Virus record (IMG/VR): IMGVR_UViG_3300008107_005910 | Location: 1 to 64,000 of that record | Strand: one strand, 5' to 3' | Origin: a virus | DNA length: 64,000 nucleotides | Shown: positions 1 to 64,000 of the stretch, in pieces | How the letters are laid out: every line of letters begins with the position of its first letter | How positions within the stretch are numbered: position 1 is the first letter of the stretch | Position numbers and translations under genes: made by a program | Notes under the pieces: generated by a model | What the model was told of the DNA's origin: nothing | What the model saw: only the letters and a program-made list of their open reading frames with translations | Databases searched by the model: none

Positions 1-180
1 CAATGTCGTCAATGTGGCGACATTATTGAAAGCAAACACAGACATGATTTTGTGAGTTGCAAATGTGGTGCCATTTTTACTGATGGAGGCAAGGCCTATA
101 TCCGTCGTGGTGCTAAGGATTTTAACGACATTATTGATATGTCTGAGACTTATACAGAGGAGTATGAGTCTGAATGGTAA
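1..180 (+). CDS. C-terminal end of a zinc-ribbon protein (partial)
   Basis: An open frame enters from the left edge and stops at TAA 178-180, giving 59 residues. Two Cys pairs (CRQCG near its start and CKCG about 18 residues later) are spaced like a four-Cys zinc ribbon. The rest is acidic and ends EYESEW. The start lies outside the window. Function is unknown; small zinc-ribbon proteins are common phage accessory proteins. The next gene starts 9 bases downstream. Confidence 0.65.
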   Translation, partial: QCRQCGDIIESKHRHDFVSCKCGAIFTDGGKAYIRRGAKDFNDIIDMSETYTEEYESEW

Positions 181-189
181 AGGATTTAG

Positions 190-390
190 ATGTTTATAGT
201 AGAAAGTAAAGAAGTAAGTAAAGAGTTTGTCACTCTTGATGAGGCAATGAAGTTTAGTAAAGAGCTAAACTGTTTTGTTAGCATCAAAGGCGGTGGTATG
301 GAATTGGTTGGCATATTTGGTGCTGACGAAGTTAAGGATGGTAAACTTCCTAGCGGAGTGGATTATACTTGGAAAAAACGGAGAATTTAA
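190..390 (+). CDS. Hypothetical 66-residue protein
   Basis: Small protein (MFIVESKEVSKEF...) preceded by AAAGGA, so the ATG start is supported. It shows a short strand-helix-strand pattern with a GGGMELVGIFG stretch and a basic end (KKRRI). No family is recognised. The stop is followed immediately by the next ATG, so the two are probably translated together. Confidence 0.6.
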   Translation: MFIVESKEVSKEFVTLDEAMKFSKELNCFVSIKGGGMELVGIFGADEVKDGKLPSGVDYTWKKRRI

Positions 391-585
391 ATGGAGATAT
401 CTAGAGTTCAACAAGCACAGATTCAAAGATACAATTTAGAACAGGTTCGTTTCCAAGAAAAAAGAGACGAAGACTATCGTAAACTTGTAGAAAAAAGAAA
501 TCTTGACAGGATAGCTGAAGAACGAGTAGAACGAAATATTCGTTTGGATTTGGACAAAGGTCGCAATATTGACATAAAATGTTAA
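391..585 (+). CDS. Hypothetical 64-residue charged helical protein
   Basis: The ATG abuts the stop codon of the previous gene. The protein is almost entirely Arg, Glu, Lys and Gln with a heptad-like distribution, consistent with one long helix or coiled coil. No catalytic motif is visible and no family is recognised. Confidence 0.55.
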   Translation: MEISRVQQAQIQRYNLEQVRFQEKRDEDYRKLVEKRNLDRIAEERVERNIRLDLDKGRNIDIKC

Positions 586-595
586 GGAGGCACGT

Positions 596-1063
596 ATGCC
601 TTGGATTGAAAACGTAGCCGCAGATGATATCCCAAAAAGATTTCATCACGAGGCCGGGGAGAACAGTATGCTGATCAGCATTGTTGATCCAGCAAGTTGG
701 CGTCCTACTCCTGCACACAAGTTCAAAGAAATTCATAACTTTGAATTTTTGGATGTAGAGGAAAAGGACGAAGTGTTGGAAGAAGCAATGAAATGCAGTC
801 AAGAGCAGGCTAACGAGCTTGTTCGTTTGCTACAACATGCAAAGGACAATCACATGAATGTTGTTGTTCATTGCTTCGCAGGCATCTGTCGTAGTGGTGC
901 AGTGTGCGAAGTCGGAGTTATGATGGGTTTTCAGGATACTGGTCGTTTCCGTAGCCCAAACTTGCTAGTTAAGCATCGTATGATGAAGGCGTTGGGTTGG
1001 ACCTATGATGAAAACGAAAAGCCCAACATTGATGATTGGAGAACTTTTAGGAGTGTTGAATGA
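596..1063 (+). CDS. Dual-specificity/tyrosine phosphatase-like protein
   Basis: 155 residues. The signature HCFAGICRSGA near residue 100 matches the CX5R(S/T) phosphate-binding loop of cysteine-dependent phosphatases, with Cys as nucleophile and Arg binding phosphate. An upstream LxVEEKDE stretch could hold a general acid, but I cannot pin it down. An AAGGAGG Shine-Dalgarno sits 5 bases before the ATG. It overlaps the next gene by ATGA. Such proteins could act on phosphoproteins or on RNA 5' ends; the substrate cannot be told from sequence. Confidence 0.75.
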   Translation: MPWIENVAADDIPKRFHHEAGENSMLISIVDPASWRPTPAHKFKEIHNFEFLDVEEKDEVLEEAMKCSQEQANELVRLLQHAKDNHMNVVVHCFAGICRSGAVCEVGVMMGFQDTGRFRSPNLLVKHRMMKALGWTYDENEKPNIDDWRTFRSVE

Positions 1064-1431
1064 GTTTGTATAACACACTTTTTGGTATGAACCCAGATAC
1101 AGATAAAATTCTGGAGTTCCTTGGTAAGACTCGTGAGGACTTTGGACGTTTTCGTAATGTCTATATGGAAGATGGATACATCGTTGTCCATACTCGAAAT
1201 GGTGGCGGAAATCGAGAAGATTATGAGTATGTCTTTGATGAAATGAGTGAACACCCGTGGTACAGTCACGACGCAGATGACGATTTTGATTGTACCTACG
1301 CCAACATTTATTTCAAAGTTCCTAATGACTCTAATAAGACTCTTTTGGGACTACATACTTTCAATGAAGGCACCAATCCAAAAACAGAATGGGCAATGAT
1401 GCTTGCTCACATGGAAGCATTAAAAAAGTAA
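1060..1431 (+). CDS. Hypothetical 123-residue protein
   Basis: Starts inside the stop of the phosphatase gene (ATGA), so translation is probably coupled. The protein is acidic and aromatic, with a DADDDFDCTY run near residue 70. No signal peptide or membrane segment is visible. No family recognised. Confidence 0.6.
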   Translation: MSLYNTLFGMNPDTDKILEFLGKTREDFGRFRNVYMEDGYIVVHTRNGGGNREDYEYVFDEMSEHPWYSHDADDDFDCTYANIYFKVPNDSNKTLLGLHTFNEGTNPKTEWAMMLAHMEALKK

Positions 1432-1456
1432 ATTGGTTAAATCGGCAGTCTGGAAC

Positions 1457-1485
1457 TTGACAGATAAGTAGTATGGCTATATAAT
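1457..1485 (+). promoter_or_regulatory. Consensus sigma70 promoter for the tRNA-like gene
   Basis: TTGACA (1457-1462), a 17-base spacer and TATAAT (1480-1485). Both hexamers match the bacterial sigma70 consensus exactly. The predicted start falls at about 1491-1493, where the tRNA-like RNA begins. Confidence 0.85.
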
Positions 1486-1491
1486 TATAAT

Positions 1492-1601
1492 GTGGTCGTA
1501 AGCAAATCGGGAAAGCTCCAGGCTCGCTGTGAAGCGATGCTATGGGTCGGGCAACGTCTTAGACAACGCCTATGGAGGTTCGAACCCTTCCGACCACACC
1601 A
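1492..1601 (+). tRNA. Expanded class II-like tRNA with irregular anticodon region
   Basis: A 7-bp acceptor stem forms between GTGGTCG (1492-1498) and CGACCAC (1591-1597), followed by encoded ACCA. There is a D arm with AGC/GCT and the loop GG. The T arm is canonical: GGAGG-TTCGAAC-CCTTC (1574-1590). The middle (1518-1573, 56 bases) is far too long for a normal tRNA. It holds one hairpin TCGC-TGTGAA-GCGA (1524-1537) and a second, GGC-AAC-GTC-TTA-GAC-AAC-GCC (1550-1570), that could be a long variable arm. The first loop contains T-GTG-AA, which could read as anticodon GTG, but the loop has six bases, so identity is not assigned. Confidence 0.65.
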
Positions 1602-1628
1602 TTTTTAACACACACACTGGAGTTTGAT

Positions 1629-1961
1629 ATGAAAAAGATTTTGTTATTTTTTGTTCTTTTTGGTTTCATTAATTACTCAGTTGCTGGCAATGATCCTTAT
1701 CTGTCTGCTACAGAAACATATGACGCCACTAAAAAATTAACAAACACTTCTAAAATAACTTGGATTACAGTTGACGAAAAAGATGTTTTAAAAACTTGCA
1801 GAGAAAAAGGTGTAGAGTTGAAGTCTAAAACAAACTTTATCGATCCTAGAGCATGTAGTTTTTGGACTAAAGATTTCTGTATTGTGATTACAAGTAAAAC
1901 CCCAATTTTGGGTTCCTTAGAACACGAAATTCGGCATTGTTTTCAGGGACACTGGCATTAA
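1629..1961 (+). CDS. Secreted small protein with HExxH-like motif
   Basis: 110 residues from ATG 1629, preceded by GGAG. An in-frame start at 1572 lies inside the tRNA-like gene and is rejected. The N-terminus (MKKILLFFVLFGFINYSVAG) is a signal peptide with a likely cut after VAG. The C-terminus carries HEIRHCFQGHWH, an HExxH zinc-peptidase-like motif with further His residues, plus four other Cys. It may be a small periplasmic metallopeptidase or metal-binding protein. The motif is real; activity is inferred. Confidence 0.65.
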   Translation: MKKILLFFVLFGFINYSVAGNDPYLSATETYDATKKLTNTSKITWITVDEKDVLKTCREKGVELKSKTNFIDPRACSFWTKDFCIVITSKTPILGSLEHEIRHCFQGHWH

Positions 1962-1983
1962 TTTCTGATGCTCAGTTCTCTCA

Positions 1984-1991
1984 AATAAATA
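1984..1991 (+). promoter_or_regulatory. Late-promoter-like motif before clpP-like gene
   Basis: AATAAATA fits the NATAAATA late-promoter motif of T4-like phages and lies 17 bases before the ClpP-like start. Confidence 0.35.
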
Positions 1992-2007
1992 TTAATTTGA
2001 ATAGAAG

Positions 2008-2571
2008 ATGAGCAAACCTTTAGATTACACCACCGCACAAGAACGAGTAGAATCCAAACTACTTAATTCACACGTACATTTTTTGACGGGTGACATTGAT
2101 GAAGACACTATTCGATCAGCAATTCAATGGCTTGTCTATGAAAATCTCAGTAATGAATCCAAAACACTGACGTTATACGTTAATACACAAGGCGGTGATT
2201 TATATCAAGCATTTGCTTTGATTGACCTAATGCGAGTTAGTAAACATACCATTAGGACAATTGGTATTGGTAGTGTTATGAGTGCTGGATTTTTAATATT
2301 TGTTTCAGGAACTCCTGGTAATAGAATAATTGCACCAAATACTGGTATCATGTGTCATCAATATAGTGACTGTACAGAAGGCAAGCATCATGACCTAAAA
2401 GCCACTATGCAGGAAGGCGAACATTGTAATAATCGAATGTTAGAAATAATTGAAAGCGCCTGTGAATTAGATGCCAAAACTATCAAAAGAAAACTTCTTT
2501 GTCCAACTGACACTTATCTAACTGCCTCTGAATTATTAGTATTAGGTTTGGCAGATTCACTATTGACATAA
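2008..2571 (+). CDS. clpP: ClpP-like ATP-dependent protease subunit
   Basis: 187 residues, near the usual ClpP length. The triad is visible: Ser in GSVMSAGF (about residue 92), His in GIMCHQYSD (about 117), Asp in LLCPTDTYLTASE (about 171). NTQGGDLYQAFALID matches the oxyanion region (usually NSPGG). No Clp ATPase gene is seen here, so it would have to dock on host ClpX or ClpA, or act as a prohead-type protease. With the nearby tmRNA it suggests control of protein turnover. Confidence 0.85.
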   Translation: MSKPLDYTTAQERVESKLLNSHVHFLTGDIDEDTIRSAIQWLVYENLSNESKTLTLYVNTQGGDLYQAFALIDLMRVSKHTIRTIGIGSVMSAGFLIFVSGTPGNRIIAPNTGIMCHQYSDCTEGKHHDLKATMQEGEHCNNRMLEIIESACELDAKTIKRKLLCPTDTYLTASELLVLGLADSLLT

Positions 2572-2591
2572 TCTTAATTAATTGTTATAAT
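2563..2591 (+). promoter_or_regulatory. Consensus sigma70 promoter for structured RNA
   Basis: TTGACA (2563-2568), a 17-base spacer and TATAAT (2586-2591). It is a perfect consensus promoter overlapping the end of the ClpP-like gene. The expected start, about 2598, coincides with the first base of a strong hairpin. Confidence 0.85.
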
Positions 2592-2597
2592 TGTTTT

Positions 2598-2870
2598 GTT
2601 AGTTAGGCGAAAGTCAAACTAACCGGCGATGTAAAAGGTAGACGAGGATAGGCGCTGTTATCGCTTCGTGCGATGACGAAAATTACTGGCAAGCACGCCT
2701 TGAAAACGTGCCCGTGCTTGAGTGATCCGAAATCATATACCTTTGTCATTTGTACTCGGAAATATTCAAGCCTCTGTGCATTGTATTTTGTACTTTGGCT
2801 TAGGGCTAGTCCCGTTTGCATATTGTCCGGTCTATTACTTGACCTTTTACAGGACCGTTAACTTTTTGAA
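2598..2870 (+). ncRNA. Unidentified highly structured RNA
   Basis: A gene-free stretch behind a perfect promoter. Stems visible: GTTAGTT/AACTAAC (2598-2604/2617-2623) with an inner GGC-GAAA-GTC; ATCGC/GCGAT (2660-2664/2670-2674); CAAGCACG/CGTGCTTG (2690-2697/2713-2720); AAGCC/GGCTT (2768-2772/2797-2801); and a long-range closing stem GTAAAAGGT/ACCTTTTAC (2631-2639/2842-2850). The 5' strand of that stem could instead pair with TACCTTT at 2738-2744. No RNase P, 6S or tmRNA signature is present. The 3' end is uncertain because no clear terminator is seen. Family unknown. Confidence 0.65.
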
Positions 2871-2882
2871 TAGGTAAAAAAA

Positions 2883-3122
2883 ATGGAAAAGAAATTTCAA
2901 AGTCGTGGTCCCAATCTTGATACAGATTTGTGTGTTAAAAACTTTGGCGACAATAGGTTCAGTATGGTCATTGGCGCTTCGTTAAGAGCGAAAGAAATTA
3001 AACGTAATAACAAAGAGAGTGAAAGATTTGAACACACTCATCCAGTTATGACAGCACTAATGGAAATCCAAGAAGGTAAAGTTGGGCCAGAAATACTTGA
3101 CAAATTACGTAAGAAAAAATAA
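2883..3122 (+). CDS. rpoZ: RNA polymerase omega subunit-like protein
   Basis: 79 residues. NRFSMVIGASLRAKEIKR matches the core omega helix (E. coli NRFDLVLVAARRARQM). THPVMTALMEIQEGKVGPEIL matches the second conserved block (TVIALREIEEGLI...IL). Spacing between blocks is similar to cellular omega. The gene follows the structured RNA and could be carried on the same transcript. It would bind beta-prime of host RNA polymerase, either replacing host omega or altering promoter choice; that role is inferred. Confidence 0.75.
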   Translation: MEKKFQSRGPNLDTDLCVKNFGDNRFSMVIGASLRAKEIKRNNKESERFEHTHPVMTALMEIQEGKVGPEILDKLRKKK

Positions 3123-3148
3123 AATTAAAGAAACAAAGGGATACAGAT

Positions 3149-3724
3149 ATGAACGTTTCACTACGCAAAGCAAACGCTATTCAAAATTCAATTAATGATA
3201 TCATCAAAGGTATCAAAATCAATCTAACTGCGGAGTTCAATGAATTCCAAGATCCAGCAGTTGAGCTTCAAAGACTAAACACAGAAGTGTTTATCAATGA
3301 TCAACGTCGTAGCGATTTACTCACTGCTCAATTTAGCATTCGTGGTCTTGTTGGTGCGGCCAATGCTACCAGCGGTGTTGATGCTAAACTAACACAGGCT
3401 GCTTTCATTGACAAACGTATTGCTCAACTGGAAACATTTGCCGGTGCAGAAGTGATGACAGATATGGCTGTGATTTCTGGCAAATTAGAAAAGATTCGAA
3501 CCCGTGTAAACGACAACAGTCGTGCAAGCATTTATGGTCGCGATGATACTGTACACACTGCATTGTTGACCAAAGCGCAGATTGATACTGCAAAAAGCAT
3601 GATTCGTGATCTTAGGAATCAAAAACAAAAACTCAATGATGAAATTCTTGAGTTGAATGTGCGTACAGAAATCACATTGACCAATGATGTTGAACAAATT
3701 CTTCGTACAGAAGGTTTGGTTTGA
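3149..3724 (+). CDS. Hypothetical 191-residue helical protein
   Basis: Two long helical segments (about residues 1-60 and 120-191) rich in Leu, Asn, Arg and Glu with coiled-coil character, and a central Ala-rich GLVGAANATSGVD stretch. The ATG is preceded by AAAGGG. Its stop overlaps the TTG start of the dCMP deaminase gene. No family is assigned with confidence. Confidence 0.55.
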   Translation: MNVSLRKANAIQNSINDIIKGIKINLTAEFNEFQDPAVELQRLNTEVFINDQRRSDLLTAQFSIRGLVGAANATSGVDAKLTQAAFIDKRIAQLETFAGAEVMTDMAVISGKLEKIRTRVNDNSRASIYGRDDTVHTALLTKAQIDTAKSMIRDLRNQKQKLNDEILELNVRTEITLTNDVEQILRTEGLV

Positions 3725-4251
3725 AACAAAAGTATATTGAGCTGTATATGGATTGGGCCGCTCGTTCGGCTCAATTGAGTCATGCCAAAAGACTACAAGT
3801 TGGTGCAGTCATTGTAAAAGATGACAGTGTTATTAGCTACGGCTATAACGGTATGCCTGCAGGTTGGGATAACAACTGCGAAGATAAAGAATACATGAGT
3901 CATGACGCAGGCGGATGGCTCAATCCAGATGAAATTGAAGAACGCTGGCCATTTGAAGAAGAGGAGCAGGGTCCTTACTACGAATCTAGTAGACGCTATC
4001 GACTTAAAACTAAACCAGAGGTCTTACATGCTGAGTCTAATGCAATCGCTAAATTGGCAAAAAGTTCAAGCAGTGGTAACGGCGCTAGTATTTTTATTAC
4101 TCATGCTCCATGTCACGACTGCGCGAAACTCATTTATCAGAGCGGTATCAGTAGTGTATACTATCGTAGTGCTTATCGGGATAATGCAGGGTTAGAATTT
4201 TTAGAGAAGTCTGGAATAGAAGTTAAACAAATTAATAAGGAAATAAAATGA
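3721..4251 (+). CDS. dCMP/deoxycytidylate deaminase
   Basis: 176 residues starting at TTG 3721 (TTGA overlap with the upstream stop). VLHAESNAIAKLA gives the HAE zinc-ligand and catalytic Glu motif. HAPCHDCAKLI gives the PCxxC zinc ligands. The N-terminal VGAVIVKDDSVISYGYNGMP is typical of the family. It would convert dCMP to dUMP to feed dTTP synthesis, alongside the nrd and DHFR genes elsewhere in the window. It overlaps the next gene by 4 bases. Confidence 0.9.
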   Translation: MKQKYIELYMDWAARSAQLSHAKRLQVGAVIVKDDSVISYGYNGMPAGWDNNCEDKEYMSHDAGGWLNPDEIEERWPFEEEEQGPYYESSRRYRLKTKPEVLHAESNAIAKLAKSSSSGNGASIFITHAPCHDCAKLIYQSGISSVYYRSAYRDNAGLEFLEKSGIEVKQINKEIK

Positions 4252-4430
4252 AATCAGGTCCAAATTACAAAATGTCTAAAACACTGAAGGCAAGTCTTGC
4301 TCTTAGTTCTTTTCAAGATCCTCATAAAAAAGGACAATGGAAACGTGCAATGATTGATGCAGAGATTTCCGCGTCTTTCCAACCAAAGCGTGAAAAGGGT
4401 CGAAAAGACCAAACTGCATCGCAAGATTAA
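4248..4430 (+). CDS. Hypothetical 60-residue basic protein
   Basis: Short Lys- and Ser-rich protein whose ATG overlaps the deaminase stop (ATGA). No motif is recognised. It ends four bases before the structured RNA at 4434. Confidence 0.45.
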   Translation: MKSGPNYKMSKTLKASLALSSFQDPHKKGQWKRAMIDAEISASFQPKREKGRKDQTASQD

Positions 4431-4433
4431 ATA

Positions 4434-4525
4434 CTGTGACAGTAGAACCAGACGTGTAACGTCAGAAGGAGTGCAAGTCTACCTAGTTCGGGCGGAGAAC
4501 ATATAGTCTACTGTATCCGTCACAG
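4434..4525 (+). ncRNA. Candidate riboswitch-like RNA upstream of 2OG oxygenase
   Basis: A 92-base leader ends 12 bases before the next start codon. CTGTGA/TCACAG (4434-4439/4520-4525) stacks on CAGTAGA/TCTACTG (4440-4446/4507-4513) to close a junction. Inside are hairpins GACG-TGTAA-CGTC (4451-4463) and GTTC-GGGCGGA-GAAC (4486-4500). AGTCTAC occurs twice (4477-4483 and 4506-4512), so GTAGA can pair with either copy, as expected for a switch. No known riboswitch class is recognised. Confidence 0.5.
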
Positions 4526-4537
4526 TTAAGGAAAATA

Positions 4538-5353
4538 ATGAACATAGATTTTTCAAATCTTGAAACACAAGGTTATATAGTGATACCTAACTTTTTATCA
4601 ATTGAAGAAATTGATATGTTCATTACTGATAAAAATACCAGTACAAGATTGTTTAATAGTTTTCATAGCATACCAATGCCATCAAAAACTATTCTTGAAA
4701 AAATTTCACCTAAAGTATTAGACCTAATGAATCAGATTGGTGACAATACGTCAATTAAAACCAATGTGATATCAATGTTATCCTTATATATGGATACGTC
4801 TAATTTTCAAATGCCTTGGCATCAAGATCATGTGTCATGGTACATTGATCAACATCATGATAATTATTTAAATTTTTATATTTCAATTATTAAACCTAAT
4901 TCAAATTTATCAGGATTGAGTTTGATTCCTTACGATGTTATTGATAAAAATTTTCCTGAGTACAAAGAAAAATTTTTAGGGAAAGGGGCTAAAAGATTTT
5001 TCCCAAATAATAACAAGACAACTGTATTTGATGACGAAACTGGTGAGGAATATGATTTACCTATCAATATTGACAATGTACAAGTGTCCCCAAAAATAAA
5101 TCCTGGTGATGCTTTGATATTGAGAGGTGATGTAATTCATAAAACACAAGACACATTAACCAATCGTTTATCTGTTACAATTAGATGTTTGGATGGTAAC
5201 TTTGTTGTTAGTAAAAAGAAAATGTTAAGTACTGAATGTAAGACAAAAAGTTCAATTTTAACATCAAATTTAGATCTTTATAGAGCAGTGATAAATGCTT
5301 ATGGTGATAAAGAAACTATGACCATTTTTGAACTGTATGAAAAATGGAATTGA
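4538..5353 (+). CDS. PhyH-like 2-oxoglutarate/Fe(II) dioxygenase
   Basis: 271 residues. MPWHQDHVSWY (about residue 87) gives the HxD iron-binding pair. GDVIHKTQDTLTNRLSVTIR (about 205) gives the distal His and the Arg that would bind 2-oxoglutarate. The overall layout matches the phytanoyl-CoA dioxygenase superfamily. It would hydroxylate a small molecule or lipid, substrate unknown. An AAGGA site sits 6 bases before the ATG, just after the structured leader. Its stop touches the tmRNA acceptor piece. Confidence 0.75.
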   Translation: MNIDFSNLETQGYIVIPNFLSIEEIDMFITDKNTSTRLFNSFHSIPMPSKTILEKISPKVLDLMNQIGDNTSIKTNVISMLSLYMDTSNFQMPWHQDHVSWYIDQHHDNYLNFYISIIKPNSNLSGLSLIPYDVIDKNFPEYKEKFLGKGAKRFFPNNNKTTVFDDETGEEYDLPINIDNVQVSPKINPGDALILRGDVIHKTQDTLTNRLSVTIRCLDGNFVVSKKKMLSTECKTKSSILTSNLDLYRAVINAYGDKETMTIFELYEKWN

Positions 5354-5421
5354 GGAATTGTTGTAATCCCTTCAAAGCGAAGGCATCTTGGACGGGGGTT
5401 CGATTCCCCCCGGGTCCACCA
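5354..5421 (+). ncRNA. ssrA: Permuted tmRNA, acceptor piece
   Basis: It carries the 3' half of a tRNA-like domain: T arm GGGGG-TTCGATT-CCCCC, then acceptor strand CGGGTCC (5411-5417) and encoded ACCA (5418-5421). CGGGTCC pairs (one G-U) with GGGCCCG at 5511-5517, the start of the coding piece downstream. So the 3' end precedes the 5' end, which is the circular permutation known for two-piece tmRNAs. A hairpin CCTTC-AAAGC-GAAGG precedes the T arm. The 5' end of the piece is approximate. Confidence 0.85.
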
Positions 5422-5434
5422 TAAGGAGATTAGT

Positions 5435-5509
5435 ATGAACGACGATTTAACTCCCCTAGCAATAGGCGTAGTGGTTGTTTTAGTAGTTTTTGCTCTAGTC
5501 CTTTTATGA
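5435..5509 (+). CDS. 24-residue membrane micropeptide inside the tmRNA spacer
   Basis: Between the CCA end of the acceptor piece and the first base of the coding piece lies an ORF with AAGGAG (5423-5428) six bases before ATG. The peptide starts MNDDLTPLAIG and the rest is a continuous Val/Leu/Ala/Phe hydrophobic segment long enough to span a membrane. It ends one base before the coding piece. Charge distribution predicts N-terminus outside the helix. In the precursor this spacer would be the loop that processing removes. Coding is inferred from the Shine-Dalgarno and composition. Confidence 0.6.
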   Translation: MNDDLTPLAIGVVVVLVVFALVLL

Positions 5510-5510
5510 T

Positions 5511-5733
5511 GGGCCCGACCGGTTTCGACAGGGTGAGATAGTAGAGACGGCAACACGGTAGGCGATGACCGTAAATCAAGCAAAACAAGTAAATGCAAAT
5601 GCAAAAGCAATTACAACTGAAGCAGAAGTAATGACTTTCACCTGGGATCTTCCAGCTAACGAAAGCCGTTACGCTCTAGCAGCCTAAGAAACTGCACTTC
5701 CGAGGTAGGACTTACCTTGTTATCAAAACAACC
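5511..5733 (+). ncRNA. ssrA: Permuted tmRNA, coding piece
   Basis: Begins GGGCCCGACCGGTTTCGACAG, the 5' tRNA-like end with D-loop region of tmRNA. ACGGT/ACCGT forms the first pseudoknot stem. AGTAAAT precedes a GCA resume codon at 5595, 84 bases from the 5' end (90th base in E. coli). The frame then runs 30 codons to TAA 5685-5687 and ends ANESRYALAA. That is a much longer tag than the usual 8-16 residues, though a 10-residue tag from GCT 5655 would look ordinary. The tag ends in ALAA, the typical ClpXP degradation signal. The mature 3' end is not known. Confidence 0.85.
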
Positions 5734-5760
5734 AAATAGCACCTTCGGGTGCTATTTTTT
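5734..5760 (+). terminator. Intrinsic terminator after tmRNA
   Basis: AATAGCACC-TTCG-GGTGCTATT followed by a T run. A strong hairpin with a UUCG loop. Confidence 0.9.
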
Positions 5761-5762
5761 GA

Positions 5763-6227
5763 TTATCTCGGATAAACTAGTACGCTTTCCTCAGTACCAA
5801 CAATTGGATCAACAATAAGTTTGCCAAATCCCAACATTGTTTCGTTAGAGTTAATAGCAATTTCTTTATTGTTGTTACTGTTAGTTATGGCAAGATCAGT
5901 ACTTTTCCCAATACCATAAATTTGAGTAAGACTAGGTACAAGTACACTAGCCCACTTCAACGCAGTGTCGCCGACGCTGGTTGGCTGTTCAATTCTAGGA
6001 CTGTTATTAGACTGTGTTCCCTGCTGTAGTGCGATAACTGCTGCCACTCGAGCAGTAGTGTCTCCACTGTTGGCGATTGCTTGTAATGTTTTATATCGTT
6101 CAATGTCTGCTTGTGCTCGCGCAACTGCAATATTTTCTTGAGTTTGAGCATATTGTTGATAATTCCCAGATGCGCATCCGGTTAGAAAAATTAAGCCAAT
6201 TGATATGGCTAGAACAGATTTGTTCAT
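5763..6227 (-). CDS. Phage-encoded lipoprotein
   Basis: 154 residues with a type II signal peptide: MNKSVLAISIGLIFLTGCAS has a basic start, hydrophobic core and LTGC lipobox, so Cys17 would be lipidated. The mature part begins Gln/Tyr-rich, then helical and Ala-rich. It could be an outer-membrane spanin component, a superinfection-exclusion lipoprotein or another envelope protein; no family is recognised. Its ribosome site lies in a hairpin (see 6230-6267). It converges on the tmRNA terminator. Confidence 0.7.
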   Translation of the reverse strand: MNKSVLAISIGLIFLTGCASGNYQQYAQTQENIAVARAQADIERYKTLQAIANSGDTTARVAAVIALQQGTQSNNSPRIEQPTSVGDTALKWASVLVPSLTQIYGIGKSTDLAITNSNNNKEIAINSNETMLGFGKLIVDPIVGTEESVLVYPR

Positions 6228-6229
6228 GA

Positions 6230-6267
6230 TGGTAGTTTCCTTATAAATGTTTTTATTTGGAAACTAC
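6230..6267 (-). promoter_or_regulatory. Hairpin masking the lipoprotein ribosome site
   Basis: On the minus strand GTAGTTTCC and GGAAACTAC form a 9-bp stem with an AT-rich loop. The second strand contains the AAGGA Shine-Dalgarno about 10 bases before the lipoprotein ATG, so the site is paired when the hairpin forms. Confidence 0.5.
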
Positions 6268-6365
6268 TTAGATCAACTTACTCCCAATTTACATTGGCAT
6301 AAGACTTAACAGCGAAGGAATTGCTTTAAGCAGTCTCAAATGTATTTATTGCATTTAAATTCTCT

Positions 6366-6392
6366 AATAGTACTTTTAGGTGCTATTTTTTG
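6366..6392 (+). terminator. Intrinsic terminator in 6228-6434 intergenic region
   Basis: AATAGTAC/GGTGCTATT stem (with a G-U pair) and a T run. It points rightward although no plus-strand gene precedes it after 5760, so a short transcript from 6240-6365 is possible. Confidence 0.6.
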
Positions 6393-6434
6393 GCTGAATT
6401 TTTGTAAATATCCGTATAGATTCAGGAGCGATGA

Positions 6435-7208
6435 ATGGATCCAGTAACGCTGTTTGCCCTTGCTAATGGAGCAGTCAGTGCCGTTAAAGCAGGATGTAAA
6501 CTTTATAAAGATATAAAGAGTGCGGCAGGGGACGTCAAAGATGTTCTCAAGGATCTGGACGACCAATTCCACAAACGCTGGGAAGGTAAAGCTGTACCTG
6601 TTGAAGCCAAAAATCAATACATCAAAGAAAAAAATCGTGTCATAGAGTTAAACAAAAAAGACGGCGAGACTACCAACATCTATCAAGAAATTGGAAATCA
6701 TTTGGGAGCCTATTACGACAACTACTATAAGTGTTTGGCTATCTTTGAAGAAGAGGAGCGTCGTAGTAAAACTGAAGTCTATCATGGAGATGATAGTTTG
6801 GGCAAACGTGCTCTACAACGTGTACTCATGCGTAAGCAATTAGAACAAATGAGTAGTGAACTTAGAGAGCTCATGGTCTATCAGAGCCCACCTGAATTAG
6901 GTGCTCTATATACTGAAGTAGAAGAAATGATGAAAATCATGGGCAAGGAACAAAAAGTTGCTGTTGCCAATGAAATGAGAAGAGCTGAGATAGAAAGAAA
7001 AAGAAAAAAGGCTCGTAATGATAAAATGACAGAGCAAGCTGCTCTAGGTGGTGGTGTGATTATTACCATGTTTATTGTAGCTTATATTTTTATGCTTGTG
7101 ATTGCTGGAAGGATTGAAAAACATCCAGAACTTGGAAACTGTGCAGTTCCAAAAGGTTCATACCTTTATAAAAAATGGACCAATACTGTTTGGTCTGAAT
7201 GCGAATAA
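6435..7208 (+). CDS. Membrane-anchored coiled-coil protein, unknown
   Basis: 257 residues. A long charged helical region covers about residues 20-200 (many Glu/Lys/Arg, MRRAEIERKRKKARNDKM), then one transmembrane helix GVIITMFIVAYIFMLVIAG (about 206-226) and a short tail with two Cys (residues 234 and 256). Layout suggests a cytoplasmic stalk with a C-terminal membrane anchor. Similar proteins occur in T4-like marine phages, but no function is assigned. Confidence 0.65.
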   Translation: MDPVTLFALANGAVSAVKAGCKLYKDIKSAAGDVKDVLKDLDDQFHKRWEGKAVPVEAKNQYIKEKNRVIELNKKDGETTNIYQEIGNHLGAYYDNYYKCLAIFEEEERRSKTEVYHGDDSLGKRALQRVLMRKQLEQMSSELRELMVYQSPPELGALYTEVEEMMKIMGKEQKVAVANEMRRAEIERKRKKARNDKMTEQAALGGGVIITMFIVAYIFMLVIAGRIEKHPELGNCAVPKGSYLYKKWTNTVWSECE

Positions 7209-7272
7209 TCTATTATTGATTTCTCCTATAAGCGTCATTGAAAAATACCATAGCAAAAATCTATTAATCTGC

Positions 7273-7301
7273 TTGATTTATAGGTTAAATAAATGTATAA
7301 T
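7273..7301 (+). promoter_or_regulatory. Sigma70-type promoter for ahpC-ahpD
   Basis: TTGATT (7273-7278), 17 bases, TATAAT (7296-7301), 55 bases before the peroxiredoxin start. Confidence 0.7.
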
Positions 7302-7356
7302 ATTATACATGGAACAATAGTTCTTAGGTTTTCAAACACACACAAAAGGAGATATT

Positions 7357-7896
7357 ATGAAAACAGTTGGACATAAATTAGAAAAATTCGCAATCACTGG
7401 TGTTAAACCAGGTCAGCCAGAAGATGCTTTCTTTGACATTACAGATGAAAGTTTTGCTGGCAAGTGGAAGGTAATCGTTTACTATCCAAAGGACTTCACA
7501 TTTGTTTGTCCTACAGAAATTGTAGCCTATGACAAACTAGCAGGCGACTTTGCTGATCGTGATGCAGTATTGCTAACAGGTAGCACAGATAATGAATTCT
7601 GTAAAGTTAGCTGGCAGAAAGCACACCCAGATCTACAAAAAATCACTCACACCCAGTTCGCTGACACACAGCGTGGTGAGTTGAGCTTGATCGAACAACT
7701 TGGTGTATTTTACGCTCCAGCAGGTGCCGCACTTCGCGCAACATTCATTGTTGACCCAGACAACGTTATCCAACACGTTACTGTCAACAACTTAAACGTT
7801 GGTCGTAGCCCAGAAGAAACATTGCGTGTACTTGACGCATTGCAAACTGGTGAACTATGTGCTTGTAACCGTACAGTAGGCGGGGAGACATTATAA
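7357..7896 (+). CDS. ahpC: AhpC-type 2-Cys peroxiredoxin
   Basis: 179 residues. The peroxidatic Cys is in FTFVCPTEI (about residue 50). The conserved Arg is in the AALRATFIVDP region. A resolving Cys region is present in GELCACNRTVGG near the C-terminus. It reduces H2O2, organic hydroperoxides and peroxynitrite. A strong AAAGGAGA site precedes the ATG. The stop overlaps the start of the AhpD gene by one base, so the pair is an AhpC/AhpD module in which AhpD would recycle AhpC. Found in many bacteria and unusual in a phage. Confidence 0.93.
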   Translation: MKTVGHKLEKFAITGVKPGQPEDAFFDITDESFAGKWKVIVYYPKDFTFVCPTEIVAYDKLAGDFADRDAVLLTGSTDNEFCKVSWQKAHPDLQKITHTQFADTQRGELSLIEQLGVFYAPAGAALRATFIVDPDNVIQHVTVNNLNVGRSPEETLRVLDALQTGELCACNRTVGGETL

Positions 7897-8402
7897 TGGC
7901 ATTCATTGACGCAATTAAAACTGCGTTGCCAGAATATGCAAAGGACACCAAGTTAAACTTAGACGCTGTCCTTTTGCGTAGCACATTGGATGCAGATGTG
8001 GCTATGGGTTGTGCTGTGGCCGCACTCGCCGCAACTGGTAACGGTAAGGTACTTGCTGTCATGTTAGCAGACGCACCTGTTCACTCAGAATCAGCAATGA
8101 CAGCCGCAAGTATTATGGCACAGAACAATGTATGGTATCCATATGTTGAGATGGCAGATGACGAACAGCTAAAAGGTTTACCAGCACAATTACGTATGAA
8201 TGCTATTGCAAGCCATGGCGGAACTACAAAAGCAAACTTTGAAGCATTTAGTTTGGCAGCTAGTATTGTTGGCAAGTGTCATTTCTGTGTTAAGGCACAC
8301 TATGACACACTCAAGAAGGAAGGCTACACAGTAGAACAACTTCGCGATATTGGACGTATTGCCAGTGTAATGAACTCAGTTGCCAAAGTTTTGAATAGTT
8401 AA
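7896..8402 (+). CDS. ahpD: AhpD-like alkylhydroperoxidase
   Basis: 168 residues. CHFCVKAHYDTLKKEG (about residue 127) carries the CxxC and following His of the AhpD/CMD active site. The Ala-rich helices upstream fit the all-helical fold. It supplies electrons to the adjacent peroxiredoxin, usually through lipoyl proteins in bacteria that have the AhpC/AhpD pair. It directly follows ahpC in one transcript. Confidence 0.9.
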   Translation: MAFIDAIKTALPEYAKDTKLNLDAVLLRSTLDADVAMGCAVAALAATGNGKVLAVMLADAPVHSESAMTAASIMAQNNVWYPYVEMADDEQLKGLPAQLRMNAIASHGGTTKANFEAFSLAASIVGKCHFCVKAHYDTLKKEGYTVEQLRDIGRIASVMNSVAKVLNS

Positions 8403-8523
8403 TTCTGCGATAGTAGATTAATGATTTTCAGTATGTTTTTCGTGGTAGTTTTCATGTAATATAATGATACATACTAGTGCAATAAAAAGTATGTTTATTT
8501 TATATTAACAAAGGAGAATTACT

Positions 8524-8595
8524 ATGTGGACAAAGCCAGAAGCAACTGAAATGCGCTACGGTTTCGAAATCACAATGTATATCGCAAATCGATAA
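8524..8595 (+). CDS. pqqA: PqqA, pyrroloquinoline quinone precursor peptide
   Basis: 23 residues from ATG 8524 behind AAAGGAG (7 bases). It begins MWTKP, contains GFEITMYIANR and ends in Arg. Glu15 and Tyr19 sit in the E-x3-Y arrangement that PqqE crosslinks to make PQQ, at the same positions as in Klebsiella PqqA. Length and both ends match beta/gammaproteobacterial PqqA. No pqqB, C, D or E is recognised here, so it would rely on host enzymes. It is monocistronic, with its own terminator 4 bases after the stop and an AT-rich upstream region with TATAAT at 8460. Confidence 0.88.
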   Translation: MWTKPEATEMRYGFEITMYIANR

Positions 8596-8599
8596 TACA

Positions 8600-8624
8600 A
8601 ATGCCCCGCAAGGGGCATTTTTTT
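8600..8624 (+). terminator. Intrinsic terminator after pqqA
   Basis: AATGCCCC-GCAA-GGGGCATT followed by a T run; GC-rich stem. Confidence 0.92.
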
Positions 8625-8711
8625 GAGCAAATTTTCTGTCAACAAAAGTGTTAGCTAATGCGTTATATGTATAGCACATGAACAATGTGTATTTTAAAAA
8701 GGAAAATTAAA

Positions 8712-8912
8712 ATGAAATTAATCGCAACTCTAGTAGCATCTATGTTTGCAGTAACAGCTTTTGCGGCAGAACCAGCTAAGAAAGAAGAAAAGAAAGTTGA
8801 AGCCAAGCCAGCCGCAACTACACCATCTGCTCCAGCGTCCAAGCCAGCTGAAAAGAAGGCTGCTGACGCCACCAAAAGCGACGCCAAAAAAGCCGAGCCT
8901 GCTAAGAAGTAA
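8712..8912 (+). CDS. Secreted Ala/Lys/Pro-rich small protein
   Basis: 66 residues from ATG 8712, which gives a clean signal peptide (MKLIATLVASMFAVTAFA, cut after AFA); an upstream in-frame ATG at 8685 would spoil it. The mature part is low-complexity Ala, Lys, Pro and Glu, probably disordered and periplasmic. Function unknown. It resembles small secreted Lys/Ala-rich proteins of betaproteobacteria, so host origin is possible. Confidence 0.65.
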   Translation: MKLIATLVASMFAVTAFAAEPAKKEEKKVEAKPAATTPSAPASKPAEKKAADATKSDAKKAEPAKK

Positions 8913-9108
8913 TCCTCATAGACTTGCTGTTCTAAATCTTGAAGATTGTGAAATTGAGTTCGTATTTGATGATGCGTTACATCGAGGATACAGTAGGCCA
9001 AGAATAGAAGAGCTAGATGAAGATGACGATCTTCCAGAATATATAAAATGGAGATTGTTTTTAGCTAGACAATTAGCATTATTGAAGTATAAAGAAAAGT
9101 GGGCTTAA
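8911..9108 (+). pseudogene. Open frame without a start codon (acidic protein)
   Basis: A 65-codon open frame encodes a protein-like sequence (LNLEDCEIEFVFDDALHRGY..., IEELDEDDDLPEYIKWRLF, ALLKYKEKWA) and ends at a good terminator. It has no ATG, GTG or TTG in its first half and is in the +1 frame relative to the preceding secreted protein. It could be a decayed gene, a +1 frameshift extension, or a gene with a rare start. None can be proved from sequence. Confidence 0.4.
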
Positions 9109-9123
9109 TTGCCCACTTTTTTT
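9097..9123 (+). terminator. Intrinsic terminator
   Basis: AAAGTGGGC-TTAATT-GCCCACTTT followed by T residues. Confidence 0.88.
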
Positions 9124-9137
9124 GGTTAAATTTCTGA

Positions 9138-9166
9138 TTGACTTTTGATAAAACCTATGCTATAAT
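9138..9166 (+). promoter_or_regulatory. Sigma70 promoter
   Basis: TTGACT (9138-9143), 17 bases, TATAAT (9161-9166), 32 bases before the GIY-YIG gene. Confidence 0.8.
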
Positions 9167-9197
9167 AATCACATATTAAGTTAAAAAGGTGCTCACA

Positions 9198-9617
9198 ATG
9201 ACTGTGGAACAAGTTATCCAAAAAGAGCTTGATCATTTCAATATCAAAGCTGAAGTAATAACCAAACAGTTTAAATTTCACACTACCATTCCAGATAAGC
9301 ATAATGGTGTTTATATCATTTCAGAAAATGATAAAGTAGTATATGTTGGCAAGGGTTGGATTCGTGCTCGTCAAAAGAAGCACTGGGAAAAGGCTCTTCA
9401 TGAATTAAAACGCGGAACTAATGACACCAAAGGATGGGCGTGGTTGCGTGAAAATTATTCGGTGTATAACCTAAATCCAGAAAATTGGGTAGTACGTTAT
9501 ATGATCCTTCACAAGGAAACCGAACTAACTGCAATGGAGGGAGCATTGATCCACCTATTGCAACCGCTGGCAAATGATGAAACATTTGTTGATAACGCTC
9601 GTACTTTGAAAGGTTAA
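9198..9617 (+). CDS. GIY-YIG-like domain protein
   Basis: 139 residues from ATG 9198 with AAGGTG 9 bases upstream. NGVYIISENDKVVYVGKG has the two-strand GxY...YxG core, followed by an Arg-bearing helix (IRARQKKH) and a late Glu (METELTAMEGALI region). This fits a small GIY-YIG endonuclease-type domain, possibly a homing or host-DNA nuclease. No separate DNA-binding domain is visible. The next gene starts 2 bases after the stop. Confidence 0.65.
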   Translation: MTVEQVIQKELDHFNIKAEVITKQFKFHTTIPDKHNGVYIISENDKVVYVGKGWIRARQKKHWEKALHELKRGTNDTKGWAWLRENYSVYNLNPENWVVRYMILHKETELTAMEGALIHLLQPLANDETFVDNARTLKG

Positions 9618-9619
9618 AA

Positions 9620-10831
9620 ATGAGCATTCAAAATTCTCTTCCTGGTTCTATTGTCAAGAAATTGACGCCTGCACAAGTTTGGAACGCACGATACAACACC
9701 AACGCCAGTGTGTTTGTTAGTGCTAAGAAACGTATTGATGAATATTGTAAGGCAGTCCCTGGTGCAATGACTGAACTGCAAAATGTTCTCAAAGATTTTA
9801 GGAAATTTAATCCTAATCTTACACGAGCTAACATGAAACTAGCCAAAGCTCATACTGCCAAACTTGGCGACATTCGCATTGACGATACAATGAATCGTCC
9901 TTTGGATTGGGAACATGTTTTAAACATCCTACGCAATTACTCTGCGACACGTGTTCTTGCTATTAATGTATATGAAGATCCTGAATTGCCTGGCTGTTTG
10001 ATTGCTTGGGACGGCCAACACACTATGATTGTGTTGTATATTATCTACACAATGGTGTTTGAAGCATCAGCCAGCGATGTTGATGTGCCTGTTGTTATCA
10101 GTCCTACTAATGATAAAGCAGAAATTCGAGAAAATTTTATTATCCTAAACACTAGCGAAAGCAAGGGTGGCGGTAAGAAAGACCTAGACCCATTGGACTT
10201 GTTTAGTCAAAAGGTTTTTGGTGTGCGTATGGATAATTCCAACAAACTGGATTGGTTGGCGGCTGAACGTAAGCAACGTCTGCTTGAAAGTGCAGACTTG
10301 TTCTTAACCAGTTCTGCATATCAGAATACCACTGATGATGGGGCTATTACTCATGTTAGTAACATCATTGATGAAGCTGAGCCAATTGTAGAACAGTTCT
10401 GCAAATATTGGAATCAACGCAAGACTTACGAAGTGCGTCATGTTGAAACTAAAGAAATCATCATGCTATGTGAATTCTTCCGTGCTTGTGCAGATGACCC
10501 CAGTGTCGTAGTTGATGACAAATTTATTGCAGACGTAACTAAAATCTTTTGGAATTCTTTTGAATGCGAGTTTACTGGTCAAAAAGGTCTTAACATTTTT
10601 TGGCGCAAACTTGATGGTGCATATCAAAATTGGTATGACGCTGTTTATAAAGAGCCAGAAATTGGACAAGATGATCTGCGTCCCACACGTTATATCATGA
10701 CCAATAACGGTAAATGGCAGAACACTTATGGTGTAACTTTCTTGATATTTTTGCTTAAGAAAAATGGCTTTAAGCAAACATTGCCTAAGCCACCTACTGA
10801 GTTTAAGCCTGCCAAAGCAGACCTTTGGTAA
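9620..10831 (+). CDS. ParB/DGQHR-like protein
   Basis: 403 residues. GCLIAWDGQHTMIVLYIIYTM resembles the DGQHR or GxxR core of ParB/sulfiredoxin-fold nucleases and DndB-like proteins. A preceding VLAINVYEDPELPG strand fits the same fold. The C-terminal half is helical without a recognised motif. It may bind or nick DNA or hydrolyse nucleotides; the role is not established. It is the last gene of the rightward block and converges on the PAAR gene. Confidence 0.55.
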   Translation: MSIQNSLPGSIVKKLTPAQVWNARYNTNASVFVSAKKRIDEYCKAVPGAMTELQNVLKDFRKFNPNLTRANMKLAKAHTAKLGDIRIDDTMNRPLDWEHVLNILRNYSATRVLAINVYEDPELPGCLIAWDGQHTMIVLYIIYTMVFEASASDVDVPVVISPTNDKAEIRENFIILNTSESKGGGKKDLDPLDLFSQKVFGVRMDNSNKLDWLAAERKQRLLESADLFLTSSAYQNTTDDGAITHVSNIIDEAEPIVEQFCKYWNQRKTYEVRHVETKEIIMLCEFFRACADDPSVVVDDKFIADVTKIFWNSFECEFTGQKGLNIFWRKLDGAYQNWYDAVYKEPEIGQDDLRPTRYIMTNNGKWQNTYGVTFLIFLLKKNGFKQTLPKPPTEFKPAKADLW

Positions 10832-11092
10832 TTAACCTGCTGTAACGTCTGTGGATGCGTTAGCAATAGCGTGTCCACAGCTTGCAACATCACCTAGTCT
10901 TGCAACTGGTATTCCTTCAGCAGTAACAGAGTTTGATCCGTTTGTTATAACATTTCCAGAGTGTGGTGATTTTCCATGAGGAGCAACTACACTGCCCAAT
11001 TGGGCTAGAGGAATTCCATTAGCTGTAACTGTACTAGCACCATTTATAATTGTGCCACCTGCTACATCTCCAATCCTGGCTACAAATGGCAT
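10832..11092 (-). CDS. PAAR-repeat spike-tip protein
   Basis: 86 residues with PAAR-type repeats: FVARIGDVAGG at the start, GIPLAQLGSVV and GIPVARLGDVA later, with regularly spaced Gly/His. PAAR proteins cap the gp5-like spike with a metal-bound point that pierces the outer membrane (T4 gp5.4). It is the promoter-distal gene of a baseplate/tail cluster with the next two genes, which abut or overlap. Confidence 0.9.
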   Translation of the reverse strand: MPFVARIGDVAGGTIINGASTVTANGIPLAQLGSVVAPHGKSPHSGNVITNGSNSVTAEGIPVARLGDVASCGHAIANASTDVTAG

Positions 11093-11395
11093 TTAAATTC
11101 CAGGTGGAGTTGGAGGAATTGGGAACTGGTCTTCTGCACCTGCTAAAGTGTTTCTTCTTTCCAAAACTGCTTTATTGACAGAATAATTATTTCCCGCAGT
11201 TAAACTCTTAACACCTACAGCCGTCCCCCTATTTGCTTTGAGTAATTGTAAATTGATAGCCTGAATTTGTAATGTAATGTTACCCAAAGCAGTGGCAACT
11301 GAACCTGCTTTTAATGCAACACTTGACATGGAAGTTACAAGCGTTTGTAACTCTACACTATTATCTGGACCAGTTGCAGGTGCTATTGATATCAT
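11093..11395 (-). CDS. Probable structural protein, 100 residues
   Basis: Ala-, Leu- and Thr-rich with heptad-like repeats (LQTLVTSMSSVALKAGSVATAL...) and a Pro-rich end (FPIPPTPPGI). It sits one base from the PAAR gene and overlaps the next by 4 bases, so it probably belongs to the spike or baseplate. No family recognised. Confidence 0.55.
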   Translation of the reverse strand: MISIAPATGPDNSVELQTLVTSMSSVALKAGSVATALGNITLQIQAINLQLLKANRGTAVGVKSLTAGNNYSVNKAVLERRNTLAGAEDQFPIPPTPPGI

Positions 11396-11739
11396 GATGT
11401 TGACTCCGGTGTAACTGGTATTGGAGGAACATTGGAAGCCAATGCAGTAGTTACTAAAGTTGTATTAGCAACATCTTCTGGACTAACTGTCCTAAAATCA
11501 CCAGTAGGACTTTGTACTGCTAGAAGAAAATTTTGTATTTTAACCAATTCAGCACTGATTAGAGTTAATTCAGCACTCATAGCGGTTAGGGCCGTTGCCA
11601 GTAATTTGATCTCAGCATCAAGTAGGCCAAGTTCTGCTTTATAATCGTATAAAGTCAAAGTCGCAGTACCTGGAACACCTGTTGCTTGTCCTGTAACTGA
11701 CGCGATTGCTTGGAAGGTAATGACTGCTGGCAAACTCAT
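11392..11739 (-). CDS. Probable structural protein, 115 residues
   Basis: Ala-, Leu- and Thr-rich with a central helical run (AELGLLDAEIKLLATALTAM) and a Pro/Val-rich C-terminus resembling the neighbouring protein, possibly a diverged duplicate. A TAGGAGA site precedes the ATG and a TATAAATA late promoter lies at 11758-11765. Confidence 0.55.
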   Translation of the reverse strand: MSLPAVITFQAIASVTGQATGVPGTATLTLYDYKAELGLLDAEIKLLATALTAMSAELTLISAELVKIQNFLLAVQSPTGDFRTVSPEDVANTTLVTTALASNVPPIPVTPESTS

Positions 11740-11757
11740 AAATTCTCCTATGTAGAG

Positions 11758-11765
11758 TATTTATA
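11758..11765 (-). promoter_or_regulatory. T4-type late promoter
   Basis: TATAAATA on the minus strand, identical to the T4 late consensus, 19 bases before the structural/PAAR operon. Confidence 0.65.
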
Positions 11766-12057
11766 CTACTTTAATTCCAGTGGTTCCTTGTATGTATTGA
11801 TCAGAAGCGTTTTTCATAGTAGGAGTAGTAGCCAAAACTCTACGCTTTTCGATCTCAATAGTTGCTTCTGCTTCTGAAGTGATTAACCAAGGAGTTAATC
11901 CCACTCCTTGAGCACTATAGCTCAAAGTCATTGGGCGTTCCAATTTATATAATGTATCTGTTTCCTCAACTAGCTTCGCAATAACTTCTTCAGCGGTTTC
12001 TAGTTTAAATGTAATAATATCCCCTGGTCTAGAGGGTTTTTTAATTAAAAATGTCAT
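11761..12057 (-). CDS. Sm-like fold protein
   Basis: 98 residues. The N-terminal half (RPGDIITFKLETAEEVIAKLVEETDTLYKLERP) has the strand-turn pattern of a small SH3/Sm-like barrel; the rest is strand-rich. Such proteins recur in T4-like cyanophages and pelagiphages without known function. RNA binding is possible but not shown. Overlaps the DHFR gene by 17 bases. Confidence 0.5.
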   Translation of the reverse strand: MTFLIKKPSRPGDIITFKLETAEEVIAKLVEETDTLYKLERPMTLSYSAQGVGLTPWLITSEAEATIEIEKRRVLATTPTMKNASDQYIQGTTGIKVV

Positions 12058-12550
12058 CTTTTTCCCATATTTCGTATGTAGTTAAAATGTCGTTGTCTAG
12101 TATATCATCTTCAATGTAATCTAGTACAAATCGACGTGTTAAGACAGCTTCTGGGAATTTGGTGTCACAGTTGAAATCACCATCAATACGTGTGATGTAC
12201 ACACTATGGCAAAAAGGTAAGAATTGACGGTAAATGTCTGCTCCGCCTATTATCCAAATATCCTTGTCAGTCTGTTGCTTTAACTTATTAATTATCGTTT
12301 TTGGATCACCAGATAGTACAATAACGGAATCGTCATCCAGTGTTCTACTAACAACAACGTTATCTCTTCCTGGTAGTGGTCTTTTTGGTAAACTTAACCA
12401 AGTATTTTTACCCATAACTATCAAACTTCCGTCTGTTAGTTTTTTAAAACGTTTTAGATCTTCTGATAAAGTTGGCCAAGGCATTGTACCATCCTTGCCT
12501 ATGCCCCAGTGTTCGTCCACTGCTACTATTGCGTTGATTCGTCGTGTCAT
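12041..12550 (-). CDS. folA: Dihydrofolate reductase
   Basis: 169 residues, the normal DHFR length. AIVAVDEHWGIGKDGTMPW is the N-terminal substrate loop, VMGKNTWLSLP and PLPGRDNVVVSR are the cofactor motifs, and IWIIGGADIYRQFLP is the conserved C-terminal block. It reduces dihydrofolate with NADPH to support thymidylate synthesis. Overlaps the upstream gene by 4 bases. Confidence 0.95.
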   Translation of the reverse strand: MTRRINAIVAVDEHWGIGKDGTMPWPTLSEDLKRFKKLTDGSLIVMGKNTWLSLPKRPLPGRDNVVVSRTLDDDSVIVLSGDPKTIINKLKQQTDKDIWIIGGADIYRQFLPFCHSVYITRIDGDFNCDTKFPEAVLTRRFVLDYIEDDILDNDILTTYEIWEKDDIFN

Positions 12551-12903
12551 TTGAGAGTGCCTTCTTCACCCCATTTTAATAGAAAGAAAGAATAATCCTT
12601 TGCTTTTAATTTTGCTGTGATAGCAAATGCGTGTCCATAACTAAACTGATCTATATGCCTATGCCACATAGGAGTCTCCATAGCATGAGACATTACCCAC
12701 TGTCCTTGTTCACTATTTTGCCATTCTAATAAAGGCTCTGCGGCATACAGTTCAGGATCTTCTACATCACCCATGTTAAATTTATGTACAATTACATTAT
12801 GTATTTCGTGTACTCTGTCTTCAATTACCATATATTTTTGAATTTTCTTTTTGGGAGCAAAGCCCAAATATCCTTCATAGTAATTATCCACTATTGACCC
12901 CAT
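12547..12903 (-). CDS. Array member 1: C-terminal F-F-L-L-x-W protein
   Basis: 118 residues, unknown function. The C-terminus AKDYSFFLLKWG matches a motif shared by seven small proteins between 12547 and 14757 (aromatic/Phe-rich strand ending in Trp or Tyr). Other notable residues are several His and Trp (MWHRHIDQF). Overlaps both neighbours. Confidence 0.6.
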   Translation of the reverse strand: MGSIVDNYYEGYLGFAPKKKIQKYMVIEDRVHEIHNVIVHKFNMGDVEDPELYAAEPLLEWQNSEQGQWVMSHAMETPMWHRHIDQFSYGHAFAITAKLKAKDYSFFLLKWGEEGTLK

Positions 12904-13079
12904 GTCATTAAAAAGAAAAAATGATCTCTTTCATTTTCAAAGTAAATGGTTTGTCCGCCGATTGTTCCTTTTATAAACCAACGTCCTTCACCAATTTTTT
13001 CATCGAGCCATTTTATAACATGTTCTGGTATAGAATAGTTTTCTACCTGTACTCCATGATATTCTTTATCTGCTATCAT
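12891..13079 (-). CDS. Array member 2: minimal motif protein
   Basis: 62 residues, the shortest and clearest member: GRWFIKGTIGG followed by IYFENERDHFFFLMTWG. It suggests a beta hairpin, then a helix-turn ending in the shared F-x-L-x-W motif. Overlaps the next gene by 13 bases. Function unknown. Confidence 0.6.
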   Translation of the reverse strand: MIADKEYHGVQVENYSIPEHVIKWLDEKIGEGRWFIKGTIGGQTIYFENERDHFFFLMTWGQ

Positions 13080-13082
13080 TTA

Positions 13083-13409
13083 TTAATAACCATGTCCTAG
13101 AATTTCATCGTCTGCTCGTATTATCTCAAATATGTCAGCATACTGTACAATTGGTTCCATATGAAACCCTGTGCCCCAAACAGCCCAAACTTTTCTTTTA
13201 TAAATTTTTCGCCACCAAGCATAATTTCCGGTAACCGTTTTAACAGGAATCCAAGCAAATATTTCATGCCATGGATAACAGTCACAACCATTTGTAATAA
13301 TACTGGTAATTTTCATAGGACTCCATGTATCTGGGCTAAATTTTTCTACACCGTTAAGACTCATATTCCAACCTATACTTCTTCCCCACACTATTTTAAT
13401 CATCGCCAA
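13083..13409 (-). CDS. Trp-rich protein, paralogue of 18482-18727
   Basis: 108 residues with many Trp. FAWIPVKTVTGNYAWWRKIY aligns with FAWLPTKMTSGKTIWLKSY of the gene at 18482, so the two share a domain. It lacks the array C-terminal motif and ends ILGHGY. Overlaps the next gene by 10 bases. Function unknown. Confidence 0.55.
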   Translation of the reverse strand: MAMIKIVWGRSIGWNMSLNGVEKFSPDTWSPMKITSIITNGCDCYPWHEIFAWIPVKTVTGNYAWWRKIYKRKVWAVWGTGFHMEPIVQYADIFEIIRADDEILGHGY

Positions 13410-13666
13410 TACTTTATTTGAAATAGTAAGAATTTTTTACTATCTGTTACTGTATAGTTGGCAGTATAATTGCCATCTGTATCAGTCTCCATGAGAAATC
13501 CATACTTTTTCTCTGCCCAATGATGTATGCTAAGTCTTACAGTTAAGTCATGTATACCCTTAAATTCTTCCATATATTCTGGACGCATGGCATGTATTGA
13601 CTGCCAATATTGATTTCGTTTATCAATAAATGATTGATTTAAATACTCTTCATTAGTCATGACCAT
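13400..13666 (-). CDS. Array member 3
   Basis: 88 residues; an internal ATG at 13660 is an alternative start. Helical N-terminus, beta hairpin (GFLMETDTDGNYTANYTV), then the C-terminal motif DSKKFLLFQIKYW. Unknown function. Confidence 0.55.
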   Translation of the reverse strand: MVMTNEEYLNQSFIDKRNQYWQSIHAMRPEYMEEFKGIHDLTVRLSIHHWAEKKYGFLMETDTDGNYTANYTVTDSKKFLLFQIKYWR

Positions 13667-13917
13667 CTTAGTGCAAATAGCACTGCATCTTGTGATTTTT
13701 CAAACAGCCAAATATGTTCGTGAGCTCTATAATGTCCTGTTAAATTTTGTTCACGCCATTTGTGTAGTTCTACACCAGATACAGGTAAAAACTTATTTGG
13801 TAGTTCAATTCTTGTCCATCCTATCTCGACTAATAGATCAAATAAAATTTCTCTATCAATCTCTTCTTTTATTTGTCTACCTAAATCTTCAGCAATAGTA
13901 TCTTCTATGTAATCCAT
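13657..13917 (-). CDS. Array member 4
   Basis: 86 residues. Acidic N-terminal helix (IEDTIAEDLGRQIKEEIDRE), then HIWLFEKSQDAVLFALRW, the shared terminal motif in its commonest phage form. Overlaps the previous array gene by 10 bases. Confidence 0.58.
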   Translation of the reverse strand: MDYIEDTIAEDLGRQIKEEIDREILFDLLVEIGWTRIELPNKFLPVSGVELHKWREQNLTGHYRAHEHIWLFEKSQDAVLFALRWS

Positions 13918-13918
13918 A

Positions 13919-14254
13919 TCATCTCCAACGCATTAGGAACCAAGTTCTATCTTTATCATTACGAAACCAAAAACGTCGATTGTTTTTATACCAACGCTGA
14001 TCTGGCTCTGGAGCTGTTTTTTCCTCCCACATAGGAGAACCAGCTGACCCAAACGTATCTAAACACCATTGTTCCATTTCTTTCCAATTACCACCAATAG
14101 GTTCTACGCAGTAATATCTACTACCGTAGACTTTGCCTTCACTAAGTATTAACTCTTCTATTGGACGGTTACACAAATCATCCATTAGCCGTTTGATAGC
14201 TTGATTAGTCCAATAACTTTTCCCTGCACCCCGTCCTGATAATATAACTTTCAT
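13919..14254 (-). CDS. Array member 5 with P-loop-like N-terminus
   Basis: 111 residues. MKVILSGRGAGKSYW looks like a Walker A loop followed by a helix, unusual in so small a protein. The C-terminal part is FWFRNDKDRTWFLMRW. This could be a fragment of an NTPase joined to the array motif. Stop-start overlap with the upstream gene by one base. Confidence 0.55.
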   Translation of the reverse strand: MKVILSGRGAGKSYWTNQAIKRLMDDLCNRPIEELILSEGKVYGSRYYCVEPIGGNWKEMEQWCLDTFGSAGSPMWEEKTAPEPDQRWYKNNRRFWFRNDKDRTWFLMRWR

Positions 14255-14520
14255 TAACAGTCCTCATTGTCCAATGTATCATACAGTTTAGTATGGTATT
14301 TGAGCAAAAACATAGTTTTAAATTTTTCGTCGTAGAAATCTAAATGTATAAGAGTTTTGTACCTAACCATTCCAGGTTCCCATGCAGTATGTTCTCTTGT
14401 GGTAAATCCTAATTTTCTACGCATTTTTTCTCTTATCATATAGATACTAGGTGGATGATCTCTTTTAATATTTTCTAAGATTTCATTCCATTCTTTTTTA
14501 GTATAGATAAGGGGTTTCAT
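14254..14520 (-). CDS. Array member 6
   Basis: 88 residues from ATG 14520; a TTG at 14541 would add seven residues but has no better support. Basic N-terminal half, then LIHLDFYDEKFKTMFLLKYH, the shared motif with Tyr in place of Trp and a 12-residue tail. Unknown function. Confidence 0.52.
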   Translation of the reverse strand: MKPLIYTKKEWNEILENIKRDHPPSIYMIREKMRRKLGFTTREHTAWEPGMVRYKTLIHLDFYDEKFKTMFLLKYHTKLYDTLDNEDC

Positions 14521-14550
14521 ACTATATTGTAGCAAAAACAAAAAGTTAAA

Positions 14551-14757
14551 TCAAGAACTCCAACGCAATAAAAATAATGTGATTTGTTCAGGATTTACAA
14601 AGCGAAACATATCCCAACTTGTTCGTACTCCGCAATTATTGGCATTGCACCAATTTTGTATTTCAGTGATGACTTCATCTTTATAAGTTCCTCCGTCAAC
14701 GATTCGCAATGTCAACGGTTTAACTTTTTCAAATTTCAAGTCCGTTGTCTTTGGCAT
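14551..14757 (-). CDS. Array member 7
   Basis: 68 residues from ATG 14757, chosen because earlier in-frame starts would overlap the upstream gene by 53-110 bases. It contains NWCNANNCGVRTSWDMFRF and ends EQITLFLLRWSS, the shared motif. Unknown function. Confidence 0.52.
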   Translation of the reverse strand: MPKTTDLKFEKVKPLTLRIVDGGTYKDEVITEIQNWCNANNCGVRTSWDMFRFVNPEQITLFLLRWSS

Positions 14758-15160
14758 ATTGTGTAGCACGTTCTTCTTCATGTTTGTCACACAAAGTACG
14801 TATCCATCCTCTGCCTTGTCGAGTTCCAGGAGAGCCACAACTTTCGCAAGTTACACCACTCATAGATTCTGCCATTGCAATTAGACCATGAATATAATCG
14901 TCACCGCCAGAGATATAAAAACGAAGTGTTCCAAACTTTTCTTTAACTTGTTTGACTACGACTTGTGTGATAACTTCTTCGTTTTTATTTTTCCAATCAA
15001 TATGACTTTGAATATTAGCACATAAATTATCAATTATATTAAACCAACCATCCCCACAGGTGAAACCCCAACACATTGCAGTTTGAGACATTGGCAAGTC
15101 TCTTTCAAAAAACAGCTTTGGATACTTTTTACACAATAGTTCATCAAGCTCTTTTTTCAT
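14729..15160 (-). CDS. Conserved phage protein with CxxC zinc site
   Basis: 143 residues. KEKFGTLRFYISGGDDYIHG in the middle and TCESCGSPG...TLCDKHEEE at the C-terminus give a probable zinc site (CxxC plus CxxxH). This arrangement is frequent in uncharacterised phage proteins. Overlaps neighbours at both ends. Confidence 0.6.
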   Translation of the reverse strand: MKKELDELLCKKYPKLFFERDLPMSQTAMCWGFTCGDGWFNIIDNLCANIQSHIDWKNKNEEVITQVVVKQVKEKFGTLRFYISGGDDYIHGLIAMAESMSGVTCESCGSPGTRQGRGWIRTLCDKHEEERATQYAKDNGLEI

Positions 15161-15668
15161 GTTTCTTTTTTCCGTAATATCTTTTTGGTTTTTCAGATAA
15201 TGTATTCACTCTATACATTTCTTTGTTCTGCCGTATGGATCTTTCAATTGCGGCATTAACTTCTTCTGGGGTTGGGTCGTAAATGTCTAATACTTCAGTA
15301 ATCTCTGTTTTAGTTTCTTCAATGTCTACTATTGTATTTTCTGGTAAAAATTGAACTTTTTCAATTTGAGATTCTGGTGGAATTTTTATACCAACTTTTC
15401 CTAAAAACTTTTTAGTTGCAATTTCTTGTCTAATTGATCTGTATGCACCAATAGGTCCTTTAGGATCTTGGCTTATCTGTTCCCATGTTCTAACTTCTAA
15501 TAGAGGTTCAATTTCTGTTGGTATCTCAATAATATAAAATTCTATATCTTTGCTATATCCAGCGTGAGCCAAATCAAAAATATCAATTACCTTACCTTTA
15601 GACAATCTATCACCACCAAGATGTATCCACGCATCTTCATTTAATTCATATTGTTTTTTTATTTTCAT
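15144..15668 (-). CDS. Hypothetical 174-residue protein
   Basis: ATG 15668 is preferred (GAGAG upstream, and it clears the DUF3307 gene). An in-frame GTG-type start at 15752 would overlap that gene. The N-terminal part is strand-rich (AWIHLGGDRLSKGKVIDIF), the C-terminal half acidic then basic (KPKRYYGKKKHEKRA). No family recognised. Confidence 0.5.
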   Translation of the reverse strand: MKIKKQYELNEDAWIHLGGDRLSKGKVIDIFDLAHAGYSKDIEFYIIEIPTEIEPLLEVRTWEQISQDPKGPIGAYRSIRQEIATKKFLGKVGIKIPPESQIEKVQFLPENTIVDIEETKTEITEVLDIYDPTPEEVNAAIERSIRQNKEMYRVNTLSEKPKRYYGKKKHEKRA

Positions 15669-15679
15669 ATCTCTCAGCA

Positions 15680-16048
15680 CTATATTGCTAGTGCTATTAA
15701 TCCTATATATGTTAAGTAGTGCATCAACTGATCTATTCCTAACCAAAACCAAAATGGTTCATCAGATGGTGTTAGGTTTCTGTTCTTGTTGATGTTCATT
15801 TTGGCCCAATCAATGTGATAGTGGACCACCCCGTCAATAAATGCCATCAATAACACTGATATAACGTCAGTAAAGACGGCATAAAAAACTAGACCAGTTA
15901 AAACAGCATGAACAAGAGAATGATATATACCCCACTTGGCTCCATAATTCCCTTTTTCCATTACCATGTTATTGGTCTGAAAAACAAAATCAGCTAGAAA
16001 ATGTTTTAATACTAGAAGAGTAAAAAGAGTTAGAATTGTAGATTCCAT
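15680..16048 (-). CDS. DUF3307-like membrane protein
   Basis: 122 residues with four hydrophobic segments. LKHFLADFVFQTNNMVMEK, HSLVHAVLTGLVF and VHYHIDWAKM keep the conserved His/Asp residues in membrane helices typical of DUF3307 proteins. Function unknown; inner membrane location is likely. Confidence 0.7.
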   Translation of the reverse strand: MESTILTLFTLLVLKHFLADFVFQTNNMVMEKGNYGAKWGIYHSLVHAVLTGLVFYAVFTDVISVLLMAFIDGVVHYHIDWAKMNINKNRNLTPSDEPFWFWLGIDQLMHYLTYIGLIALAI

Positions 16049-16096
16049 AGAAGCCCCTGGGTTATGCCGTAATTTTACAACAATGTCAAGTCAAAG

Positions 16097-16492
16097 TCAA
16101 CCTGGAAGCTCACCAGATTTTGCCAATTTAAGCATTAAGCTATAATGCTCGTAGGCTTTTTTGACTGCGGGGTATTTTTCCTTAAGATACTGCTCTTCTT
16201 CTTTTTGTTGCATCAAAGTTTCAAACATATTGTAATGACCCTTCTCTGCCATATTATTAAACACCTGCTGTTCAAATTTAGCAATTCTGTCTAATTCACT
16301 TTCAGCAATTTCCACTGTGTATAATGGTTCAGTTTCAAAAGTCATCCTATCAGATAGAAATTTATTGTAATCATTTGAAAAAGCAAACATTTCTATATTT
16401 GCTTTACTTAAACGATGAGCACGTTTATTGGTGTCAATAACTTTAACACCGTGCCTACCAATAAAATCCCTTACTTCTTTACTTGGATTCAT
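16097..16492 (-). CDS. Hypothetical 131-residue helical protein
   Basis: ATG 16492 chosen over a GTG at 16513. Its C-terminal KKAYEHYSLMLKLAKSGE resembles the C-terminal KAYKHYKMLEALCEE of the next gene, so both end in a similar helix. Probably virion associated by that similarity. Overlaps the next gene by 14 bases. Confidence 0.5.
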   Translation of the reverse strand: MNPSKEVRDFIGRHGVKVIDTNKRAHRLSKANIEMFAFSNDYNKFLSDRMTFETEPLYTVEIAESELDRIAKFEQQVFNNMAEKGHYNMFETLMQQKEEEQYLKEKYPAVKKAYEHYSLMLKLAKSGELPG

Positions 16493-16949
16493 CTTCGTCT
16501 TTTCTTTCTTCACACAATGCTTCTAACATCTTATAATGCTTGTATGCTTTTTGTAATGCTTCATATTGTTCTAATTTTTTAGGATCTGGAACAAGTATTG
16601 CTAATCTACGTTCTAATGTTTCCATCCACTCACTTAAATCTTTGCCTTTAACTTTGATGTTGCCTTTAAATTCAGCATCACCTTCAACGCTAATACCTGG
16701 ATTGGTTGTTGTAGTAATATATGGAGTTGTGCTCCAAGTACCGTTAGAAATAGTGTAACTAGAACCTGATGTTGTACTTACTGGTAGTGAATATGTGTTG
16801 TAAGTTGAATTATAAGTTGACATGTCAATTGTACCAATTGAATCCCAACCTGTATTTAATGTTATTGTATCAACACTAGATCCGCCACTAATATGATCAC
16901 TGCCTAAATCAATTGTTATATCTTTTATATCAAGATCTTTATCATCCAT
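16479..16949 (-). CDS. Ser/Thr-rich structural protein
   Basis: 156 residues. The N-terminal two thirds are Ser, Thr, Tyr and Gly repeats typical of fibre-like virion proteins. The C-terminus is helical (DLSEWMETLERRLAILVPDPKKLEQYEALQ is split by a Pro). Similar proteins occur in marine T4-like phages. Overlaps the glutaredoxin gene by 8 bases. Confidence 0.6.
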   Translation of the reverse strand: MDDKDLDIKDITIDLGSDHISGGSSVDTITLNTGWDSIGTIDMSTYNSTYNTYSLPVSTTSGSSYTISNGTWSTTPYITTTTNPGISVEGDAEFKGNIKVKGKDLSEWMETLERRLAILVPDPKKLEQYEALQKAYKHYKMLEALCEERKDEDESK

Positions 16950-17184
16950 TTAACACCTCATTGTTGGTTAGATACTGTTTTAATTCAGTAAAGCCGCCAA
17001 TGAGTTTTTCGTCTAAGAAGATTTGTGGAACCGAACGTGCTGTTGGAACTGATTCTAGTAAATCTTCCTTGGTGTAGCCATCACCAATTTTCTTTTCTGT
17101 GTATTCAATACCTTTTGATTTCAATAACGCCTTTGCTTGGTCGCAGTAAGGACAGTTATATTTGCTCCAAACGATTGCTTTCAT
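16942..17184 (-). CDS. Glutaredoxin
   Basis: 80 residues. CPYCDQAKALL carries the redox CxxC, SVPQIFLDEKLIGGFTEL carries the cis-Pro and glutathione-binding Gly pair. Probably donates electrons to the phage ribonucleotide reductase encoded nearby (17385-22196). Confidence 0.92.
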   Translation of the reverse strand: MKAIVWSKYNCPYCDQAKALLKSKGIEYTEKKIGDGYTKEDLLESVPTARSVPQIFLDEKLIGGFTELKQYLTNNEVLNG

Positions 17185-17186
17185 TT

Positions 17187-17372
17187 TTATACCTTTATCT
17201 CTCTCGGTGTACCCACTACAGCACCTTTGCCATACTGAGCTTGCAATAATTTTTTAGCCATAGCTGAAGTGGTAGATTGTGTGATAGTTTTTATTTGTAA
17301 CACACTACCGTTATCCTGTTTGACTCTTATTATTGCTTCAAACGATTTGATAATATCAGAGGCTCGTACCAT
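17187..17372 (-). CDS. Hypothetical 61-residue protein
   Basis: Strand-rich N-terminus and an AKKLLQAQYGKG helix. It lies between glutaredoxin and nrdB with 2- and 12-base gaps, so it is in the nrd transcript. Similar small proteins accompany T4-like phage genes, but no function is known to me. Confidence 0.5.
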   Translation of the reverse strand: MVRASDIIKSFEAIIRVKQDNGSVLQIKTITQSTTSAMAKKLLQAQYGKGAVVGTPREIKV

Positions 17373-17384
17373 TTGTTTTCCTTA

Positions 17385-18485
17385 TTATAACGCAGGCAAT
17401 GCGTTATAGTCAATGCCTTCACTCATAACACCAATTACATAATTGGTACTTTCACTTTCCTGTAAGGCAGTTTGTTTCTTGCTAGTGTCACTATGTTTGT
17501 TAAACCAAGGAATAGGAGTACTCTTTGGTGATGTATTCCAGTATTTAATGCCAATCTGTTTTAAAGCATCAGATGCTGTATAATCAACAAAGTCTTTTAA
17601 GATGTTAGCATTAAGACCAATCACAGGGCCCTTTTGGAAAAGGTAATCTGCCCAGGCTTTTTCTTCACGAATAACATCTCTATAAATCTGCAAAACTTGC
17701 TCTTGACATTCTTGTGCAATTTTGGAAAAACGCGGATCTTCTTTAACAACTTGATTAATCAAATAAGCAGTCCAACCTTTGTGTAATAGTTCGTCTTGCA
17801 GAATCAAGCTAATGATGTTTCCGTTACCAATAAAAATCTTATTCTCTACCATAGCAAGACTAGTAGCAAATGAAACCATAAAGCGGAATGCTTCTAATGC
17901 GTAACTCGCATGTAAAGCGAGCCAAATGGCCTTGATATGAACCTCTTCAGGTACCACTTCGCCAAGCTCTTTCCTGCTGTTGATGATATGCAACTCATCG
18001 TAATAACGTCCAATACTTGATGCCATATCGACAATTTCTTTAGTGTCATGGATTGTGTTGAATACTTCTTTGGGTACATTATATATGTTCCTAATGATGT
18101 GACTGTAACTACGACTATGAATGTTAGTTTCAAAAAATGTCCAGTTATAAACCAATGCTTCTAATTCTGGGAGAGAGACTACAGGGGCAAATACTTGGCT
18201 TGGTCCTCGACCTTGCAAACTATCTAGTGCTGTTTGACGCAAAAGGTTTGAAGTGAAGATATGCTTAACTGCTTCACTAGCATCTTTAAAATCGTTAGCA
18301 TCTTTACTCAATGTAATTTCTTCCGGGACCCAAAAGAACCCACGTGCTGTTGTTTCAAAGTCTGCAATCTTTTTATACTTTACTTCTTCAAAACGCTGAA
18401 TAGTAACTGGACCTGCTGGGTCTAGAAACATCTTGCGGTTTAGGTAGTCTGTCTTTGTGTTTAAGTTATATTGTTGTTTACTCAT
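17385..18485 (-). CDS. nrdB: Ribonucleotide reductase class I, beta subunit
   Basis: 366 residues. FETNIHSRSYSHIIRNIYN carries the Glu/His ligands and the radical Tyr (one residue more between Glu and His than in E. coli by eye). SYALEAFRFMVSF and ILQDELLHKGWTAY carry the later Glu and His ligands. The C-terminal tail that docks on NrdA is present. Together with NrdA it makes dNDPs. Overlaps the next gene by 4 bases. Confidence 0.93.
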   Translation of the reverse strand: MSKQQYNLNTKTDYLNRKMFLDPAGPVTIQRFEEVKYKKIADFETTARGFFWVPEEITLSKDANDFKDASEAVKHIFTSNLLRQTALDSLQGRGPSQVFAPVVSLPELEALVYNWTFFETNIHSRSYSHIIRNIYNVPKEVFNTIHDTKEIVDMASSIGRYYDELHIINSRKELGEVVPEEVHIKAIWLALHASYALEAFRFMVSFATSLAMVENKIFIGNGNIISLILQDELLHKGWTAYLINQVVKEDPRFSKIAQECQEQVLQIYRDVIREEKAWADYLFQKGPVIGLNANILKDFVDYTASDALKQIGIKYWNTSPKSTPIPWFNKHSDTSKKQTALQESESTNYVIGVMSEGIDYNALPAL

Positions 18486-18727
18486 TGTTTATCCTGTTTT
18501 GTTAGTGTTGGATCATTCCAAATATTTCTATTATATACAACTGACTCTTTTAAAAGTCTCCAAGTTTTTTCTTGCGGTGTTTCAGTCCATTCAAAAAATA
18601 AACTATTCATTGGCGGTCTACCAGTTGACTCGTCATATAAATTACGATGAAGGATATATGACTTTAGCCATATTGTTTTCCCACTGGTCATTTTAGTAGG
18701 TAACCAAGCAAACTTAATATTTTCCAC
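18482..18727 (-). CDS. Small protein, paralogue of 13083-13409
   Basis: 81 residues. FAWLPTKMTSGKTIWLKSY matches the Trp-rich segment of the protein at 13083; the rest is charged. Inserted in the nrd region with overlaps on both sides. Function unknown. Confidence 0.5.
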   Translation of the reverse strand: MENIKFAWLPTKMTSGKTIWLKSYILHRNLYDESTGRPPMNSLFFEWTETPQEKTWRLLKESVVYNRNIWNDPTLTKQDKQ

Positions 18728-19337
18728 TAGCTAATACTATTTTACAAATATGCTCTAATCTTTCAATATGCTCGTAAGCACGCCATGGACTAGTATCAAT
18801 TGCTACAACACCGTGACCTTTAATTCCTACGATATCATAGTCAATGTTGCCGTAGTGGTCTAACTTTAGATTTTCGTGGCAACGATCTGCAAGCTCTTGA
18901 CTGATAGGGGGAACATCGCCTACATTTGGCGCAACCTTAGTATAACGACTTAGTTCTGGAAAACTATCAACAATGGTGCTCAAGTCAATGCCGGCGTGCA
19001 TGGCAGCAACACAATATGTAGGATGCACATGTACAACAACCCTAACATCATTGCTGTGCTGACCCATGTTTTTTTGTAGGCCAAAGTGTAAAGGAATCTC
19101 GCCACTTGGTTTTAATGCACTACTGATTTCAGTATAAGGTTCGTCACGCCACATCAAACTACTAACAATCTTAATCTTCTTAAATTGATCAGGTTGTAGT
19201 GTTTGTTTACGTACACCGCTAGGTGTAATATAAAAGTGATCACGGTCGTGATGGCGGATACTGACATTACCATCACGACTAGTAATCCAGTTACGCTTGT
19301 AAGCGTCTACCATAATATCACATATCGTCTCTAGCAT
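18714..19337 (-). CDS. Class II aldolase/adducin-family protein
   Basis: 207 residues. SRDGNVSIRH, VVHVHPTYCVAAMHAG (zinc HxH) and VGIKGHGVVAI (third His) match the class II aldolase fold, including fuculose-1-phosphate aldolase and ribulose-5-phosphate 4-epimerase. The substrate is not predictable. It overlaps SOD by 20 bases. It might feed pentose or short aldehyde metabolism near nucleotide synthesis. Confidence 0.85.
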   Translation of the reverse strand: MLETICDIMVDAYKRNWITSRDGNVSIRHHDRDHFYITPSGVRKQTLQPDQFKKIKIVSSLMWRDEPYTEISSALKPSGEIPLHFGLQKNMGQHSNDVRVVVHVHPTYCVAAMHAGIDLSTIVDSFPELSRYTKVAPNVGDVPPISQELADRCHENLKLDHYGNIDYDIVGIKGHGVVAIDTSPWRAYEHIERLEHICKIVLASGKY

Positions 19338-19869
19338 TTATATGATCCCAATTAATTATTTTCCATTGATTTTCTAAATATTTCTTTTTATCTGCTTGGT
19401 AATCCAATGCCCAGGCATGTTCCCACCAGTCTATTAATAATACAATATCTTTTTTGATTTCATGATTTTTAATAGTTTTTATTTTGCCACTTTTACTAAG
19501 ATAGACCCAACCACTGCCTTGTATACTCATTGCTTCTTTTAAAAATTCATCTTTAAAATCATTAAAAGATTTAAAATGTTTGTTAATAAATTCTTCTATT
19601 TTACCAGTTGGAACATTTTTATTATTTGGTGATTGATATTGTTGAAACAATATATTGTGCAAAAATACACCAGCTTCATTAAAAAATGCATCGCCTTCTC
19701 TTTTATTATATCTTTCAGCGTAGGTCTTTGCTAATTTTTCATAATGATAATTTAACGTGTCTTCTGATATACAAGGATTTAGATCTTGTTTTTTATAAGG
19801 TAAAGGTTTAATAGATAGTTTATCACTCCTACCTTCTGTTATGAATCCTTTTATGAAGTCATAACTCAT
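19318..19869 (-). CDS. sodB: Iron/manganese superoxide dismutase
   Basis: 183 residues. Metal ligands are visible: His in LNYHYEKLAKTY, His in EAGVFLHNILFQQ, and Asp plus His in LLIDWWEHAWALDYQ. GSGWVYLSKSGK and KYLENQWKIINW are further family blocks. It converts superoxide to H2O2 and O2. It overlaps nrdA by 4 bases, so it would be made together with the radical-dependent reductase. It starts with a short phage-style N-terminus and carries no signal peptide. Confidence 0.92.
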   Translation of the reverse strand: MSYDFIKGFITEGRSDKLSIKPLPYKKQDLNPCISEDTLNYHYEKLAKTYAERYNKREGDAFFNEAGVFLHNILFQQYQSPNNKNVPTGKIEEFINKHFKSFNDFKDEFLKEAMSIQGSGWVYLSKSGKIKTIKNHEIKKDIVLLIDWWEHAWALDYQADKKKYLENQWKIINWDHINARDDM

Positions 19870-22196
19870 AGTTTACATGCCTCACAATCTTCGTCTAATT
19901 CTTCTTGATGATAGCCGTTAACATAAGTCCCTAGTGCAGGTGCTACTTCTTCTTGCACTTTACTTCCTGCTTTATTAATTAGACTGTAGTAGAATGTTTT
20001 CAATCCCCACATGTGTGCCTGCATTAAATTCTTAGCAATCAATGTAGTTGGAACTTTTCTATCTGGAAAGTGTGCAGGATTGTAGAATGTATTTGTACTA
20101 ATACTTTGATCTACATAGGCTGCTAATACTGACGCAGTCTTTAGATAACCGTCACAGTCTTTCTGTTCCCACATTAACTGATACTTATTTTTTAATTTTT
20201 GATATTCAGGAACAACTTGTGTAAATGAGCCTGCTTTACTTTCTTTAGTTGAGATCAAGCTCATAGGCATTTCTATTCCATTAGTACTATTAATAACAAC
20301 ACTACTAGACTCAACTGGAGCAATAGCCATAAGAGTAGCATTTCGTACACCATGTTCTTTCATCTCCTTACGTAAGGTTTCCCAGTCAAGCTCAGGAGTA
20401 AAGTCTGCCAGTTCATTAACACCTTTAGAACGTGACTCCCATGGGAAAATGCCTTGGCCGTATCGGGTATGTGAGCTATGCTGACAAGCACCTCTTTCTT
20501 TGGCCAATTCAACAGTTGCTTCTGTTAGATAGAACGCTTGATGTTCCATCCAACTCTTAACTTCTTGTAGTGCATCTTTCTCACCGTACTTGTGTCCACG
20601 TTTAGCATGCCAATAGGCAAGATTAGTAACACCAATACCTAGAGGTTGGATTTCATCATTACTGAGTTTAGATTGTATTGATAAAAAGTCTTGGTAGTCC
20701 AATATATTGCAAAGGCTACGCTGAAGAATACGGCAAGCGCGACGCATGTCTTCCGGATTACGGAAAGCACCCCAGTTGATTGATCCCAACGTGCATAAAG
20801 CGATACGACCAGAATCGTCATCCAAACGTTTAAAGGGCTTAGTAGGTAGTAAAATTTCACAGCAAAGGTTACTCTGATAAATGGTATGATATTCAGGATC
20901 GAAAGGACCTTGATTCATCACGTTGTCAATAAACACTAGATAGATACGTCCAGTGTCAGTTCTTTCTTTTAGTATACCGCTTTTAAATACTTCCTCAGCA
21001 CTCATAGTCTTCTTACGAAGGCCGGCTTGCTTCTCATATTTGACATATAATTCTTCAAATAACTTAGTATCCTTGTAGAAAGCCTCGTACAAATCAGGTA
21101 CTTCATTAGGATCAAAGAAAGTAATATTTTCTTGATTTTTAAAACGACGCCAAAAGAACGCTGATAATACAACTCCGTAGTCCATGTGTCTAACGCGAGT
21201 TTCTTCAGTTCCTTGATTGTTCTTAAGGACAATAAGATCGTCAAACTGATGATGCCAAATAGGATAGAAAACTGTAGCAGATGCGTTTCTAATACCACCT
21301 TGACTGCAACTCCTTAAATCACCAAACCATTTCTTTAAAAATGGAATCATGCCAGTGTGCATGATTTCTCCACCTCTAATAGGACTACCTAGAGGACGTA
21401 AACGACCAATTTCTAAACCTATGCCAGCACGTTTACTAGCATACTTAGCCATCATTTCGCCACTAGCAAAAATGGAGTCAAGATCATCATCACTGCGAAT
21501 GAGTACACAACTACTGAACTGCTTAGTGGGAGTGCCAAGCCCAGCAAGAACAGGAGTAGCGAGAGTAAATAGACCGTCAGAAGCCGCATTGTAGTATTCC
21601 TTTATATAACGCATACGAGCACTATTAGGCTCTTCTTTATGGAACACAGTAGCAGCCGCTACCATGTAACGTATTTGTGGGGTCTCATAAATTTCTTTTG
21701 TAGCACGATTACGTACTAGATATTTTTCAATTAGTTGTTCAATAGCCGCATAAGAATATTCTTCATCCTTATCATGCTCCAACATATCATTCATTTTTTC
21801 CCAATCTTCTTCTGTGTACCACTGTAGAAGTTCTGGAGTATATAAACCAATATCTATATTTTTCTTAACTATTTCGTAGATGTGTGGGACTTGATAATCA
21901 CCATACACATCTTTACGTAACATACTTAATCTTTGTTTTCCTGCAACATATTGATAGTTGGTGTGTCCAATGTCTGGGTTGTGTTCAATGTCAATTAAAT
22001 CAACGATAGCCCTTAATGTGATCTCATCTATTTCTTTTGTTGTAATTCCGTTGTAGAAATGCGGCTGTGCTTTGATTTCAATCATTGACTGACTTACATC
22101 TGCTATCCCTGCACATACTTTAGCTACCTGTGCCTGCCACTTCTCTATCAGTAACGGTTCCTTGCTTCCATTTCTCTTTGTTACTGTGATGGTCAT
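19866..22196 (-). CDS. nrdA: Ribonucleotide reductase class I, alpha subunit
   Basis: 776 residues, close to bacterial NrdA. The N-terminal 90 residues fit an ATP-cone. FSSCVLIRSDDDLDSIF holds the first active Cys. NQGPFDPEYHTIYQSNLCCEI holds the active-site Asn-x-Cys-x-Glu region, and the C-terminal CEACKL is the redox tail re-reduced by glutaredoxin. A late-promoter-like motif lies at 22226-22233. It heads the nrdA-sod-aldolase-nrdB-grx group. Confidence 0.96.
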   Translation of the reverse strand: MTITVTKRNGSKEPLLIEKWQAQVAKVCAGIADVSQSMIEIKAQPHFYNGITTKEIDEITLRAIVDLIDIEHNPDIGHTNYQYVAGKQRLSMLRKDVYGDYQVPHIYEIVKKNIDIGLYTPELLQWYTEEDWEKMNDMLEHDKDEEYSYAAIEQLIEKYLVRNRATKEIYETPQIRYMVAAATVFHKEEPNSARMRYIKEYYNAASDGLFTLATPVLAGLGTPTKQFSSCVLIRSDDDLDSIFASGEMMAKYASKRAGIGLEIGRLRPLGSPIRGGEIMHTGMIPFLKKWFGDLRSCSQGGIRNASATVFYPIWHHQFDDLIVLKNNQGTEETRVRHMDYGVVLSAFFWRRFKNQENITFFDPNEVPDLYEAFYKDTKLFEELYVKYEKQAGLRKKTMSAEEVFKSGILKERTDTGRIYLVFIDNVMNQGPFDPEYHTIYQSNLCCEILLPTKPFKRLDDDSGRIALCTLGSINWGAFRNPEDMRRACRILQRSLCNILDYQDFLSIQSKLSNDEIQPLGIGVTNLAYWHAKRGHKYGEKDALQEVKSWMEHQAFYLTEATVELAKERGACQHSSHTRYGQGIFPWESRSKGVNELADFTPELDWETLRKEMKEHGVRNATLMAIAPVESSSVVINSTNGIEMPMSLISTKESKAGSFTQVVPEYQKLKNKYQLMWEQKDCDGYLKTASVLAAYVDQSISTNTFYNPAHFPDRKVPTTLIAKNLMQAHMWGLKTFYYSLINKAGSKVQEEVAPALGTYVNGYHQEELDEDCEACKL

Positions 22197-22225
22197 TCTA
22201 TCGCCTCTGTCTTTATTAGATTTTT

Positions 22226-22233
22226 TATTTATG
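22226..22233 (-). promoter_or_regulatory. Late-promoter-like motif before nrdA
   Basis: CATAAATA on the minus strand, 30 bases before the nrdA start. It fits NATAAATA, but nrdA is usually early or middle expressed, so function is uncertain. Confidence 0.3.
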
Positions 22234-22261
22234 GTAAAGAAATTTCTCTACCAAGCAATTT

Positions 22262-22687
22262 TTACTTGTAGTCTGGCAATGGTGTTGCCGTTTGTAGCAC
22301 TAACTCTTCCGGTAATTCTAACTCTTCTACCACTTCTCCGTATCGGTAGTTAAGTATTTTATTATCGATGCAACATGTATTATATACTGTTTTATTTGAT
22401 GTGTCTAGATAGGTCCGTATCTCAATTTGACTTTCATTAAAACGCTTAGTTAATTTTAGCGTGTGCCCAATCATCAAATTGATGGTTAAATCATTATATT
22501 TTCCATCTTTGATGATTTGCCAAGGGTCGGGCCAAGTATCAACTCGATATGGGTCTAGATGTTTATTTACCAAAGGAGCCATAGACCAAAACTTGATTGT
22601 ATCTTCAATTGGGCTATGGCTCTCTTCTAATTTATTTCTAAATTTTTTCCAAATGGTAAATTGTTTTTCGTAACTATTTTGAAACAC
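22262..22687 (-). CDS. Hypothetical 141-residue protein
   Basis: Contains the Trp/Pro-rich stretch FWSMAPLVNKHLDPYRVDTWPDPWQIIKD split by charged residues, and a central LMIGHTLKLTKRF strand. Conserved in appearance with T4-like cyanophage proteins. No function is assigned. Confidence 0.6.
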   Translation of the reverse strand: MFQNSYEKQFTIWKKFRNKLEESHSPIEDTIKFWSMAPLVNKHLDPYRVDTWPDPWQIIKDGKYNDLTINLMIGHTLKLTKRFNESQIEIRTYLDTSNKTVYNTCCIDNKILNYRYGEVVEELELPEELVLQTATPLPDYK

Positions 22688-22697
22688 TTATTTCCTA

Positions 22698-24461
22698 TTA
22701 TACAAACGCTCGATAGCTGTTAACTATAGTAACCTTATATGTGATTGATGCTTCACCGCCTGGACCTGTAGGATTAGAATATCTAACAATCAAAGTAGGA
22801 CGATCCTCAACGCTTTCATCCAATGTTGTTGGATTTATCTTTACTGATGGAAGGTTACTCACTGTTGCATAAAATTGTACATTACCACCTATACCATTTC
22901 CAATTGTTTCTGTTATACCATAATATACAAAGTCATCATCAAGTGTTGGTTTAATTATTCCACTTGCCATGTCTGGGTGTACAGAAATAGTAAGTGTTCC
23001 TACTCTATAGAGATCGTTTGACGATTTTCTTATAACATAGTCTATGATTATTTTTGAAGATGACCAAGCAGGTGTCTTAAGTAAAATTTTTGGAGTTACA
23101 ACAGGTGTACTATCCAATAATGCCAACGATCTTGAAGGATATGAAACATTGTTTATTCCTAAAACATCTGGCAAGTAAGCGACTAATCTACTTGGTGAAC
23201 TAGTTTTGTTTGAATCAATATCAATTATAGAGATATTTCTTTGAAAATAATCACCGTTACTATAACTATTTGAAATTCCAAAATCTATAACTGGAGTAGT
23301 TGGCTGACTTTGTTCAGCACTATTATTTCCTACATCATAAAATTTATTATTCAAACTTCTATGTCCGCTACTTGAAGAATTATTGAAAACTTTAAAAGCT
23401 TCTGCATCAACTTTATCAAAAGTACAATTTTCTACAACATAGTCCTGTGGACCAAAATTTTGACCAACAGTGTTAGTACTAGTTTTTGCTAAGGTCAAGC
23501 CTCTAAATAAATTAATAAATGAGCACTGATTAAAAGTCAATTTATTTGAATCATAATCACAATAGATAGCATGAGCAATTTTTGTAAACTTACAGTCAGT
23601 GAAAAGAACATTGTCAGTGGTCACTGCGCCAAGTCCTCTTATTAGGATAGCACTACTAGAGCCAGCAATAACAGGACTTATTTCTTCTCCGTCACCATTT
23701 TCCCATGTGCCAACAAACTTACATTTGTTAAAATGACTATCTCTTAGACAATCAATAAATGCAATAGGGGTTTGATTGGATATTGCAGGATCACGTTGTA
23801 GTGTTACTCCCTCAACATATACATTGCTAGGAGCATTATCACTATTCATAAATTCAAACTTTTGATATGTACCAGGAGTACTTGATGTAGCCACAGTTTG
23901 AAATATTGGTTGAGAAGGAGCTATCTGATATATGATTGTGTTATCAGGACCATCACCAATTAAATTAAGATTAGATGGCACATAAAGAGCTGAACTAATT
24001 TTATAAATGCCTGCTGGAATTCTCAATTTAATATGACTTCTAGCTGAAGTTTTATTAATAGAATTTAGATATAACTGATCTATTGCACGTTGTAATGCGG
24101 CAGTGTCGTCAGTACCAATGCCGTTAGAAAAATCGCCTTGAGCACCAAAATCTCTAACACTTGCGATGTCATCTAGTTTTTGTTGTAGACTTCTACTATA
24201 TGGTGCATTACTATCAACACCTGTTTGAAGAACACCATCAGAATAGGTATATGCGCCTAGAAGACCAAATATATTACTGCGTTCAGTAAGTATTTCTGTA
24301 TTACCAACAAATGGAGAGCCTTCGCTAACGGAACCATTTCCAATATAAAGTTGTTGGGTATCTACAGCCCAACCAAATTCTCCACCACTTAACTGCGGTA
24401 AATTAGTTTGATTCTTTCTGCCCCTACGGACTTGAATTTTTGATATTTGCACAACGGCCAT
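22698..24461 (-). CDS. Tail spike/fibre with beta-helix domain
   Basis: 587 residues. The N-terminal IQVRRGRKNQTNLPQLSGGE...QLYIGNG is the small domain that begins many phage fibre and tropism proteins. VRDFGAQGDFSNGIGTDDTAALQRAID (split here by context) is the start of a pectate-lyase-type right-handed beta helix, supported by the following repeat-rich region to about residue 420. The C-terminal 150 residues are strand-rich. It probably binds or cleaves host surface glycan. Confidence 0.85.
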   Translation of the reverse strand: MAVVQISKIQVRRGRKNQTNLPQLSGGEFGWAVDTQQLYIGNGSVSEGSPFVGNTEILTERSNIFGLLGAYTYSDGVLQTGVDSNAPYSRSLQQKLDDIASVRDFGAQGDFSNGIGTDDTAALQRAIDQLYLNSINKTSARSHIKLRIPAGIYKISSALYVPSNLNLIGDGPDNTIIYQIAPSQPIFQTVATSSTPGTYQKFEFMNSDNAPSNVYVEGVTLQRDPAISNQTPIAFIDCLRDSHFNKCKFVGTWENGDGEEISPVIAGSSSAILIRGLGAVTTDNVLFTDCKFTKIAHAIYCDYDSNKLTFNQCSFINLFRGLTLAKTSTNTVGQNFGPQDYVVENCTFDKVDAEAFKVFNNSSSSGHRSLNNKFYDVGNNSAEQSQPTTPVIDFGISNSYSNGDYFQRNISIIDIDSNKTSSPSRLVAYLPDVLGINNVSYPSRSLALLDSTPVVTPKILLKTPAWSSSKIIIDYVIRKSSNDLYRVGTLTISVHPDMASGIIKPTLDDDFVYYGITETIGNGIGGNVQFYATVSNLPSVKINPTTLDESVEDRPTLIVRYSNPTGPGGEASITYKVTIVNSYRAFV

Positions 24462-24485
24462 AGTAAGATATCCTTTAATTAAAGA

Positions 24486-24493
24486 TATTTATC
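24486..24493 (-). promoter_or_regulatory. Late-promoter-like motif before tail spike
   Basis: GATAAATA on the minus strand, 25 bases before the spike start codon. Confidence 0.5.
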
Positions 24494-24496
24494 TGC

Positions 24497-25228
24497 TTAG
24501 CCTTGATGATAGTTCTTGTAGTAGTCCTCAACTTTATTAAGCCAAAGATCTTCATATCTTGCAAAATCTTGGGGCAAAAGATCAAATTGTTGATAGGTTT
24601 CTCCGCCTATTTTAACAGGATCATCACCTCTACTGCACATGAATACTACACCCCTACGAATGTTAGTTCCATATACTTCGTTGTGTGCCAATATATATGC
24701 TGTTAATTGTAAAAAATAATCTTCTACCCATTCGCGCTTTTTGGGTTTATTAGTTTGCTTATGATCCATTACAGCTGGTTCACCATCGTAAACACCAACT
24801 AAGTCTGTAGTTCCAGAATACAACCCTGGAAAATAAAGACTTTGTTCCATAGCCCAAACTTCATTTACTTTGCTCAAACCATTGTTAATGATTTGATCCG
24901 CCATGGCATTTGCTTTAACATGTACTGGATTATTGCCGGGCATACGTTCAACACCAGCTAAAAATCTTTCAATGTTAGAGTGCATGGCAGTACCAACACC
25001 ACTAGCTTCTTTAGTTATTTGTTTTGCATTTTCTTCACCAACACGTTTACGCCATTCATTCAAATGCGTCATATCCTTGGTAGCTCCAAGAATTGTTGTT
25101 ACGCTTGGTGTAGTATCTCCGTCTGGAGTTTGATATACTCTTTTTCCATTTAAATTAATTTGAACACAATTTTTATACTGTATTCTTTCAATAAAAGGTG
25201 GAGGCTGTATTATTGTTATATTATCCAT
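24497..25228 (-). CDS. PD-(D/E)XK exonuclease (RecB/Cas4-like)
   Basis: 243 residues. PSVTTILGATKD resembles the N-terminal part of phage RecB-like nucleases. GTTDLVGVYDGEPAVMDHKQT carries the Asp and D-x-K-type catalytic core (D-H-K), and YFLQLTAYILAHNEVY carries the QxxxY motif. It would degrade or process DNA ends in replication or recombination. Confidence 0.8.
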   Translation of the reverse strand: MDNITIIQPPPFIERIQYKNCVQINLNGKRVYQTPDGDTTPSVTTILGATKDMTHLNEWRKRVGEENAKQITKEASGVGTAMHSNIERFLAGVERMPGNNPVHVKANAMADQIINNGLSKVNEVWAMEQSLYFPGLYSGTTDLVGVYDGEPAVMDHKQTNKPKKREWVEDYFLQLTAYILAHNEVYGTNIRRGVVFMCSRGDDPVKIGGETYQQFDLLPQDFARYEDLWLNKVEDYYKNYHQG

Positions 25229-25251
25229 ATAACCATTATAAATGATTTAGG

Positions 25252-25629
25252 TTAATTTGTCAAGCCAGCTTGAGCGGCTGAGCTTGCGGCTTGTTGTGTT
25301 GTTTTGGATATACCTTGATCAGTCTTTTCAAGGTCTGGTTGGTCTGGTAAAGTTTCTTTTGGAGGTTCTTTACTGGTGTTTAGAGTAACACTACTACCAT
25401 CATAATTTCTAATTAGCTGCCTTAGAGCTGGACTTTTTTCAACTGCCTGATCAATGATGTTACGATTCACAGAACCGTAACTACCAGATCTTTGTAATAA
25501 TTGACTTAGTGCTTCATAACTGATTTTTGCTACACTATCTTCTTTGTCGTACTTGTTTAAAGATAGTTGTAGCAAATTTTCTAAATCACCAATGAAGTCT
25601 TCGCCTTGATCAAATTCACGTAATAGCAT
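25252..25629 (-). CDS. Hypothetical 125-residue probable virion protein
   Basis: Begins MLLREFDQGEDF, a start style shared by several small head/neck-region genes of T4-like marine phages. The C-terminal third is Pro, Lys, Gln and Ala-rich and likely disordered. The stop of the next gene overlaps its start by one base. Confidence 0.5.
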   Translation of the reverse strand: MLLREFDQGEDFIGDLENLLQLSLNKYDKEDSVAKISYEALSQLLQRSGSYGSVNRNIIDQAVEKSPALRQLIRNYDGSSVTLNTSKEPPKETLPDQPDLEKTDQGISKTTQQAASSAAQAGLTN

Positions 25630-26381
25630 TAGCGAGACAATTTAAACATTAAACTATTGCCTTCTGTGATAGATGGCATACGGAACTGACGGCTTTCACG
25701 CTTTTCACGGCCAGCAACTTCATCACCACCTGCGGCTGCATCACTTGCTCCAAATTCATCAGCACCAACGTCTGCTTCTAAATCATTTGCAAATTCGTCA
25801 CCTGTAGGTTCTGCCATATCTGCGGCAGGCTCTGCACCAATTGTTTCTGGATTACCTTCACCAGTTAAAACATTAACACCTGCTTCAACGGCTGAACGTG
25901 TAGTTTGTAAATGATCCATTGCGGCCTGTAGTGCAGGAGTAACAATAGCGCCAAACTCCTCAGCGGCTTGATCACCTAATGTATCTTTAATATCATCAGC
26001 AAGTGCAACCATTGTTTTAGTCATCATAGAACCAACATCTTCTAACATGTTCTTGATTTTGTTCTGCATGTCAATTGCGGCTTGCACCACACCTGCTTGC
26101 TTTGGATCAACTGCTTCAGCAATAGCAGATGCACGTTCTTCTAAATGTTGATTGATAACATCTAAAATCATTCGATCACGATTGTAGTTTTCGTTTTCAA
26201 CGTTTTCGTTGAAACGTCCTGTACTTTCCTGCTGACTTAGTTTAGTACGAATCTTGTTACGGAAATCCTCTAACTGCTCAGTAGTGTATTTGTCCAAATT
26301 GATCTTGGATCCATATCTTTTAGTGAAGCTTTCGCTTAAAAACTTAGCTGTCACTGGCTTGTTAAAATCTGTAGTTTTCAT
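25629..26381 (-). CDS. Probable virion or prohead core-type protein
   Basis: 250 residues, helical, with an Ala/Glu/Asp/Gly-rich acidic segment (about 170-220) and a basic end ITEGNSLMFKLSR. Composition fits phage scaffold or core proteins; a TEGNSLMFKLSR-like tail could be a cleavage or packing signal. A late motif is at 26407-26414. Confidence 0.5.
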   Translation of the reverse strand: MKTTDFNKPVTAKFLSESFTKRYGSKINLDKYTTEQLEDFRNKIRTKLSQQESTGRFNENVENENYNRDRMILDVINQHLEERASAIAEAVDPKQAGVVQAAIDMQNKIKNMLEDVGSMMTKTMVALADDIKDTLGDQAAEEFGAIVTPALQAAMDHLQTTRSAVEAGVNVLTGEGNPETIGAEPAADMAEPTGDEFANDLEADVGADEFGASDAAAGGDEVAGREKRESRQFRMPSITEGNSLMFKLSR

Positions 26382-26399
26382 AGGGGTGTCCTAAATTTA

Positions 26400-26894
26400 T
26401 TATGAGTATTTATTAGATTTCTCAATGCTTCTTAGGGAGTTGAGTAACCTTGAATACGAAATGTTCAAAGAATCCATGTGGTTTTTATGTTTAAGTCTAG
26501 ATTCTGTTAGTCTTATGTGATAGTGCTGTATACCAAACAAGTCTTTCTTTTTCAAAGAACTAGTAAAACGCTGTTCAAACAATGTTTTATCAAAGTCTGC
26601 AACGCCTGCATATCTGTCATCAGATAGCCATTCGTTCTTAACAGTTCTTCCAGAAGCCAGTGCATTAGCTATAAGCACGGCTGTTTGCAAATAATACAAA
26701 TTAGAGTATACTTTTTCCTCAAACTTATTATACACTGTATAACCAGTATTTTCAAGTACAATTTCGTAATTCTCTAATTTAATTCCACGATCAGTTTTCA
26801 TTGGAACAATGATTCCTTGAGAACGTAGGTTTTCTTTAACTTTATTTTTTAAAGTTTGAAGTTTTTGTATTAGAGCACGTTCTTCTTTAATCAT
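26400..26894 (-). CDS. Hypothetical 164-residue protein
   Basis: An N-terminal helix, a strand-rich centre (YEIVLENTGYTVYNKFEEKVY) and helical C-terminus. Located among structural genes and overlapping the next gene by 4 bases. No family assigned. Confidence 0.55.
   Translation of the reverse strand: MIKEERALIQKLQTLKNKVKENLRSQGIIVPMKTDRGIKLENYEIVLENTGYTVYNKFEEKVYSNLYYLQTAVLIANALASGRTVKNEWLSDDRYAGVADFDKTLFEQRFTSSLKKKDLFGIQHYHIRLTESRLKHKNHMDSLNISYSRLLNSLRSIEKSNKYS
26407..26414 (-). promoter_or_regulatory. Late-promoter-like motif
   Basis: AATAAATA on the minus strand, 26 bases before the gene at 25629-26381. Confidence 0.45.
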
Positions 26895-27178
26895 TGCTGT
26901 TTCTTTGCTTGTTCGTATTGTTGTACTGCTAGAGCTGCCTGAGCTTGTTGCTCTTCAGCATCATCCATTGCAACGGCTGTTTGTGCTGCCTGCTGACTTG
27001 CCCCTGCTACGGCCTGTGCTATTTGAGGAAGAGCCATAGCAATGGCTGTTCCTGGATCTGGTGGCGGAGCAACTCCTGGAACCAACGGCAAAGCCTTTTT
27101 AATCTTAGTTCCAATAGGCCTGTCCGCTAAACGATTAGCATGTACTAGTTTTTCTGATATTATTTCGTGCCAACGCAT
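26891..27178 (-). CDS. Hypothetical 95-residue Ala/Gln-rich protein
   Basis: Starts MRWHEIISEKL; a Pro-rich linker (LPLVPGVAPPPDPG) leads into a long Ala/Gln helix to the end. Probably a virion-associated helical protein. Confidence 0.5.
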   Translation of the reverse strand: MRWHEIISEKLVHANRLADRPIGTKIKKALPLVPGVAPPPDPGTAIAMALPQIAQAVAGASQQAAQTAVAMDDAEEQQAQAALAVQQYEQAKKQQ

Positions 27179-27180
27179 AT

Positions 27181-27411
27181 TTAAAACTTCATTAAAATTA
27201 CGATAATAGTACTTATGACACCAGCAACAACTGTACCTGCTGTGCCAATCATAACTTTAGTCATGCTATGCTGGCTATCCTGTATAGTTTGAGCTAAACT
27301 GCTTACCTTGGTTTCGATACTACTTAGACGCTTTTCTAGCGAATCGTATCGAGATGCACATAATTCTACATGCAACTCTAAATTATCCTTCTCCAGCTCT
27401 TTTGTAGACAT
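27181..27411 (-). CDS. Coiled coil plus C-terminal membrane helix (XhlA-like)
   Basis: 76 residues. Residues 1-50 form an amphipathic coiled coil (YDSLEKRLSSIETKVSSLAQ), followed by one membrane helix (GTAGTVVAGVISTIIVILMKF). This is the layout of XhlA-type holin-associated proteins and of small phage membrane anchors. A lysis role is possible but not shown. Confidence 0.5.
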   Translation of the reverse strand: MSTKELEKDNLELHVELCASRYDSLEKRLSSIETKVSSLAQTIQDSQHSMTKVMIGTAGTVVAGVISTIIVILMKF

Positions 27412-27435
27412 CGACGCTCTCCAAATTATTAGTAT

Positions 27436-27443
27436 TATTTATT
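27436..27443 (-). promoter_or_regulatory. Late-promoter-like motif
   Basis: AATAAATA on the minus strand, 25 bases before the coiled-coil/membrane gene. Confidence 0.45.
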
Positions 27444-27804
27444 TGACAATGCTCACAAAAGTATTGGGGTGATTGCCTTTTGTTGTAATAATTGCCTGTT
27501 TTTGCTGTTTTACTTCATCTAAACCAGTCAAAATAGGCACTTGATGCAGGTCTTCTTTGAGTAATCCCAAAGGATCAACATCTGTAGCATACACAGCATC
27601 TCTATCTGTTTCCACCACCATGGTCCAACGATCTTTATCAAATTTTGGGGGATCTACTATTGTAAAGTTTGATCTCAGTCCTAAGACTTGATGAAACGTC
27701 ATGTAATTTTTAAATTGATTAAACTGTTTTTCTGTACCGTGCTCTTGACGTTTTACACCTGTATCAGTTATGTCAATTGTCGTGCTAATCTGAATTCTTT
27801 CCAT
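27439..27804 (-). CDS. Hypothetical 121-residue protein
   Basis: Strand-rich N-terminus (IQISTTIDITDTGVKR) and several Asp/Val strands. In the structural region, between two late-type signals. No family assigned. Confidence 0.5.
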   Translation of the reverse strand: MERIQISTTIDITDTGVKRQEHGTEKQFNQFKNYMTFHQVLGLRSNFTIVDPPKFDKDRWTMVVETDRDAVYATDVDPLGLLKEDLHQVPILTGLDEVKQQKQAIITTKGNHPNTFVSIVK

Positions 27805-27821
27805 GTGTATATTTAACGGCC

Positions 27822-27853
27822 AAAAAGAAAGGGCCCTTATAAAAAGAGCCCTT
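27822..27853 (-). terminator. Intrinsic terminator (minus strand)
   Basis: On the minus strand AAGGGC/GCCCTT closes an AT-rich loop and is followed by TCTTTTT. It lies just after the 27873-28196 gene. Confidence 0.7.
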
Positions 27854-27872
27854 CTATTAGCTTACGTTAAAA

Positions 27873-28196
27873 TTAAGCTGGGTTCTGATCAAAATCAGCT
27901 ACTAGTGCCATTGTTGTATTAGCTTGACCGCGATATGTAGCACCTGGTGTTAATACACCAGTACCTTGTACAGCGACATAAACTGTGTCAGTTACACCAG
28001 CTTCAAAAGCTGTGATACCTGCTACTGTCACTGCGTCATCTACTCCTTTTGTGCCACCTGCTGTTAACAATTGAATCATTTCGTTCAATTCAGCTTGTGT
28101 CATATCTGTGTTTGCTAAACTAATGATGCGAGTACGTGGGCCTAGACCGTTACCTGCTTTAACTGCGTAATTAACTGCTGTAATTCCTGCTGACAT
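27873..28196 (-). CDS. Probable abundant virion protein
   Basis: 107 residues from ATG 28196 with AAGGAGA upstream; an in-frame start at 28229 lies before this site and is rejected. Rich in Ala, Gly, Thr and Val (GITAVNYAVKAGNGLG). It has its own TATAAATA late promoter, a 5' hairpin and a terminator, so it is a strong single-gene unit, as for a decoration or major structural protein. Confidence 0.6.
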   Translation of the reverse strand: MSAGITAVNYAVKAGNGLGPRTRIISLANTDMTQAELNEMIQLLTAGGTKGVDDAVTVAGITAFEAGVTDTVYVAVQGTGVLTPGATYRGQANTTMALVADFDQNPA

Positions 28197-28249
28197 AATT
28201 TTTCTCCTTAATCGTATGTCACATACCACGCTCCGTGGTTTGTTACTAT

Positions 28250-28257
28250 TATTTATA
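28250..28257 (-). promoter_or_regulatory. T4-type late promoter
   Basis: TATAAATA on the minus strand, 54 bases before the virion-protein start. An ACCACG/CGTGGT hairpin lies in the leader (28225-28239). Confidence 0.65.
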
Positions 28258-28287
28258 AAGCTAAGGAAAAATCAGGGGAAATAGGGA

Positions 28288-28587
28288 TTATTTGGGATCT
28301 TTTGCATTGCCCTCAATAATTTTGAGAGTTCTAGCGGTTTCTTTACTGTCGCGAATTTTACGTATACCACGTGTGAACTTGCTGGGGTCAGCACTGCGTA
28401 TACTATTAATAAAACGCTTTTCTAATTCAAATGCAGTTTCAGGATCAAACTGCTCTTTAATTAGAGATATTAAATTTACTGCTGAGTCAATTATATGGTT
28501 TGCACGACTCTCAATGACACTTTCTGTATGTTTCTTAGCGGCAAACTCATTTAATTCTTCTAGCAGACTCTTCGTCGAACGTTTCAT
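28288..28587 (-). CDS. Hypothetical 99-residue helical protein
   Basis: Charged and helical (LLEELNEFAAKKHTESVIES). AT-rich upstream region to 28748 holds no other gene on this strand. No family assigned. Confidence 0.55.
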   Translation of the reverse strand: MKRSTKSLLEELNEFAAKKHTESVIESRANHIIDSAVNLISLIKEQFDPETAFELEKRFINSIRSADPSKFTRGIRKIRDSKETARTLKIIEGNAKDPK

Positions 28588-28748
28588 TAATTATTTCCCT
28601 TTAAAATATTTAACCGTTTTTGTAGTATAGCAGTTTTTTTGTAAGAAATCTAGCCAGTACCTTATTGTGCGATGCCACATGTACTTTACTAAATACTCAG
28701 TAGAAACACTGAGTTACTACACACATTATATACACACGGAGAATAATA

Positions 28749-28928
28749 ATGAAAACAGTATCACAAAAGATGCTAGTCATCTTAGAACGTTTGGCAGAAA
28801 TGTTTCCAGACAGCTCATATCAATCACGCTTGGATTATTATCTAAGTACTAAAGGCATTACCGATGCCGCACAACTCGAAAAATACATCAACGAGTTTAA
28901 CTATTCTCACAAGGAACAATATCTATGA
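28749..28928 (+). CDS. Hypothetical 59-residue protein
   Basis: Starts 8 bases after GGAG. The product begins MKTVSQKMLVILERLAEMFP and contains SRLDYYLSTKGITDAAQLEKY. Probably helical. Its stop overlaps the next ATG (ATGA). The 5' region carries an ACTCAG/CTGAGT hairpin at about 28695. Confidence 0.6.
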   Translation: MKTVSQKMLVILERLAEMFPDSSYQSRLDYYLSTKGITDAAQLEKYINEFNYSHKEQYL

Positions 28929-29044
28929 AAATGATCATTAATTATATTTGGTCCGTAATGGATTCATTTGGTCGAGCTCGTGCCGCTAGTTACTTTGCTC
29001 GTATTGGCGATTACGAATCAGCTAGACGTGTAATGGCCGAATAA
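28925..29044 (+). CDS. Hypothetical 39-residue protein
   Basis: Coupled to the previous gene by ATGA. The product ends ASYFARIGDYESARRVMAE, an amphipathic helix that resembles small uncharacterised bacterial proteins. No function known. Confidence 0.55.
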   Translation: MKMIINYIWSVMDSFGRARAASYFARIGDYESARRVMAE

Positions 29045-29063
29045 GTTTTAAAGTAAATAAGCC

Positions 29064-29639
29064 ATGCAGTTGGTTTATATACATGGTGCTAATGCTACCA
29101 GTGAAAGTTTTAATTACATCAAAAGTAAGTTGGGCTCTGGCATCAATATAGATTATGACAGTCGAAATGGATTTGAAAATAATCTAAATGATATGATTAA
29201 ACAGCTATCTGGTGTCAAGGACATAGCATTTGTAGCACACAGTTTGGGCGGTATCTATAGTTTACACATTGCCAATACTTTGCCAAAACAAGTATTGGGT
29301 GCAGTAACATTAAGCACTCCTTACGGTGGGGCTGAAGTAGCTGATTATGCTCAATACTTTTTACCGTTTAGTAGATTGATGCGTGATATTGGTCCCAGCA
29401 GTTGGGCTATGAAACAGGCTAATAAAATTAAAATACAACATCCATGGACTAATATTGTTACCGTAAAGGGGCAGAGTCCATTTATGTTGGCGCATAACGA
29501 CGGTGTTGTAACCATTGCCAGTCAAAAATATCATGAAGATATGGAATTAGTAGAAGTAGGGTATAATCACTACGAAGTAGTTCTTAGTGATGAAGTGGTA
29601 GAGATTATTAAGGAACGAGTAAAAAAGTTCAAGAAATAA
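29064..29639 (+). CDS. Alpha/beta hydrolase (lipase/esterase-like)
   Basis: 191 residues. LVYIHGANATSESF is the oxyanion strand-turn, FVAHSLGGIYSLHIA is the nucleophile elbow (Ser), NDGVVTIASQ the likely acid and YNHYEVVLS the His. It would hydrolyse an ester or thioester. Substrate unknown; no signal peptide, so cytoplasmic. Confidence 0.8.
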   Translation: MQLVYIHGANATSESFNYIKSKLGSGINIDYDSRNGFENNLNDMIKQLSGVKDIAFVAHSLGGIYSLHIANTLPKQVLGAVTLSTPYGGAEVADYAQYFLPFSRLMRDIGPSSWAMKQANKIKIQHPWTNIVTVKGQSPFMLAHNDGVVTIASQKYHEDMELVEVGYNHYEVVLSDEVVEIIKERVKKFKK

Positions 29640-29640
29640 G

Positions 29641-29669
29641 TTGCTTTTAAGTAACTAGGCATATATAAT
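29641..29669 (+). promoter_or_regulatory. Sigma70-type promoter
   Basis: TTGCTT, 17 bases, TATAAT (29664-29669), 24 bases before the phasin-like gene. Confidence 0.65.
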
Positions 29670-29692
29670 AGTACACATACACGGGAGACACT

Positions 29693-29899
29693 ATGTTTAT
29701 CACACCAGAACAAGTAATCAAAACAATTCAAGACGCCAAGCGCACCGCTGTCAACACAGTTGTGTTTAACGACACTGTCAAACAAAGCCTACATGCTTAT
29801 ATTGACGCACAAGAACAATACGCCAAAGAAATAACAAAATTATCTTTTGACATTACTACTGCGATGTTGAAAGTTCCGTTTGCATTTGCAAACAAATAA
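29693..29899 (+). CDS. Phasin-like small helical protein
   Basis: 68 residues forming a single amphipathic helix pattern (ALHAYIDAQEQYAKEITKL-like segment), resembling short phasin-family proteins. Phasins coat polyhydroxyalkanoate granules or act as chaperones. The similarity is weak and by eye. A GGGAG site precedes the ATG. Confidence 0.4.
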   Translation: MFITPEQVIKTIQDAKRTAVNTVVFNDTVKQSLHAYIDAQEQYAKEITKLSFDITTAMLKVPFAFANK

Positions 29900-29933
29900 G
29901 CAGTAAAGACATACACACATAAAGGAGAAAAAT

Positions 29934-30200
29934 ATGTCAGATTTTACACCAAAACTACCAGAAGTTAAATTTAACAAGAACGGTTATGAAATCCGTACAG
30001 ACATCCTAAAGATGGCTAAGGATCTAATCAGCGATGACTTCCATGTCAAATTTTCAGGTTGGGAAATGACTGCGAAACGTGACGAGAAGACTGGTCAGAT
30101 TGTAACCACAGTTGGCATGCCAGAGCATCCAGGCCTTGAAAAAGTTCTTGAGACTGCTGAAAAAATGTACGCATTTGTTAACAGCGGCGCAAAGAAATAA
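29934..30200 (+). CDS. Hypothetical 88-residue protein
   Basis: Preceded by AAAGGAGA. KNGYEIRTDILKMAKDLI, then a strand-rich centre (VKFSGWEMTAKRDEKTGQIV) and an ending helix. Recurs in appearance in marine T4-like phages. Probably highly expressed, given its strong ribosome site, promoter and terminator. Confidence 0.6.
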   Translation: MSDFTPKLPEVKFNKNGYEIRTDILKMAKDLISDDFHVKFSGWEMTAKRDEKTGQIVTTVGMPEHPGLEKVLETAEKMYAFVNSGAKK

Positions 30201-30246
30201 TTAAAAACTAGCATAGCTATCAAGTAGGTTGATACTATAAAAACAC

Positions 30247-30271
30247 AAAAGCCACCCTAGGGTGGCTTTTT
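30247..30271. terminator. Bidirectional terminator
   Basis: The perfect palindrome AAAAGCCACC-CTAG-GGTGGCTTTT has T runs on both strands. It separates the rightward 29934 gene from the leftward structural gene. Confidence 0.9.
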
Positions 30272-30289
30272 GTTTGAATACTAAATTAA

Positions 30290-31006
30290 TTATTGGTTGT
30301 CAAGTGTAACTGTAGTATTCAATACGGCTGATCCAAATGTCCACTTAGCAGTTGCGCCACTAGCGAACTGTGCGCCAGCAGAACTGGTACCACCCCAAAC
30401 GTTTGCGGCTGGAACCAATGTACACTTACGATTACTAATCTTTGTAACAAAATATGTACCGCCTGCGCTGTCAGTTGCTCTAATGCTCATTTGTCCATCA
30501 GCTAGATTTTCAGTAGCAACAAGTTTTAAAATTGCTGTGCCATCTGCTGTCTGTACTTTGAAACGACGTGAGCCTACTTGCTTAATAACATCTCCAGCTG
30601 TGTTATCACTACCGCCAGGAATTTGTGCTTCACACATCAACCCATTTTGACGAGCAGTACCACTAGATGTTAAAGTAGCAACAGGGGTAGCACTTCCAGA
30701 TCCTCCTGCAACACTACCGTTGAAAGTAATAGTTGGAGCACTTGTGTAACCAGAACCTGCTGATACAACTTCCACTGTATAAGCAGTTGCGCCAGTAACT
30801 ATAACTCTTAGTACTGGTTTAGCTCCGCCTGCAACGTTAGGAGCACCAATTTGTGCCGCTGGAATTGGATATGTACCGTTTACTAGATCAGCCAATGTGC
30901 CAGCTGGAGCTGTTACGCTGGCGATGCTTTCTCCGCCTACGTTTGCTGTGCCAAAATCTTGATAGTTAGTATTGGCAAAATATTTTTTGTTTAATGGACG
31001 TCCCAT
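30290..31006 (-). CDS. Structural protein with Gly/Ala/Thr repeats
   Basis: 238 residues. VEVVSAGSGYTSAPTITFNG is the repeat found in many phage fibre and neck proteins. The rest is strand-rich with few charges. AAGGAGA precedes the ATG. The leader (31020-31080) carries two hairpins (ATGCTGT...ACAGCGTAT and CTTGC...GCAAG). A single-gene unit ended by the 30247 terminator, so probably abundant in the virion. Confidence 0.7.
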   Translation of the reverse strand: MGRPLNKKYFANTNYQDFGTANVGGESIASVTAPAGTLADLVNGTYPIPAAQIGAPNVAGGAKPVLRVIVTGATAYTVEVVSAGSGYTSAPTITFNGSVAGGSGSATPVATLTSSGTARQNGLMCEAQIPGGSDNTAGDVIKQVGSRRFKVQTADGTAILKLVATENLADGQMSIRATDSAGGTYFVTKISNRKCTLVPAANVWGGTSSAGAQFASGATAKWTFGSAVLNTTVTLDNQ

Positions 31007-31087
31007 TTGTTTTCTCCTTATGTTGACGTTCTAGGTCATACGCTGTGGGTACAGCATAAACTTGCCCTATGCAAGCTGACTGTATAT

Positions 31088-31789
31088 TTACCTAACTTTG
31101 GCTAATTTTAAAAAGGATAATATGCGTATATAAATCCAACCTATATCTAGCTCAAACCAACGTTGTTTGAACTTGGCATTGGCACCATCTGCGTGATGAT
31201 TATTATGTAGTTCTTCTCCGCCAATCCAAATAGCCCAAGGTATTAAATTGCGACTAGTATCTTTAGTATCAGTGTTACGATACCCAACCCAGTGTGCTAG
31301 ACCGTTAATAACGCCTGCGGCCCAAAATGGAATCCATAACATCTGAATACCCCAAATGACTAGTCCCCACCCACCAAAAAGAACAAGGTTTATAACCAAA
31401 AGTATCATTATGCCTAAACGACTATGTGGGGTATATATGGCTTTTTCAATCCAATCATTTGGGGTTCCAACTCCTAGCTTTTCCACCATCTCTACATCTT
31501 TACTGGCTTTGTGATACAATCCTGCGCCACCAAATAATACACGCCAAATACCGTATACTTGTGGACTATGTGGATCTAATTCAGTATCACTGGCTTGATG
31601 ATGTTTTCGGTGAATAGCAACCCATTGCTTAGTAACCATACCTGTTGTTAGCCATAACCAAAAACGCATGAAATGGTTAACTGCTGGATGGAATGTTACT
31701 GCTTTGTGTGTTTGTCCTCTATGCAAATATAGGGTAACACACGCTATAGTGATTTGTACCATCACCAAGGTATAGATAATTTCTAACAT
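31088..31789 (-). CDS. Membrane fatty-acid desaturase
   Basis: 233 residues. Three His boxes are visible: HRGQTH (about residue 23), HRKHH (about 60) and HNNHH (about 196). Four hydrophobic segments surround them, matching the acyl-CoA/acyl-lipid delta-9 desaturase family. It would introduce double bonds into membrane acyl chains using a di-iron centre and electrons from host ferredoxin or cytochrome. Host membrane remodelling is inferred. Confidence 0.9.
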   Translation of the reverse strand: MLEIIYTLVMVQITIACVTLYLHRGQTHKAVTFHPAVNHFMRFWLWLTTGMVTKQWVAIHRKHHQASDTELDPHSPQVYGIWRVLFGGAGLYHKASKDVEMVEKLGVGTPNDWIEKAIYTPHSRLGIMILLVINLVLFGGWGLVIWGIQMLWIPFWAAGVINGLAHWVGYRNTDTKDTSRNLIPWAIWIGGEELHNNHHADGANAKFKQRWFELDIGWIYIRILSFLKLAKVR

Positions 31790-31797
31790 AGAAGTAT

Positions 31798-32442
31798 TTA
31801 CTTCTGAGTTAGCTGATTAACAAATTCTAATAAGAGCTCGTGATGACGTTTTTCGTGCCAATGCTTGGGCATCCAGGAATGATAATCATACCAAAACTTC
31901 TCACTTTCTGGATGGCATCCTATTAAACCTATACGATTTTGTATAATTGCCATGGGATCACCGTTAGCATAGGTAGCAATAGTTTCAAATTTATTGTTAT
32001 TACCAACTAAGGCGCAACCATCATAAAAAAACATCCTTTCAGGATGCCCGTTCCATACAACATCTATTGCTTTAGCATGTGGACGACGTGTATCTGTATT
32101 TGGTCTAGTAATGTATTGTACAGCATCCACTTCATCTAAAATATCAAAGTAATAACTACCAGCCCAGTAAGCACCCATACAAATTCCAAGATAGTATCCG
32201 CCCCTACCAACAAAATTTAATATCTTTTGTTTGTTGGCTTTTAAAAGTCTATGCCAAGTTTCGCTATCGCCTTCACCTCCAGGAAAAGCTACTATATCTA
32301 CATCATCAAAAAATACGTCCTCAACTTCTCTGAATCCAAAGATTTTAAAGTTGTAGTGTTGACCCAACGCCTGTATTATACCATTGCCACATTGTACTGA
32401 GCATTTGGGGTCATGCAAAAATAATGCGATTGTAGGTTTCAT
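31798..32442 (-). CDS. Class I glutamine amidotransferase-like protein (BPL N-terminal type)
   Basis: 214 residues. FPGGEGDSETWH and YYLGICMGAYWAG (nucleophile elbow with Cys) match the glutaminase/DJ-1-like fold seen in the biotin-protein-ligase N-terminal family. GLIGCHPESEKFW holds the His-x-Glu of the triad. Substrate unknown. Confidence 0.7.
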   Translation of the reverse strand: MKPTIALFLHDPKCSVQCGNGIIQALGQHYNFKIFGFREVEDVFFDDVDIVAFPGGEGDSETWHRLLKANKQKILNFVGRGGYYLGICMGAYWAGSYYFDILDEVDAVQYITRPNTDTRRPHAKAIDVVWNGHPERMFFYDGCALVGNNNKFETIATYANGDPMAIIQNRIGLIGCHPESEKFWYDYHSWMPKHWHEKRHHELLLEFVNQLTQK

Positions 32443-32550
32443 TTTAATTAAAAATGCTCACTTAGAACGCCATTCCGGGGCACGACTCCCATAACGTTCT
32501 GCCCAGCAGCCGGGCACACCTATGTAACGATAACGTCCTAAGGTAGGTGT
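32443..32550. other. Short spacer without a supported gene
   Basis: A GCCC/GGGC hairpin and a start-less reading frame (minus strand, in frame after the A-type carrier stop) are seen. Nothing convincing. Confidence 0.4.
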
Positions 32551-32877
32551 TTATACGCTAAAACTACTTCCACATCCACAAGTAGTTTGTGCGTTTGGAT
32601 TCCTTATTACAAATTGACTTCCGTCTAGGTCATCTTTGTAATCAATTTCAGCGCCTTGAAGATATTGCATACTCATACTGTCAATTAACAATTTATAGTT
32701 GTTATTCAACGGAATTTCAAAATCGTCTTCGTTTTGTTCCTCATCAAACGTAAAACCATAACTAAAACCACTGCAACCCCCGCCTTGTACAAATGTACGT
32801 AATGCTAGGTTGGGATTATTTTCTTCTGCTAGTAAATCTAAAACTTTTGTTTTTGCTGACTCTGTAATGTTAATCAT
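32551..32877 (-). CDS. erpA: A-type iron-sulfur carrier (ErpA/IscA)
   Basis: 108 residues, normal length. [12 protein letters not shown] holds the first Cys, and [11 protein letters not shown] the C-terminal CxC pair that together bind the cluster. It delivers Fe-S clusters to target proteins. This phage encodes eight radical SAM proteins that each need a [4Fe-4S] cluster, so a supply role is plausible. Its start overlaps the end of a small ORF (32870-32965). Confidence 0.92.
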
Positions 32878-32965
32878 AATATATTCCTGCTAGTCCGCAG
32901 CCAAATCTTGCCAAACCTTCAATCAAATCTTCAATGAGGACTGTAAGGATTTCGCGGGCGGTCAT
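32870..32965 (-). CDS. 31-residue small ORF overlapping erpA start
   Basis: ATG 32965 lies 6 bases after AGAGGAGG; an ATG two codons earlier is too close to that site. The product is a helix ([20 protein letters not shown]) with GCGLAG near the end. Its last codons overlap the erpA ATG. It is either a leader peptide that couples erpA translation or a real small protein. Confidence 0.5.
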
Positions 32966-33007
32966 AACCATCCTCCTCTGGGTAAACTGGATATTCGTTT
33001 GGGTTCA

Positions 33008-33442
33008 TTAATTACACCAACTTTGTTTTGCTTCACCAAAGTATTCTCGAGCAAAGCCGTTACGTATTAGTTCTGCACGTAGACTTTGACCGTCTAAAAT
33101 CATATCACCTAGTACACGACCGCCAAATTTATCCCATCCATAAAGAACAACTTGACGTTTGAGTGATTTAGCCACAGCATTTTTAGTAAAAGCAGTTGCG
33201 GCCTGTCCTCGCTGATCTTCACTGGGACACTGTGCTCTATGTCCTTTTTCAGGCGTATCTACCCCGTAGACTCTAACTGCTAATTCTGGTTTAAGTGGGG
33301 CGGGAAGAAATGGCGCACTAATTACCACAGTGTCTCCGTCATTAACACGTATGATTTGTGCATCGTATATGACCCCTTGTGGGGTTTTTTGTGCCAGTGC
33401 CAAAGTTGGCACTAATAATAATATTGCTAACAATTTTTTCAT
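33008..33442 (-). CDS. Secreted staphylococcal-nuclease-like nuclease
   Basis: 144 residues. Signal peptide MKKLLAILLLVPTLALAQ with cut near ALA. VNDGDTVVI (calcium Asp), VRVYGVDTPEKG (Arg and Glu), YGWDKFGGRVLGDM and LIRNGFAREYF follow the thermonuclease fold order. It would degrade nucleic acid in the periplasm or outside. A TATAAATA late promoter lies at 33467-33474. Confidence 0.9.
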   Translation of the reverse strand: MKKLLAILLLVPTLALAQKTPQGVIYDAQIIRVNDGDTVVISAPFLPAPLKPELAVRVYGVDTPEKGHRAQCPSEDQRGQAATAFTKNAVAKSLKRQVVLYGWDKFGGRVLGDMILDGQSLRAELIRNGFAREYFGEAKQSWCN

Positions 33443-33466
33443 AATTGACCCTAAAATTAACTCTTG

Positions 33467-33474
33467 TATTTATA
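33467..33474 (-). promoter_or_regulatory. T4-type late promoter
   Basis: TATAAATA on the minus strand, 25 bases before the nuclease start. Confidence 0.6.
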
Positions 33475-34093
33475 TTGTCTTTTCTGTGTATTCTGCTCTT
33501 TGCCAATTTAACAAATACTGTGCTTTCCAGTGATTCTGATCAAATCCTTTTAAATTCTCCCATTGATCTCGTTGTTGCCAAATCCTTTTGGCTGCATCAA
33601 TCCAATCAGTGTGTCTTACAGTCCATTCAAAATCCACCATACGATTTTTGAAATATTCATAATCACAATGATCATACTCTATATGTAGCACTTCATAGAC
33701 TGTGCCGTCTTCTGCGACAGAATCTAGCGCAAAATCAAAACCCCATTTGCGTTTTGTTTTTAATAACAAGTCAACTTGTGGAAAATGGGGTTTCAGTTCA
33801 AATAATTGCTTGGCAGCATCCTGATCATAGTCACACCTGCATAAAAATATACTGTGATCTAAAATTAAGGGAATATTTGAATATTCTAATTCAAACCAAG
33901 GTTCCTGCCAACAGTGATGATTTAATATAGGATAGTTGATGGGATAGTCCATAGCTGAATAAAACTTTTGTTCAGCTAAATTTAATTCAAATCCGTCCTT
34001 GTCATAATATTGAAAATCTAATGGTTCTAATATTTCAACACTCTTTGTACAACTTGGATTTGACATCAGTGATACATCAAATCTACGAAACAT
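33470..34093 (-). CDS. Hypothetical 207-residue protein
   Basis: Rich in Tyr, Trp, Asp and Phe. The start MFRRFDVSLMSNPS and the WTVRHTDWIDAAKRIWQQRDQW helix are distinctive. Similar to unannotated cyanophage proteins in style. No domain recognised. Confidence 0.6.
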   Translation of the reverse strand: MFRRFDVSLMSNPSCTKSVEILEPLDFQYYDKDGFELNLAEQKFYSAMDYPINYPILNHHCWQEPWFELEYSNIPLILDHSIFLCRCDYDQDAAKQLFELKPHFPQVDLLLKTKRKWGFDFALDSVAEDGTVYEVLHIEYDHCDYEYFKNRMVDFEWTVRHTDWIDAAKRIWQQRDQWENLKGFDQNHWKAQYLLNWQRAEYTEKTI

Positions 34094-34114
34094 TATGGCG
34101 TCTAACTTTCTATT

Positions 34115-34498
34115 TTAATCAAAGTTTCCTAACATGCGTTTTTGTTCAATGTCATTTTTTCTAGCGTAATCATCAATGGCCAATGCTAATTGAAAATCTA
34201 ATATGGTCAAACCTTCGACATCAAATGTAGTTGTTTCTACAGTGACCTCAGCAACATCTTGTGTGACTTTGGCAAAATGATCTAATTTTTCAGATAGGTC
34301 ATTAATATGTTCAATGAACTCTTCAGCTTGTCTATGATCCTGTGCCACATATTGAGCTTTAAGTATGCGATGATCTAACATTTCCCAATCAGGTAAAAAT
34401 TTAGACTTTAAATCGTTCAATGATTCCTTATTAGGGATGAACTCTTCTAGACTATTAGATCTAAATTTACCTTCTATAATATCAATCCATTGTCTCAT
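34115..34498 (-). CDS. Pterin-4a-carbinolamine dehydratase-like protein
   Basis: 127 residues. The second half reads like the PCD fold: AEEFIEHINDLSEKLDHFAKV, then VTVETTTFDVEGLTILDFQLALAIDDYA in place of the usual HHP...THxxxGLTxxDxxLAxxID. The catalytic His-His-Pro is changed to Asp-His-Phe, so activity is doubtful. The N-terminal start MRQWIDIIEGKF is phage-style. Overlaps the next gene by 4 bases. Confidence 0.55.
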   Translation of the reverse strand: MRQWIDIIEGKFRSNSLEEFIPNKESLNDLKSKFLPDWEMLDHRILKAQYVAQDHRQAEEFIEHINDLSEKLDHFAKVTQDVAEVTVETTTFDVEGLTILDFQLALAIDDYARKNDIEQKRMLGNFD

Positions 34499-34917
34499 TG
34501 TGTTCTGTCCTTGTTGTCTATGGCCCCACCTGTAACCCAGGCTGTACAGCTACGATCACCAGCACATTTAAAATGTAAAAAGTTACAGTAGCCTAGATCA
34601 GCTTTATGTATCGTTGCCATAGCGTCTGTTTCTTTACTGTCACCTTTGATTCCATCTTCAATACACTGCCACATCTTATCACTGACATCAAAAGCCGCAC
34701 AGTTGCCACACTTCATTGTACGAGCAGTTTTTTCTGTAATACCCCAACGTTTGGCAGCATCCTTCCAATATGACTCTGATTCGTCTGGATTAGCAGGCCC
34801 ATAGTAATATTCGTCTATGGCTTTCTGACGATTCTTTAAGTTGACATCTAGATCATGTGTAGCAATAGGACAGCCTTTGTTGGCCGCTTCTAAAATAGTT
34901 ATATATTTTCTCATCAT
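34495..34917 (-). CDS. Cys-rich conserved phage protein
   Basis: 140 residues. KCGNCAAFD, MWQCIEDG, GYCNFLHFKCAGDRSCTAWV give at least six Cys that could bind zinc or an Fe-S cluster. Common in T4-like marine phages next to structural genes. Function unknown. Confidence 0.6.
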   Translation of the reverse strand: MMRKYITILEAANKGCPIATHDLDVNLKNRQKAIDEYYYGPANPDESESYWKDAAKRWGITEKTARTMKCGNCAAFDVSDKMWQCIEDGIKGDSKETDAMATIHKADLGYCNFLHFKCAGDRSCTAWVTGGAIDNKDRTQ

Positions 34918-36227
34918 AGTTCATCCCATCCTATAGCCCAGCATTGTTGAGTTGAGTTAGTAGTTGTAGTTACAGCAATAAGAAACTCGTAATTTACACC
35001 TGTGAATGTGTTACGTTCTAACTGAAACTTAAAAGGAAATCCAGCCAGTGATGGTGCTATACTAGCCTGATTAGTGGCTATAACATACCCTTCATCAATC
35101 AGCCTACCGTTAGTATAACTAGTGGGTGTTAGGTTGTATTCTACTGAAGATGTTGTGCCAGTGTCTTGCCATTCGCCGCCAGTGGTGATAGCCTGCTGTA
35201 TAATAAAATATTGATAATTGGCTCCAGTTAATGGAGCAAAACTAAAATTAGTAGGCACTACTATAGCGTTATTTCTTCCTGCTTTGAGTCTTATACTGAT
35301 CATAGGGACAGCAGTGTTGACCTGTGCTTGGTTAGTAGTTCTTGGTGCGGTTATGTTATGGCCAATAACTCTGGGGCGACCTATGAGTTCATAGCCGCCT
35401 TCTGATATCACAGATTGGCAGATAAATTTTAGTGTGTCGCTGACGCCTGTAGCACTGGTATTTTCTATCTCATAGCGAATGGGCAGTCGTGCTGTACCCA
35501 TATAGGTTGTAGTTATGCCAGCGTTGTTAGCATGATCCCATCTATGGCAGGGTATAAACTGTCCGTTTATTACAAAGCCCATAGTCACTGATCCTACACC
35601 TAACCATTCTAAGTTGATATAAAGTATCTGTGATGTGGCTAGATCTAATACAATCTTATCTGCATCTGTGCCGTCTAATTTACTGATGTTCCAATCTTCT
35701 TTGGCAATGCGTGTGGTTTGTAAACTACCGCTAGAACTACTTCTTCGTACAAAGTAAACATTTGTGCCATCTTGTTCTAGATAGAAACCATTTTCAGTAT
35801 CAAAGTATCCCACACGCTGTCTCAGTCCTGCGCGGGACTGTGCCATACAGAATGTTTCTAATACTAATAAACTCTTACCTGGTTGGTAAGCAAACGCTCT
35901 TGTACTTTCTCTATAGACCTTGCTTCCATTAGAACCATCCACAGTCATTGCTAACGCACTCGAGTCAGAGTTGTGTTGTGTAGTTCCGCCACTGGCTGTA
36001 AAATTAACAAAACCGTCGACGTTGTCATAGTACTTGCTGGAGTTGTCAAATAAGGTAAACGGTTCGCTGGTACGAAAGCGACCAAATGCATCAGTGGCTG
36101 TAGGACCTAAAGTGGTTCTAAGTATTGGTCTGCCTAAAACATCATACTGCATAGCATGATGCAAGTCGCTTAGGTTAGGTTCCCAAGGATGTACATAATT
36201 GGTACTATTAGGATGTAATATTGGCAT
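34914..36227 (-). CDS. Large structural protein
   Basis: 437 residues, strand-rich with many Thr, Ser, Asn and Gly. DAFGRFRTSEPFTLFDNSSKY and GRPRVIGHNITAP are typical of a virion protein family of T4-like cyanophages. No enzymatic motif. Overlaps the next gene by 4 bases. Confidence 0.7.
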   Translation of the reverse strand: MPILHPNSTNYVHPWEPNLSDLHHAMQYDVLGRPILRTTLGPTATDAFGRFRTSEPFTLFDNSSKYYDNVDGFVNFTASGGTTQHNSDSSALAMTVDGSNGSKVYRESTRAFAYQPGKSLLVLETFCMAQSRAGLRQRVGYFDTENGFYLEQDGTNVYFVRRSSSSGSLQTTRIAKEDWNISKLDGTDADKIVLDLATSQILYINLEWLGVGSVTMGFVINGQFIPCHRWDHANNAGITTTYMGTARLPIRYEIENTSATGVSDTLKFICQSVISEGGYELIGRPRVIGHNITAPRTTNQAQVNTAVPMISIRLKAGRNNAIVVPTNFSFAPLTGANYQYFIIQQAITTGGEWQDTGTTSSVEYNLTPTSYTNGRLIDEGYVIATNQASIAPSLAGFPFKFQLERNTFTGVNYEFLIAVTTTTNSTQQCWAIGWDEL

Positions 36228-36228
36228 A

Positions 36229-36441
36229 TTAAGGAGTTGTGTTCCAAGGACGACCTGGTTGTAAACCGCCTACGTTAGGATTATCAACTACAGCGTTATC
36301 ATCGTATTGTGTTGGCAACTCCGTTATATCATAAGTTGCTCTAGGGTTTCCATCTGCGGCTCTATCTATTGCCGCTTGATCCAATTTAGCTTTTTGTCGC
36401 AACTCTCTAGTTGCTAATTGTGCAATTCCATTAGCTGACAT
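36229..36441 (-). CDS. Hypothetical 70-residue probable virion protein
   Basis: ATG 36441 with AGGA upstream; an in-frame start at 36516 lies inside the upstream gene and is rejected. Ala, Asp and Pro-rich, ends GGLQPGRPWNTTP. Starts within the last codons of the next gene. Confidence 0.5.
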   Translation of the reverse strand: MSANGIAQLATRELRQKAKLDQAAIDRAADGNPRATYDITELPTQYDDNAVVDNPNVGGLQPGRPWNTTP

Positions 36442-36733
36442 GTTGTGTTCCTGGATACATTGAAATACTATCTGTCCTAATATCTGCAGGATGCTTTGGG
36501 GCATTAGTTCCGCCACCTGCTTTAATAGTAACAGTTTCTATACTGGCAATAGCATCTGCTGGACTGTTATCGTAGGTGCCTGATTTAGCATCTACTAGAT
36601 CAGAAATCTGATCAAATCTACGTGTTTCGTCATCATAGAACTCTTCAGCTGAAGGATTCTCTTTGCCAATTTCTTGTGTTTCGACTTGATCTATCAAATC
36701 TAAAACACCCCTAATAATTTCTGTTGCTCGCAT
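36431..36733 (-). CDS. Hypothetical 100-residue probable virion protein
   Basis: ATG 36733 gives MRATEIIRGVLDLIDQVE, a start style shared with other phage proteins of this region; ATG 36751 is an alternative. The middle is acidic and the C-terminus ends YPGTQHVS. The upstream gene on the opposite strand begins at 36777. Confidence 0.5.
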   Translation of the reverse strand: MRATEIIRGVLDLIDQVETQEIGKENPSAEEFYDDETRRFDQISDLVDAKSGTYDNSPADAIASIETVTIKAGGGTNAPKHPADIRTDSISMYPGTQHVS

Positions 36734-36776
36734 ATTCTTACCCCTAGACATCGTATTTAGCGTAAATATTAACACT

Positions 36777-37325
36777 ATGAAACCAGTGTTGATGATACAC
36801 GAAATCAAAGAAGAATTCTTTGATTTACCCTTAGAAAACTACATTCTAACATTTGATGACGGGCTTTACAGCCAGTATCACTACTACCCACGCTTCAAAG
36901 AAATACCCACTGAAAAGATATATTTCATCAGTTCAGGAATAATTTGTAATGGATCACAAAGTACAGAATTCCCTGCTTGTCACATCGCCCACGATAAAGC
37001 ATTTCAAGGAAACTTTGAAGATTACATGACTTTAGATCAAATTAAAGAATTAATGAAGGATCCATTAGTTAGTATTGGTGGGCATAGTCATGTACATAAA
37101 AATCTAAAAGAACTAACAAAAGTAACGCATAGAGCCATGCACGTTATGAACGACACTAAACTCATGATGAATTGGTTCAAAGAAAATTTAAACTTTACTC
37201 CAACTAAATTTTGTTTCCCTTACAATGATGACAACGATGGTTTTTACGTGCCTGTTTTAAAGTCAGTGGGCTTTACAGAATTTTACGGCAAAGAACGATT
37301 GGCTATTGAAAACGTTGCCAATTAA
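36777..37325 (+). CDS. NodB-like polysaccharide deacetylase
   Basis: 182 residues. ILTFDDGLYSQY holds the catalytic Asp and metal Asp (TFDDG), SIGGHSHVHKNLKEL the H-x3-H metal pair, and KFCFPYNDDNDGF the later motif. It would remove N-acetyl groups from surface or cell-wall glycans. It lacks a signal peptide, so it probably acts on a cytoplasmic precursor. It sits beside the glycan-type genes downstream. Confidence 0.75.
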   Translation: MKPVLMIHEIKEEFFDLPLENYILTFDDGLYSQYHYYPRFKEIPTEKIYFISSGIICNGSQSTEFPACHIAHDKAFQGNFEDYMTLDQIKELMKDPLVSIGGHSHVHKNLKELTKVTHRAMHVMNDTKLMMNWFKENLNFTPTKFCFPYNDDNDGFYVPVLKSVGFTEFYGKERLAIENVAN

Positions 37326-37509
37326 TCTTATTCCAAAGTCTTTCATGTAGATAATACAAAATAGTATTTGCTATCAGTTGTATTACTGCGATAGTACCTG
37401 CTATAGTTAAGTCACTGGATATAAGCCAGCTGATTAAAAAAGTAGAACCACTTCCAGTTAATCGCCAGCTTATTGTTTTAACTATACTACGACGTGGACT
37501 TTCATTCAA
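37303..37509 (-). CDS. DUF2061-like membrane protein
   Basis: About 68 residues from TTG 37509, which overlaps the previous stop (TTGAATGA); an ATG at 37539 would overlap it by 38 bases. SPRRSIVKTISWRLTGSGSTF and two membrane helices match DUF2061 proteins, whose function is unknown. It converges with the deacetylase gene. Confidence 0.6.
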   Translation of the reverse strand: MNESPRRSIVKTISWRLTGSGSTFLISWLISSDLTIAGTIAVIQLIANTILYYLHERLWNKINWQRFQ

Positions 37510-38293
37510 GTCCCATCTCCTTACGAATCTTTGTAGCACTTATGTTAGTGATACTTTCATCAAATGTTTCTTGTTCTATTTTATACCCAACGTCTCTACC
37601 ATACGTGATGTTAGTAATATTAGGAACTAACATAACTTGAAACTGTCCTTGATAAATTGGTTCAAGGTCACGTTTAATATTACGCACAACTTGGAAAAAG
37701 TCAAACGGATTGCTTCCTTGCCATCCTTGGCAATCCCTCACCATGATACACACTTGACCAGTCTTAGCGATAGCACGTTCAAATAAGGCGCGATGTCCTT
37801 TATGCCATGGTTGCCAACGTCCTAACATTTGTACAGTTTCTTTCTTGTTGTCCCAACGTGGACGTCTACGATTGTCAATTATGTGTTCAGCAATAAAGTC
37901 TACCCATTTTTCTGCCCACTGCTCTGTAATACGAAAATCATAAATCTCAGGTTCTACGAACATCTTGTTAGTGTCTTCGTAACGTCCTTCATCTATAGTG
38001 TCTACCCATATAGTCCAGTCAGCTTTAAAGTTATTACGCATTTCGACCAATGGAGCAACAAAGTCTACAATACAATAATCTGTGTTACTTGTGTCGGCCA
38101 ATTCACGCATGCGGTGACTTTGTCTAATACGACCTTCACGACTAAAATCCCAATCGTCAAAATGTCTACGAACTTCATCAGCGTTAAGCCATCCCACAGT
38201 TTTTTCGTATCCTTCTAAACGTTTTTTCAAACGTTCTGCTAGATATGTTTTTCCAGCTCCTGGCAATCCCATAATTAAAATTCTTTGTGTCAT
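37502..38293 (-). CDS. APS-kinase-like/nucleotidyltransferase fusion
   Basis: 263 residues in two domains. The N-terminal half has LIMGLPGAGKTYLAERL (Walker A) and GWLNADEVRRHFDDWDFS, as in adenylylsulfate kinases. The C-terminal half has GRWQPWHKGHRALFERAI (H-x-G-H) and ISATKIRKEMG, as in NMNAT/cytidylyltransferases. It could make a sulfate or sugar nucleotide donor. The nearby sulfotransferase (39872) makes PAPS synthesis attractive, but this is inference. Confidence 0.75.
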   Translation of the reverse strand: MTQRILIMGLPGAGKTYLAERLKKRLEGYEKTVGWLNADEVRRHFDDWDFSREGRIRQSHRMRELADTSNTDYCIVDFVAPLVEMRNNFKADWTIWVDTIDEGRYEDTNKMFVEPEIYDFRITEQWAEKWVDFIAEHIIDNRRRPRWDNKKETVQMLGRWQPWHKGHRALFERAIAKTGQVCIMVRDCQGWQGSNPFDFFQVVRNIKRDLEPIYQGQFQVMLVPNITNITYGRDVGYKIEQETFDESITNISATKIRKEMGLE

Positions 38294-38313
38294 AATAGAT
38301 GCATCCTTTGATT

Positions 38314-38321
38314 TATTTATT
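38314..38321 (-). promoter_or_regulatory. Late-promoter-like motif
   Basis: AATAAATA on the minus strand, 20 bases before the kinase/nucleotidyltransferase fusion. Confidence 0.4.
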
Positions 38322-38349
38322 GGTGATAACTGCGTACATAAATATTTCC

Positions 38350-39870
38350 ATGAATCATTGTTTAATTTTTGGTGTTACCAACGGCGGAATTTTTAGAGCT
38401 ACTGGTGCTCATAGAATCGCTAATCATCTTAGACTTCAGGGTTGGGACTGTGAAGTTGTAGATTTTATTGAATATTGGTCGTTTGATCAAATAAAAGAAC
38501 TATTATTATCTAGGGTTAATGAGAATACAAAGTTCTTTGGTTTCTCTATTACATTTAATCTAACAAAAAATGAACAATTATTGTTAAATTTGGTTAATTG
38601 GGCAAAGGAAAAATGGCCTAATCTGAAATTTATTTCAGGCGGTCATAGCGTTCCTTTTTTCCCTGCACCATTTGATTATCACATAATGAGTTATGCTGAA
38701 TTTGCACTAGATGAATTATTAAAATGGTTATTTTCAAATGGTGTAACTCCGGTATTTGATCCATTGCTTAAGAAAGGCAACATGGAGGTTATTAATGCTA
38801 CAGTACACCTTCCTTCTCATCCATTTCCTGAAGCAGTTATAAAATATGAGCCAAGAGATTTTATGACTCCTACAGATCATGGAGTTATAGAATTCAGCAG
38901 GGGTTGTATTTTCCAATGTAAATTTTGTAACTTTCCTGTCTTAGGCGTTAGAGGAGATTATACCAGATCAGCAGAAAGTGTCTATGAACAAATGATGTTT
39001 AATTATGACAATTATGGCGTACAAGATTACGGAGTAAGCGACGAGACATTCAATGACCGTACTGAGAAAATTGCAAAATTTGCAGATGTAGTTGAAAAAC
39101 TACCTTGGAAACCATATTTTAGTGCATTTATTCGTGCTGACTTGTTGATATCAAGACCTAGAGATAGAGAAGAACTTTTAAGACTTGGGTTACACGCACA
39201 CCTGTATGGTATAGAGTCGTTTAACGCACAATCTTTAAAATACATTGGAAAAGGTATGGCTCCAGATAGGCTTAAAGAAGGTCTTATCGATGTAAGAAAC
39301 TATTTTAAAAAACATATTGGACATAGATTTCGAGCATCAATTAATTTGATAGCTGGGTTACCTCATGAAACACTTGAAACTATGGAAGAAACTTGTCAGT
39401 GGATACACAAAAATTGGTTAGATCAAACTGTTACTTGCCAGCCTTTACGAATTAATAAAGACGACGAGCCGCGACCATCGATCGTTGATGAATCATATGA
39501 TACATTAGGGTATATTGAAATGACACCTGAAGAGCAATATGCGGCAATCAATTCTAGAGACGGAGAAGCATGGGTTCATTTAGAATATGGTCATTTTGAA
39601 CTTCTTGAAAGAAATCGCATATGGAAAAATGAACATATGAATTGGTATCAAGCTGTGTCATATTCTGCTAAAATTAATGGGGGTGGAAAGAAATTTGGAA
39701 ACATTGAAAAAGTTTATCCATTACACATGCCTCTAGTTTATTCAGATAAGTTTGGTAATATATTGACCACAGATGAAAAATTAAAACTATATGGAAAGAA
39801 AACTAGGGAAGCTGAAGAAGGCGCAAGGGTATACATACAAAATTATATATCTAAAAAATTAAGTCTTTAA
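38350..39870 (+). CDS. B12-binding-type radical SAM enzyme
   Basis: 506 residues from ATG 38350; an in-frame start at 38299 would place 17 hydrophobic residues before it. The N-terminal 130 residues look like a cobalamin-binding Rossmann domain. FSRGCIFQCKFCNF (about residue 185) is the radical SAM CxxxCxxC motif, followed by a TIM-barrel pattern. This architecture covers methyltransferases and rearrangement enzymes. It is followed at one base by the sulfotransferase. Confidence 0.8.
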   Translation: MNHCLIFGVTNGGIFRATGAHRIANHLRLQGWDCEVVDFIEYWSFDQIKELLLSRVNENTKFFGFSITFNLTKNEQLLLNLVNWAKEKWPNLKFISGGHSVPFFPAPFDYHIMSYAEFALDELLKWLFSNGVTPVFDPLLKKGNMEVINATVHLPSHPFPEAVIKYEPRDFMTPTDHGVIEFSRGCIFQCKFCNFPVLGVRGDYTRSAESVYEQMMFNYDNYGVQDYGVSDETFNDRTEKIAKFADVVEKLPWKPYFSAFIRADLLISRPRDREELLRLGLHAHLYGIESFNAQSLKYIGKGMAPDRLKEGLIDVRNYFKKHIGHRFRASINLIAGLPHETLETMEETCQWIHKNWLDQTVTCQPLRINKDDEPRPSIVDESYDTLGYIEMTPEEQYAAINSRDGEAWVHLEYGHFELLERNRIWKNEHMNWYQAVSYSAKINGGGKKFGNIEKVYPLHMPLVYSDKFGNILTTDEKLKLYGKKTREAEEGARVYIQNYISKKLSL

Positions 39871-39871
39871 T

Positions 39872-40555
39872 ATGTCTATACATTTTCCCTACGTTCCAGC
39901 AACTTATCGTAATATACCTAAAACGGGAACTACCAGCTTTAAATGGTGGTCTAGAGACAATATAAAAAATTGTGAAATATTAGAAGACCCTTCTAGGATT
40001 TATAATATGCAACATTTGTCTTTAGAAGAGATTCAACAAAAGTGGCCAAACTACGGAACAACTTTTACATTTGTACGAAATCCATTTGATAGAATGGTCA
40101 GTATATTTCATCACGTAGGCCAAGATGCCGAGGCACGAATTAAACAGCGTCCACTAGGCGGTACAAAAGAACAGTACGGAGTCAAACAAGAAGAACTAGA
40201 CTCTATACCAATTGAAATTGATATTAAAGTTTTACAAGTTTATAGGAAGGGATTTGATCACTGGGTACATTCAGACTTTGTACCAAATTACAATGATTCT
40301 CTAAATTCTTTGCTACATCAAAAAGAAAGTCAGATGTATTGGCTTAATAATGTAGTGCCTGATATTGTTATTAAAATTGAAGAAGTTAATCAAAAGTTTA
40401 ATCTATTACAAGACTTACTTGAATGCCATGTTCCTTTCATACATATAAACAAAAGTGAACACAAGCCTTACAAAGAGTATTATAACGAGTCAACTAAAAA
40501 GATAGTAAGAGATCTATTTAAAGATGACCTTGACGCTTTCAACTACGATTTTTAA
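39872..40555 (+). CDS. Sulfotransferase family protein
   Basis: 227 residues. RNIPKTGTTSFKWW is the 5' PAPS-binding loop. FTFVRNPFDRMVSIFHH is the 3'-phosphate-binding motif. The C-terminal YNESTKKIVRDLFKDDLDAF is typical of carbohydrate sulfotransferases. It would sulfate a glycan or other acceptor. Its end overlaps the opposite-strand deacetylase by 4 bases. Confidence 0.85.
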   Translation: MSIHFPYVPATYRNIPKTGTTSFKWWSRDNIKNCEILEDPSRIYNMQHLSLEEIQQKWPNYGTTFTFVRNPFDRMVSIFHHVGQDAEARIKQRPLGGTKEQYGVKQEELDSIPIEIDIKVLQVYRKGFDHWVHSDFVPNYNDSLNSLLHQKESQMYWLNNVVPDIVIKIEEVNQKFNLLQDLLECHVPFIHINKSEHKPYKEYYNESTKKIVRDLFKDDLDAFNYDF

Positions 40556-41196
40556 CGTCTAGAAAAAACAAGTTGGAAAGCTTCTGCATAGTTAACACCA
40601 ATTTGTGTTCCCCTAAACTTTGCTCTAGTTTCCATTGATTCAATACTACGTGCATCAGGGTATTGATAAGTTTCAGTTTGATACAAGTCCAATGCTTGCT
40701 TCTTTATATTAATAAAATCCCCAACATCAACAAAGATGTTTGGTTCAAATGTAGGTTGTACTTTATAGAAAGACCAATCTGAGCTGGCTGGTATTTCACA
40801 GAAGTACAATTCTTTAATAGTGGATTGTGGTTTGGGTCTACAAGCAACCATTGTTGCTTCTGCTACTACCCTGTGATCTTGATGTATGTCTGAAATACTG
40901 TGTGTATATACTACATCAGGTTTCATTTGGGCAATGATACTTTCAAGTTTATGAATAGTGGGTTGAGCAGTTAAAGCCAAATCAGGAACATTGTGGATTG
41001 TCCCTGTCGCACCAAATAGTTTACAGGCTTCATAAAACGATTTAACTCGTTGACTTGATACATTTTCATTGCCTGGACGTGCTCCATTGCACAATGAAAA
41101 GACATGCACATCATTGTCTAAAGAAAGTTTAGCAATAGTCCCACCTGGACCAAAACTCTCATCGTCGGGGTGTGCAAAAATAAACATTATTTTCAT
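40552..41196 (-). CDS. PIG-L/LmbE-type N-acetylglucosaminyl deacetylase
   Basis: 214 residues. FIFAHPDDESFGPGG carries the zinc-binding HPDDE, and SDIHQDHRVVAEA the second zinc site. The family deacetylates GlcNAc-containing sugars and conjugates. It is the last gene of the long leftward run and overlaps the epimerase by 4 bases. Confidence 0.92.
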   Translation of the reverse strand: MKIMFIFAHPDDESFGPGGTIAKLSLDNDVHVFSLCNGARPGNENVSSQRVKSFYEACKLFGATGTIHNVPDLALTAQPTIHKLESIIAQMKPDVVYTHSISDIHQDHRVVAEATMVACRPKPQSTIKELYFCEIPASSDWSFYKVQPTFEPNIFVDVGDFINIKKQALDLYQTETYQYPDARSIESMETRAKFRGTQIGVNYAEAFQLVFSRR

Positions 41197-42116
41197 AACA
41201 TATCCTTGATAATATCATCAAGATTATTAATAGGAAGATATTTAATATGCTGTTTAATTTTTGATAAATCTGGTATGCGAACGTTAATATCACCGTGATT
41301 AGATGAGAAAGCTTCTTCATAAGGAACACGAGTAATTTTACTTGATGAGTTACTCAGTGCTATGACACGCTCTGCTAGATCATTGATTGTTATAGGACTA
41401 TCATTACCAATATTAAACAACTCGCCATTAATAGTTGATACTTTGACCAGTGCGTCTACTGCATCATTAACGTGACAGAAACAACGTATTTGTTGGCCGC
41501 TTCCGTATACAACAAGGTCTTTTCCTTCCTTTGCGGCTTGCACAAATCTTGGCAGTACCATTCCGTAATCACCAAGTTGGCCAGGCCCAACTACATTAAA
41601 AAATCTAACTATTGTAAATGGACATCCGCTTGCTCTAAGCATGAACTCCATCATTAACTTACTGGTAGCATAACCCCAACGAAGTTTACTACTTGGGCCT
41701 ATGCTGGCATTTGCTTCTTCGTAAAATGGTCCGTCACCATATACTTCACTGGTGCTTGAAAAAACTACATGTTTTTTTGCACGTTGAAATAATGGCAACA
41801 ATTTGTTGTTCAAAGCAACATTGTTAAACAGTGTTTCACTAGGATGTTTATCTATATATTCAACACCAACGCTTCCTGCAAGATGGAATATCCTATGATT
41901 TTTACTGAATAATTTTAAAAGTTCATTGTCTTCCATTGTGGTAATGTCAGCTTCAATAAAATCAAATAAATTTTTATATTCAGAAAAATCATCTACATTA
42001 ATTTTAGAAGTTTTTAAATTATCAATAATGGTTACACGTTCTTGTCTTGTTTTAAGAAGTCTGTGTGCTAGGTGCTGGCCTATGAAGCCCGCGCCTCCCA
42101 GTAGTAAATTGTTCAT
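41193..42116 (-). CDS. NAD-dependent sugar epimerase/dehydratase
   Basis: 307 residues from ATG 42116. LLLGGAGFIGQHLAHRL is the NAD-binding loop, STSEVYGDG and WGYATSKLMMEF provide the Ser/Tyr-x3-Lys (Y-A-T-S-K) active site. It fits UDP-sugar 4-epimerase/decarboxylase-type short-chain enzymes. Its first 65 bases also encode the C-terminus of the preceding gene in another frame. Confidence 0.9.
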   Translation of the reverse strand: MNNLLLGGAGFIGQHLAHRLLKTRQERVTIIDNLKTSKINVDDFSEYKNLFDFIEADITTMEDNELLKLFSKNHRIFHLAGSVGVEYIDKHPSETLFNNVALNNKLLPLFQRAKKHVVFSSTSEVYGDGPFYEEANASIGPSSKLRWGYATSKLMMEFMLRASGCPFTIVRFFNVVGPGQLGDYGMVLPRFVQAAKEGKDLVVYGSGQQIRCFCHVNDAVDALVKVSTINGELFNIGNDSPITINDLAERVIALSNSSSKITRVPYEEAFSSNHGDINVRIPDLSKIKQHIKYLPINNLDDIIKDML

Positions 42117-42669
42117 AAATATCACCTAAAGTAATAATTTCCGTGTTAAATTGATCTAATCTAGACATTGCTTCAACCACATCACTGATGTGAGCAATGT
42201 AATGCAACTTGTTTGGTTGAGCAGGTTTGTATGCAGTACCTTTAATACAGCGCATAATAAATGCATCATCGTGCATACCTTCTCCGTATACAGATGGTAA
42301 TCTATAATTGATGCAGTCAATATCGCTATGTAAAAGATAAATTTCCATACACCGCTTTGCTACATTATACGCTCCTTGGGCAGTATCTGCAATATCAAAT
42401 ACGCCAAAAGTTGAAGCATTAATAAATGTTGCGGAAGGACAAATCATCATGGCTTTACGTGTACTATCTAAAATAGTATCCATAACGCCTATGGTATTAT
42501 CAGTAATAGTCTTAGTTGTGCTAGGACATGCTAAGTGATAAATCCTGTCACAATTTACTTGCTCAAAGTTCTTGGATATTTGAATTACTTCAAAGCCATC
42601 TAATTCTAACTGTTTAATAAGGTGCTTACCAATAAATCCTGTTGATCCCGTGATGGCAACTTTTTGCAT
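42052..42669 (-). CDS. NAD-dependent epimerase-like protein (short)
   Basis: 205 residues, shorter than the 300-residue norm. VAITGSTGFIGKHLIKQL is the NAD loop, TFINASTFGVF and GAYNVAKRCMEIY give a Ser and Y-x3-K. The C-terminal substrate domain is reduced. Both ends overlap neighbours by about 65 bases in a different frame. Confidence 0.85.
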   Translation of the reverse strand: MQKVAITGSTGFIGKHLIKQLELDGFEVIQISKNFEQVNCDRIYHLACPSTTKTITDNTIGVMDTILDSTRKAMMICPSATFINASTFGVFDIADTAQGAYNVAKRCMEIYLLHSDIDCINYRLPSVYGEGMHDDAFIMRCIKGTAYKPAQPNKLHYIAHISDVVEAMSRLDQFNTEIITLGDIYEQFTTGRRGLHRPAPSTQTS

Positions 42670-43472
42670 ATGATCCTTTCTATATCTTTTAAATTCTGTG
42701 CGAAATTTTCTGCGTTCTTGTAAATTTGATCAGCATAGTGCTCTGTTCTACTCTTGTGAACTTCTATTGATACTAATAGTGTTTGTAATTCATTTTCATT
42801 AAAAAGCTCTAACTTTGTCTCTTTTTCTTTATATGTATCTGATAACATAGACATCATCAAAATTACACTAACATTAAAATTTTTATAGTAGAACAAAAAT
42901 GCTTGGTACCCTGTAAATTTAAAACCTGTATCTGTTTTTTTAATTCGATTACAGTCAAAACAACGAAAAATATCCCCATACTCAAATAAAATATCATCAG
43001 TTGATGGCATCATATAACTTGGGGTGTAATCAAAAATAATCTTATTATAACTCAGTTGTTCTTCTTTAGTTAACTGTTGTTTAAAAGGAAGTATATGTGC
43101 ATTGAGTTCCTTAATTTGTTGATCCATTAATAAACAATCATCATAAGACAATTTCCCTAAATCAGGATAGTAAGGCATGTTTTCATAAAACCAAAGTTGG
43201 TCATCAACTTCAATAATTTTTACAATTGATTTCTCAAAAACATCAATTGGATTTTCCTCTAACCACTTGTCTAATTTATCTAATACAATATATCTAGCTT
43301 GATTGTTTTCAGTTATAGCACAAAAATTTATAAATCTATCTTTTACTTTTATAATGTAATCGTAAAATAATGGATCTTCATAGACGTAATAATATTCAAC
43401 ATCAATTGATGGAATATCAACAGCTTTTAACAATTTAAAGAACTTTAACTTTTCCAAGGCGCAGTATCCCAA
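42606..43472 (-). CDS. Hypothetical 288-residue protein
   Basis: Acidic and aromatic, mainly helical, with CFDCNRIKKTD (a CxxC) near residue 171. No fold recognised. Its last 64 bases also encode the start of the epimerase. Its place inside the biosynthetic run suggests a role in the pathway or as a scaffold. Confidence 0.6.
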   Translation of the reverse strand: MGYCALEKLKFFKLLKAVDIPSIDVEYYYVYEDPLFYDYIIKVKDRFINFCAITENNQARYIVLDKLDKWLEENPIDVFEKSIVKIIEVDDQLWFYENMPYYPDLGKLSYDDCLLMDQQIKELNAHILPFKQQLTKEEQLSYNKIIFDYTPSYMMPSTDDILFEYGDIFRCFDCNRIKKTDTGFKFTGYQAFLFYYKNFNVSVILMMSMLSDTYKEKETKLELFNENELQTLLVSIEVHKSRTEHYADQIYKNAENFAQNLKDIERIICKKLPSRDQQDLLVSTLLNS

Positions 43473-43921
43473 CCCAGTCTAATATAACGAACTCCTTTTT
43501 GTTGTAGTCCTTCTTTGACTGTTCTAATGAATGTGGATGTATCAATTGGGTCATACAACGGTATCCCCAATGCTTCCATTAGTTTGCTGTCGTCATCCAA
43601 TAAATGCCCTCTCCCGCAGATACTGTAACATCCGTTTGCGCCCGCATTAACAAAAAGTATGCTTCCATAATTTTCTGCCCATCCTTTGATGTTAAGTTTA
43701 ATTTGTTCGTATGCTTTGTATATTACAAATCCAGCAACTCCGTATATAATAACACGTTTACCTTGACTGGCAAGACCTGCGGCAATATTGACCATGTTAG
43801 GCTCTTGAACACCACAATTAATAATGTTATAATTGCTGTCAGTCCACTTCCACATGTCGCAATGAAGAAAATATACTTCTCCTGGATAGCGATTTAAAAA
43901 TTTATGTAAGGTTTCTCTCAT
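43445..43921 (-). CDS. Transketolase-like pyrimidine-binding half
   Basis: 158 residues. INCGVQEPNMVNIAAGLASQGKRVIIYG holds the catalytic Glu (QEPN) and the helix of the thiamine-diphosphate Pyr domain; FVIYKAYEQIKLNI follows as in transketolases. The C-terminal third domain is absent. It is one half of a split enzyme whose other half is at 45110-45826, with the halogenase-like gene between them. Confidence 0.8.
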   Translation of the reverse strand: MRETLHKFLNRYPGEVYFLHCDMWKWTDSNYNIINCGVQEPNMVNIAAGLASQGKRVIIYGVAGFVIYKAYEQIKLNIKGWAENYGSILFVNAGANGCYSICGRGHLLDDDSKLMEALGIPLYDPIDTSTFIRTVKEGLQQKGVRYIRLGWDTAPWKS

Positions 43922-45179
43922 CTTCTAACCATTTGTAAAATTCTTTTCCTCGCTGGATATCAATTAACTCTTGTGGATTGACTGCATCCTTGGGTCTAGT
44001 AACGTCACTTCTAAATCCTGATAATACATAGTCCCAAGCTTCAGCTGGGAAAATATCTATCTCTTTCCAATCCTCTACTGGCGCATTTTTATACAAGTCC
44101 CAATACTCGTTTGATCTCTTTGAATATTTGTAGTGAGCAATAATAAAATTCATAACACCATCAAACTCATCATTGGTTTGTTGATTATATTCTTGTTCAG
44201 TTAAGTTGCCATCAATGTAACTTGTTATTCTTTTTAATGCAGAAGTTGTCAAATATAATCCAGTTGATTCAATTGGTTCAATAAATGCTGAGCATAATCC
44301 AATTGCTACAACATTATCTTTCATGTGTACTTTGTTGCGCCCAGTACGCATACGAACAGTACCAATTTTGTTTCTATCAACTATTAAATGAAACTTATGT
44401 TGTATGTACTCAATAAACTCGTCCATGACATCAAACTTGTCACAATGCACGTAACCAACTGCCAGCTGATCGCCTAGTGGAATATTCCAAATCCATCCGC
44501 TATTTGCGGCTTTGAATATCGAATATGGTACACATTGATTCTGTTTGTCAGTATAAGGATGTCTAAAAACCAACGCTTTATTATTAGGAACTTTGTCTGA
44601 TATCTCAACAAAGTTGTCGTCCCAATTAGTCAACAGCTTTTTAAATCCTGTTGAGTCAATAACTAAATCAAAGCCTGTGACATCATCAACTGTTGCATCT
44701 TTACGTATGATGGTTAAATTTTTAAATTGTCCAACAAGTGTGTCCATGTACTTTAATATATCAGATGCTCTAAAGTGTACGGAGATATCTTTATATTCAT
44801 AAATGTTATCTGGAACTTTATTAATGGACATCATTCTATCAAGGCTACTGCTATTGTATTTGTCAGTTTGTCCAATACCAAATGGGAAAGTAAACTTTTC
44901 ACCTTCTTGATTAAAACCGTCAAATACAATACCTAACTTCAAAGTACCGTTGCAATGCTTAATGATATCTGCATGACTTATTCCTAAGTCATTTAAAAAA
45001 TGCGACACATCAGGTATCAGTGCTTCGCCAACTCCAATTGGACTATTCTCTTCTGGATATGTCCAAACGATCTCCTTATCTGGATATTGTTTGGCTAGAT
45101 AAAAAGCGGTTAGATATCCTGAAGTTCCTGCACCAACGATTGCAATTCTTCTAATGTTTCTATTTTCCTGTAGTGCCAT
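43902..45179 (-). CDS. Flavin-dependent tryptophan-halogenase-like protein
   Basis: 425 residues. AIVGAGTSGYLTAFYLA is the FAD-binding GxGxxG loop, SGWIWNIPLGDQLAVGYVH contains the W-x-W-x-I-P motif of flavin halogenases, and LCSAFIEPIESTGLYLT matches the later conserved block. The Lys that halogenases use (usually in a KxG/S element near residue 75) is not securely identified, so the reaction could be halogenation or another flavin oxidation. Overlaps the transketolase half by 70 bases. Confidence 0.78.
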   Translation of the reverse strand: MALQENRNIRRIAIVGAGTSGYLTAFYLAKQYPDKEIVWTYPEENSPIGVGEALIPDVSHFLNDLGISHADIIKHCNGTLKLGIVFDGFNQEGEKFTFPFGIGQTDKYNSSSLDRMMSINKVPDNIYEYKDISVHFRASDILKYMDTLVGQFKNLTIIRKDATVDDVTGFDLVIDSTGFKKLLTNWDDNFVEISDKVPNNKALVFRHPYTDKQNQCVPYSIFKAANSGWIWNIPLGDQLAVGYVHCDKFDVMDEFIEYIQHKFHLIVDRNKIGTVRMRTGRNKVHMKDNVVAIGLCSAFIEPIESTGLYLTTSALKRITSYIDGNLTEQEYNQQTNDEFDGVMNFIIAHYKYSKRSNEYWDLYKNAPVEDWKEIDIFPAEAWDYVLSGFRSDVTRPKDAVNPQELIDIQRGKEFYKWLEDERNLT

Positions 45180-45826
45180 TTTTTGTTATTCTCTTCCATT
45201 TGCTTTACACCCTTACCTTTTACTGTCTTACAAAAAACAATATTAGGAAGTGCATCAGTTTTGTTTACAAATACTTTTTCTAACTCGTCTCTATTGTGTC
45301 CGTCAACTATTTGCGTCCACCAACCATAATGTCTACACAAGTTAATAACAGGTTCAATTTTTAATATAGTATCTATATTACCAGTTACTTGTGAATTATT
45401 GTAATCAACAGTTACAAATACATTTTTAATTTGATTGTGTCCAATGAATTGTAATGCTTCTAATGTATTTCCCATTTGCAAACAAGCATCACTTAGATTT
45501 ACCCAAACTTGTTTACTAGTGGACATTGCAATACCAATTGCTACTCCAAGAGCATTGCCCATTGTTTCTTCGCCGTAGTCCACAAACGAAACTTCATCGT
45601 GTTTAACTCCAACACTGAGTTGCTCAATATTTGTTACATACTGTAAGTCTTGCCAAACAAGATAGTATGCTTGTGCTCCAAAGGGTTTACCAATTACAAT
45701 GTAATCGTCAATACTAACAATACCTTTTGAAAATAGTATGTCAACATAGTCAAGCATACTTAATGCACTTGCTATGTGGCTTAGTTTATTTTCAAATGAG
45801 TATTCTAGTAAACGTTTTCGATTCAT
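45110..45826 (-). CDS. Transketolase-like diphosphate-binding half
   Basis: 238 residues. ETMGNALGVAIGIAMSTSKQ, then LSDACLQMGNTLEAL and VTVDYNNSQVTG give the thiamine-diphosphate Mg site (Asp and Asn spaced about 30 residues). It pairs with the Pyr half at 43445. Split transketolases of this type occur in secondary metabolism and sugar biosynthesis. It overlaps the radical SAM gene by 4 bases. Confidence 0.85.
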   Translation of the reverse strand: MNRKRLLEYSFENKLSHIASALSMLDYVDILFSKGIVSIDDYIVIGKPFGAQAYYLVWQDLQYVTNIEQLSVGVKHDEVSFVDYGEETMGNALGVAIGIAMSTSKQVWVNLSDACLQMGNTLEALQFIGHNQIKNVFVTVDYNNSQVTGNIDTILKIEPVINLCRHYGWWTQIVDGHNRDELEKVFVNKTDALPNIVFCKTVKGKGVKQMEENNKKWHYRKIETLEELQSLVQELQDI

Positions 45827-46851
45827 TTAAACGGCTTCCTTGGCAAATAAAAATCACCGCCGCAGTAATCCCAACGACATTTAGTTCCAGAATTAAACAG
45901 TACATTCATTTTGGTAACAGCCAATCTATCATTCACTAAATTAGTATATGGTGTTTCAGGTATACATTCTCTTAGATAATTGGTCATGTGTATGCCGCAG
46001 TTAAAAACATTACCATCACCATTAATGGTAATGCTACGTGTTCCAGCGGCACAGTGCCAACCTCTATTATCAACACCTTTTTTAAATAAATCATTAGTGT
46101 TGTACATTACACCGTCAATACAATAAAGTTGTTCAGTCTTATTGTATTTGTTGTAAAATTCAATATGACGTTTTGATGTTTCTTCATTATATGCGTAATG
46201 ACAAAACCCATAAATCATTTCACTATTAATAATCTTATCATAGGTTAAACACTCTTTAACGTAATCATAAAATTCGTCAATATGCTCTTCTGGAATATTT
46301 TCTAACATAACATCAAAGTTATGTATGGCAACGCCTAACTCTTTAATTCTATTAAAATTTTGTTTGAATGAGGACAGTTTGTTAGTTCGATCTTTTAATT
46401 CTAAATAGTGTAGAGATACATTGAACTGTTCACATAGTGGTAGCAACTCTTCTAACAGCTCTGTTTTAAATGTTAGATTAGTTTGCATTTCATTATATGC
46501 TGTTATACCTGTCTCAGAACTCTTTTTCTTCACATATTTTAATATATCAATTACTTTGGGATGTCTAGTTGCCTCACCGCCGTGATAGTAAAACATCACA
46601 CTATTAAATTTGTTCTTTTGAAAAAATTCAAAAAGTTTGTCAATACTAGTAATAATGTCTTCGTACTTGTAATGTCGTCCTGAATGCCAATGGCAATAAT
46701 TACAATGCAAGTCGCAAGCTTCTGTAATTCTAAATGTTACATTGTACTCAGCATTGTACCCACCATGGTCATTTACCTGTACTATTTTATATGATTCTAT
46801 TGGCTTTATCTCGCCAACTTTCATTTCTTCTTTAGTTGTTATTTTTGTCAT
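45823..46851 (-). CDS. Radical SAM protein with C-terminal Cys cluster
   Basis: 342 residues. TEACDLHCNYCHWHSG is the CxxxCxxC motif, YYHGGEATRHP the following GGE motif. C-terminal Cys (CAAGTRS, NCGIHM, KCRWDYCGG) suggest an auxiliary cluster as in SPASM/twitch proteins that act on peptides. Overlaps neighbours by 1-4 bases. Confidence 0.85.
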   Translation of the reverse strand: MTKITTKEEMKVGEIKPIESYKIVQVNDHGGYNAEYNVTFRITEACDLHCNYCHWHSGRHYKYEDIITSIDKLFEFFQKNKFNSVMFYYHGGEATRHPKVIDILKYVKKKSSETGITAYNEMQTNLTFKTELLEELLPLCEQFNVSLHYLELKDRTNKLSSFKQNFNRIKELGVAIHNFDVMLENIPEEHIDEFYDYVKECLTYDKIINSEMIYGFCHYAYNEETSKRHIEFYNKYNKTEQLYCIDGVMYNTNDLFKKGVDNRGWHCAAGTRSITINGDGNVFNCGIHMTNYLRECIPETPYTNLVNDRLAVTKMNVLFNSGTKCRWDYCGGDFYLPRKPFK

Positions 46852-47438
46852 TATATGACCATCCTAGTACCAGTTACATCTAACTCAATGTAGCTTAAAC
46901 CTTTTATGGTTGGTACATTTATAATTTGTTTTGCGGCAATTAATGGATCTACTGCTTGATCAATATGACTTAGGTTACCTGTAAGTTTTGTTCTAACAAA
47001 CCCAGGATGAACCAATTGCCAATTAATGTGTTCAAATTGTTTTGACAGTTCCATCACTCCCATGTTTAATGCCGCCTTGCTCATTCGATAATATATAGAA
47101 GCAGTATCAGCTGAGATTACATTGCCTTTAGTCAATGCACCAAGTATACTTGTTAATACAACAATCTTGTCGTTAACATGCGGAGCAATATACTGTAAAA
47201 ACTCAATGCTTCGCGTTGCATTAACTTCCATTGTTTCATCTGCTTCAGTTGATATACCAATACAATAATATACTTTTGAAAACTTGTTTTGGAATACGGG
47301 CCAACTACTCTTATCTTTAATATCTAACTGTATAAATTTAGAATCAGTCCTTCTACTCGTACCAAGTGCATCAGGCAATAATTCATGTATTGCTTTGCCA
47401 ATGCCGCTGTCAACACCAATAACAATATCCTTAATCAT
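46851..47438 (-). CDS. Short-chain dehydrogenase/reductase
   Basis: 195 residues, small for an SDR. IVIGVDSGIGKAIHELLP is the nucleotide loop (G-x3-GIG), VLTSILGALTKG and ASIYYRMSKAALNMGVM give Ser and Y-x3-K. It would reduce or oxidise a sugar or carbonyl intermediate. Confidence 0.82.
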   Translation of the reverse strand: MIKDIVIGVDSGIGKAIHELLPDALGTSRRTDSKFIQLDIKDKSSWPVFQNKFSKVYYCIGISTEADETMEVNATRSIEFLQYIAPHVNDKIVVLTSILGALTKGNVISADTASIYYRMSKAALNMGVMELSKQFEHINWQLVHPGFVRTKLTGNLSHIDQAVDPLIAAKQIINVPTIKGLSYIELDVTGTRMVI

Positions 47439-48069
47439 TTTTCTTCTGCAATTTCATAAGTACATCCATACCTCGATAGCTTACATCAAAAGCCAATGAC
47501 AAACGAGGGACTTCTGTTTTATTTGGACGAACACCATGTTTGAGCCAACTAGGGAATAGTATCAATTCTCCTGTTCGTGTTGATATCTCTTGGCAATTTT
47601 GTGATAACTTATGTTCATCGTCTTGTGGCAAAGTAGATGCTAATGCTTCGTTAGGATCTTGAAAGTATATGTTTCCTTGCTCATCGGATTCTTTATACAC
47701 ATAAAAACAACCTGATATAAAATAAGGGCTATGGTTGTGCATAATTGCATGACCACCATTATTATATTTGTTTGCCCAAGAGTAGTGTATGCCAGGACTT
47801 TGTACCAATCCCAATTCTTTCCAATATACTTCAATGTGTTGATTAATAAAATCCCAAACGTCAGATAATATTTTTTCTTTGTGCAAGAACAACATTCCAT
47901 TGGTACTTGTGCTTATTTCCTTACCTGTGCCTGAAAGCTCTGCGTAGGTAGCCGTATCTTTATCAAACTGATGAAAGAATGGTTCAAGCCTGCGCATAAA
48001 ATCCACATGATCATAATCAGGCATTGTTGCTCTATATATTCGTGTAGGAAATAAATTCACTATGGACAT
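47431..48069 (-). CDS. 2OG-Fe(II) oxygenase (TIGR02466-like)
   Basis: 212 residues. AIMHNHSPYFISGCFYV carries the first metal His pair, and GELILFPSWLKHGVRPNKTEVPRLSLAFDV (read in parts) the distal His and Arg. The layout matches a phage-frequent 2OG oxygenase family of unknown substrate. Confidence 0.8.
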   Translation of the reverse strand: MSIVNLFPTRIYRATMPDYDHVDFMRRLEPFFHQFDKDTATYAELSGTGKEISTSTNGMLFLHKEKILSDVWDFINQHIEVYWKELGLVQSPGIHYSWANKYNNGGHAIMHNHSPYFISGCFYVYKESDEQGNIYFQDPNEALASTLPQDDEHKLSQNCQEISTRTGELILFPSWLKHGVRPNKTEVPRLSLAFDVSYRGMDVLMKLQKKND

Positions 48070-48075
48070 GATACA

Positions 48076-49032
48076 TTATAACACATTTGGGTTATAAAAC
48101 ACAAGAAATTGTGGAACAAACCAAACTTGCTTGGCAAACTTATGGAACATCCAGAATCCCTCAAATGTGCCTTCTGGATAATCTGATGGAACAAACAGTA
48201 TCCTAGATTTCAATGTTTGTAGAGTTGGCCTTAATTTATTAAAAGTTCCTCGAATATGTATTTCATCTAGTTTGGAGATTTTACCACTATAGAACTTATC
48301 CTTAGAATCTGTTTCAGCTTCGTTGAACTCTGCACCCTTGTACACATGATACAAATCGTCTTGTTTGCCTAACCATATGCCAACCTCAACCAATTGGTCA
48401 AACAACTCTCTAACCTGTTCTACTGTAGTAAACTTATAGTCGTCATTATAAACAAAATTTTGATGGTAATCTAATAAGTTATTAGCATTATCAAACTCCA
48501 TATCAGACTGCGCTTTTAACTTATCAAACTCGCCATCACGTTGCTTTTCAACCCAATCATTCCAAATAAAGAACATAAAGCCGTCAGACTTATGTCCGTT
48601 ATAAATGCTCCATTTCATTCTATGAAATATAGTTTTACAAAAACAATTTAATTGATAGGTAAACTCTACTACATCAATGTATCCATTGCCATCCTTGTGT
48701 AGCATTGTTTCCATAACAATACCATCATAAAAAGGAATATTCCATTCCTGTAAATGTTTAAAACTTTCTCTGTCGTAAGGATTATCAGTTACAGGCGGAT
48801 TGCCAAAGTCTTGACGTTTGCCTTCTTCAGCTAATGTTCTGTCAATTACTTTGTTTACTTCTGCTATCTTCTTAGGGTTAGCAACATATACTCTAGGTCT
48901 TATTTGATACCCTGGATACTTTGCAGATAGTGTTTCAGACCTATTGCTTCTTCTTTCAACTAAGAAATCAATAATGCTTCCAAACTCTCCGCCTCTTAGA
49001 TATTCATCACTATCTACATCATATACTTTCAT
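48076..49032 (-). CDS. Hypothetical 318-residue protein
   Basis: Rich in Tyr, Phe, Trp and Asp. Contains RRSNRSETLSAKYPGYQIRPR near the start and FCKTIFHRMKWSIYNGHKSDGF in the middle. No motif recognised. It overlaps its upstream neighbour by 14 bases and belongs to the run. Confidence 0.6.
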   Translation of the reverse strand: MKVYDVDSDEYLRGGEFGSIIDFLVERRSNRSETLSAKYPGYQIRPRVYVANPKKIAEVNKVIDRTLAEEGKRQDFGNPPVTDNPYDRESFKHLQEWNIPFYDGIVMETMLHKDGNGYIDVVEFTYQLNCFCKTIFHRMKWSIYNGHKSDGFMFFIWNDWVEKQRDGEFDKLKAQSDMEFDNANNLLDYHQNFVYNDDYKFTTVEQVRELFDQLVEVGIWLGKQDDLYHVYKGAEFNEAETDSKDKFYSGKISKLDEIHIRGTFNKLRPTLQTLKSRILFVPSDYPEGTFEGFWMFHKFAKQVWFVPQFLVFYNPNVL

Positions 49033-49708
49033 TTAATATCTCCTGTAAGGACAAAGGCTGATAGCCTAACTCCTTAAATACATTTCCTGGTAGCCTTGGA
49101 TCATTGTGGCAGTTAATAAAACTTGTATTTAGACTACTAAAAATATTGTTAAATTGATCTACCATTTCTGCTGTAATACTACTGCGTTTAAGGACTACAG
49201 ATTCATAGCGTGTAATCAAATTATTGTAGTTGTTATGTACAGTTGGACAATTAAATTTTTGCCCCATAAATTCAAACTTGCCATTTTTGATTATGTCCTC
49301 AAACTTTAAAGTCGTTACATAATCTAATTTAGACAACGTAATACTATCAATAACTGATGAAGTTGTTACTGGTGTTACATAATCTAATCCAACTGGTAAC
49401 TCGTCATCTTCAAACAAATCATCAATCCCAGTCAAATAAGACACTGTTGGGTGTCTAATTATATTCAATATTTGAACATCATAATCTTTACGTAGTTGAT
49501 CTAAGAACACGCGACTAAATGTTCCACCAATTGCTTGACATTGTTCTAAAGTATCATAGTCTTGTTTATACTCAACTTCCGTTAACATTCCTAAGTCAAC
49601 TCTAGGCAAAGAAAAGTTATTATAGCAATGCAAGTAAGACGCAACTGGACTAATTTCTTTTGCAAAGAACTTGTGTTTGATCCCAGGAAGACCACTCACT
49701 ACAATCAC
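49019..49708 (-). CDS. Sulfotransferase/kinase-like paralogue A
   Basis: 229 residues. It shares with the protein at 54796-55797 a start MIVVSGLPG (paralogue MLVIISGLES), GGTFSRVFLDQL, LNIIRHPTVSYL, TLKFEDIIKNG and LGYQPLSLQEI. The N-terminal loop followed by RHP-x-V-x-Y resembles sulfotransferase PAPS sites. It could transfer sulfate or phosphate; family uncertain. Confidence 0.6.
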   Translation of the reverse strand: MIVVSGLPGIKHKFFAKEISPVASYLHCYNNFSLPRVDLGMLTEVEYKQDYDTLEQCQAIGGTFSRVFLDQLRKDYDVQILNIIRHPTVSYLTGIDDLFEDDELPVGLDYVTPVTTSSVIDSITLSKLDYVTTLKFEDIIKNGKFEFMGQKFNCPTVHNNYNNLITRYESVVLKRSSITAEMVDQFNNIFSSLNTSFINCHNDPRLPGNVFKELGYQPLSLQEILNESI

Positions 49709-50520
49709 TCTAAACTCCTTTGTACAAATTTCATTAGCTCACCATAATACTCATCGTCTTTCATTTCTCTACCAGTAATTTTAAAACTACGAACTCCCAT
49801 CTCTTTTAGTCTACGCATTGCTGGTGGCTCTATATCCATTTCTTCATACTTGCTGTCCTTATCTGGATTAAACTTAGGCAACCAACATTCTTCTACTTCA
49901 CGACTGTATGGACGTCTTGCTGTGTTCTCATCAGCAATGGCTTTGAAGTGTTCATCAAAATATTTACAGCCCCAGACGCAGGTGTCGTTCAACATTACTT
50001 CCCATTTGGTTTTATCAAGCTCATTGGATCTAGGATCAAAGATATGTTCAAAACGTGGGACTATCCAGTCGTACTTAGTTTCTAGTTCCTTGTACCAGGA
50101 AATGTCTGAATCCTGTAATGGAATGTTTAGTCTGCCCATTCCAGTTATACTGTATATTAAATCATACTTGGGAAAATTATCACGCACATATTGACGTAGA
50201 CTGTCATTAACAATAATAAGGGCATTGCCTTCCCTGTGAAACTTTTCTAGTAATTCATTACCTAATGGATCAGTTAAATCAATATTATGATTACTAAAAG
50301 TTAGAGCTATGCTTACACCTTTACTGTAGTAATAATTGATAAGAGCATCACTATAATAAACATCTCTATTGATTCTTCCGCCGTTCCAATCACATTTGTT
50401 AATACCATCGTAGACAACTAACTCGTTAGTATCAACTAAGTTGTGACTTAGGAACTTAACAAGTGGAATTGATTTACTGAATGCGCCTGCTAATAGATAT
50501 CTCATTACATTAAAAAGCAT
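49705..50520 (-). CDS. U32-peptidase-like TIM-barrel protein
   Basis: 271 residues. VYDGINKCDWNGGRINRDVY, IALTFSNHNIDLTD, and MLNDTCVWGCKYFDEHF (CxxxC) resemble the barrel of U32/UbiU-UbiV-type proteins that can bind an Fe-S cluster. RSFKITGREMKDDEYY is near the C-terminus. The link is by eye. It overlaps the radical SAM gene by 16 bases. Confidence 0.45.
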   Translation of the reverse strand: MLFNVMRYLLAGAFSKSIPLVKFLSHNLVDTNELVVYDGINKCDWNGGRINRDVYYSDALINYYYSKGVSIALTFSNHNIDLTDPLGNELLEKFHREGNALIIVNDSLRQYVRDNFPKYDLIYSITGMGRLNIPLQDSDISWYKELETKYDWIVPRFEHIFDPRSNELDKTKWEVMLNDTCVWGCKYFDEHFKAIADENTARRPYSREVEECWLPKFNPDKDSKYEEMDIEPPAMRRLKEMGVRSFKITGREMKDDEYYGELMKFVQRSLE

Positions 50521-51254
50521 TTGTCTTTAGGACAAATACCATCCGTTTTAATTCTGTAGCAACAATTATATAGTTGCAAGTTTGGTCCATACAAAAAGTA
50601 TTTGTCTTTGTATAAACAAGTTTTGCCTTTAGTTGTGAAGTTAGGATTAGCCCACAACTCTGAGCGTGACTCACCTAAACGTTTCTCGTCTTCAAATTGT
50701 ATTATGTTTTTAAGTTTACTATCGTTTTTGAGTTGATTGAACTTGTCTAATATTGTATTGCTCACTCCATCACCAAAATCTGTAATGGGAGTCAAATACA
50801 CTTCTGAAGTTTGTGCAAGCTCTTTAACTTTGAAGTAATAGATTAAAGCATTCTCTTGGCTGTACATGATATCGTATCTACGTACATTATGCTGTGACTG
50901 CATTACTTCGTACAGTTCTTCAATGGACATTTCACTAGGATGTATACTTGCCTGCATTGTGAATGGCTGTTGAATTCCTTTAATTACTTTAACACTATAC
51001 GGACTTAGATTAGTTTGTATTACGAATGGAACGTTCAACTCGTTAAAGCATTGTATAATATATTCAATGTCAGGATGCACAAACGGCTCTCCACCAAATA
51101 CAAACACTTCCACGTTAGGATATGTTTCCCCTAACATCTTAACAAAGTTACGTATAGTTTCTCTATCTAAGTTGGGATAGATGCTTTTGTCCAAGTTGGT
51201 ACAATAAAAACAACCGTAGTTGCATTTCATTGTAATTTCCCATTCAACTTGCAT
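50505..51254 (-). CDS. Radical SAM protein
   Basis: 249 residues. EITMKCNYGCFYCTNLD is the CxxxCxxC motif, FVFGGEPFVHP the GGE motif. It ends with four Cys (NCCYRIKTDGICPKDKCF) that could bind another cluster. Smaller than most family members, so a minimal barrel. Confidence 0.85.
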   Translation of the reverse strand: MQVEWEITMKCNYGCFYCTNLDKSIYPNLDRETIRNFVKMLGETYPNVEVFVFGGEPFVHPDIEYIIQCFNELNVPFVIQTNLSPYSVKVIKGIQQPFTMQASIHPSEMSIEELYEVMQSQHNVRRYDIMYSQENALIYYFKVKELAQTSEVYLTPITDFGDGVSNTILDKFNQLKNDSKLKNIIQFEDEKRLGESRSELWANPNFTTKGKTCLYKDKYFLYGPNLQLYNCCYRIKTDGICPKDKCFLM

Positions 51255-52146
51255 TTTTCACCTTTAGTTGTTTTAACAATCCATCACAATTACATGCCTT
51301 GTGTGGGCATATCATTGGTACAGTTTTTGTTATATTCTTAAAGTAGTCTGGGTTATCTATCAAACTTGTACGTTTGCCATCCAAACAAAACTTAATAACT
51401 CCTCCGTATACATCTACTTCGTAATTATTGTTGTAGCAACTCCAACCTTGAAAATTAGTTAAACCTTGATTGAAGACTTGATAATCATTAAACACATCAT
51501 CGTCATATACTAAATCTTTTTCAAAATCTTCTAAGAATTTGAAGTACTCCCAAAAGTCTTCTCTGTAATGAAACAATGTGTGTACATCCTTTCCGTATAT
51601 AAAATGTGGGTGTATTTTCAATCCTTCAATGCCTGCACAAATCTCAAACATCTCTTTGATAAGCGGCCACAATTTCTTGTCGTGATGTAACATTATATTG
51701 ACTTTACATTTATATCCACGACTCAACATTAATTTCATATTAGCAATGAATCTATCCCTGTTGGTACAATCAGCAGGATGATAACTGAACAAAAATGCTA
51801 TCTTGTCATATTGTGGATGACTAGTAAAATCTCTCTCAGCATTGGTTACTACGTATACCCATTTGAACTTGTCAATTGCATGTAGTCTGTCCATTATGTA
51901 ATAGTAATGAGGACTTAGTGTTGGCTCTCCGCCCAACAATCCTAAATTGAAATTCAAACTGCTACGACTTAAAGAATCAATGACAGCATCAACAACTTCA
52001 CGCTTGCCCATTTGTCCCCATTTTTCTGCATACTCATTACGAGCGTAACAGTAAGAACAGTTTAATTGGCATATGGTTAAGACATCCCAATGCACATTAA
52101 TGTGATCAGGATCTTGATCTATGTGATGTTGCTTTGAATACTTCAC
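51244..52146 (-). CDS. Radical SAM protein
   Basis: 300 residues. LTICQLNCSYCYARNE is the cluster motif, GLLGGEPTLSP the GGE motif. ICPHKACNCDG at the C-terminus gives further Cys. Overlaps the neighbouring radical SAM gene by 11 bases, so two radical SAM genes are consecutive. Confidence 0.87.
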   Translation of the reverse strand: MKYSKQHHIDQDPDHINVHWDVLTICQLNCSYCYARNEYAEKWGQMGKREVVDAVIDSLSRSSLNFNLGLLGGEPTLSPHYYYIMDRLHAIDKFKWVYVVTNAERDFTSHPQYDKIAFLFSYHPADCTNRDRFIANMKLMLSRGYKCKVNIMLHHDKKLWPLIKEMFEICAGIEGLKIHPHFIYGKDVHTLFHYREDFWEYFKFLEDFEKDLVYDDDVFNDYQVFNQGLTNFQGWSCYNNNYEVDVYGGVIKFCLDGKRTSLIDNPDYFKNITKTVPMICPHKACNCDGLLKQLKVKNAS

Positions 52147-52802
52147 TGATACTCCTTTAAGAAATCCATAGATACAATAACATCTAATTCTTTCTTTGTT
52201 CCTTCAAACGAAATATTGTCGCCACCATCTATTGTTTGATAAAATAATACTTTGTTTAATGTAAGAACTTGTTTTGAATGTTTGGCTGCAAACATTACTA
52301 AATTAATGTCGTTGTGTACATTATTATCCATTGGGAATGGAAAATGTTCAATTACTTTACGTTTAAAAATAAACTGTGATAATTGCAAGTGCTCTAAATT
52401 AAGATTAGATACAAATTCCTCTGGTGTAAGTAGCGCATCATTAAACAAGCGCATGAATGTTAGCTTGTCGTCTGTATTATATGTTGGACAGTAGTTACCA
52501 GCAATGATATCTGCAACTAAGGGGACTTCAAAGTTCTTTACTAGATAGTCATCATCTTCTAAAAAGTATACATACTCGCCTGAAGCTTTTGATAAAAGGA
52601 ATTGATAGACTTTAGATAGATTATCAAACTTATTAAAATAATAAGTTATGTTAGGATGGTAGTCTTCTGGAATCACATCATCACTATCATTATTGACTAT
52701 GATCTCTACGTTGTTATTGTCAAGCAATAGACGTGCAGATTTCAAACAGCGTTTGAATAACTCTGGACGTTTATGTGTAGGTATCAATATGCTTAGTTTC
52801 AT
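52143..52802 (-). CDS. GT-A (GT2-like) glycosyltransferase
   Basis: 219 residues. LSILIPTHKRPELFKRCL is the nucleotide-sugar binding start, VNNDSDDV and YVYFLEDDDYLV the acidic metal motif. No membrane helix. It would transfer a sugar to an acceptor in the cytoplasm. Confidence 0.88.
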   Translation of the reverse strand: MKLSILIPTHKRPELFKRCLKSARLLLDNNNVEIIVNNDSDDVIPEDYHPNITYYFNKFDNLSKVYQFLLSKASGEYVYFLEDDDYLVKNFEVPLVADIIAGNYCPTYNTDDKLTFMRLFNDALLTPEEFVSNLNLEHLQLSQFIFKRKVIEHFPFPMDNNVHNDINLVMFAAKHSKQVLTLNKVLFYQTIDGGDNISFEGTKKELDVIVSMDFLKEYQ

Positions 52803-53866
52803 TTTTTTAAATAAAAGTTTACTTCTTTAATTTTTTCACCTGGTTCTGGATAAAATTCTTCATCCATTTCCTTTTTAATTCCATCACAAATATAAAAATG
52901 TTTACAAGTTACACAACTTAAATCTTTACGATAAAATCTTTCTCTATGACTGGCGGCTTCTTTATACGCCATTTTAACTTTCTCTTCCTCAGTATATGGT
53001 CTGCTTACATCCATTTCTTGATTGTAGGTTTCGCGATTCCAATCTCTAACATCATATATGTGTTGAAATATATTATACTGATATTGTTCATAACCCTTCA
53101 TATAGCAGTACGGAGTATATCGAACAATTATTTCAATTTCCTTATCTAATTTATCAATACATTTTTTAATACCGTCAGTTAAATCAGATAGACTTAAATT
53201 GCTAAAGTCTTCTTCATTGTTCTCAAGCCAATAATTTAATGTAATAAAATTAACAGCTACTGGCTTAATTGAATTAATTAGGTCTGCATAAACATTTTCA
53301 AGTTGATGATAATTTCTAGAATAAACTGTACAATTGATTCTAACAATCATTCCCAATTCTTGTGCGTTTTTTATTCCTTGTAATATTTTTTCATATGATC
53401 CTGGACGATTAGTAATTGCCTCATGTGTTTCTTTGGTAGGCCCATGTAAGCTGAACAATATCTCTTTTAATCCATGTTCCTTACTCTTACGTAAGTGATT
53501 CATATTGGCAAAAGTTCCGCCATGGCTTAGACAACTAATACTGGTAAATCTTTCATTACAGTAATCTAAAATTTTAAACCAATCAGGACTCATGGAACTT
53601 TCGCCGCCGCTTAAATCAACTTCAGTAATGCCGTAATCATACAAATAGTCAATCCTCTTTTTGACCACTTCCCATGGAGTTTTTTGATCTAGTATATCCC
53701 TATAATAACAAAATTCACAATCATAATTACATAACGGACCAGTGTCTAATCTAGACCTATTACATCTAGTAGATTTAAAATCATAATTTAATCCAGACAC
53801 ACTCAACTGTTGTAAGTCGTGTTGTACAGGAGATTGTTTTGTAAAAGATATTTTACTTTCTTTCAT
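52799..53866 (-). CDS. Radical SAM protein
   Basis: 355 residues. GPLCNYDCEFCYYRDI is the cluster motif, VDLSGGESSMSP the GGE-type motif. C-terminal CVTCKHFYICDG supplies extra Cys. Long enough for a full barrel plus a twitch-type end. Confidence 0.85.
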   Translation of the reverse strand: MKESKISFTKQSPVQHDLQQLSVSGLNYDFKSTRCNRSRLDTGPLCNYDCEFCYYRDILDQKTPWEVVKKRIDYLYDYGITEVDLSGGESSMSPDWFKILDYCNERFTSISCLSHGGTFANMNHLRKSKEHGLKEILFSLHGPTKETHEAITNRPGSYEKILQGIKNAQELGMIVRINCTVYSRNYHQLENVYADLINSIKPVAVNFITLNYWLENNEEDFSNLSLSDLTDGIKKCIDKLDKEIEIIVRYTPYCYMKGYEQYQYNIFQHIYDVRDWNRETYNQEMDVSRPYTEEEKVKMAYKEAASHRERFYRKDLSCVTCKHFYICDGIKKEMDEEFYPEPGEKIKEVNFYLKK

Positions 53867-54792
53867 GTTATGAACTCTTTAACATATTTGATAAAATCAT
53901 CGTTATCTGTCAATAATAATGAATTAATGTCTTTTGAAATATCTTCTCGCCTTCTTTCAACGCCACCGCAGACATAATCAATATCATATATCACTTCCTT
54001 ACCATAAACTGCACACTCAACAATAAACCTTGGGCTACAATCTCCTTTATCTGGTGTAGCAGTATATATGTAGGTATCAAAGTTTTCAAATATATTTTTG
54101 ATTGGCGCTTGAGCAACAATCACATTGTCGCTTGCTATCGTTTTGTAGATGTGAGGTTCATTAGTAAGTACTAGATATTTGTCAAATTGATATTTAGATA
54201 AAACATTTTTCAAATCATTAATTGATAATGCTCTACAGTTAGTAGTTAGGTAGAGAAGTGCTGTATTAGTTTTTATTAGTTGTGGATGATGATATTTTGA
54301 CCAAAGTATCTTTTTGACATAGTCTATTACTTTGATATTAATGTTATCATATCTCTCAGGATATAACTTAAAATCCTGCATGACATGAGCATGTTTGATT
54401 GTTTTGTGATTATGGAAGCTACTGAAGTCGTCTTCACTACACCTTAGTAAAAACATATTTTCAGTATAGAAGACACAACTTAAGAATCGCCAACTGCCAT
54501 CAACAACACAGACATTGTTTGCCATAACAATTTTAGGCACAGCACACTCAAACGTGTCTTCTTGTATTTTTACAAATTCGTCTTCTGTGAAACTATATTT
54601 GTCTTTGACCGCAGTTAAAAATAAATCTTTGCTAGTACGGTCAGTTAACAAAATGCAGGAATTAATTCCATTGATAGAACTTATGTAATAATAGTCGATG
54701 AGTTCATACAAGTGGCCACTGACACCATGCTGGCATTCAAAAGAAGTGGTGAAGACGAGATCGTACTTCTTTAGATCGACTATTTTGGACAT
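53863..54792 (-). CDS. GT-B-type glycosyltransferase-like protein
   Basis: 309 residues. A C-terminal DCSPRFIVECAVYGKEVIYDIDY resembles the sugar-nucleotide binding end of GT-B enzymes (P-x3-E-A...G). The N-terminal half lacks a clear motif. Similar proteins occur in T4-like phages. Assignment is tentative. Confidence 0.45.
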   Translation of the reverse strand: MSKIVDLKKYDLVFTTSFECQHGVSGHLYELIDYYYISSINGINSCILLTDRTSKDLFLTAVKDKYSFTEDEFVKIQEDTFECAVPKIVMANNVCVVDGSWRFLSCVFYTENMFLLRCSEDDFSSFHNHKTIKHAHVMQDFKLYPERYDNINIKVIDYVKKILWSKYHHPQLIKTNTALLYLTTNCRALSINDLKNVLSKYQFDKYLVLTNEPHIYKTIASDNVIVAQAPIKNIFENFDTYIYTATPDKGDCSPRFIVECAVYGKEVIYDIDYVCGGVERRREDISKDINSLLLTDNDDFIKYVKEFIT

Positions 54793-54795
54793 CTG

Positions 54796-55797
54796 TCACT
54801 CCTTTGGAGCGAAGATTTGTTCAAGAGTGATTGGGGTGTAACCTAAAGAAACAAGCAAAGAATCTGAAAGATGTGGGAGTGGACGATTGTATTCTTTTTC
54901 TAATTCTTCTCTAAATCTAGAATATGCTGAACATATTCCTTCAACTGCGTCAACATCCACGTAGTCTAAATTTAAATTTTCTTTTTCCCACACAGATATT
55001 ATTCCGTTGTAATCTGCATATCCTTCAGGCATCTGAATTTTGTGATTTTCAATCTCAACGTAACCACTCTTTAATATATCTTCAAATTTAATAGATGTTA
55101 CGTCAGTGAGTTGGTTTAGTGTATATGCGTTAACTGCTGACCTAATTGCTCTTATTCGATTTCTCTCTGGAGACATTGTAGGATTTTTTTCATAATACGA
55201 AGGTTTATTTTCGTTGAAGTATGTAACTACGGAAGGGTGTCTTATGATATTGTACACCTTTACATTTTGCTCACCTATGTCTCTTTTTATTAAATCAATA
55301 AATGCTTTTGAAAAAGAACCATTTACAACATGTACATTAGATGGTCTATTTCTATAGTAATTTAAAAAGTCTTGATAACCGTGTGCAAAACTATGATACT
55401 GTATTGGAGTATCCCATTCATAGGCGCTAGTATCTATACCAAGATCATATTCTATATCAACAAAAATAGTTTCAAAACTTGAAGGATTATTTGTCATGTC
55501 TAAAAATAATCTATCATACAAGTCGTCAGCTTCTGTAAAAATAGACAACCCGTCCTCGCCGCTAAGAAGTGTTGTTAGTTCTCGATTTTTTGTATCATAA
55601 ACAACTTCATTTTGTGCATTGAATATTTGAAAAGGATGAGCTATATATGACTTACCATCGTCAGATTCTGCAAATTCTGCATCAAACGTAACAGTGTGTC
55701 CATTTTTCAAATTAAAGACTGGATTCATAGCGCAAAAAACTTTTTTTGCGATATAATTTTTATTAATTGATTCTAGACCACTAATAATGACTAACAT
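54796..55797 (-). CDS. Sulfotransferase/kinase-like paralogue B
   Basis: 333 residues, paralogue of 49019-49708: GSFSKAFIDLIKRD, YNIIRHPSVVTYF, SIKFEDILKSG and LGYTPITLEQIF align with A. It has about 100 extra residues in the N-terminal half. The shared loop and RHP motif suggest a phosphate- or PAPS-binding transferase. Confidence 0.6.
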   Translation of the reverse strand: MLVIISGLESINKNYIAKKVFCAMNPVFNLKNGHTVTFDAEFAESDDGKSYIAHPFQIFNAQNEVVYDTKNRELTTLLSGEDGLSIFTEADDLYDRLFLDMTNNPSSFETIFVDIEYDLGIDTSAYEWDTPIQYHSFAHGYQDFLNYYRNRPSNVHVVNGSFSKAFIDLIKRDIGEQNVKVYNIIRHPSVVTYFNENKPSYYEKNPTMSPERNRIRAIRSAVNAYTLNQLTDVTSIKFEDILKSGYVEIENHKIQMPEGYADYNGIISVWEKENLNLDYVDVDAVEGICSAYSRFREELEKEYNRPLPHLSDSLLVSLGYTPITLEQIFAPKE

Positions 55798-55801
55798 CCA
55801 A

Positions 55802-56209
55802 TTATTTCCTTAGATAAGACTCAACAATCAAATTAACTGCGTCCTCATCATTTTGATTTGGCAGTCTTTTTAATTTGTTTATAATATCAAAATACTGTTC
55901 TTTTTTATCTTCTAAAATTTTAATTTCGTCTTTTAAAGTGATGTATTTTTCTAAATCTGCAATCAATGACTCGTCATTAAGTTCAATGATTTTAATATAA
56001 CATTCTTCTTTATTATCATCTGTGATTGCAATGCCTTTACTTAAAAATTTATTGTTTAACATCATTAAAGACACGAAGTCAATTAATTTAAAAGTTAAAA
56101 GGTCATCACCAAAATAACCACGGGCCTTAGTTTTAACTGCCCATGCCGCTTTTCCTGCATAAGTTGATCTGTCAATACCTTCTATTTCTTTTTTATTACT
56201 GTCATCCAT
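55802..56209 (-). CDS. Hypothetical 135-residue protein
   Basis: ATG 56209 used; a TTG start at 56221 adds four residues. Helical, with KAAWAVKTKARGYFGDD near the start and a coiled-coil C-terminal half (LKDEIKILEDKKEQYFDI). It follows the S74 relic by one base. Unknown; may be virion-associated or a partner of the modification enzymes. Confidence 0.5.
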   Translation of the reverse strand: MDDSNKKEIEGIDRSTYAGKAAWAVKTKARGYFGDDLLTFKLIDFVSLMMLNNKFLSKGIAITDDNKEECYIKIIELNDESLIADLEKYITLKDEIKILEDKKEQYFDIINKLKRLPNQNDEDAVNLIVESYLRK

Positions 56210-56210
56210 C

Positions 56211-56433
56211 TTAAGCCTCAATCATTTTTACTGGTAATTTTGAATAGTTTACTTGATAATAACCGTTTGAATCTTTACTTAGTGCATCTTCATATTTGGT
56301 GCCTAAAAGTTCTTGAGCCATAACACCAATATAAGTCTTAGCAGTGTTCCAAACGTAAGAGAAGGAATAAACATTTAAGCCTTCAACAATGTCAACAAGT
56401 TTGATAGATGTCTTTAATCTAATATCACTAATT
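56211..56433 (-). pseudogene. Relic of S74 tail-fibre chaperone domain
   Basis: From ATT 56433, AGT GAT reads ISDIRLKTSIKLVDIVEGLN, the start of the Peptidase_S74 auto-cleaving domain (Ser-Asp-x-Arg-Leu-Lys). A TAA interrupts at 56340-56338; shifting one base gives KTYIGVMAQELLGT...NGYYQVNYSKLP, the next conserved blocks, to TAA 56213. There is no start codon and the frame is broken, so it looks like a decayed fibre end. A frameshifting signal is not evident. Confidence 0.7.
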
Positions 56434-56643
56434 TAAATCGGCAGCTTCAATCAAACCAGTAAATCTAGCTTGAACTACAGGTGCGGCGGTGCTTCCTCGT
56501 CTAACACGTTCTAAATTGACTGCGGTTTCAATTTCTCTAAATTTGGTAGTTGTAACTTGTACTCCGGCTGCAACTGCTGGCAAAAAATAAATTACAGCAT
56601 CTGATCCAGGATTGGTACCAAATGTATTAATGACTTTTGGCAT
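56428..56643 (-). CDS. Hypothetical 71-residue probable virion protein
   Basis: Gly, Ala and Val-rich with VYFLPAVAAGVQVTTTKF-like strands (VIYFLPAVAAGVQ) and a Glu/Asn/Leu region. Its stop overlaps the beginning of the S74 relic, so it may be the surviving upstream part of a fibre gene or a separate small structural protein. Confidence 0.5.
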   Translation of the reverse strand: MPKVINTFGTNPGSDAVIYFLPAVAAGVQVTTTKFREIETAVNLERVRRGSTAAPVVQARFTGLIEAADLN

Positions 56644-56656
56644 TACGTTGCTCCTC

Positions 56657-57046
56657 TTATATCTCTTTGTTCAAGAACTCTAAGTTCTGTTTAGCACTAT
56701 TTTGAGCAACAAACTTTTCATAATCGTCTAAATCAGAAGAGGCAGTTATAAAATCGAGAGTCTCTTCGTCTGGTGCTTTAGTAAAATTCATGTTTCCGTT
56801 TTCTACGGCTTGTTTTTCCAAAATGCTCAAAACTAATTCTTCCAATGAAAAACCCAAAATGCCTGTAACAATTTGGATTTTTTCGCTTACATCCATATTT
56901 TTTGTTTCAGCAACATGTTTGGCTGCTTTGATAATGTTTATTGACATACCAAAGCCTTCCATGAAGACGTATCCAACATCTTGATTCTCTTTCTCGATTT
57001 CCTTAATCAAATCATAAATTTGACCCATTTTTTCTTCAATCGCCAT
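56657..57046 (-). CDS. Hypothetical 129-residue acidic protein
   Basis: Helical, with LIKEIEKENQDVGYVFMEGFG at the start and acidic C-terminus (DLDDYEKFVAQNSAKQNLEFL). It overlaps a radical SAM gene by 11 bases and could be its partner or substrate, but no leader-peptide-like motif is evident. Confidence 0.5.
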   Translation of the reverse strand: MAIEEKMGQIYDLIKEIEKENQDVGYVFMEGFGMSINIIKAAKHVAETKNMDVSEKIQIVTGILGFSLEELVLSILEKQAVENGNMNFTKAPDEETLDFITASSDLDDYEKFVAQNSAKQNLEFLNKEI

Positions 57047-57926
57047 TTTTTAATTCCTTGTCTTTAAAATCGTGAAAACGCGGCGCATTTTCGTAATTAC
57101 CATATGTTGTGACGTTGCCTTCATCAGTGAAATACGTTTTTAACTGCTTTCGCTCCCCGCATCCGTTGCACATATCGCAAAATAGTTCACAAATAGGGGT
57201 TTTTATGCTGTTATTTATCCAATCATCTCTGAGCTGATTTTTAATCCTATCTAGGGTTTTCACATCGTTTTCGTCAATTTGTTCCCAAACTACAGATGTT
57301 ATCAATCTAACTGGCTTGAAGGTTTTAATGATTCTTGTCATATCTTCATAAAGATGATTGATATTAAGTTTGTGTATGGTATATCTTATTCTAAATTTCA
57401 CCCTATTTTGATTTAATTTAGATAAAACTTTAATTATGGTTGTAGTACTATCCATACCATTGTGGAAAATCCTATCGCCATTTCCCACACCGTCAAAGCT
57501 CACGTCTATGCTCAACTGTCCGCTCTTATAAAAGAAATTATTTTTAACCCTGTTAATAAATCTTTGACTTAAAAATCTTAAACCATTTGTGGTTAAATTA
57601 AAATGTACATTCTTTTTCTTAAGATATGCGTATGACATAGCGTAACAGACATTGTCCCATTCTAAAGTGGCCTCTCCACCAAATAGTACTATTAATGTTT
57701 GTCTGTCTGGATCCAATTCTCTTTCCAAGATAGCATCAATGCTTTTTTCAATATCTTCCTTAGTCATGATCTGTGGAGGACGACCTGGCAGATCTTCGTA
57801 ACAATAGGTGCAGGCTAAATTACACTTATTTGTAAAATATAAAACATTAACTGCTGAACCTTCAAAAGTAGGTTTCTCTGTTTTATCACCTACATAAAAT
57901 TCATAAGGAAAGGCCGTATCTGTCAT
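57036..57926 (-). CDS. Radical SAM/twitch protein
   Basis: 296 residues. FTNKCNLACTYCYEDLP is the cluster motif, VLFGGEATLEWD the GGE motif, and CELFCDMCNGCGERK the auxiliary-cluster Cys. The pattern matches anaerobic sulfatase-maturase or RiPP-maturase-like enzymes. Overlaps the small gene by 4 bases. Confidence 0.87.
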   Translation of the reverse strand: MTDTAFPYEFYVGDKTEKPTFEGSAVNVLYFTNKCNLACTYCYEDLPGRPPQIMTKEDIEKSIDAILERELDPDRQTLIVLFGGEATLEWDNVCYAMSYAYLKKKNVHFNLTTNGLRFLSQRFINRVKNNFFYKSGQLSIDVSFDGVGNGDRIFHNGMDSTTTIIKVLSKLNQNRVKFRIRYTIHKLNINHLYEDMTRIIKTFKPVRLITSVVWEQIDENDVKTLDRIKNQLRDDWINNSIKTPICELFCDMCNGCGERKQLKTYFTDEGNVTTYGNYENAPRFHDFKDKELKNGD

Positions 57927-58192
57927 TGTCTAGCCTTTGCTTCTTTTACAATGTGAGCAACATTATCTAAGAATTTTACGTAATCAAATTTATATTCAAA
58001 CAAGTGGCCTGCTTCATTCCTGTAATCAACATAATGATTGTCTACTTTTGCCTTGCCTTTTTTTGCTTCTTCAATTTGTTGTTGTAAATTATCAATAGTT
58101 AAAACAGTATCGCTCTTATGCTCAACTGGCTGCATTTCTACTTTAACAGGAATGGCAGCTATGCTTTTATAAGTTTTTTTTAATTCTTGCAT
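57923..58192 (-). CDS. Hypothetical 89-residue protein between two radical SAM genes
   Basis: Lys/Glu/Gln-rich helices and a YKFDYVKFLDNVAHIV segment, no Cys. Overlaps both flanking radical SAM genes by 4-13 bases. It could be a partner protein or peptide substrate; neither is shown. Confidence 0.5.
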   Translation of the reverse strand: MQELKKTYKSIAAIPVKVEMQPVEHKSDTVLTIDNLQQQIEEAKKGKAKVDNHYVDYRNEAGHLFEYKFDYVKFLDNVAHIVKEAKARQ

Positions 58193-59307
58193 TTTTGCAC
58201 ATCCTTTGAATCAGAAGCACCTTCACTGAGCCAATGAACAATGAGGTCTTGAAATACTGGCTCATCTCGACATTCATCTACTACACGCATTGCTTGTTCG
58301 TAAGTGATGTGGAAAATTTCACAAATACTATCTAAAGGTTTGTTGTCGTTCATTATTTGACTGTAAGTACAACCTGCATTACATACTTGTTTTAGATCAC
58401 AAGGTTGGCACTTGTCAAAAGTTTTTGGATTAAACTTGTCTTGATAATATTTGAAATTATAATTGTCGTCCATGAGCATGATTTTCTTACTAGCAAATCT
58501 AGCACATGGATAAAACTCGCCGCTACTCATCAAAACACCACCGTGTGTTCCTGCAAAACAACCAAATGGTCTTTTACCTTTTACTAGTCCGTATATAGAA
58601 TCTAATATTGCCAGTCTAAGGAAACCAACACTACATGATACACCTTGTTTTAACTTTTCAATATAACAGTCAGTTAGTCTAACTAATTCAGTTTTGAAAA
58701 ATCTAATATCATCAGCAGTCCAAACATCGTCTCTAACAATACTAAAGTCTGGATGTGGGATACCCCAATCTAAAAGAAACTCAAAATTTTCTTTCATGTC
58801 TTTGGTATTGCCTGGCCAAATCATAACCTTACATCCATTTGCTAGATCTTTTATTAGATGTTTTTTGTGCTCGTATAAGTCTAAGATTCCATTAAACAAC
58901 TCTCCAGTTTCTGGATTAGTGTTTTCAAGTAAGGGAAGTAATGGTCTGCTTTCGTTTGAACTCATTCCATCAAAGCTCCAACTTATTCCTATTCCAGATT
59001 CTTTGATAAATTTAAACTTATCATCATCTATCATAGTTAAATTAGAGATAATGTTTATTCCTTTACATCTAGGATCTTTGGTTAATATTGGAGTTGCATG
59101 TTTGATCAATTCCCAATTTAATAAAGGCTCTCCTCCAAAAAAACTAACAAAGAAATCCTTTTGTCCAGAACGATCCATTAATTCAAATAGTTTTGGTAAA
59201 GATTCATCAAATGTTTCTTTGGTCATCCAAGTAGGACGATTTGCCACATAACAATAAGGACATCCCAAATTACATTTTTCAGTAACGCTAATTTCTAATA
59301 CAAACAT
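58180..59307 (-). CDS. Radical SAM/SPASM protein
   Basis: 375 residues. SVTEKCNLGCPYCYVANRP is the cluster motif, FFGGEPLLNWE the GGE motif. C-terminal FGCFAGTHGG, FYPCARF, CQPCDLKQVCNAGC and CEIF give seven Cys, the SPASM pattern of peptide-modifying enzymes. Confidence 0.9.
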   Translation of the reverse strand: MFVLEISVTEKCNLGCPYCYVANRPTWMTKETFDESLPKLFELMDRSGQKDFFVSFFGGEPLLNWELIKHATPILTKDPRCKGINIISNLTMIDDDKFKFIKESGIGISWSFDGMSSNESRPLLPLLENTNPETGELFNGILDLYEHKKHLIKDLANGCKVMIWPGNTKDMKENFEFLLDWGIPHPDFSIVRDDVWTADDIRFFKTELVRLTDCYIEKLKQGVSCSVGFLRLAILDSIYGLVKGKRPFGCFAGTHGGVLMSSGEFYPCARFASKKIMLMDDNYNFKYYQDKFNPKTFDKCQPCDLKQVCNAGCTYSQIMNDNKPLDSICEIFHITYEQAMRVVDECRDEPVFQDLIVHWLSEGASDSKDVQKCKN

Positions 59308-59316
59308 ATCGTCTCC

Positions 59317-60423
59317 TTATGCTGTACATTGTTCAGCGTGAATCTTAATAACAGGCTTTTTGTATGTGTTCATTGCAGTTCTTAGAGCATGATGAACTAC
59401 TTCGTTTGTCTTAAAAACTTTACATACTTGCCAATTAGAAGTATGATCACTCCACTTTTCTAAATAAGTTTCTTTCTCTGATTTTTCAAACGTGGCTGCA
59501 TTACACTTCATGCAAAATTGGCTATCGCAACTCATACAATCCAAAGGTTGATTTTTTAGTGCATCTTTATACATTGCACTTCGTTCTTGTATAAGTTCAT
59601 CTATGTTAGGTGTTGTATTAATATTACCCATAACATGTGCATGTGATTCTTTATACATACAACCATGGCAAGGACTAATATCTCCGTTTAGGTCAACACT
59701 AACATATTTGATTCCAGCTGAACATAGCGGTCTACTCTGTTGGAACCAAGCAAAAACTTCTGGTTTTAGTTTATTGGTGTAAATGTATTTTGCAATTTTT
59801 GCCAATCCCTGTTTGAGCACTTCAAGTTTTGGATAAAATTCTTCTTCAGTTAATTGGCTGTAAAGGTCTGGAGTGGGGAAATATGAACCTGTAAGTTCAT
59901 ATACATCTAGGAATGCTTCATATATCAAGTGAAAGTTTTCAGCAGTTAAAACAGATTTCATTCTAACATTCAATCCATTTTCTCTAGCAGCCAAGAAATT
60001 AGCCTTTACTAGTTCAGAGCTTACGTTTCCTGATTTGTCTACTCTAGTTCTATCATTGACGGCCTTACCATCATAAGATATTTGGAACTGTAGTCTTTCA
60101 CCTAATTCTTTTGTTAGAGCAACTAGTTCTTTCATATACTTTCTTAAATATACACCATTGGTATAAAAGAAGAAACTATAATTAGAATCATGTTTATATT
60201 TTTCTATGACGCCTTTACAAAATTCCCAATTAATAAAAGGTTCACCGCCCCAAAAATAAATTTCTCTTTTTGGGTCTGAGAGTTTACTCATAAACTCTTC
60301 AATGTTGTCTAGGGTTACGGAAGTGTTTTCTTCATATGCTGTTGATAGGCCGCATTCATAGCCTTCAGAACAGTAAGTACAAGCCAGATTGCACGTACTG
60401 GTTACGTTGATGTCAATTATCAT
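59317..60423 (-). CDS. Radical SAM/SPASM protein
   Basis: 368 residues. VTSTCNLACTYCSEGYECG is the cluster motif, FWGGEPFINWE the GGE motif. PLCSAGIKYV, SPCHGCMYK, LDCMSCDSQFCMKCN and WQVCKVF give the SPASM Cys set. Close in layout to the 58180 protein, so probably a duplication. It precedes the ugd-like gene, the first gene of the run, by 47 bases. Confidence 0.9.
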   Translation of the reverse strand: MIIDINVTSTCNLACTYCSEGYECGLSTAYEENTSVTLDNIEEFMSKLSDPKREIYFWGGEPFINWEFCKGVIEKYKHDSNYSFFFYTNGVYLRKYMKELVALTKELGERLQFQISYDGKAVNDRTRVDKSGNVSSELVKANFLAARENGLNVRMKSVLTAENFHLIYEAFLDVYELTGSYFPTPDLYSQLTEEEFYPKLEVLKQGLAKIAKYIYTNKLKPEVFAWFQQSRPLCSAGIKYVSVDLNGDISPCHGCMYKESHAHVMGNINTTPNIDELIQERSAMYKDALKNQPLDCMSCDSQFCMKCNAATFEKSEKETYLEKWSDHTSNWQVCKVFKTNEVVHHALRTAMNTYKKPVIKIHAEQCTA

Positions 60424-60470
60424 ATTTTTCCTTAGTATTTTTTAAACGCCCACCGCTGGGCTAATGTTAT

Positions 60471-61211
60471 TTAGCTTCTATATTTTTGGTTTATTTCGAG
60501 TACGGATTTAAGCAATTCTACGTCAAATTCTTTAACTAATGCTTCTGTATCTTTAGGTAAGCAAGGTCCACCAAAACCACGCTCACCATCGGGGCCTGGG
60601 ACTTGAAAGTGGTGTGTACCCATCCAAGGGTGATTTGCAAGTATGGATGTTACATGTGGCCACTTGACTCCTAACTGTTGGGCAACATCATACATCTGAT
60701 TCATAAAGGTCACTTTGGTAGCATAAAAACTGTTCATGCAATACTTGGCCATTGCCGCAGTTTTGACATCAGTGAAGATTACTTTGTCCATATTGACAAT
60801 GGACTGTGTTCTATAAATGTCGGCTAACTTGAAACCCTGTCTGTCATCATTGCAGCCAATTAAAACAAATGGAGGATCAGTGAAATCAGTATTGGCAGTT
60901 GCCCTAGATAAAAACTCAGGATTGTAAACTATATTATACGGTACCAAGTAATCTGGAAGTATGGTACTCTTGACAACCACTATCCCAATGTATCCTGTAG
61001 ATTCTATTCTATCTAAAACACTGGTCAAGATGCTATAATTGGTATCATTGGTTGGGGTGGGCACACAAACAAAAATGGCGTCAGGTGCCTGTTTGCAAAT
61101 ATCTTCTACAGATATATCATTGTACTCTGGGTCTGAGCAGATGACTTGTGTTTTGGAGAATCCAAACTCCACAGCCTTCCCCACCATACCATAACCAATA
61201 ATACCAATCAT
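60471..61211 (-). CDS. UDP-glucose/GDP-mannose dehydrogenase, short
   Basis: 246 residues. IGIIGYGMVGKAVEFGF is the NAD loop, VVVKSTILPDY and YNPEFLSRATA are conserved, and GFGGPCLPKDTEAL holds the catalytic Cys. The C-terminal nucleotide-binding domain of the 400-residue family is absent, as in other phage copies. It is the first gene of the leftward biosynthetic run. Confidence 0.88.
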   Translation of the reverse strand: MIGIIGYGMVGKAVEFGFSKTQVICSDPEYNDISVEDICKQAPDAIFVCVPTPTNDTNYSILTSVLDRIESTGYIGIVVVKSTILPDYLVPYNIVYNPEFLSRATANTDFTDPPFVLIGCNDDRQGFKLADIYRTQSIVNMDKVIFTDVKTAAMAKYCMNSFYATKVTFMNQMYDVAQQLGVKWPHVTSILANHPWMGTHHFQVPGPDGERGFGGPCLPKDTEALVKEFDVELLKSVLEINQKYRS

Positions 61212-61228
61212 ATTTTCCCTTTATTATA

Positions 61229-61257
61229 ATAATAAACTCTTATTCAAACTCTGTCAA
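61229..61257 (-). promoter_or_regulatory. Sigma70-type promoter for the biosynthetic run
   Basis: On the minus strand TTGACA (61257-61252), 17 bases, TATTAT (61234-61229), 18 bases before the ugd-like start. Confidence 0.65.
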
Positions 61258-61289
61258 TAGACTTTATTTAAACAAGTAAATAACTGACT

Positions 61290-62480
61290 ATGATTAATAA
61301 AGAACCATTTGAAAAACTAATAGCGGATTTAAAAGACAGTGGCAAATATCGAGTTTTTAACGACATTGTACGTGAAAACGGCAAGTTTCCAAATGCCATT
61401 TGGTACGGTCCTTATAACATTAAAAACATCGTAAATTGGTGCTCAAACGATTACCTAGGCATGGGTCAGCACAAAGTTGTTATTGACGCAATGCACACTG
61501 CGTTGGATCAAACAGGGTCTGGTTCTGGAGGTACTCGAAACATTGGTGGGACTAGTCACTATCACGTAGCATTAGAACACGAGATTGCCACGTTACATAA
61601 AAAACAAAAAGCAGTTCTTTTTTCAAGCGCCTATGTAGCCAACGAATGGACTCTAATCGCACTTGCTAAAATTATTCCAAATATTGAATACATCAGCGAC
61701 GAAAACAATCACAACAGTATGATTGTAGGTATTAGTCATAGTAAAGCCAAAAAAGTTATTTTCAAACACAACGATATGGATGACTTAGAGCAGAAGCTAA
61801 AAATTAGTTTTGCTCAGGGTAACGTGCCTTGTGTTGTTTTTGAAAGCGTCTATAGTATGGACGGTGATGTTGGTCACATAAAAGATATTTGTAAATTAGC
61901 TAAAAAATACAAAGCTATTACCTATATTGATGAAGTACACGCAGTAGGGCTATATGGACAACGTGGCGCAGGCAAAGTAGAAGAGCTTGGACTAGAGTCA
62001 GAGATAGACATTATAAATGGAACATTAGGTAAAGCATTTGGGGTGCAGGGAGGTTACATTGCCTGCGATAGTATTGTTGCTGACGCAATACGTAGTATAG
62101 CCGCAGGCTTTATTTTTACAACAAGTATGAGTCCAGTTACATGTGCGGGTGCTTTGGCTGCAATCAAATATTTAAAAGAGCACAATGAAATTAGAGACCG
62201 TCATCAAGAAAGAGCACAAAAATTGAAATTAGAATTAGTAAAAGCAGGACTTCCTCTTATGAGTTGTTCTACTACACACATTGTTCCTGTTCTAGTTGGG
62301 GAAGCTAAAAAGTGTAAAGCAATGAGTGATGCATTATTAAATGATCACAACATATATGTTCAGCCAATTAATTATCCTACTGTCAACGTTGGCACTGAGA
62401 GGTTGCGATTTGCTCCTACTCCGTTTCATGACGACGGGATGATTGAGGACTTGGTCAAAGCCCTCAAAACATTATTTTAA
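61290..62480 (+). CDS. hemA: 5-aminolevulinate synthase (ALAS)
   Basis: 396 residues, the normal ALAS length. [57 protein letters not shown] and [15 protein letters not shown] (PLP Lys) are present, and the GTRNI-x-GT-x-HYH block is ALAS-specific rather than KBL or biotin synthase-type. It condenses glycine and succinyl-CoA to start haem synthesis. No other haem gene is in the window. The ribosome site is weak. Confidence 0.93.
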
Positions 62481-62896
62481 ATATAGTTGTTGAACCAACC
62501 TATCTTCTTACCTTCAGCGATTCTGCGATCATGTTCCTCAACTGAACTAGGGTAACGCCAAGCCCAAATAGCTACAAGGGCCATAAAGATCGCAGTACTA
62601 ATAACGCCAATTAGTTTTACTCCGCTTGTGTACATTAAGACCAAACTTAGACTCATCATGGCAAGCATGAAGTATTTCATTTTTTGTGGGAACACTCGCT
62701 TCTCTCCCCAGTTAGTTAGGAACGGTCCAAACAGTTTGTGATTATACAGCCAGGCGTGCATCTTAGGACTGCCTTTGGCAAAGCAGTAAGCAGAAAATAC
62801 TACAAACGGACTGTAAGGTATACCAGGAGTAATGACTCCAATATAAGCCATACCTAGACTCAAAAATCCCAATAGTTTCCAAAATAATTTTTTCAT
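62477..62896 (-). CDS. YbaN/DUF454-like inner-membrane protein
   Basis: 139 residues with three hydrophobic segments. [38 protein letters not shown] is the DUF454 signature read in parts. Function unknown. It overlaps hemA by 4 bases at the 3' ends. Confidence 0.8.
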
Positions 62897-62928
62897 AATC
62901 TTAGTTATTATTTAGGTAATCTTTTACC

Positions 62929-62957
62929 TTGCTCTTTTGATAAATTTCTGTTAAAAT
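62929..62957 (+). promoter_or_regulatory. Sigma70-type promoter
   Basis: TTGCTC (62929-62934), 17 bases, TAAAAT (62952-62957), 35 bases before the HNH gene. Confidence 0.55.
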
Positions 62958-62991
62958 TATCAAGGTAAATACGTTTTTAAATGAGGTTTTA

Positions 62992-63504
62992 ATGTCCGAT
63001 TGTTTAATCCTAAATGCAGACTGCCAACCAGTTAGTCTACTCCCTGTGAGTACTATAACTTGGCAAGATGCTATTACCTATCTAGTTTTAGATAAGGCTG
63101 TTCCTTTGGAATGGCACGAAGACTGGGTAGTTCGTAGCTCAACCTGGGAAACTAAGGTTCCTGCCGTTATGGTATTAAGAGATTACCAAAAGAGTAAAAG
63201 TTATGTTCGTTACAGTAAGTTTAACGTATTCCTACGTGACGATTATACTTGTCAATACTGCGGAACTGAAGTTAATAAGAAAACAGCGACATTGGATCAC
63301 GTTTTACCAATCTCTCACGGTGGTAAGAGCGTTTGGGAAAATGCCACCTGTGCCTGTTCAAGGTGCAATGCTAACAAAGGTAATGACAAACGAATTAAGC
63401 CAAAGCGTAAGCCTTACAAGCCTTCCTATTGGGAACTTGTAGAAAAGCGTAAGAAGTTGCCTTTCCATATATCACATCCAAGTTGGGAGATGTATTTGGT
63501 ATGA
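62992..63504 (+). CDS. HNH endonuclease
   Basis: 170 residues. YTCQYCGTEV and CACSRCNANKG provide zinc Cys pairs around TLDHVLPISHGGKSVWEN (His-Asn catalytic core). The N-terminal half (ILNADCQPVSLLPVSTI) is the domain typical of this phage/bacterial HNH family. It may serve in packaging, homing or host-DNA cutting. Confidence 0.9.
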   Translation: MSDCLILNADCQPVSLLPVSTITWQDAITYLVLDKAVPLEWHEDWVVRSSTWETKVPAVMVLRDYQKSKSYVRYSKFNVFLRDDYTCQYCGTEVNKKTATLDHVLPISHGGKSVWENATCACSRCNANKGNDKRIKPKRKPYKPSYWELVEKRKKLPFHISHPSWEMYLV

Positions 63505-63788
63505 AGATGAAGTTATTGAATAATAATCCAATATTTGAACGACATAAAAAACAAATATTAGATATCATTGACAGTAAGTCTGGAATGGTGGCAGCTAATG
63601 GCAAAGGCCTTTATCGGGAAATGCTATTAGCCGCTGAAGATTTGGATGGACTATTGGACCCTGCAAAAGGCGCAAGGCCTGATCCACACCTAGTTACTAT
63701 CAAACGTGATGAGTTTCATAAAAGGTGTAGAGATATGGGTGTTTGGTTGGAAGAACACGCACCCAATTTAAAACTAACTTGGGATTAA
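63501..63788 (+). CDS. Hypothetical 95-residue protein
   Basis: ATG 63501 overlaps the HNH stop (ATGA); an earlier in-frame start at 63483 is less likely. [21 protein letters not shown] and a basic Asp/His-rich end ([18 protein letters not shown]). Unknown function. Overlaps IF-1 by 4 bases at the 3' ends. Confidence 0.55.
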
Positions 63789-64000
63789 AGTCTTCGGCTT
63801 ACCCGGCCCTTTGTTAAATCATAAGGGCTCATTTCAACTTGGACTCGGTCGCCTAGCAACACTTGAATTTTGTGTTGGCGCATTTTACCAGAGGTATATG
63901 CGTTGATGACCATTTTGTTTTCTAGTGCAACTTTAAAGGTTGCATTTGGAAGTAGTTCAACTACTTCGCCTTCAAGGACAATGACGTCTTCTTTTGCCAC
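63785..64000 (-). CDS. infA: Translation initiation factor IF-1
   Basis: 71 residues, the full IF-1 length. [26 protein letters not shown]-like ([13 protein letters not shown]), [22 protein letters not shown] match IF-1 throughout. It binds the 30S A site during initiation. The codon at the window edge is GTG, aligned with the usual Met, so it is probably the start, but the ribosome site lies outside the window. Confidence 0.93.

Follow-up and report, generated by a model that had tools for sequence, protein, structure and literature searches.

A freshwater-type phage, represented here by positions 1 to 64,000 of IMG/VR record IMGVR_UViG_3300008107_005910 (hereafter the window, 64,000 nucleotides), carries a standalone pqqA, the gene for the 23-residue precursor peptide of PQQ. 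In PQQ synthesis, PqqE together with PqqD joins a Glu to a Tyr within PqqA, and PqqB and PqqC finish the cofactor. We propose, with a probability of about 0.78, that the phage supplies only the substrate that this pathway consumes, and relies on the PqqB-E of its host to make PQQ for methanol dehydrogenase.

The window encodes a PqqA peptide

The open reading frame at 8524..8595 (+ strand, stop included) translates to MWTKPEATEMRYGFEITMYIANR, 23 residues followed by a stop. With its own start and stop, it fits the size of the PqqA family, whose members are short peptides of about 22-29 residues, and it displays a WT-x-P start, an IANR end, and Glu15 and Tyr19, the E-x3-Y pair that is the source of PQQ atoms. 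The translation thus bears out the length, residue pair and ending that a sequence-only reading of this DNA had put forward, and searches of the record with PqqA models agree: both Pfam PF08042 (E 1.3e-8, 35 bits, cut-off 21.1) and the NCBIfam equivalog TIGR02107 (E 8.8e-10, 38.2 bits, cut-off 20) match above their cut-offs, and the peptide is the sole PqqA match across the whole 76,770-base record (E 1e-8). A degenerate PqqA pattern finds one match in the window and none in 100 dinucleotide shuffles.

The gene also has the ribosome site and terminator of its own that had been claimed for it. A Shine-Dalgarno sequence, AAAGGAG, lies at 8510..8516 (+), 7 nt 5' of the ATG, and an intrinsic terminator with a 9-bp stem, a GCAA loop and a T run lies at 8599..8624 (+; −15.1 kcal/mol, z −4.11), the fold placing the hairpin proper at 8599-8620 with the T's directly 3'. 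This hairpin is missing from a simple terminator scan and was detected by a separate hairpin test and by folding. Directly 5' of pqqA we found no convincing candidate for a sigma-70 promoter. Taken together, it is close to certain that the open reading frame is a genuine phage-borne pqqA and not a mere look-alike.

The gene lies in a phage genome

Among the products encoded in the record are a DNA ligase of phage type, a virion structural protein (PHROG 1645, 345 bits) and a match to a tail protein; it also encodes subunits of ribonucleotide reductase and a protein whose fold resembles that of pectate lyase. Megablast of window positions 1-25000 against the phage collection returned no relative. 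One relative in the lineage was identified through AhpC and AhpD and another through aminolevulinate synthase; the records that contain them measure 353 and 356 kb, and the window is therefore probably part of a larger phage. With identical peptides in hosts and syntenic relatives in phages, pqqA is here a host-type gene in a phage genome, that is, an auxiliary metabolic gene.

Upstream of pqqA lie an AhpC/TSA-like peroxiredoxin (7357..7896, +; PF00578, 4.3e-20), a conserved neighbor whose viral relatives number at least 600 and reach 98% identity, and then an AhpD-like carboxymuconolactone decarboxylase family protein (7896..8402, +; PF02627, 3.9e-11), whose DNA is present in 78 of 80 AhpC loci (the best 80 of at least 600). 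The strong conservation of this pair (7357-8402, +) in viral contigs suggests a phage-borne peroxide defense. Directly 3' of pqqA is a small Lys/Ala-rich protein (8685-8912, +) with an apparent signal peptide and no family match. Elsewhere, the window contains a predicted permuted tmRNA gene (5329-5778, +) with an unusually long tag peptide and an ALAA end, and a tryptophan-halogenase-like flavoprotein (43902-45179, −; Pfam, 228 bits).

Viral copies are conserved and under selection

We scanned viral contigs twice with degenerate DNA patterns, each scan yielding at least 120 stretches. The pattern of the second scan imposed nothing beyond Phe14, and Glu15, Thr17, Tyr19 and the stop after residue 23 were kept in 120 of the 120 matches listed; the Glu/Tyr pair is therefore invariant among these relatives in a search that did not impose it. 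Two outcomes that would have refuted the sequence-only reading, a failure to score as PqqA and loss of the pair in relatives, thus did not occur. In the unconstrained tail, pS is 0.73 (near saturation) and pN is 0.10 among the 116 unique coding sequences listed, giving a pN/pS of about 0.14: codons vary while the peptide remains constant, and viral PqqA is under strong purifying selection. The signals recur as well, with an SD-like motif 5' of all 138 viral copies, compared with 12% of shuffled controls, and a terminator-like hairpin 3' of 62 of 136, compared with 0.9% of shuffles.

A sub-pattern present in 1 of 114 sampled viral copies yielded 51 contigs in a complete scan. Even with that fraction at its upper confidence limit of about 5%, the number of viral contigs with pqqA is probably on the order of a thousand or higher, an estimate with wide margins. 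Within the window's own lineage the gene is patchy (18 of 50 records, a set partly chosen).

These data bear on the possibility that the gene is a recent passenger, or host contamination, acquired from a host without function. The gene does move: over a mere 75-88 bp or so, certain phage copies reach 96-98% identity to those of hosts. However, the purifying selection, the conserved Shine-Dalgarno sequence, the presence of pqqA in unrelated phages, the phage genes that flank it on both sides, and the existence of syntenic relatives render a functionless passenger extremely improbable.

The substrate is carried without its enzymes

PqqD was detected in 0 of 46 pqqA-bearing viral records, the window record included, and in 4 of 4 methylotroph genomes included in that search. 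PqqE was above cut-off in 0 of 50 pqqA-bearing viral records, and PqqC was found in 0 of 50 (relatives' records); the PqqC search had no positive control, and the argument for enzyme absence is therefore carried by the PqqD result. No PqqB-E genes adjoin the viral pqqA copies, and the window record contains no pqqABCDE operon, PqqD being absent and the PqqE-like match falling below cut-off. Methanol dehydrogenase occurs in 1 of 51 pqqA-bearing viral records (608 bits): in IMGVR_UViG_3300025120_009955 (72 kb), it lies at 34049-35731, about 6 kb from pqqA. The window has no methanol dehydrogenase and no other clear host tag, and a search for pmoC in relatives, run without a positive control, found none.

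The window encodes at least six radical SAM proteins (38299-39870 and 51244-60423), which lie amid a glycosyltransferase and a sugar dehydrogenase and score far below known-family cut-offs. As candidates for PqqE they were rejected on score (32 of 381 bits). Those at 51-60 kb, of the radical SAM/SPASM type, raise the question of whether the peptide is instead matured by the phage itself into a modified peptide other than PQQ, since several are present and some resemble PapB-type peptide maturases. This is very unlikely: measured against the cut-offs for peptide maturases, their scores fall far short in every case (e.g., 122 of 340 bits), their neighbors include the glycosyltransferase and the sugar dehydrogenase, the record contains no PqqD-like partner, and small methylophages have pqqA without any PqqE-like match.

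A peptide made without its enzymes could also compete with host PqqA as a decoy: by tying up PqqD/PqqE it would slow the host's synthesis of PQQ or its oxidation of methanol. Loss of the reactive pair would be expected in a decoy, whereas both reacting residues are present in every copy listed, and the phage peptides include several that match host substrates exactly; we give this explanation little credence.

pqqA is found in phages of methylotrophs

A tblastn search with the window peptide against 50,697 phage records matched 12. Two of these, labelled "Acinetobacter phage MD-2021a" (CAKLQF020000010.1 and CAKLQH020000055.1), were discarded: the matches are bacterial chromosomal genes, including a whole pqqABCDE operon, and the records look to be mislabelled as phage. 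The 10 true phage records are Melnitz (four isolates), Venkman, MEP301, MEP401, MEP402, Methylophilaceae phage P19250A and one uncultured podovirus; the nine with a host label are all Methylophilales phages. The same query recovered pqqA of Rahnella, Klebsiella, Acinetobacter and the Burkholderia group from plasmids, indicating that its sensitivity is adequate and that the lack of pqqA in the numerous phages of Pseudomonas, Klebsiella and Acinetobacter carries information. The taxonomy lists further Methylophilales phages (HIM624-A, phIMB624-A, MEP431-434, Venkman EXVC038S) that gave no match or lie outside the collection, and the statement that every methylophage has pqqA applies to the phages found here. 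In all 10 the gene is unannotated, the records inspected having either no feature or a gene call on the opposite strand; PHROGs has no PqqA family match, and the searchable literature on these methylophages makes no mention of PqqA.

On the bacterial side, genomes with the pqqA motif are mostly Methylophilaceae, OM43, Methylopumilus and Methylophaga, with some relatives of Burkholderia, and phages and bacteria share four identical PqqA peptides. Ten methylotroph genomes, selected for carrying the motif, have 1-9 pqqA copies each, and published Methylophilaceae have 3-12 with, one exception aside, a single set of the other pqq genes (PMC4109929). Only two weak cases of a methanol dehydrogenase neighboring a host pqqA were seen. 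The phage and host copies that are 96-98% identical match over the Shine-Dalgarno sequence and open reading frame, with dissimilar flanks, and Venkman (6 kb used as query) shares with an unrelated podovirus only 85 bp around pqqA. Such short shared stretches without flanks suggest that the mobile unit around pqqA is very small, or that the gene is often re-acquired.

The host of the window phage is probably a methylotroph, perhaps in or near the Methylophilaceae. Alternatively, the host might be a member of the Burkholderiales that is not a methylotroph, with PqqA maintaining PQQ for a non-methanol quinoprotein (a dehydrogenase of alcohols or sugars): an IANR-ending PqqA is also encoded by genomes of non-methylotroph Burkholderiales (Burkholderiaceae, Limnobacter, Hydrogenophaga). 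However, residue 7 of the window peptide is Ala, as in Methylophilaceae, rather than the Tyr/Phe of Burkholderiales, and the peptides of its close phage relatives mostly end in VMNR or VMNK, so we regard a Burkholderiales host as unlikely. The earlier expectation of a host with PQQ dehydrogenases is strengthened for the gene family by the labels of its phages and the mostly methylotrophic genomes that carry the motif; for this particular phage we infer it. The window also encodes a phage 5-aminolevulinate synthase (61290-62480, +; 565 bits against a cut-off of 339) with about 500 viral relatives. This enzyme has been reported in phages proposed to infect methane oxidizers (PMC11480375), and its presence is compatible with a one-carbon host.

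Proposed role of the phage peptide

In the mechanism that we favor, the phage would make PqqA during infection; host PqqD would bind it, host PqqE would cross-link Glu15 to Tyr19, and a host protease and PqqB/PqqC would complete the product. The resulting PQQ would charge methanol dehydrogenase or another quinoprotein dehydrogenase, and could maintain the flow of energy and carbon while host genes shut down. Why would only the substrate be carried? One PqqA is consumed per PQQ, whereas the enzymes turn over, and hosts, with many pqqA and one set of processing genes, would obey the same dosage logic.

The proposal that the phage boosts the host's PQQ supply is supported in substance, and "boosts or maintains" describes it better. 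PQQ turnover is in principle slow, which counts against a gain within a single infection. Conversion of added PqqA to PQQ by a cell extract is described in work cited in PMC9851590. In Acetobacter, PQQ rose by only 29% with extra pqqAB, compared with eightfold with the whole operon (PMC7936290); the substrate by itself may therefore not be what limits PQQ everywhere.

With less confidence, we are inclined to a broader view: phages that infect PQQ-dependent methylotrophs would share standalone pqqA as a convergent signature gene. It would travel between hosts and unrelated phages as a mobile mini-cassette of Shine-Dalgarno sequence and open reading frame (about 75-88 bp), raise only the dose of the consumed substrate, and be overlooked because gene callers skip it.

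In lakes and coastal seas, methylotrophs act as important sinks of methanol and similar one-carbon compounds. Should the phages of methylotrophs supply PQQ synthesis as a matter of routine, infection would change one-carbon flux in a way to which gene catalogues are blind. The recognizable motif of the 72-base gene would, in addition, let it mark the hosts of phages that are uncultured, and its role can already be tested in phage-host pairs in culture.

Relation to known systems

Phage PqqA is a kind already known, because the Lake Baikal phage population VP_266 was reported in 2020 to encode PqqA together with a viral methanol dehydrogenase (PMC7678222); its breadth, its standalone form and its absence from the annotations of cultured methylophages appear to be new. 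The window phage resembles VP_266, whose PqqA was proposed to aid methanol oxidation in Methylophilaceae, but its record lacks a methanol dehydrogenase, as do all but one of the 51 pqqA-bearing viral records considered here. Cultured methylophages (Venkman, Melnitz, P19250A, MEP301, MEP401/402) share the standalone pqqA, and differ in having other genome types (35 to 142 kb) in which the gene is unannotated. The peptide is like bacterial PqqA, for example that of Methylophilaceae, in length, WT-x-P start, E15/Y19 and family scores, with some phage peptides identical to it; in contrast to bacteria, the phage has no pqqB-E, and its pqqA sits between phage genes. The phage-borne auxiliary metabolic genes for pmoC, a subunit of methane monooxygenase, and for 5-aminolevulinate synthase (PMC7674155, PMC11480375) likewise represent phage support of one-carbon or respiratory metabolism, but those phages encode an enzyme or an enzyme subunit, whereas the window phage encodes a consumable peptide substrate.

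Follow-up and report, generated by a model that had tools for sequence, protein, structure and literature searches.

A radical SAM-rich phage gene cluster and its probable substrate, a cysteine-heptad protein probably of the phage tail

In the PapB/PapA ranthipeptide system (NF047865), which has a radical SAM (rSAM)/SPASM maturase, the short precursor has six CX3D/E motifs, and PapB joins Cys to Asp or Glu side-chain carbons, a Cys thioether to a non-alpha carbon, and accepts Cys-Xn-Asp with n = 0-6 (PMC9413430). The CXXX-repeat and SCIFF systems (TIGR04115, TIGR03974; 5wgg-type maturase) likewise place an rSAM maturase beside a Cys-repeat protein. In phages, S74 intramolecular-chaperone domains (PF13884) are found at the ends of tail fibres. 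In addition, the Campylobacter phages CP220 and CPt10 were found in 2010 to carry 11-12 rSAM genes per genome, which was recorded as highly unusual, and the 21-bp repeat in CPT_0180 was recorded as the only intragenic repeat, but the two were not connected (Timms et al. 2010, PMC2853527). Activating or methylating roles were later proposed for such enzymes (Carvalho et al. 2012, PMC3322345). Here, we analyzed a viral gene cluster that looks like an assembly line for the chemical modification of a phage protein made of repeated cysteine-rich seven-residue units, which is probably located on the tail, and we found that the same set recurs in unrelated phages, including the Campylobacter phages.

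The window analyzed is a stretch of 64,000 nucleotides (positions 1 to 64,000) of the 76,770-base IMG/VR record IMGVR_UViG_3300008107_005910. A first-pass annotation, made from the sequence alone, had described an operon of about 27 leftward genes behind a sigma70-type promoter, with seven rSAM genes, several of them with SPASM/twitch Cys, two small unknown proteins beside them, two epimerases, an SDR, a PIG-L deacetylase, glycosyltransferases, a halogenase-like protein, a 2OG oxygenase, a split transketolase and two sulfotransferase-like paralogues, and with an eighth rSAM gene and a sulfotransferase lying divergently. We found 27 ORFs on the minus strand from 61211 to 40552, mostly overlapping or within a few bases of each other. 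Genes are named below by their first coordinate, and the features of the locus are as follows.

61229..61257 (-): sigma70-type promoter TTGACA-17-TATTAT before the first gene, a weak prediction
60471..61211 (-): short UDP-glucose/GDP-mannose dehydrogenase (UGD-like, 246 aa; PF00984, 63 bits), first gene of the syntenic block in relatives
59317..60423 (-): rSAM/SPASM enzyme, core family 1 (PF04055, PF13186), orthologous to CP220 gp136
58180..59307 (-): rSAM enzyme with the SPASM Cys pattern (CX2CX5CX3C), core family 2; invariant Cys in the alignment A6; nearest solved structure 5wgg
57923..58192 (-): 89-aa conserved protein, possible substrate-recognition partner (inferred), found only beside these rSAMs in the loci compared
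57036..57926 (-): rSAM enzyme, core family 3 (PF04055)
56657..57046 (-): 129-aa protein conserved in the freshwater clade
56428..56643 (-): N-terminal stump of the heptad-repeat protein gene, ended by a frameshift at a 284-bp deletion
56211..56429 (-): out-of-frame remnant of the S74-type C-terminus of the same gene
55802..56209 (-): protein that follows the repeat gene in most lineages
54796..55797 (-): paralogue of 49019-49708, function unknown
53863..54792 (-): conserved protein (phrog_24441), possibly a GT-B-like glycosyltransferase (inferred from its conserved SPRFIVECA motif)
52799..53866 (-): rSAM enzyme, orthologous to CP220 gp163 (45% identity over 95% in Campylobacter phages)
52143..52802 (-): GT2 glycosyltransferase (PF00535, 43.5 bits)
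51244..52146 (-): rSAM enzyme (PF04055)
50505..51254 (-): rSAM enzyme (PF04055)
49705..50520 (-): conserved, syntenic protein of unknown function
49019..49708 (-): paralogue of 54796-55797 (26% identity in the alignment A2)
48076..49032 (-): protein of unknown function, in some relatives
47431..48069 (-): 2OG-Fe(II) oxygenase (PF13759, 76 bits)
46851..47438 (-): SDR-like oxidoreductase (weak Pfam match, NCBIfam SDR)
45823..46851 (-): rSAM enzyme (PF04055)
45110..45826 (-): transketolase-like ThDP-binding half (PF00456)
43902..45179 (-): flavin-dependent halogenase-like protein (PF04820, 227 bits)
43445..43921 (-): transketolase-like pyrimidine-binding half, 40-44% identical to the gene directly upstream of the repeat gene in Campylobacter phages
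42606..43472 (-): variable gene of unknown function, no family found
42052..42669 (-): epimerase/dehydratase-like protein (PF01370, 44 bits)
41193..42125 (-): NAD-dependent epimerase or UDP-sugar enzyme (PF01370, 150 bits; best NCBIfam model of UDP-xylose synthase type, below cut-off)
40552..41196 (-): PIG-L family deacetylase (PF02585, 74 bits)
38299..39870 (+): eighth rSAM protein, divergent, with a weak B12-binding match; membership uncertain
39872..40555 (+): sulfotransferase family protein (PF03567, 35 bits), divergent; membership uncertain

Thus, the operon described by the first-pass annotation is real. PF04055 scored over the Pfam cut-off in the seven rSAM genes and in the eighth, and the UGD, PIG-L, epimerase, GT2 and 2OG oxygenase assignments were confirmed, as was the halogenase, in which the motifs GAGTSG and WIWNIP were found at positions 16 and 229. 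The SDR and the pyrimidine half of the transketolase are weak matches, although the split transketolase is supported by both halves and by relatives. The promoter is among the two best of 108 promoter-like hits (11 of 12 consensus matches), but such hits are only slightly above shuffled sequences (89 +/- 10). T4-type late promoters (TATAAATA) numbered 3 in the window against 8.6 expected, with none in the operon, and therefore gave no argument on timing. However, the label "sulfotransferase-like" for 49019 and 54796 is not supported, as neither protein had a Pfam match and a profile search against the PDB returned no sulfotransferase and nothing meaningful; the only Pfam sulfotransferase is 39872-40555, outside the operon. 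PDB profile searches for 53863 and 55802 also gave nothing usable. Outside the operon, a structural protein at 34914-36227 is 44-47% identical to cyanophage and Puniceispirillum phage proteins.

To compare the locus with its relatives, we retrieved 23 loci carrying relatives of rSAM 59317. In the relatives long enough to show it, there was a conserved block of UGD, rSAM, rSAM, 89-aa protein, rSAM, 129-aa protein, a further gene and a 139-aa protein. The further gene encodes about 170-310 aa with an almost invariant array, CTCNCNYCTCNCNYCTCNCNYSCTCNCNY, often followed by an S74-type end. In the window, this gene is broken, which the first-pass annotation had missed. The contigs L010 and L011, which are 99.9-100% identical to the window on both sides, have 284 more bases at 56429/56430, and the loss of these bases shifts the frame, leaving the 71-aa ORF 56428-56643 and the out-of-frame C-terminal remnant. 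The intact protein has a near-invariant C-T-C-[N/D]-C-N-Y heptad array, with 4 copies in these contigs and up to 28 elsewhere. The deleted allele was found in no other record of the viral collection, so it may be either an assembly error or a rare mutant, and no heptads remain elsewhere in the window's own record; here, the pathway may have lost its substrate. Two relatives carry three or four tandem copies of the gene, each with its own N-terminal part but the same repeat.

Across 41 ORFs, 313 heptads were tallied. Cys at positions 1, 3 and 5 was the search condition; position 2 is Thr in 77%, position 4 is Asn or Asp in 91%, position 6 is Asn in 95% and position 7 is Tyr in 89%, and the spacing is 7, or 8 with one inserted residue. 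Heptads within one gene differ at about 0.82 of synonymous sites, which is near saturation, and at 0.07 of nonsynonymous sites, so the peptide is under selection, not the DNA. Pfam and NCBIfam hold no family for the repeat. The intact repeat protein P0001 matched phrog_26958, of unknown function, through the repeat, and also matched S74 with 28.3 bits; the members from L026 and L030 scored 25.7 and 31.7 bits (gathering cut-off 22), whereas S74 was not found in P0002, L083, L085, L091 and L082. A short S74-type C-terminus follows the repeat in many members, but unlike in described S74 tail fibres, these are small proteins with the Cys array between an N-terminal domain and S74, and several keep only the first residues of S74 or lack it. 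A PDB search with the long heptad protein returned only RNA polymerase II large-subunit tails, a repeat artefact.

We next examined whether the repeat is linked to rSAM genes. A degenerate pattern for two heptads found 44 IMG/VR records, while the same pattern read backwards found none in them. Of 32 records tested, 27 have rSAM domains (2 in one, 3-16 in the others). In four of the five without, the repeat lies within about 1.7 kb of a contig end, whereas one, G020, is a real exception on 43.8 kb; wherever else the contig allows a look, rSAM genes lie within about 3 kb. The nearest same-strand rSAM is most often 4-500 bp upstream. In bacterial genome contigs, only one stretch matched, on a 3-kb contig that is itself rSAM-rSAM-unknown-repeat. 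Proximity alone is only mildly unlikely (permutation p about 0.006) because rSAM genes cluster, and we therefore relied on operon adjacency and on a test from the enzyme side. A profile of the 58180 family retrieved 76 viral loci. Of the 59 with at least 35% identity, 50 have a heptad gene within 10 kb; six of the other nine are cut by a contig end less than 1 kb from the match, and three are Campylobacter phages that carry the repeat elsewhere. Of the 17 distant rSAMs, one has it (Fisher p about 3e-9, although the sequences are related and not independent). Three of the distant loci (L169, L172, L178) have variant Cys repeats such as CHSNCHSDC. In a tree of 72 rSAMs, the families 59317, 58180, 57036 and 52799 largely grouped by family and not by phage. 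The records are metagenomic fragments of partly shared ancestry, so these counts overstate independence; the distinct contexts seen are the freshwater-type myovirus clade, more distant virus contigs with the three-rSAM core, Campylobacter phages and a siphovirus.

A megablast search of the INPHARED database with the operon gave no match, and neither did a tblastn search with P0001, probably because of low-complexity filtering and divergence; CP220 gp140 (CPT_0180), which contains CLCDCNYCTCDCNYCTCDCNYCTCNCNYCTCDCNYCTCDCNYCTCN, was reached through the rSAM instead. The CP220 genome has hits to 11 operon families: UGD (89 bits), rSAMs 58180 (282), 57036 (103), 59317 (164) and 52799 (381), 55802 (65), 53863 (114), the transketolase halves 45110 (60) and 43445 (110), 41193 (85) and PIG-L (38). 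These genes are spread over 177 kb rather than forming one operon, and its sugar genes differ, but the 43445 homologue lies directly upstream of gp140. The closest phage homologues of the halogenase are in the Campylobacter phages CP21 and IBB_35. All 15 Firehammervirus records in INPHARED have the repeat protein, and 15 Campylobacter records each have a 59317-type, a 58180-type and a 52799-type rSAM. The rSAM hits in Vibrio jumbo phages were distant, one 30-kb neighbourhood being read by its annotation only. In the literature collection searched, which lacks most subscription journals, no paper contained CNCNY in this sense, and we found no report of phage rSAM maturation of virion proteins and no published link between phage rSAM genes and this repeat.

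The placement of the protein on the tail is inferred from gene neighbourhoods, seen in three further lineages only, and from the S74-type ends. In G034, a 146-kb siphovirus, a minimal pair of one rSAM and a heptad gene lies in the tail-tip module, in the order Dit, Tal-like (YOMG_N, Prophage_tail), rSAM, repeat gene. In L098 the repeat gene starts one base after a 2007-aa tail-fibre gene, in L086 it lies between tail-fibre genes, one with S74, and in CP220 it lies in a region with tail sheath, tail tube and tail-fibre attachment genes.

With regard to the enzymes, CX3CX2C is present in all seven rSAMs of the operon, and a SPASM-type C-terminal Cys pattern is present in 58180 and 59317 but incomplete in the others. 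The core rSAMs, the CP220 enzyme and the minimal enzyme have PapB as the best NCBIfam model, but all scores are below the curated cut-off of 340 bits (91, 122 and 74 bits for 57036, 58180 and 59317, and 184 for the G034 enzyme). The second-best models for the minimal enzyme include those of the CXXX-repeat and SCIFF systems, also below cut-off. As in the PapB system, the substrate would be a repeated Cys motif with nearby Asp in many copies; however, it is a phage protein of 140-530 aa rather than a short leader-core peptide, the motif is a CxCxCxY heptad and not CX3D, and several rSAMs plus sugar and halogen enzymes are present. From the CXXX-repeat and SCIFF systems, the locus differs in its repeat, its phage setting and its larger substrate.

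Taken together, the explanation we favor, with moderate confidence, is that the operon is one maturation pathway whose protein substrate is the gene broken in this contig. In this view, three PapB-like rSAM enzymes (59317, 58180 and 57036), perhaps guided by the small proteins 57923 and 56657, act on the array, most likely forming Cys thioether (or related) cross-links within or between heptads and so turning a flexible Cys-rich stretch into a stable rod. The further rSAMs, glycosyltransferases, sugar-nucleotide enzymes, split transketolase, halogenase and 2OG oxygenase would add groups to the same protein or build what is attached; this is the simplest reading because several of the sugar and halogenase genes accompany the repeat even in CP220, where there is no operon. 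The range of spacings accepted by PapB would fit several pairs in the heptad, but the acceptor at position 4 is Asn as often as Asp, which PapB is not reported to use, and the Asn and the conserved Tyr leave other chemistries open, including carbon-carbon links. What the analysis establishes is the set of genes, the repeat and its strict conservation, its linkage to rSAM genes in several phage lineages and its tail-gene context. In contrast, the action of the rSAMs on the repeat, the bond type, the role of the tailoring genes, the presence of the protein in the virion, and adhesion or particle stability as the benefit are inferences from sequence comparison alone.

The first-pass annotation had interpreted the operon as a pathway for a modified glycan or peptide, perhaps decorating the tail fibre or host surface, and this interpretation is partly supported. 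A modified peptide on the tail is close to what the comparison supports, and the operon is syntenic in at least eight relatives, but no substrate could be named from this contig because it lacks the repeat. Relatives carrying only scattered subsets had been named beforehand as an observation that would speak against a pathway, and scattering does occur in CP220; however, the scattered genes there still travel together with the repeat protein, which argues for functional linkage rather than hitch-hiking. A glycan on the host surface is not excluded as the product of the sugar genes.

The main rival, which we consider possible but unlikely, is that two systems lie side by side, namely rSAM enzymes that act on the heptad protein and a separate sugar-nucleotide, glycosyltransferase and halogenase pathway that makes a glycan for the host envelope or another virion protein. 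The minimal systems (L082, L085) have only the repeat and rSAM genes, the L082 pair being a repeat protein of 142 aa and an rSAM of 434 aa, and sugar genes are common in large phages; nevertheless, both sets form one syntenic operon in at least eight relatives, and UGD, 41193, PIG-L and both transketolase halves accompany the repeat in CP220. It is more doubtful that the heptads are a metal-binding or disulfide-bonded array, like a metallothionein or a Cys-rich solenoid, that needs no radical chemistry, with the rSAMs serving another substrate. CxCxC is a classic metal-ligand pattern and G020 has the repeat without an rSAM on the contig, but this hypothesis does not explain the conserved Thr, Asn and Tyr, nor why rSAMs of Cys-cross-linking type accompany the repeat in nearly every lineage.

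Phages do carry metabolic rSAMs such as QueE, and host-directed metabolic or DNA-modifying roles have been proposed for the enzymes of Campylobacter phages (PMC2853527, PMC3322345). However, the scenario that the rSAM genes are such enzymes and sit near the repeat gene by chance seems very unlikely given the enzyme-side test (50 of 59 against 1 of 17), the SPASM-type Cys pattern and peptide-maturase similarity, and the single rSAM next to the repeat in G034. The least likely alternative is that the heptad protein is a secreted RiPP-like precursor, for example a bacteriocin. PapB-like enzymes usually act on RiPP precursors, from which, in the strict sense of RiPP, a leader peptide is removed from a modified core, and one copy in L091 (125 aa) has little beside the repeat, but no transporter or protease was identified in the operon, and the repeat sits in proteins of about 140-530 aa with S74-type ends or inside tail-gene modules.

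More tentatively, it is possible that several unrelated phage lineages encode their own multi-enzyme rSAM pathway that covalently cross-links a heptad-repeat tail protein, and in the freshwater clade also decorates it with sugars or halogens, giving an irreversibly stapled virion part, which would be a class of virion maturation not described before. These findings give a concrete candidate substrate to the unexplained wealth of rSAM genes in Campylobacter phages and in uncultured freshwater phages and make the question testable in an isolated phage. If this reading is correct, peptide-stapling chemistry known from natural products is also used to build virus particles, which would change how phage adhesins are annotated and expressed, and would supply rSAM enzymes that act on long tandem repeats.

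Outside the operon, four further features were found in the window:
5304-5759 (+), phage-encoded permuted tmRNA
31004-31076 (-), freshwater-2 RNA motif
37502-38293 (-), kinase (adenylyl-sulfate-kinase-like) fused to a nucleotidyltransferase-like domain
61290-62480 (+), 5-aminolevulinate synthase

The tmRNA matched RF04321 (137 bits) and RF01850, the betaproteobacterial type (119 bits), and the tag given by ARAGORN ends in ANESRYALAA, which hints at a betaproteobacterial host. The freshwater-2 RNA motif scored over the Rfam gathering score. The kinase fusion lies just before the divergent rSAM and sulfotransferase genes, while the 5-aminolevulinate synthase (TIGR01821, 565 bits, over cut-off) is divergent from the operon and is kept beside it in some relatives.

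In the relatives, we observed that a DUF6356 (PF19883) protein gene sits in some cases between the repeat gene and the 55802 homologue (locus L013:15195-15656, and also L025:14431-14901). In addition, the linkage between the repeat and rSAM genes showed one real exception, in locus L086 (record G020), where a repeat protein with 17 heptads lies between tail-fibre genes on a 43.8-kb contig without any rSAM gene.

Cysteine repeats of other types, and tandem copies of the heptad-repeat gene, were also found. In the Campylobacter phages CP21 and CP220 (L166:18423-19277 and L165:17845-18216), a second, CxxC-type Cys-rich repeat protein, with 76 Cys in 284 aa in CP21, was located about 7 kb from the 58180 orthologue. 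Two relatives (L016:13804-16368 and L030:9501-11558) carry three or four tandem repeat-protein paralogues that have differing N-terminal parts and the same heptads, as if the variable part were being diversified. Finally, variant Cys repeats (CHSNCHSDC, CTCNVDCTCNVD and others) were observed beside distant relatives of rSAM 58180 in three loci (L172:14576-15079, L169:12430-12897 and L178:5074-5568), suggesting that the system may have several motif types.
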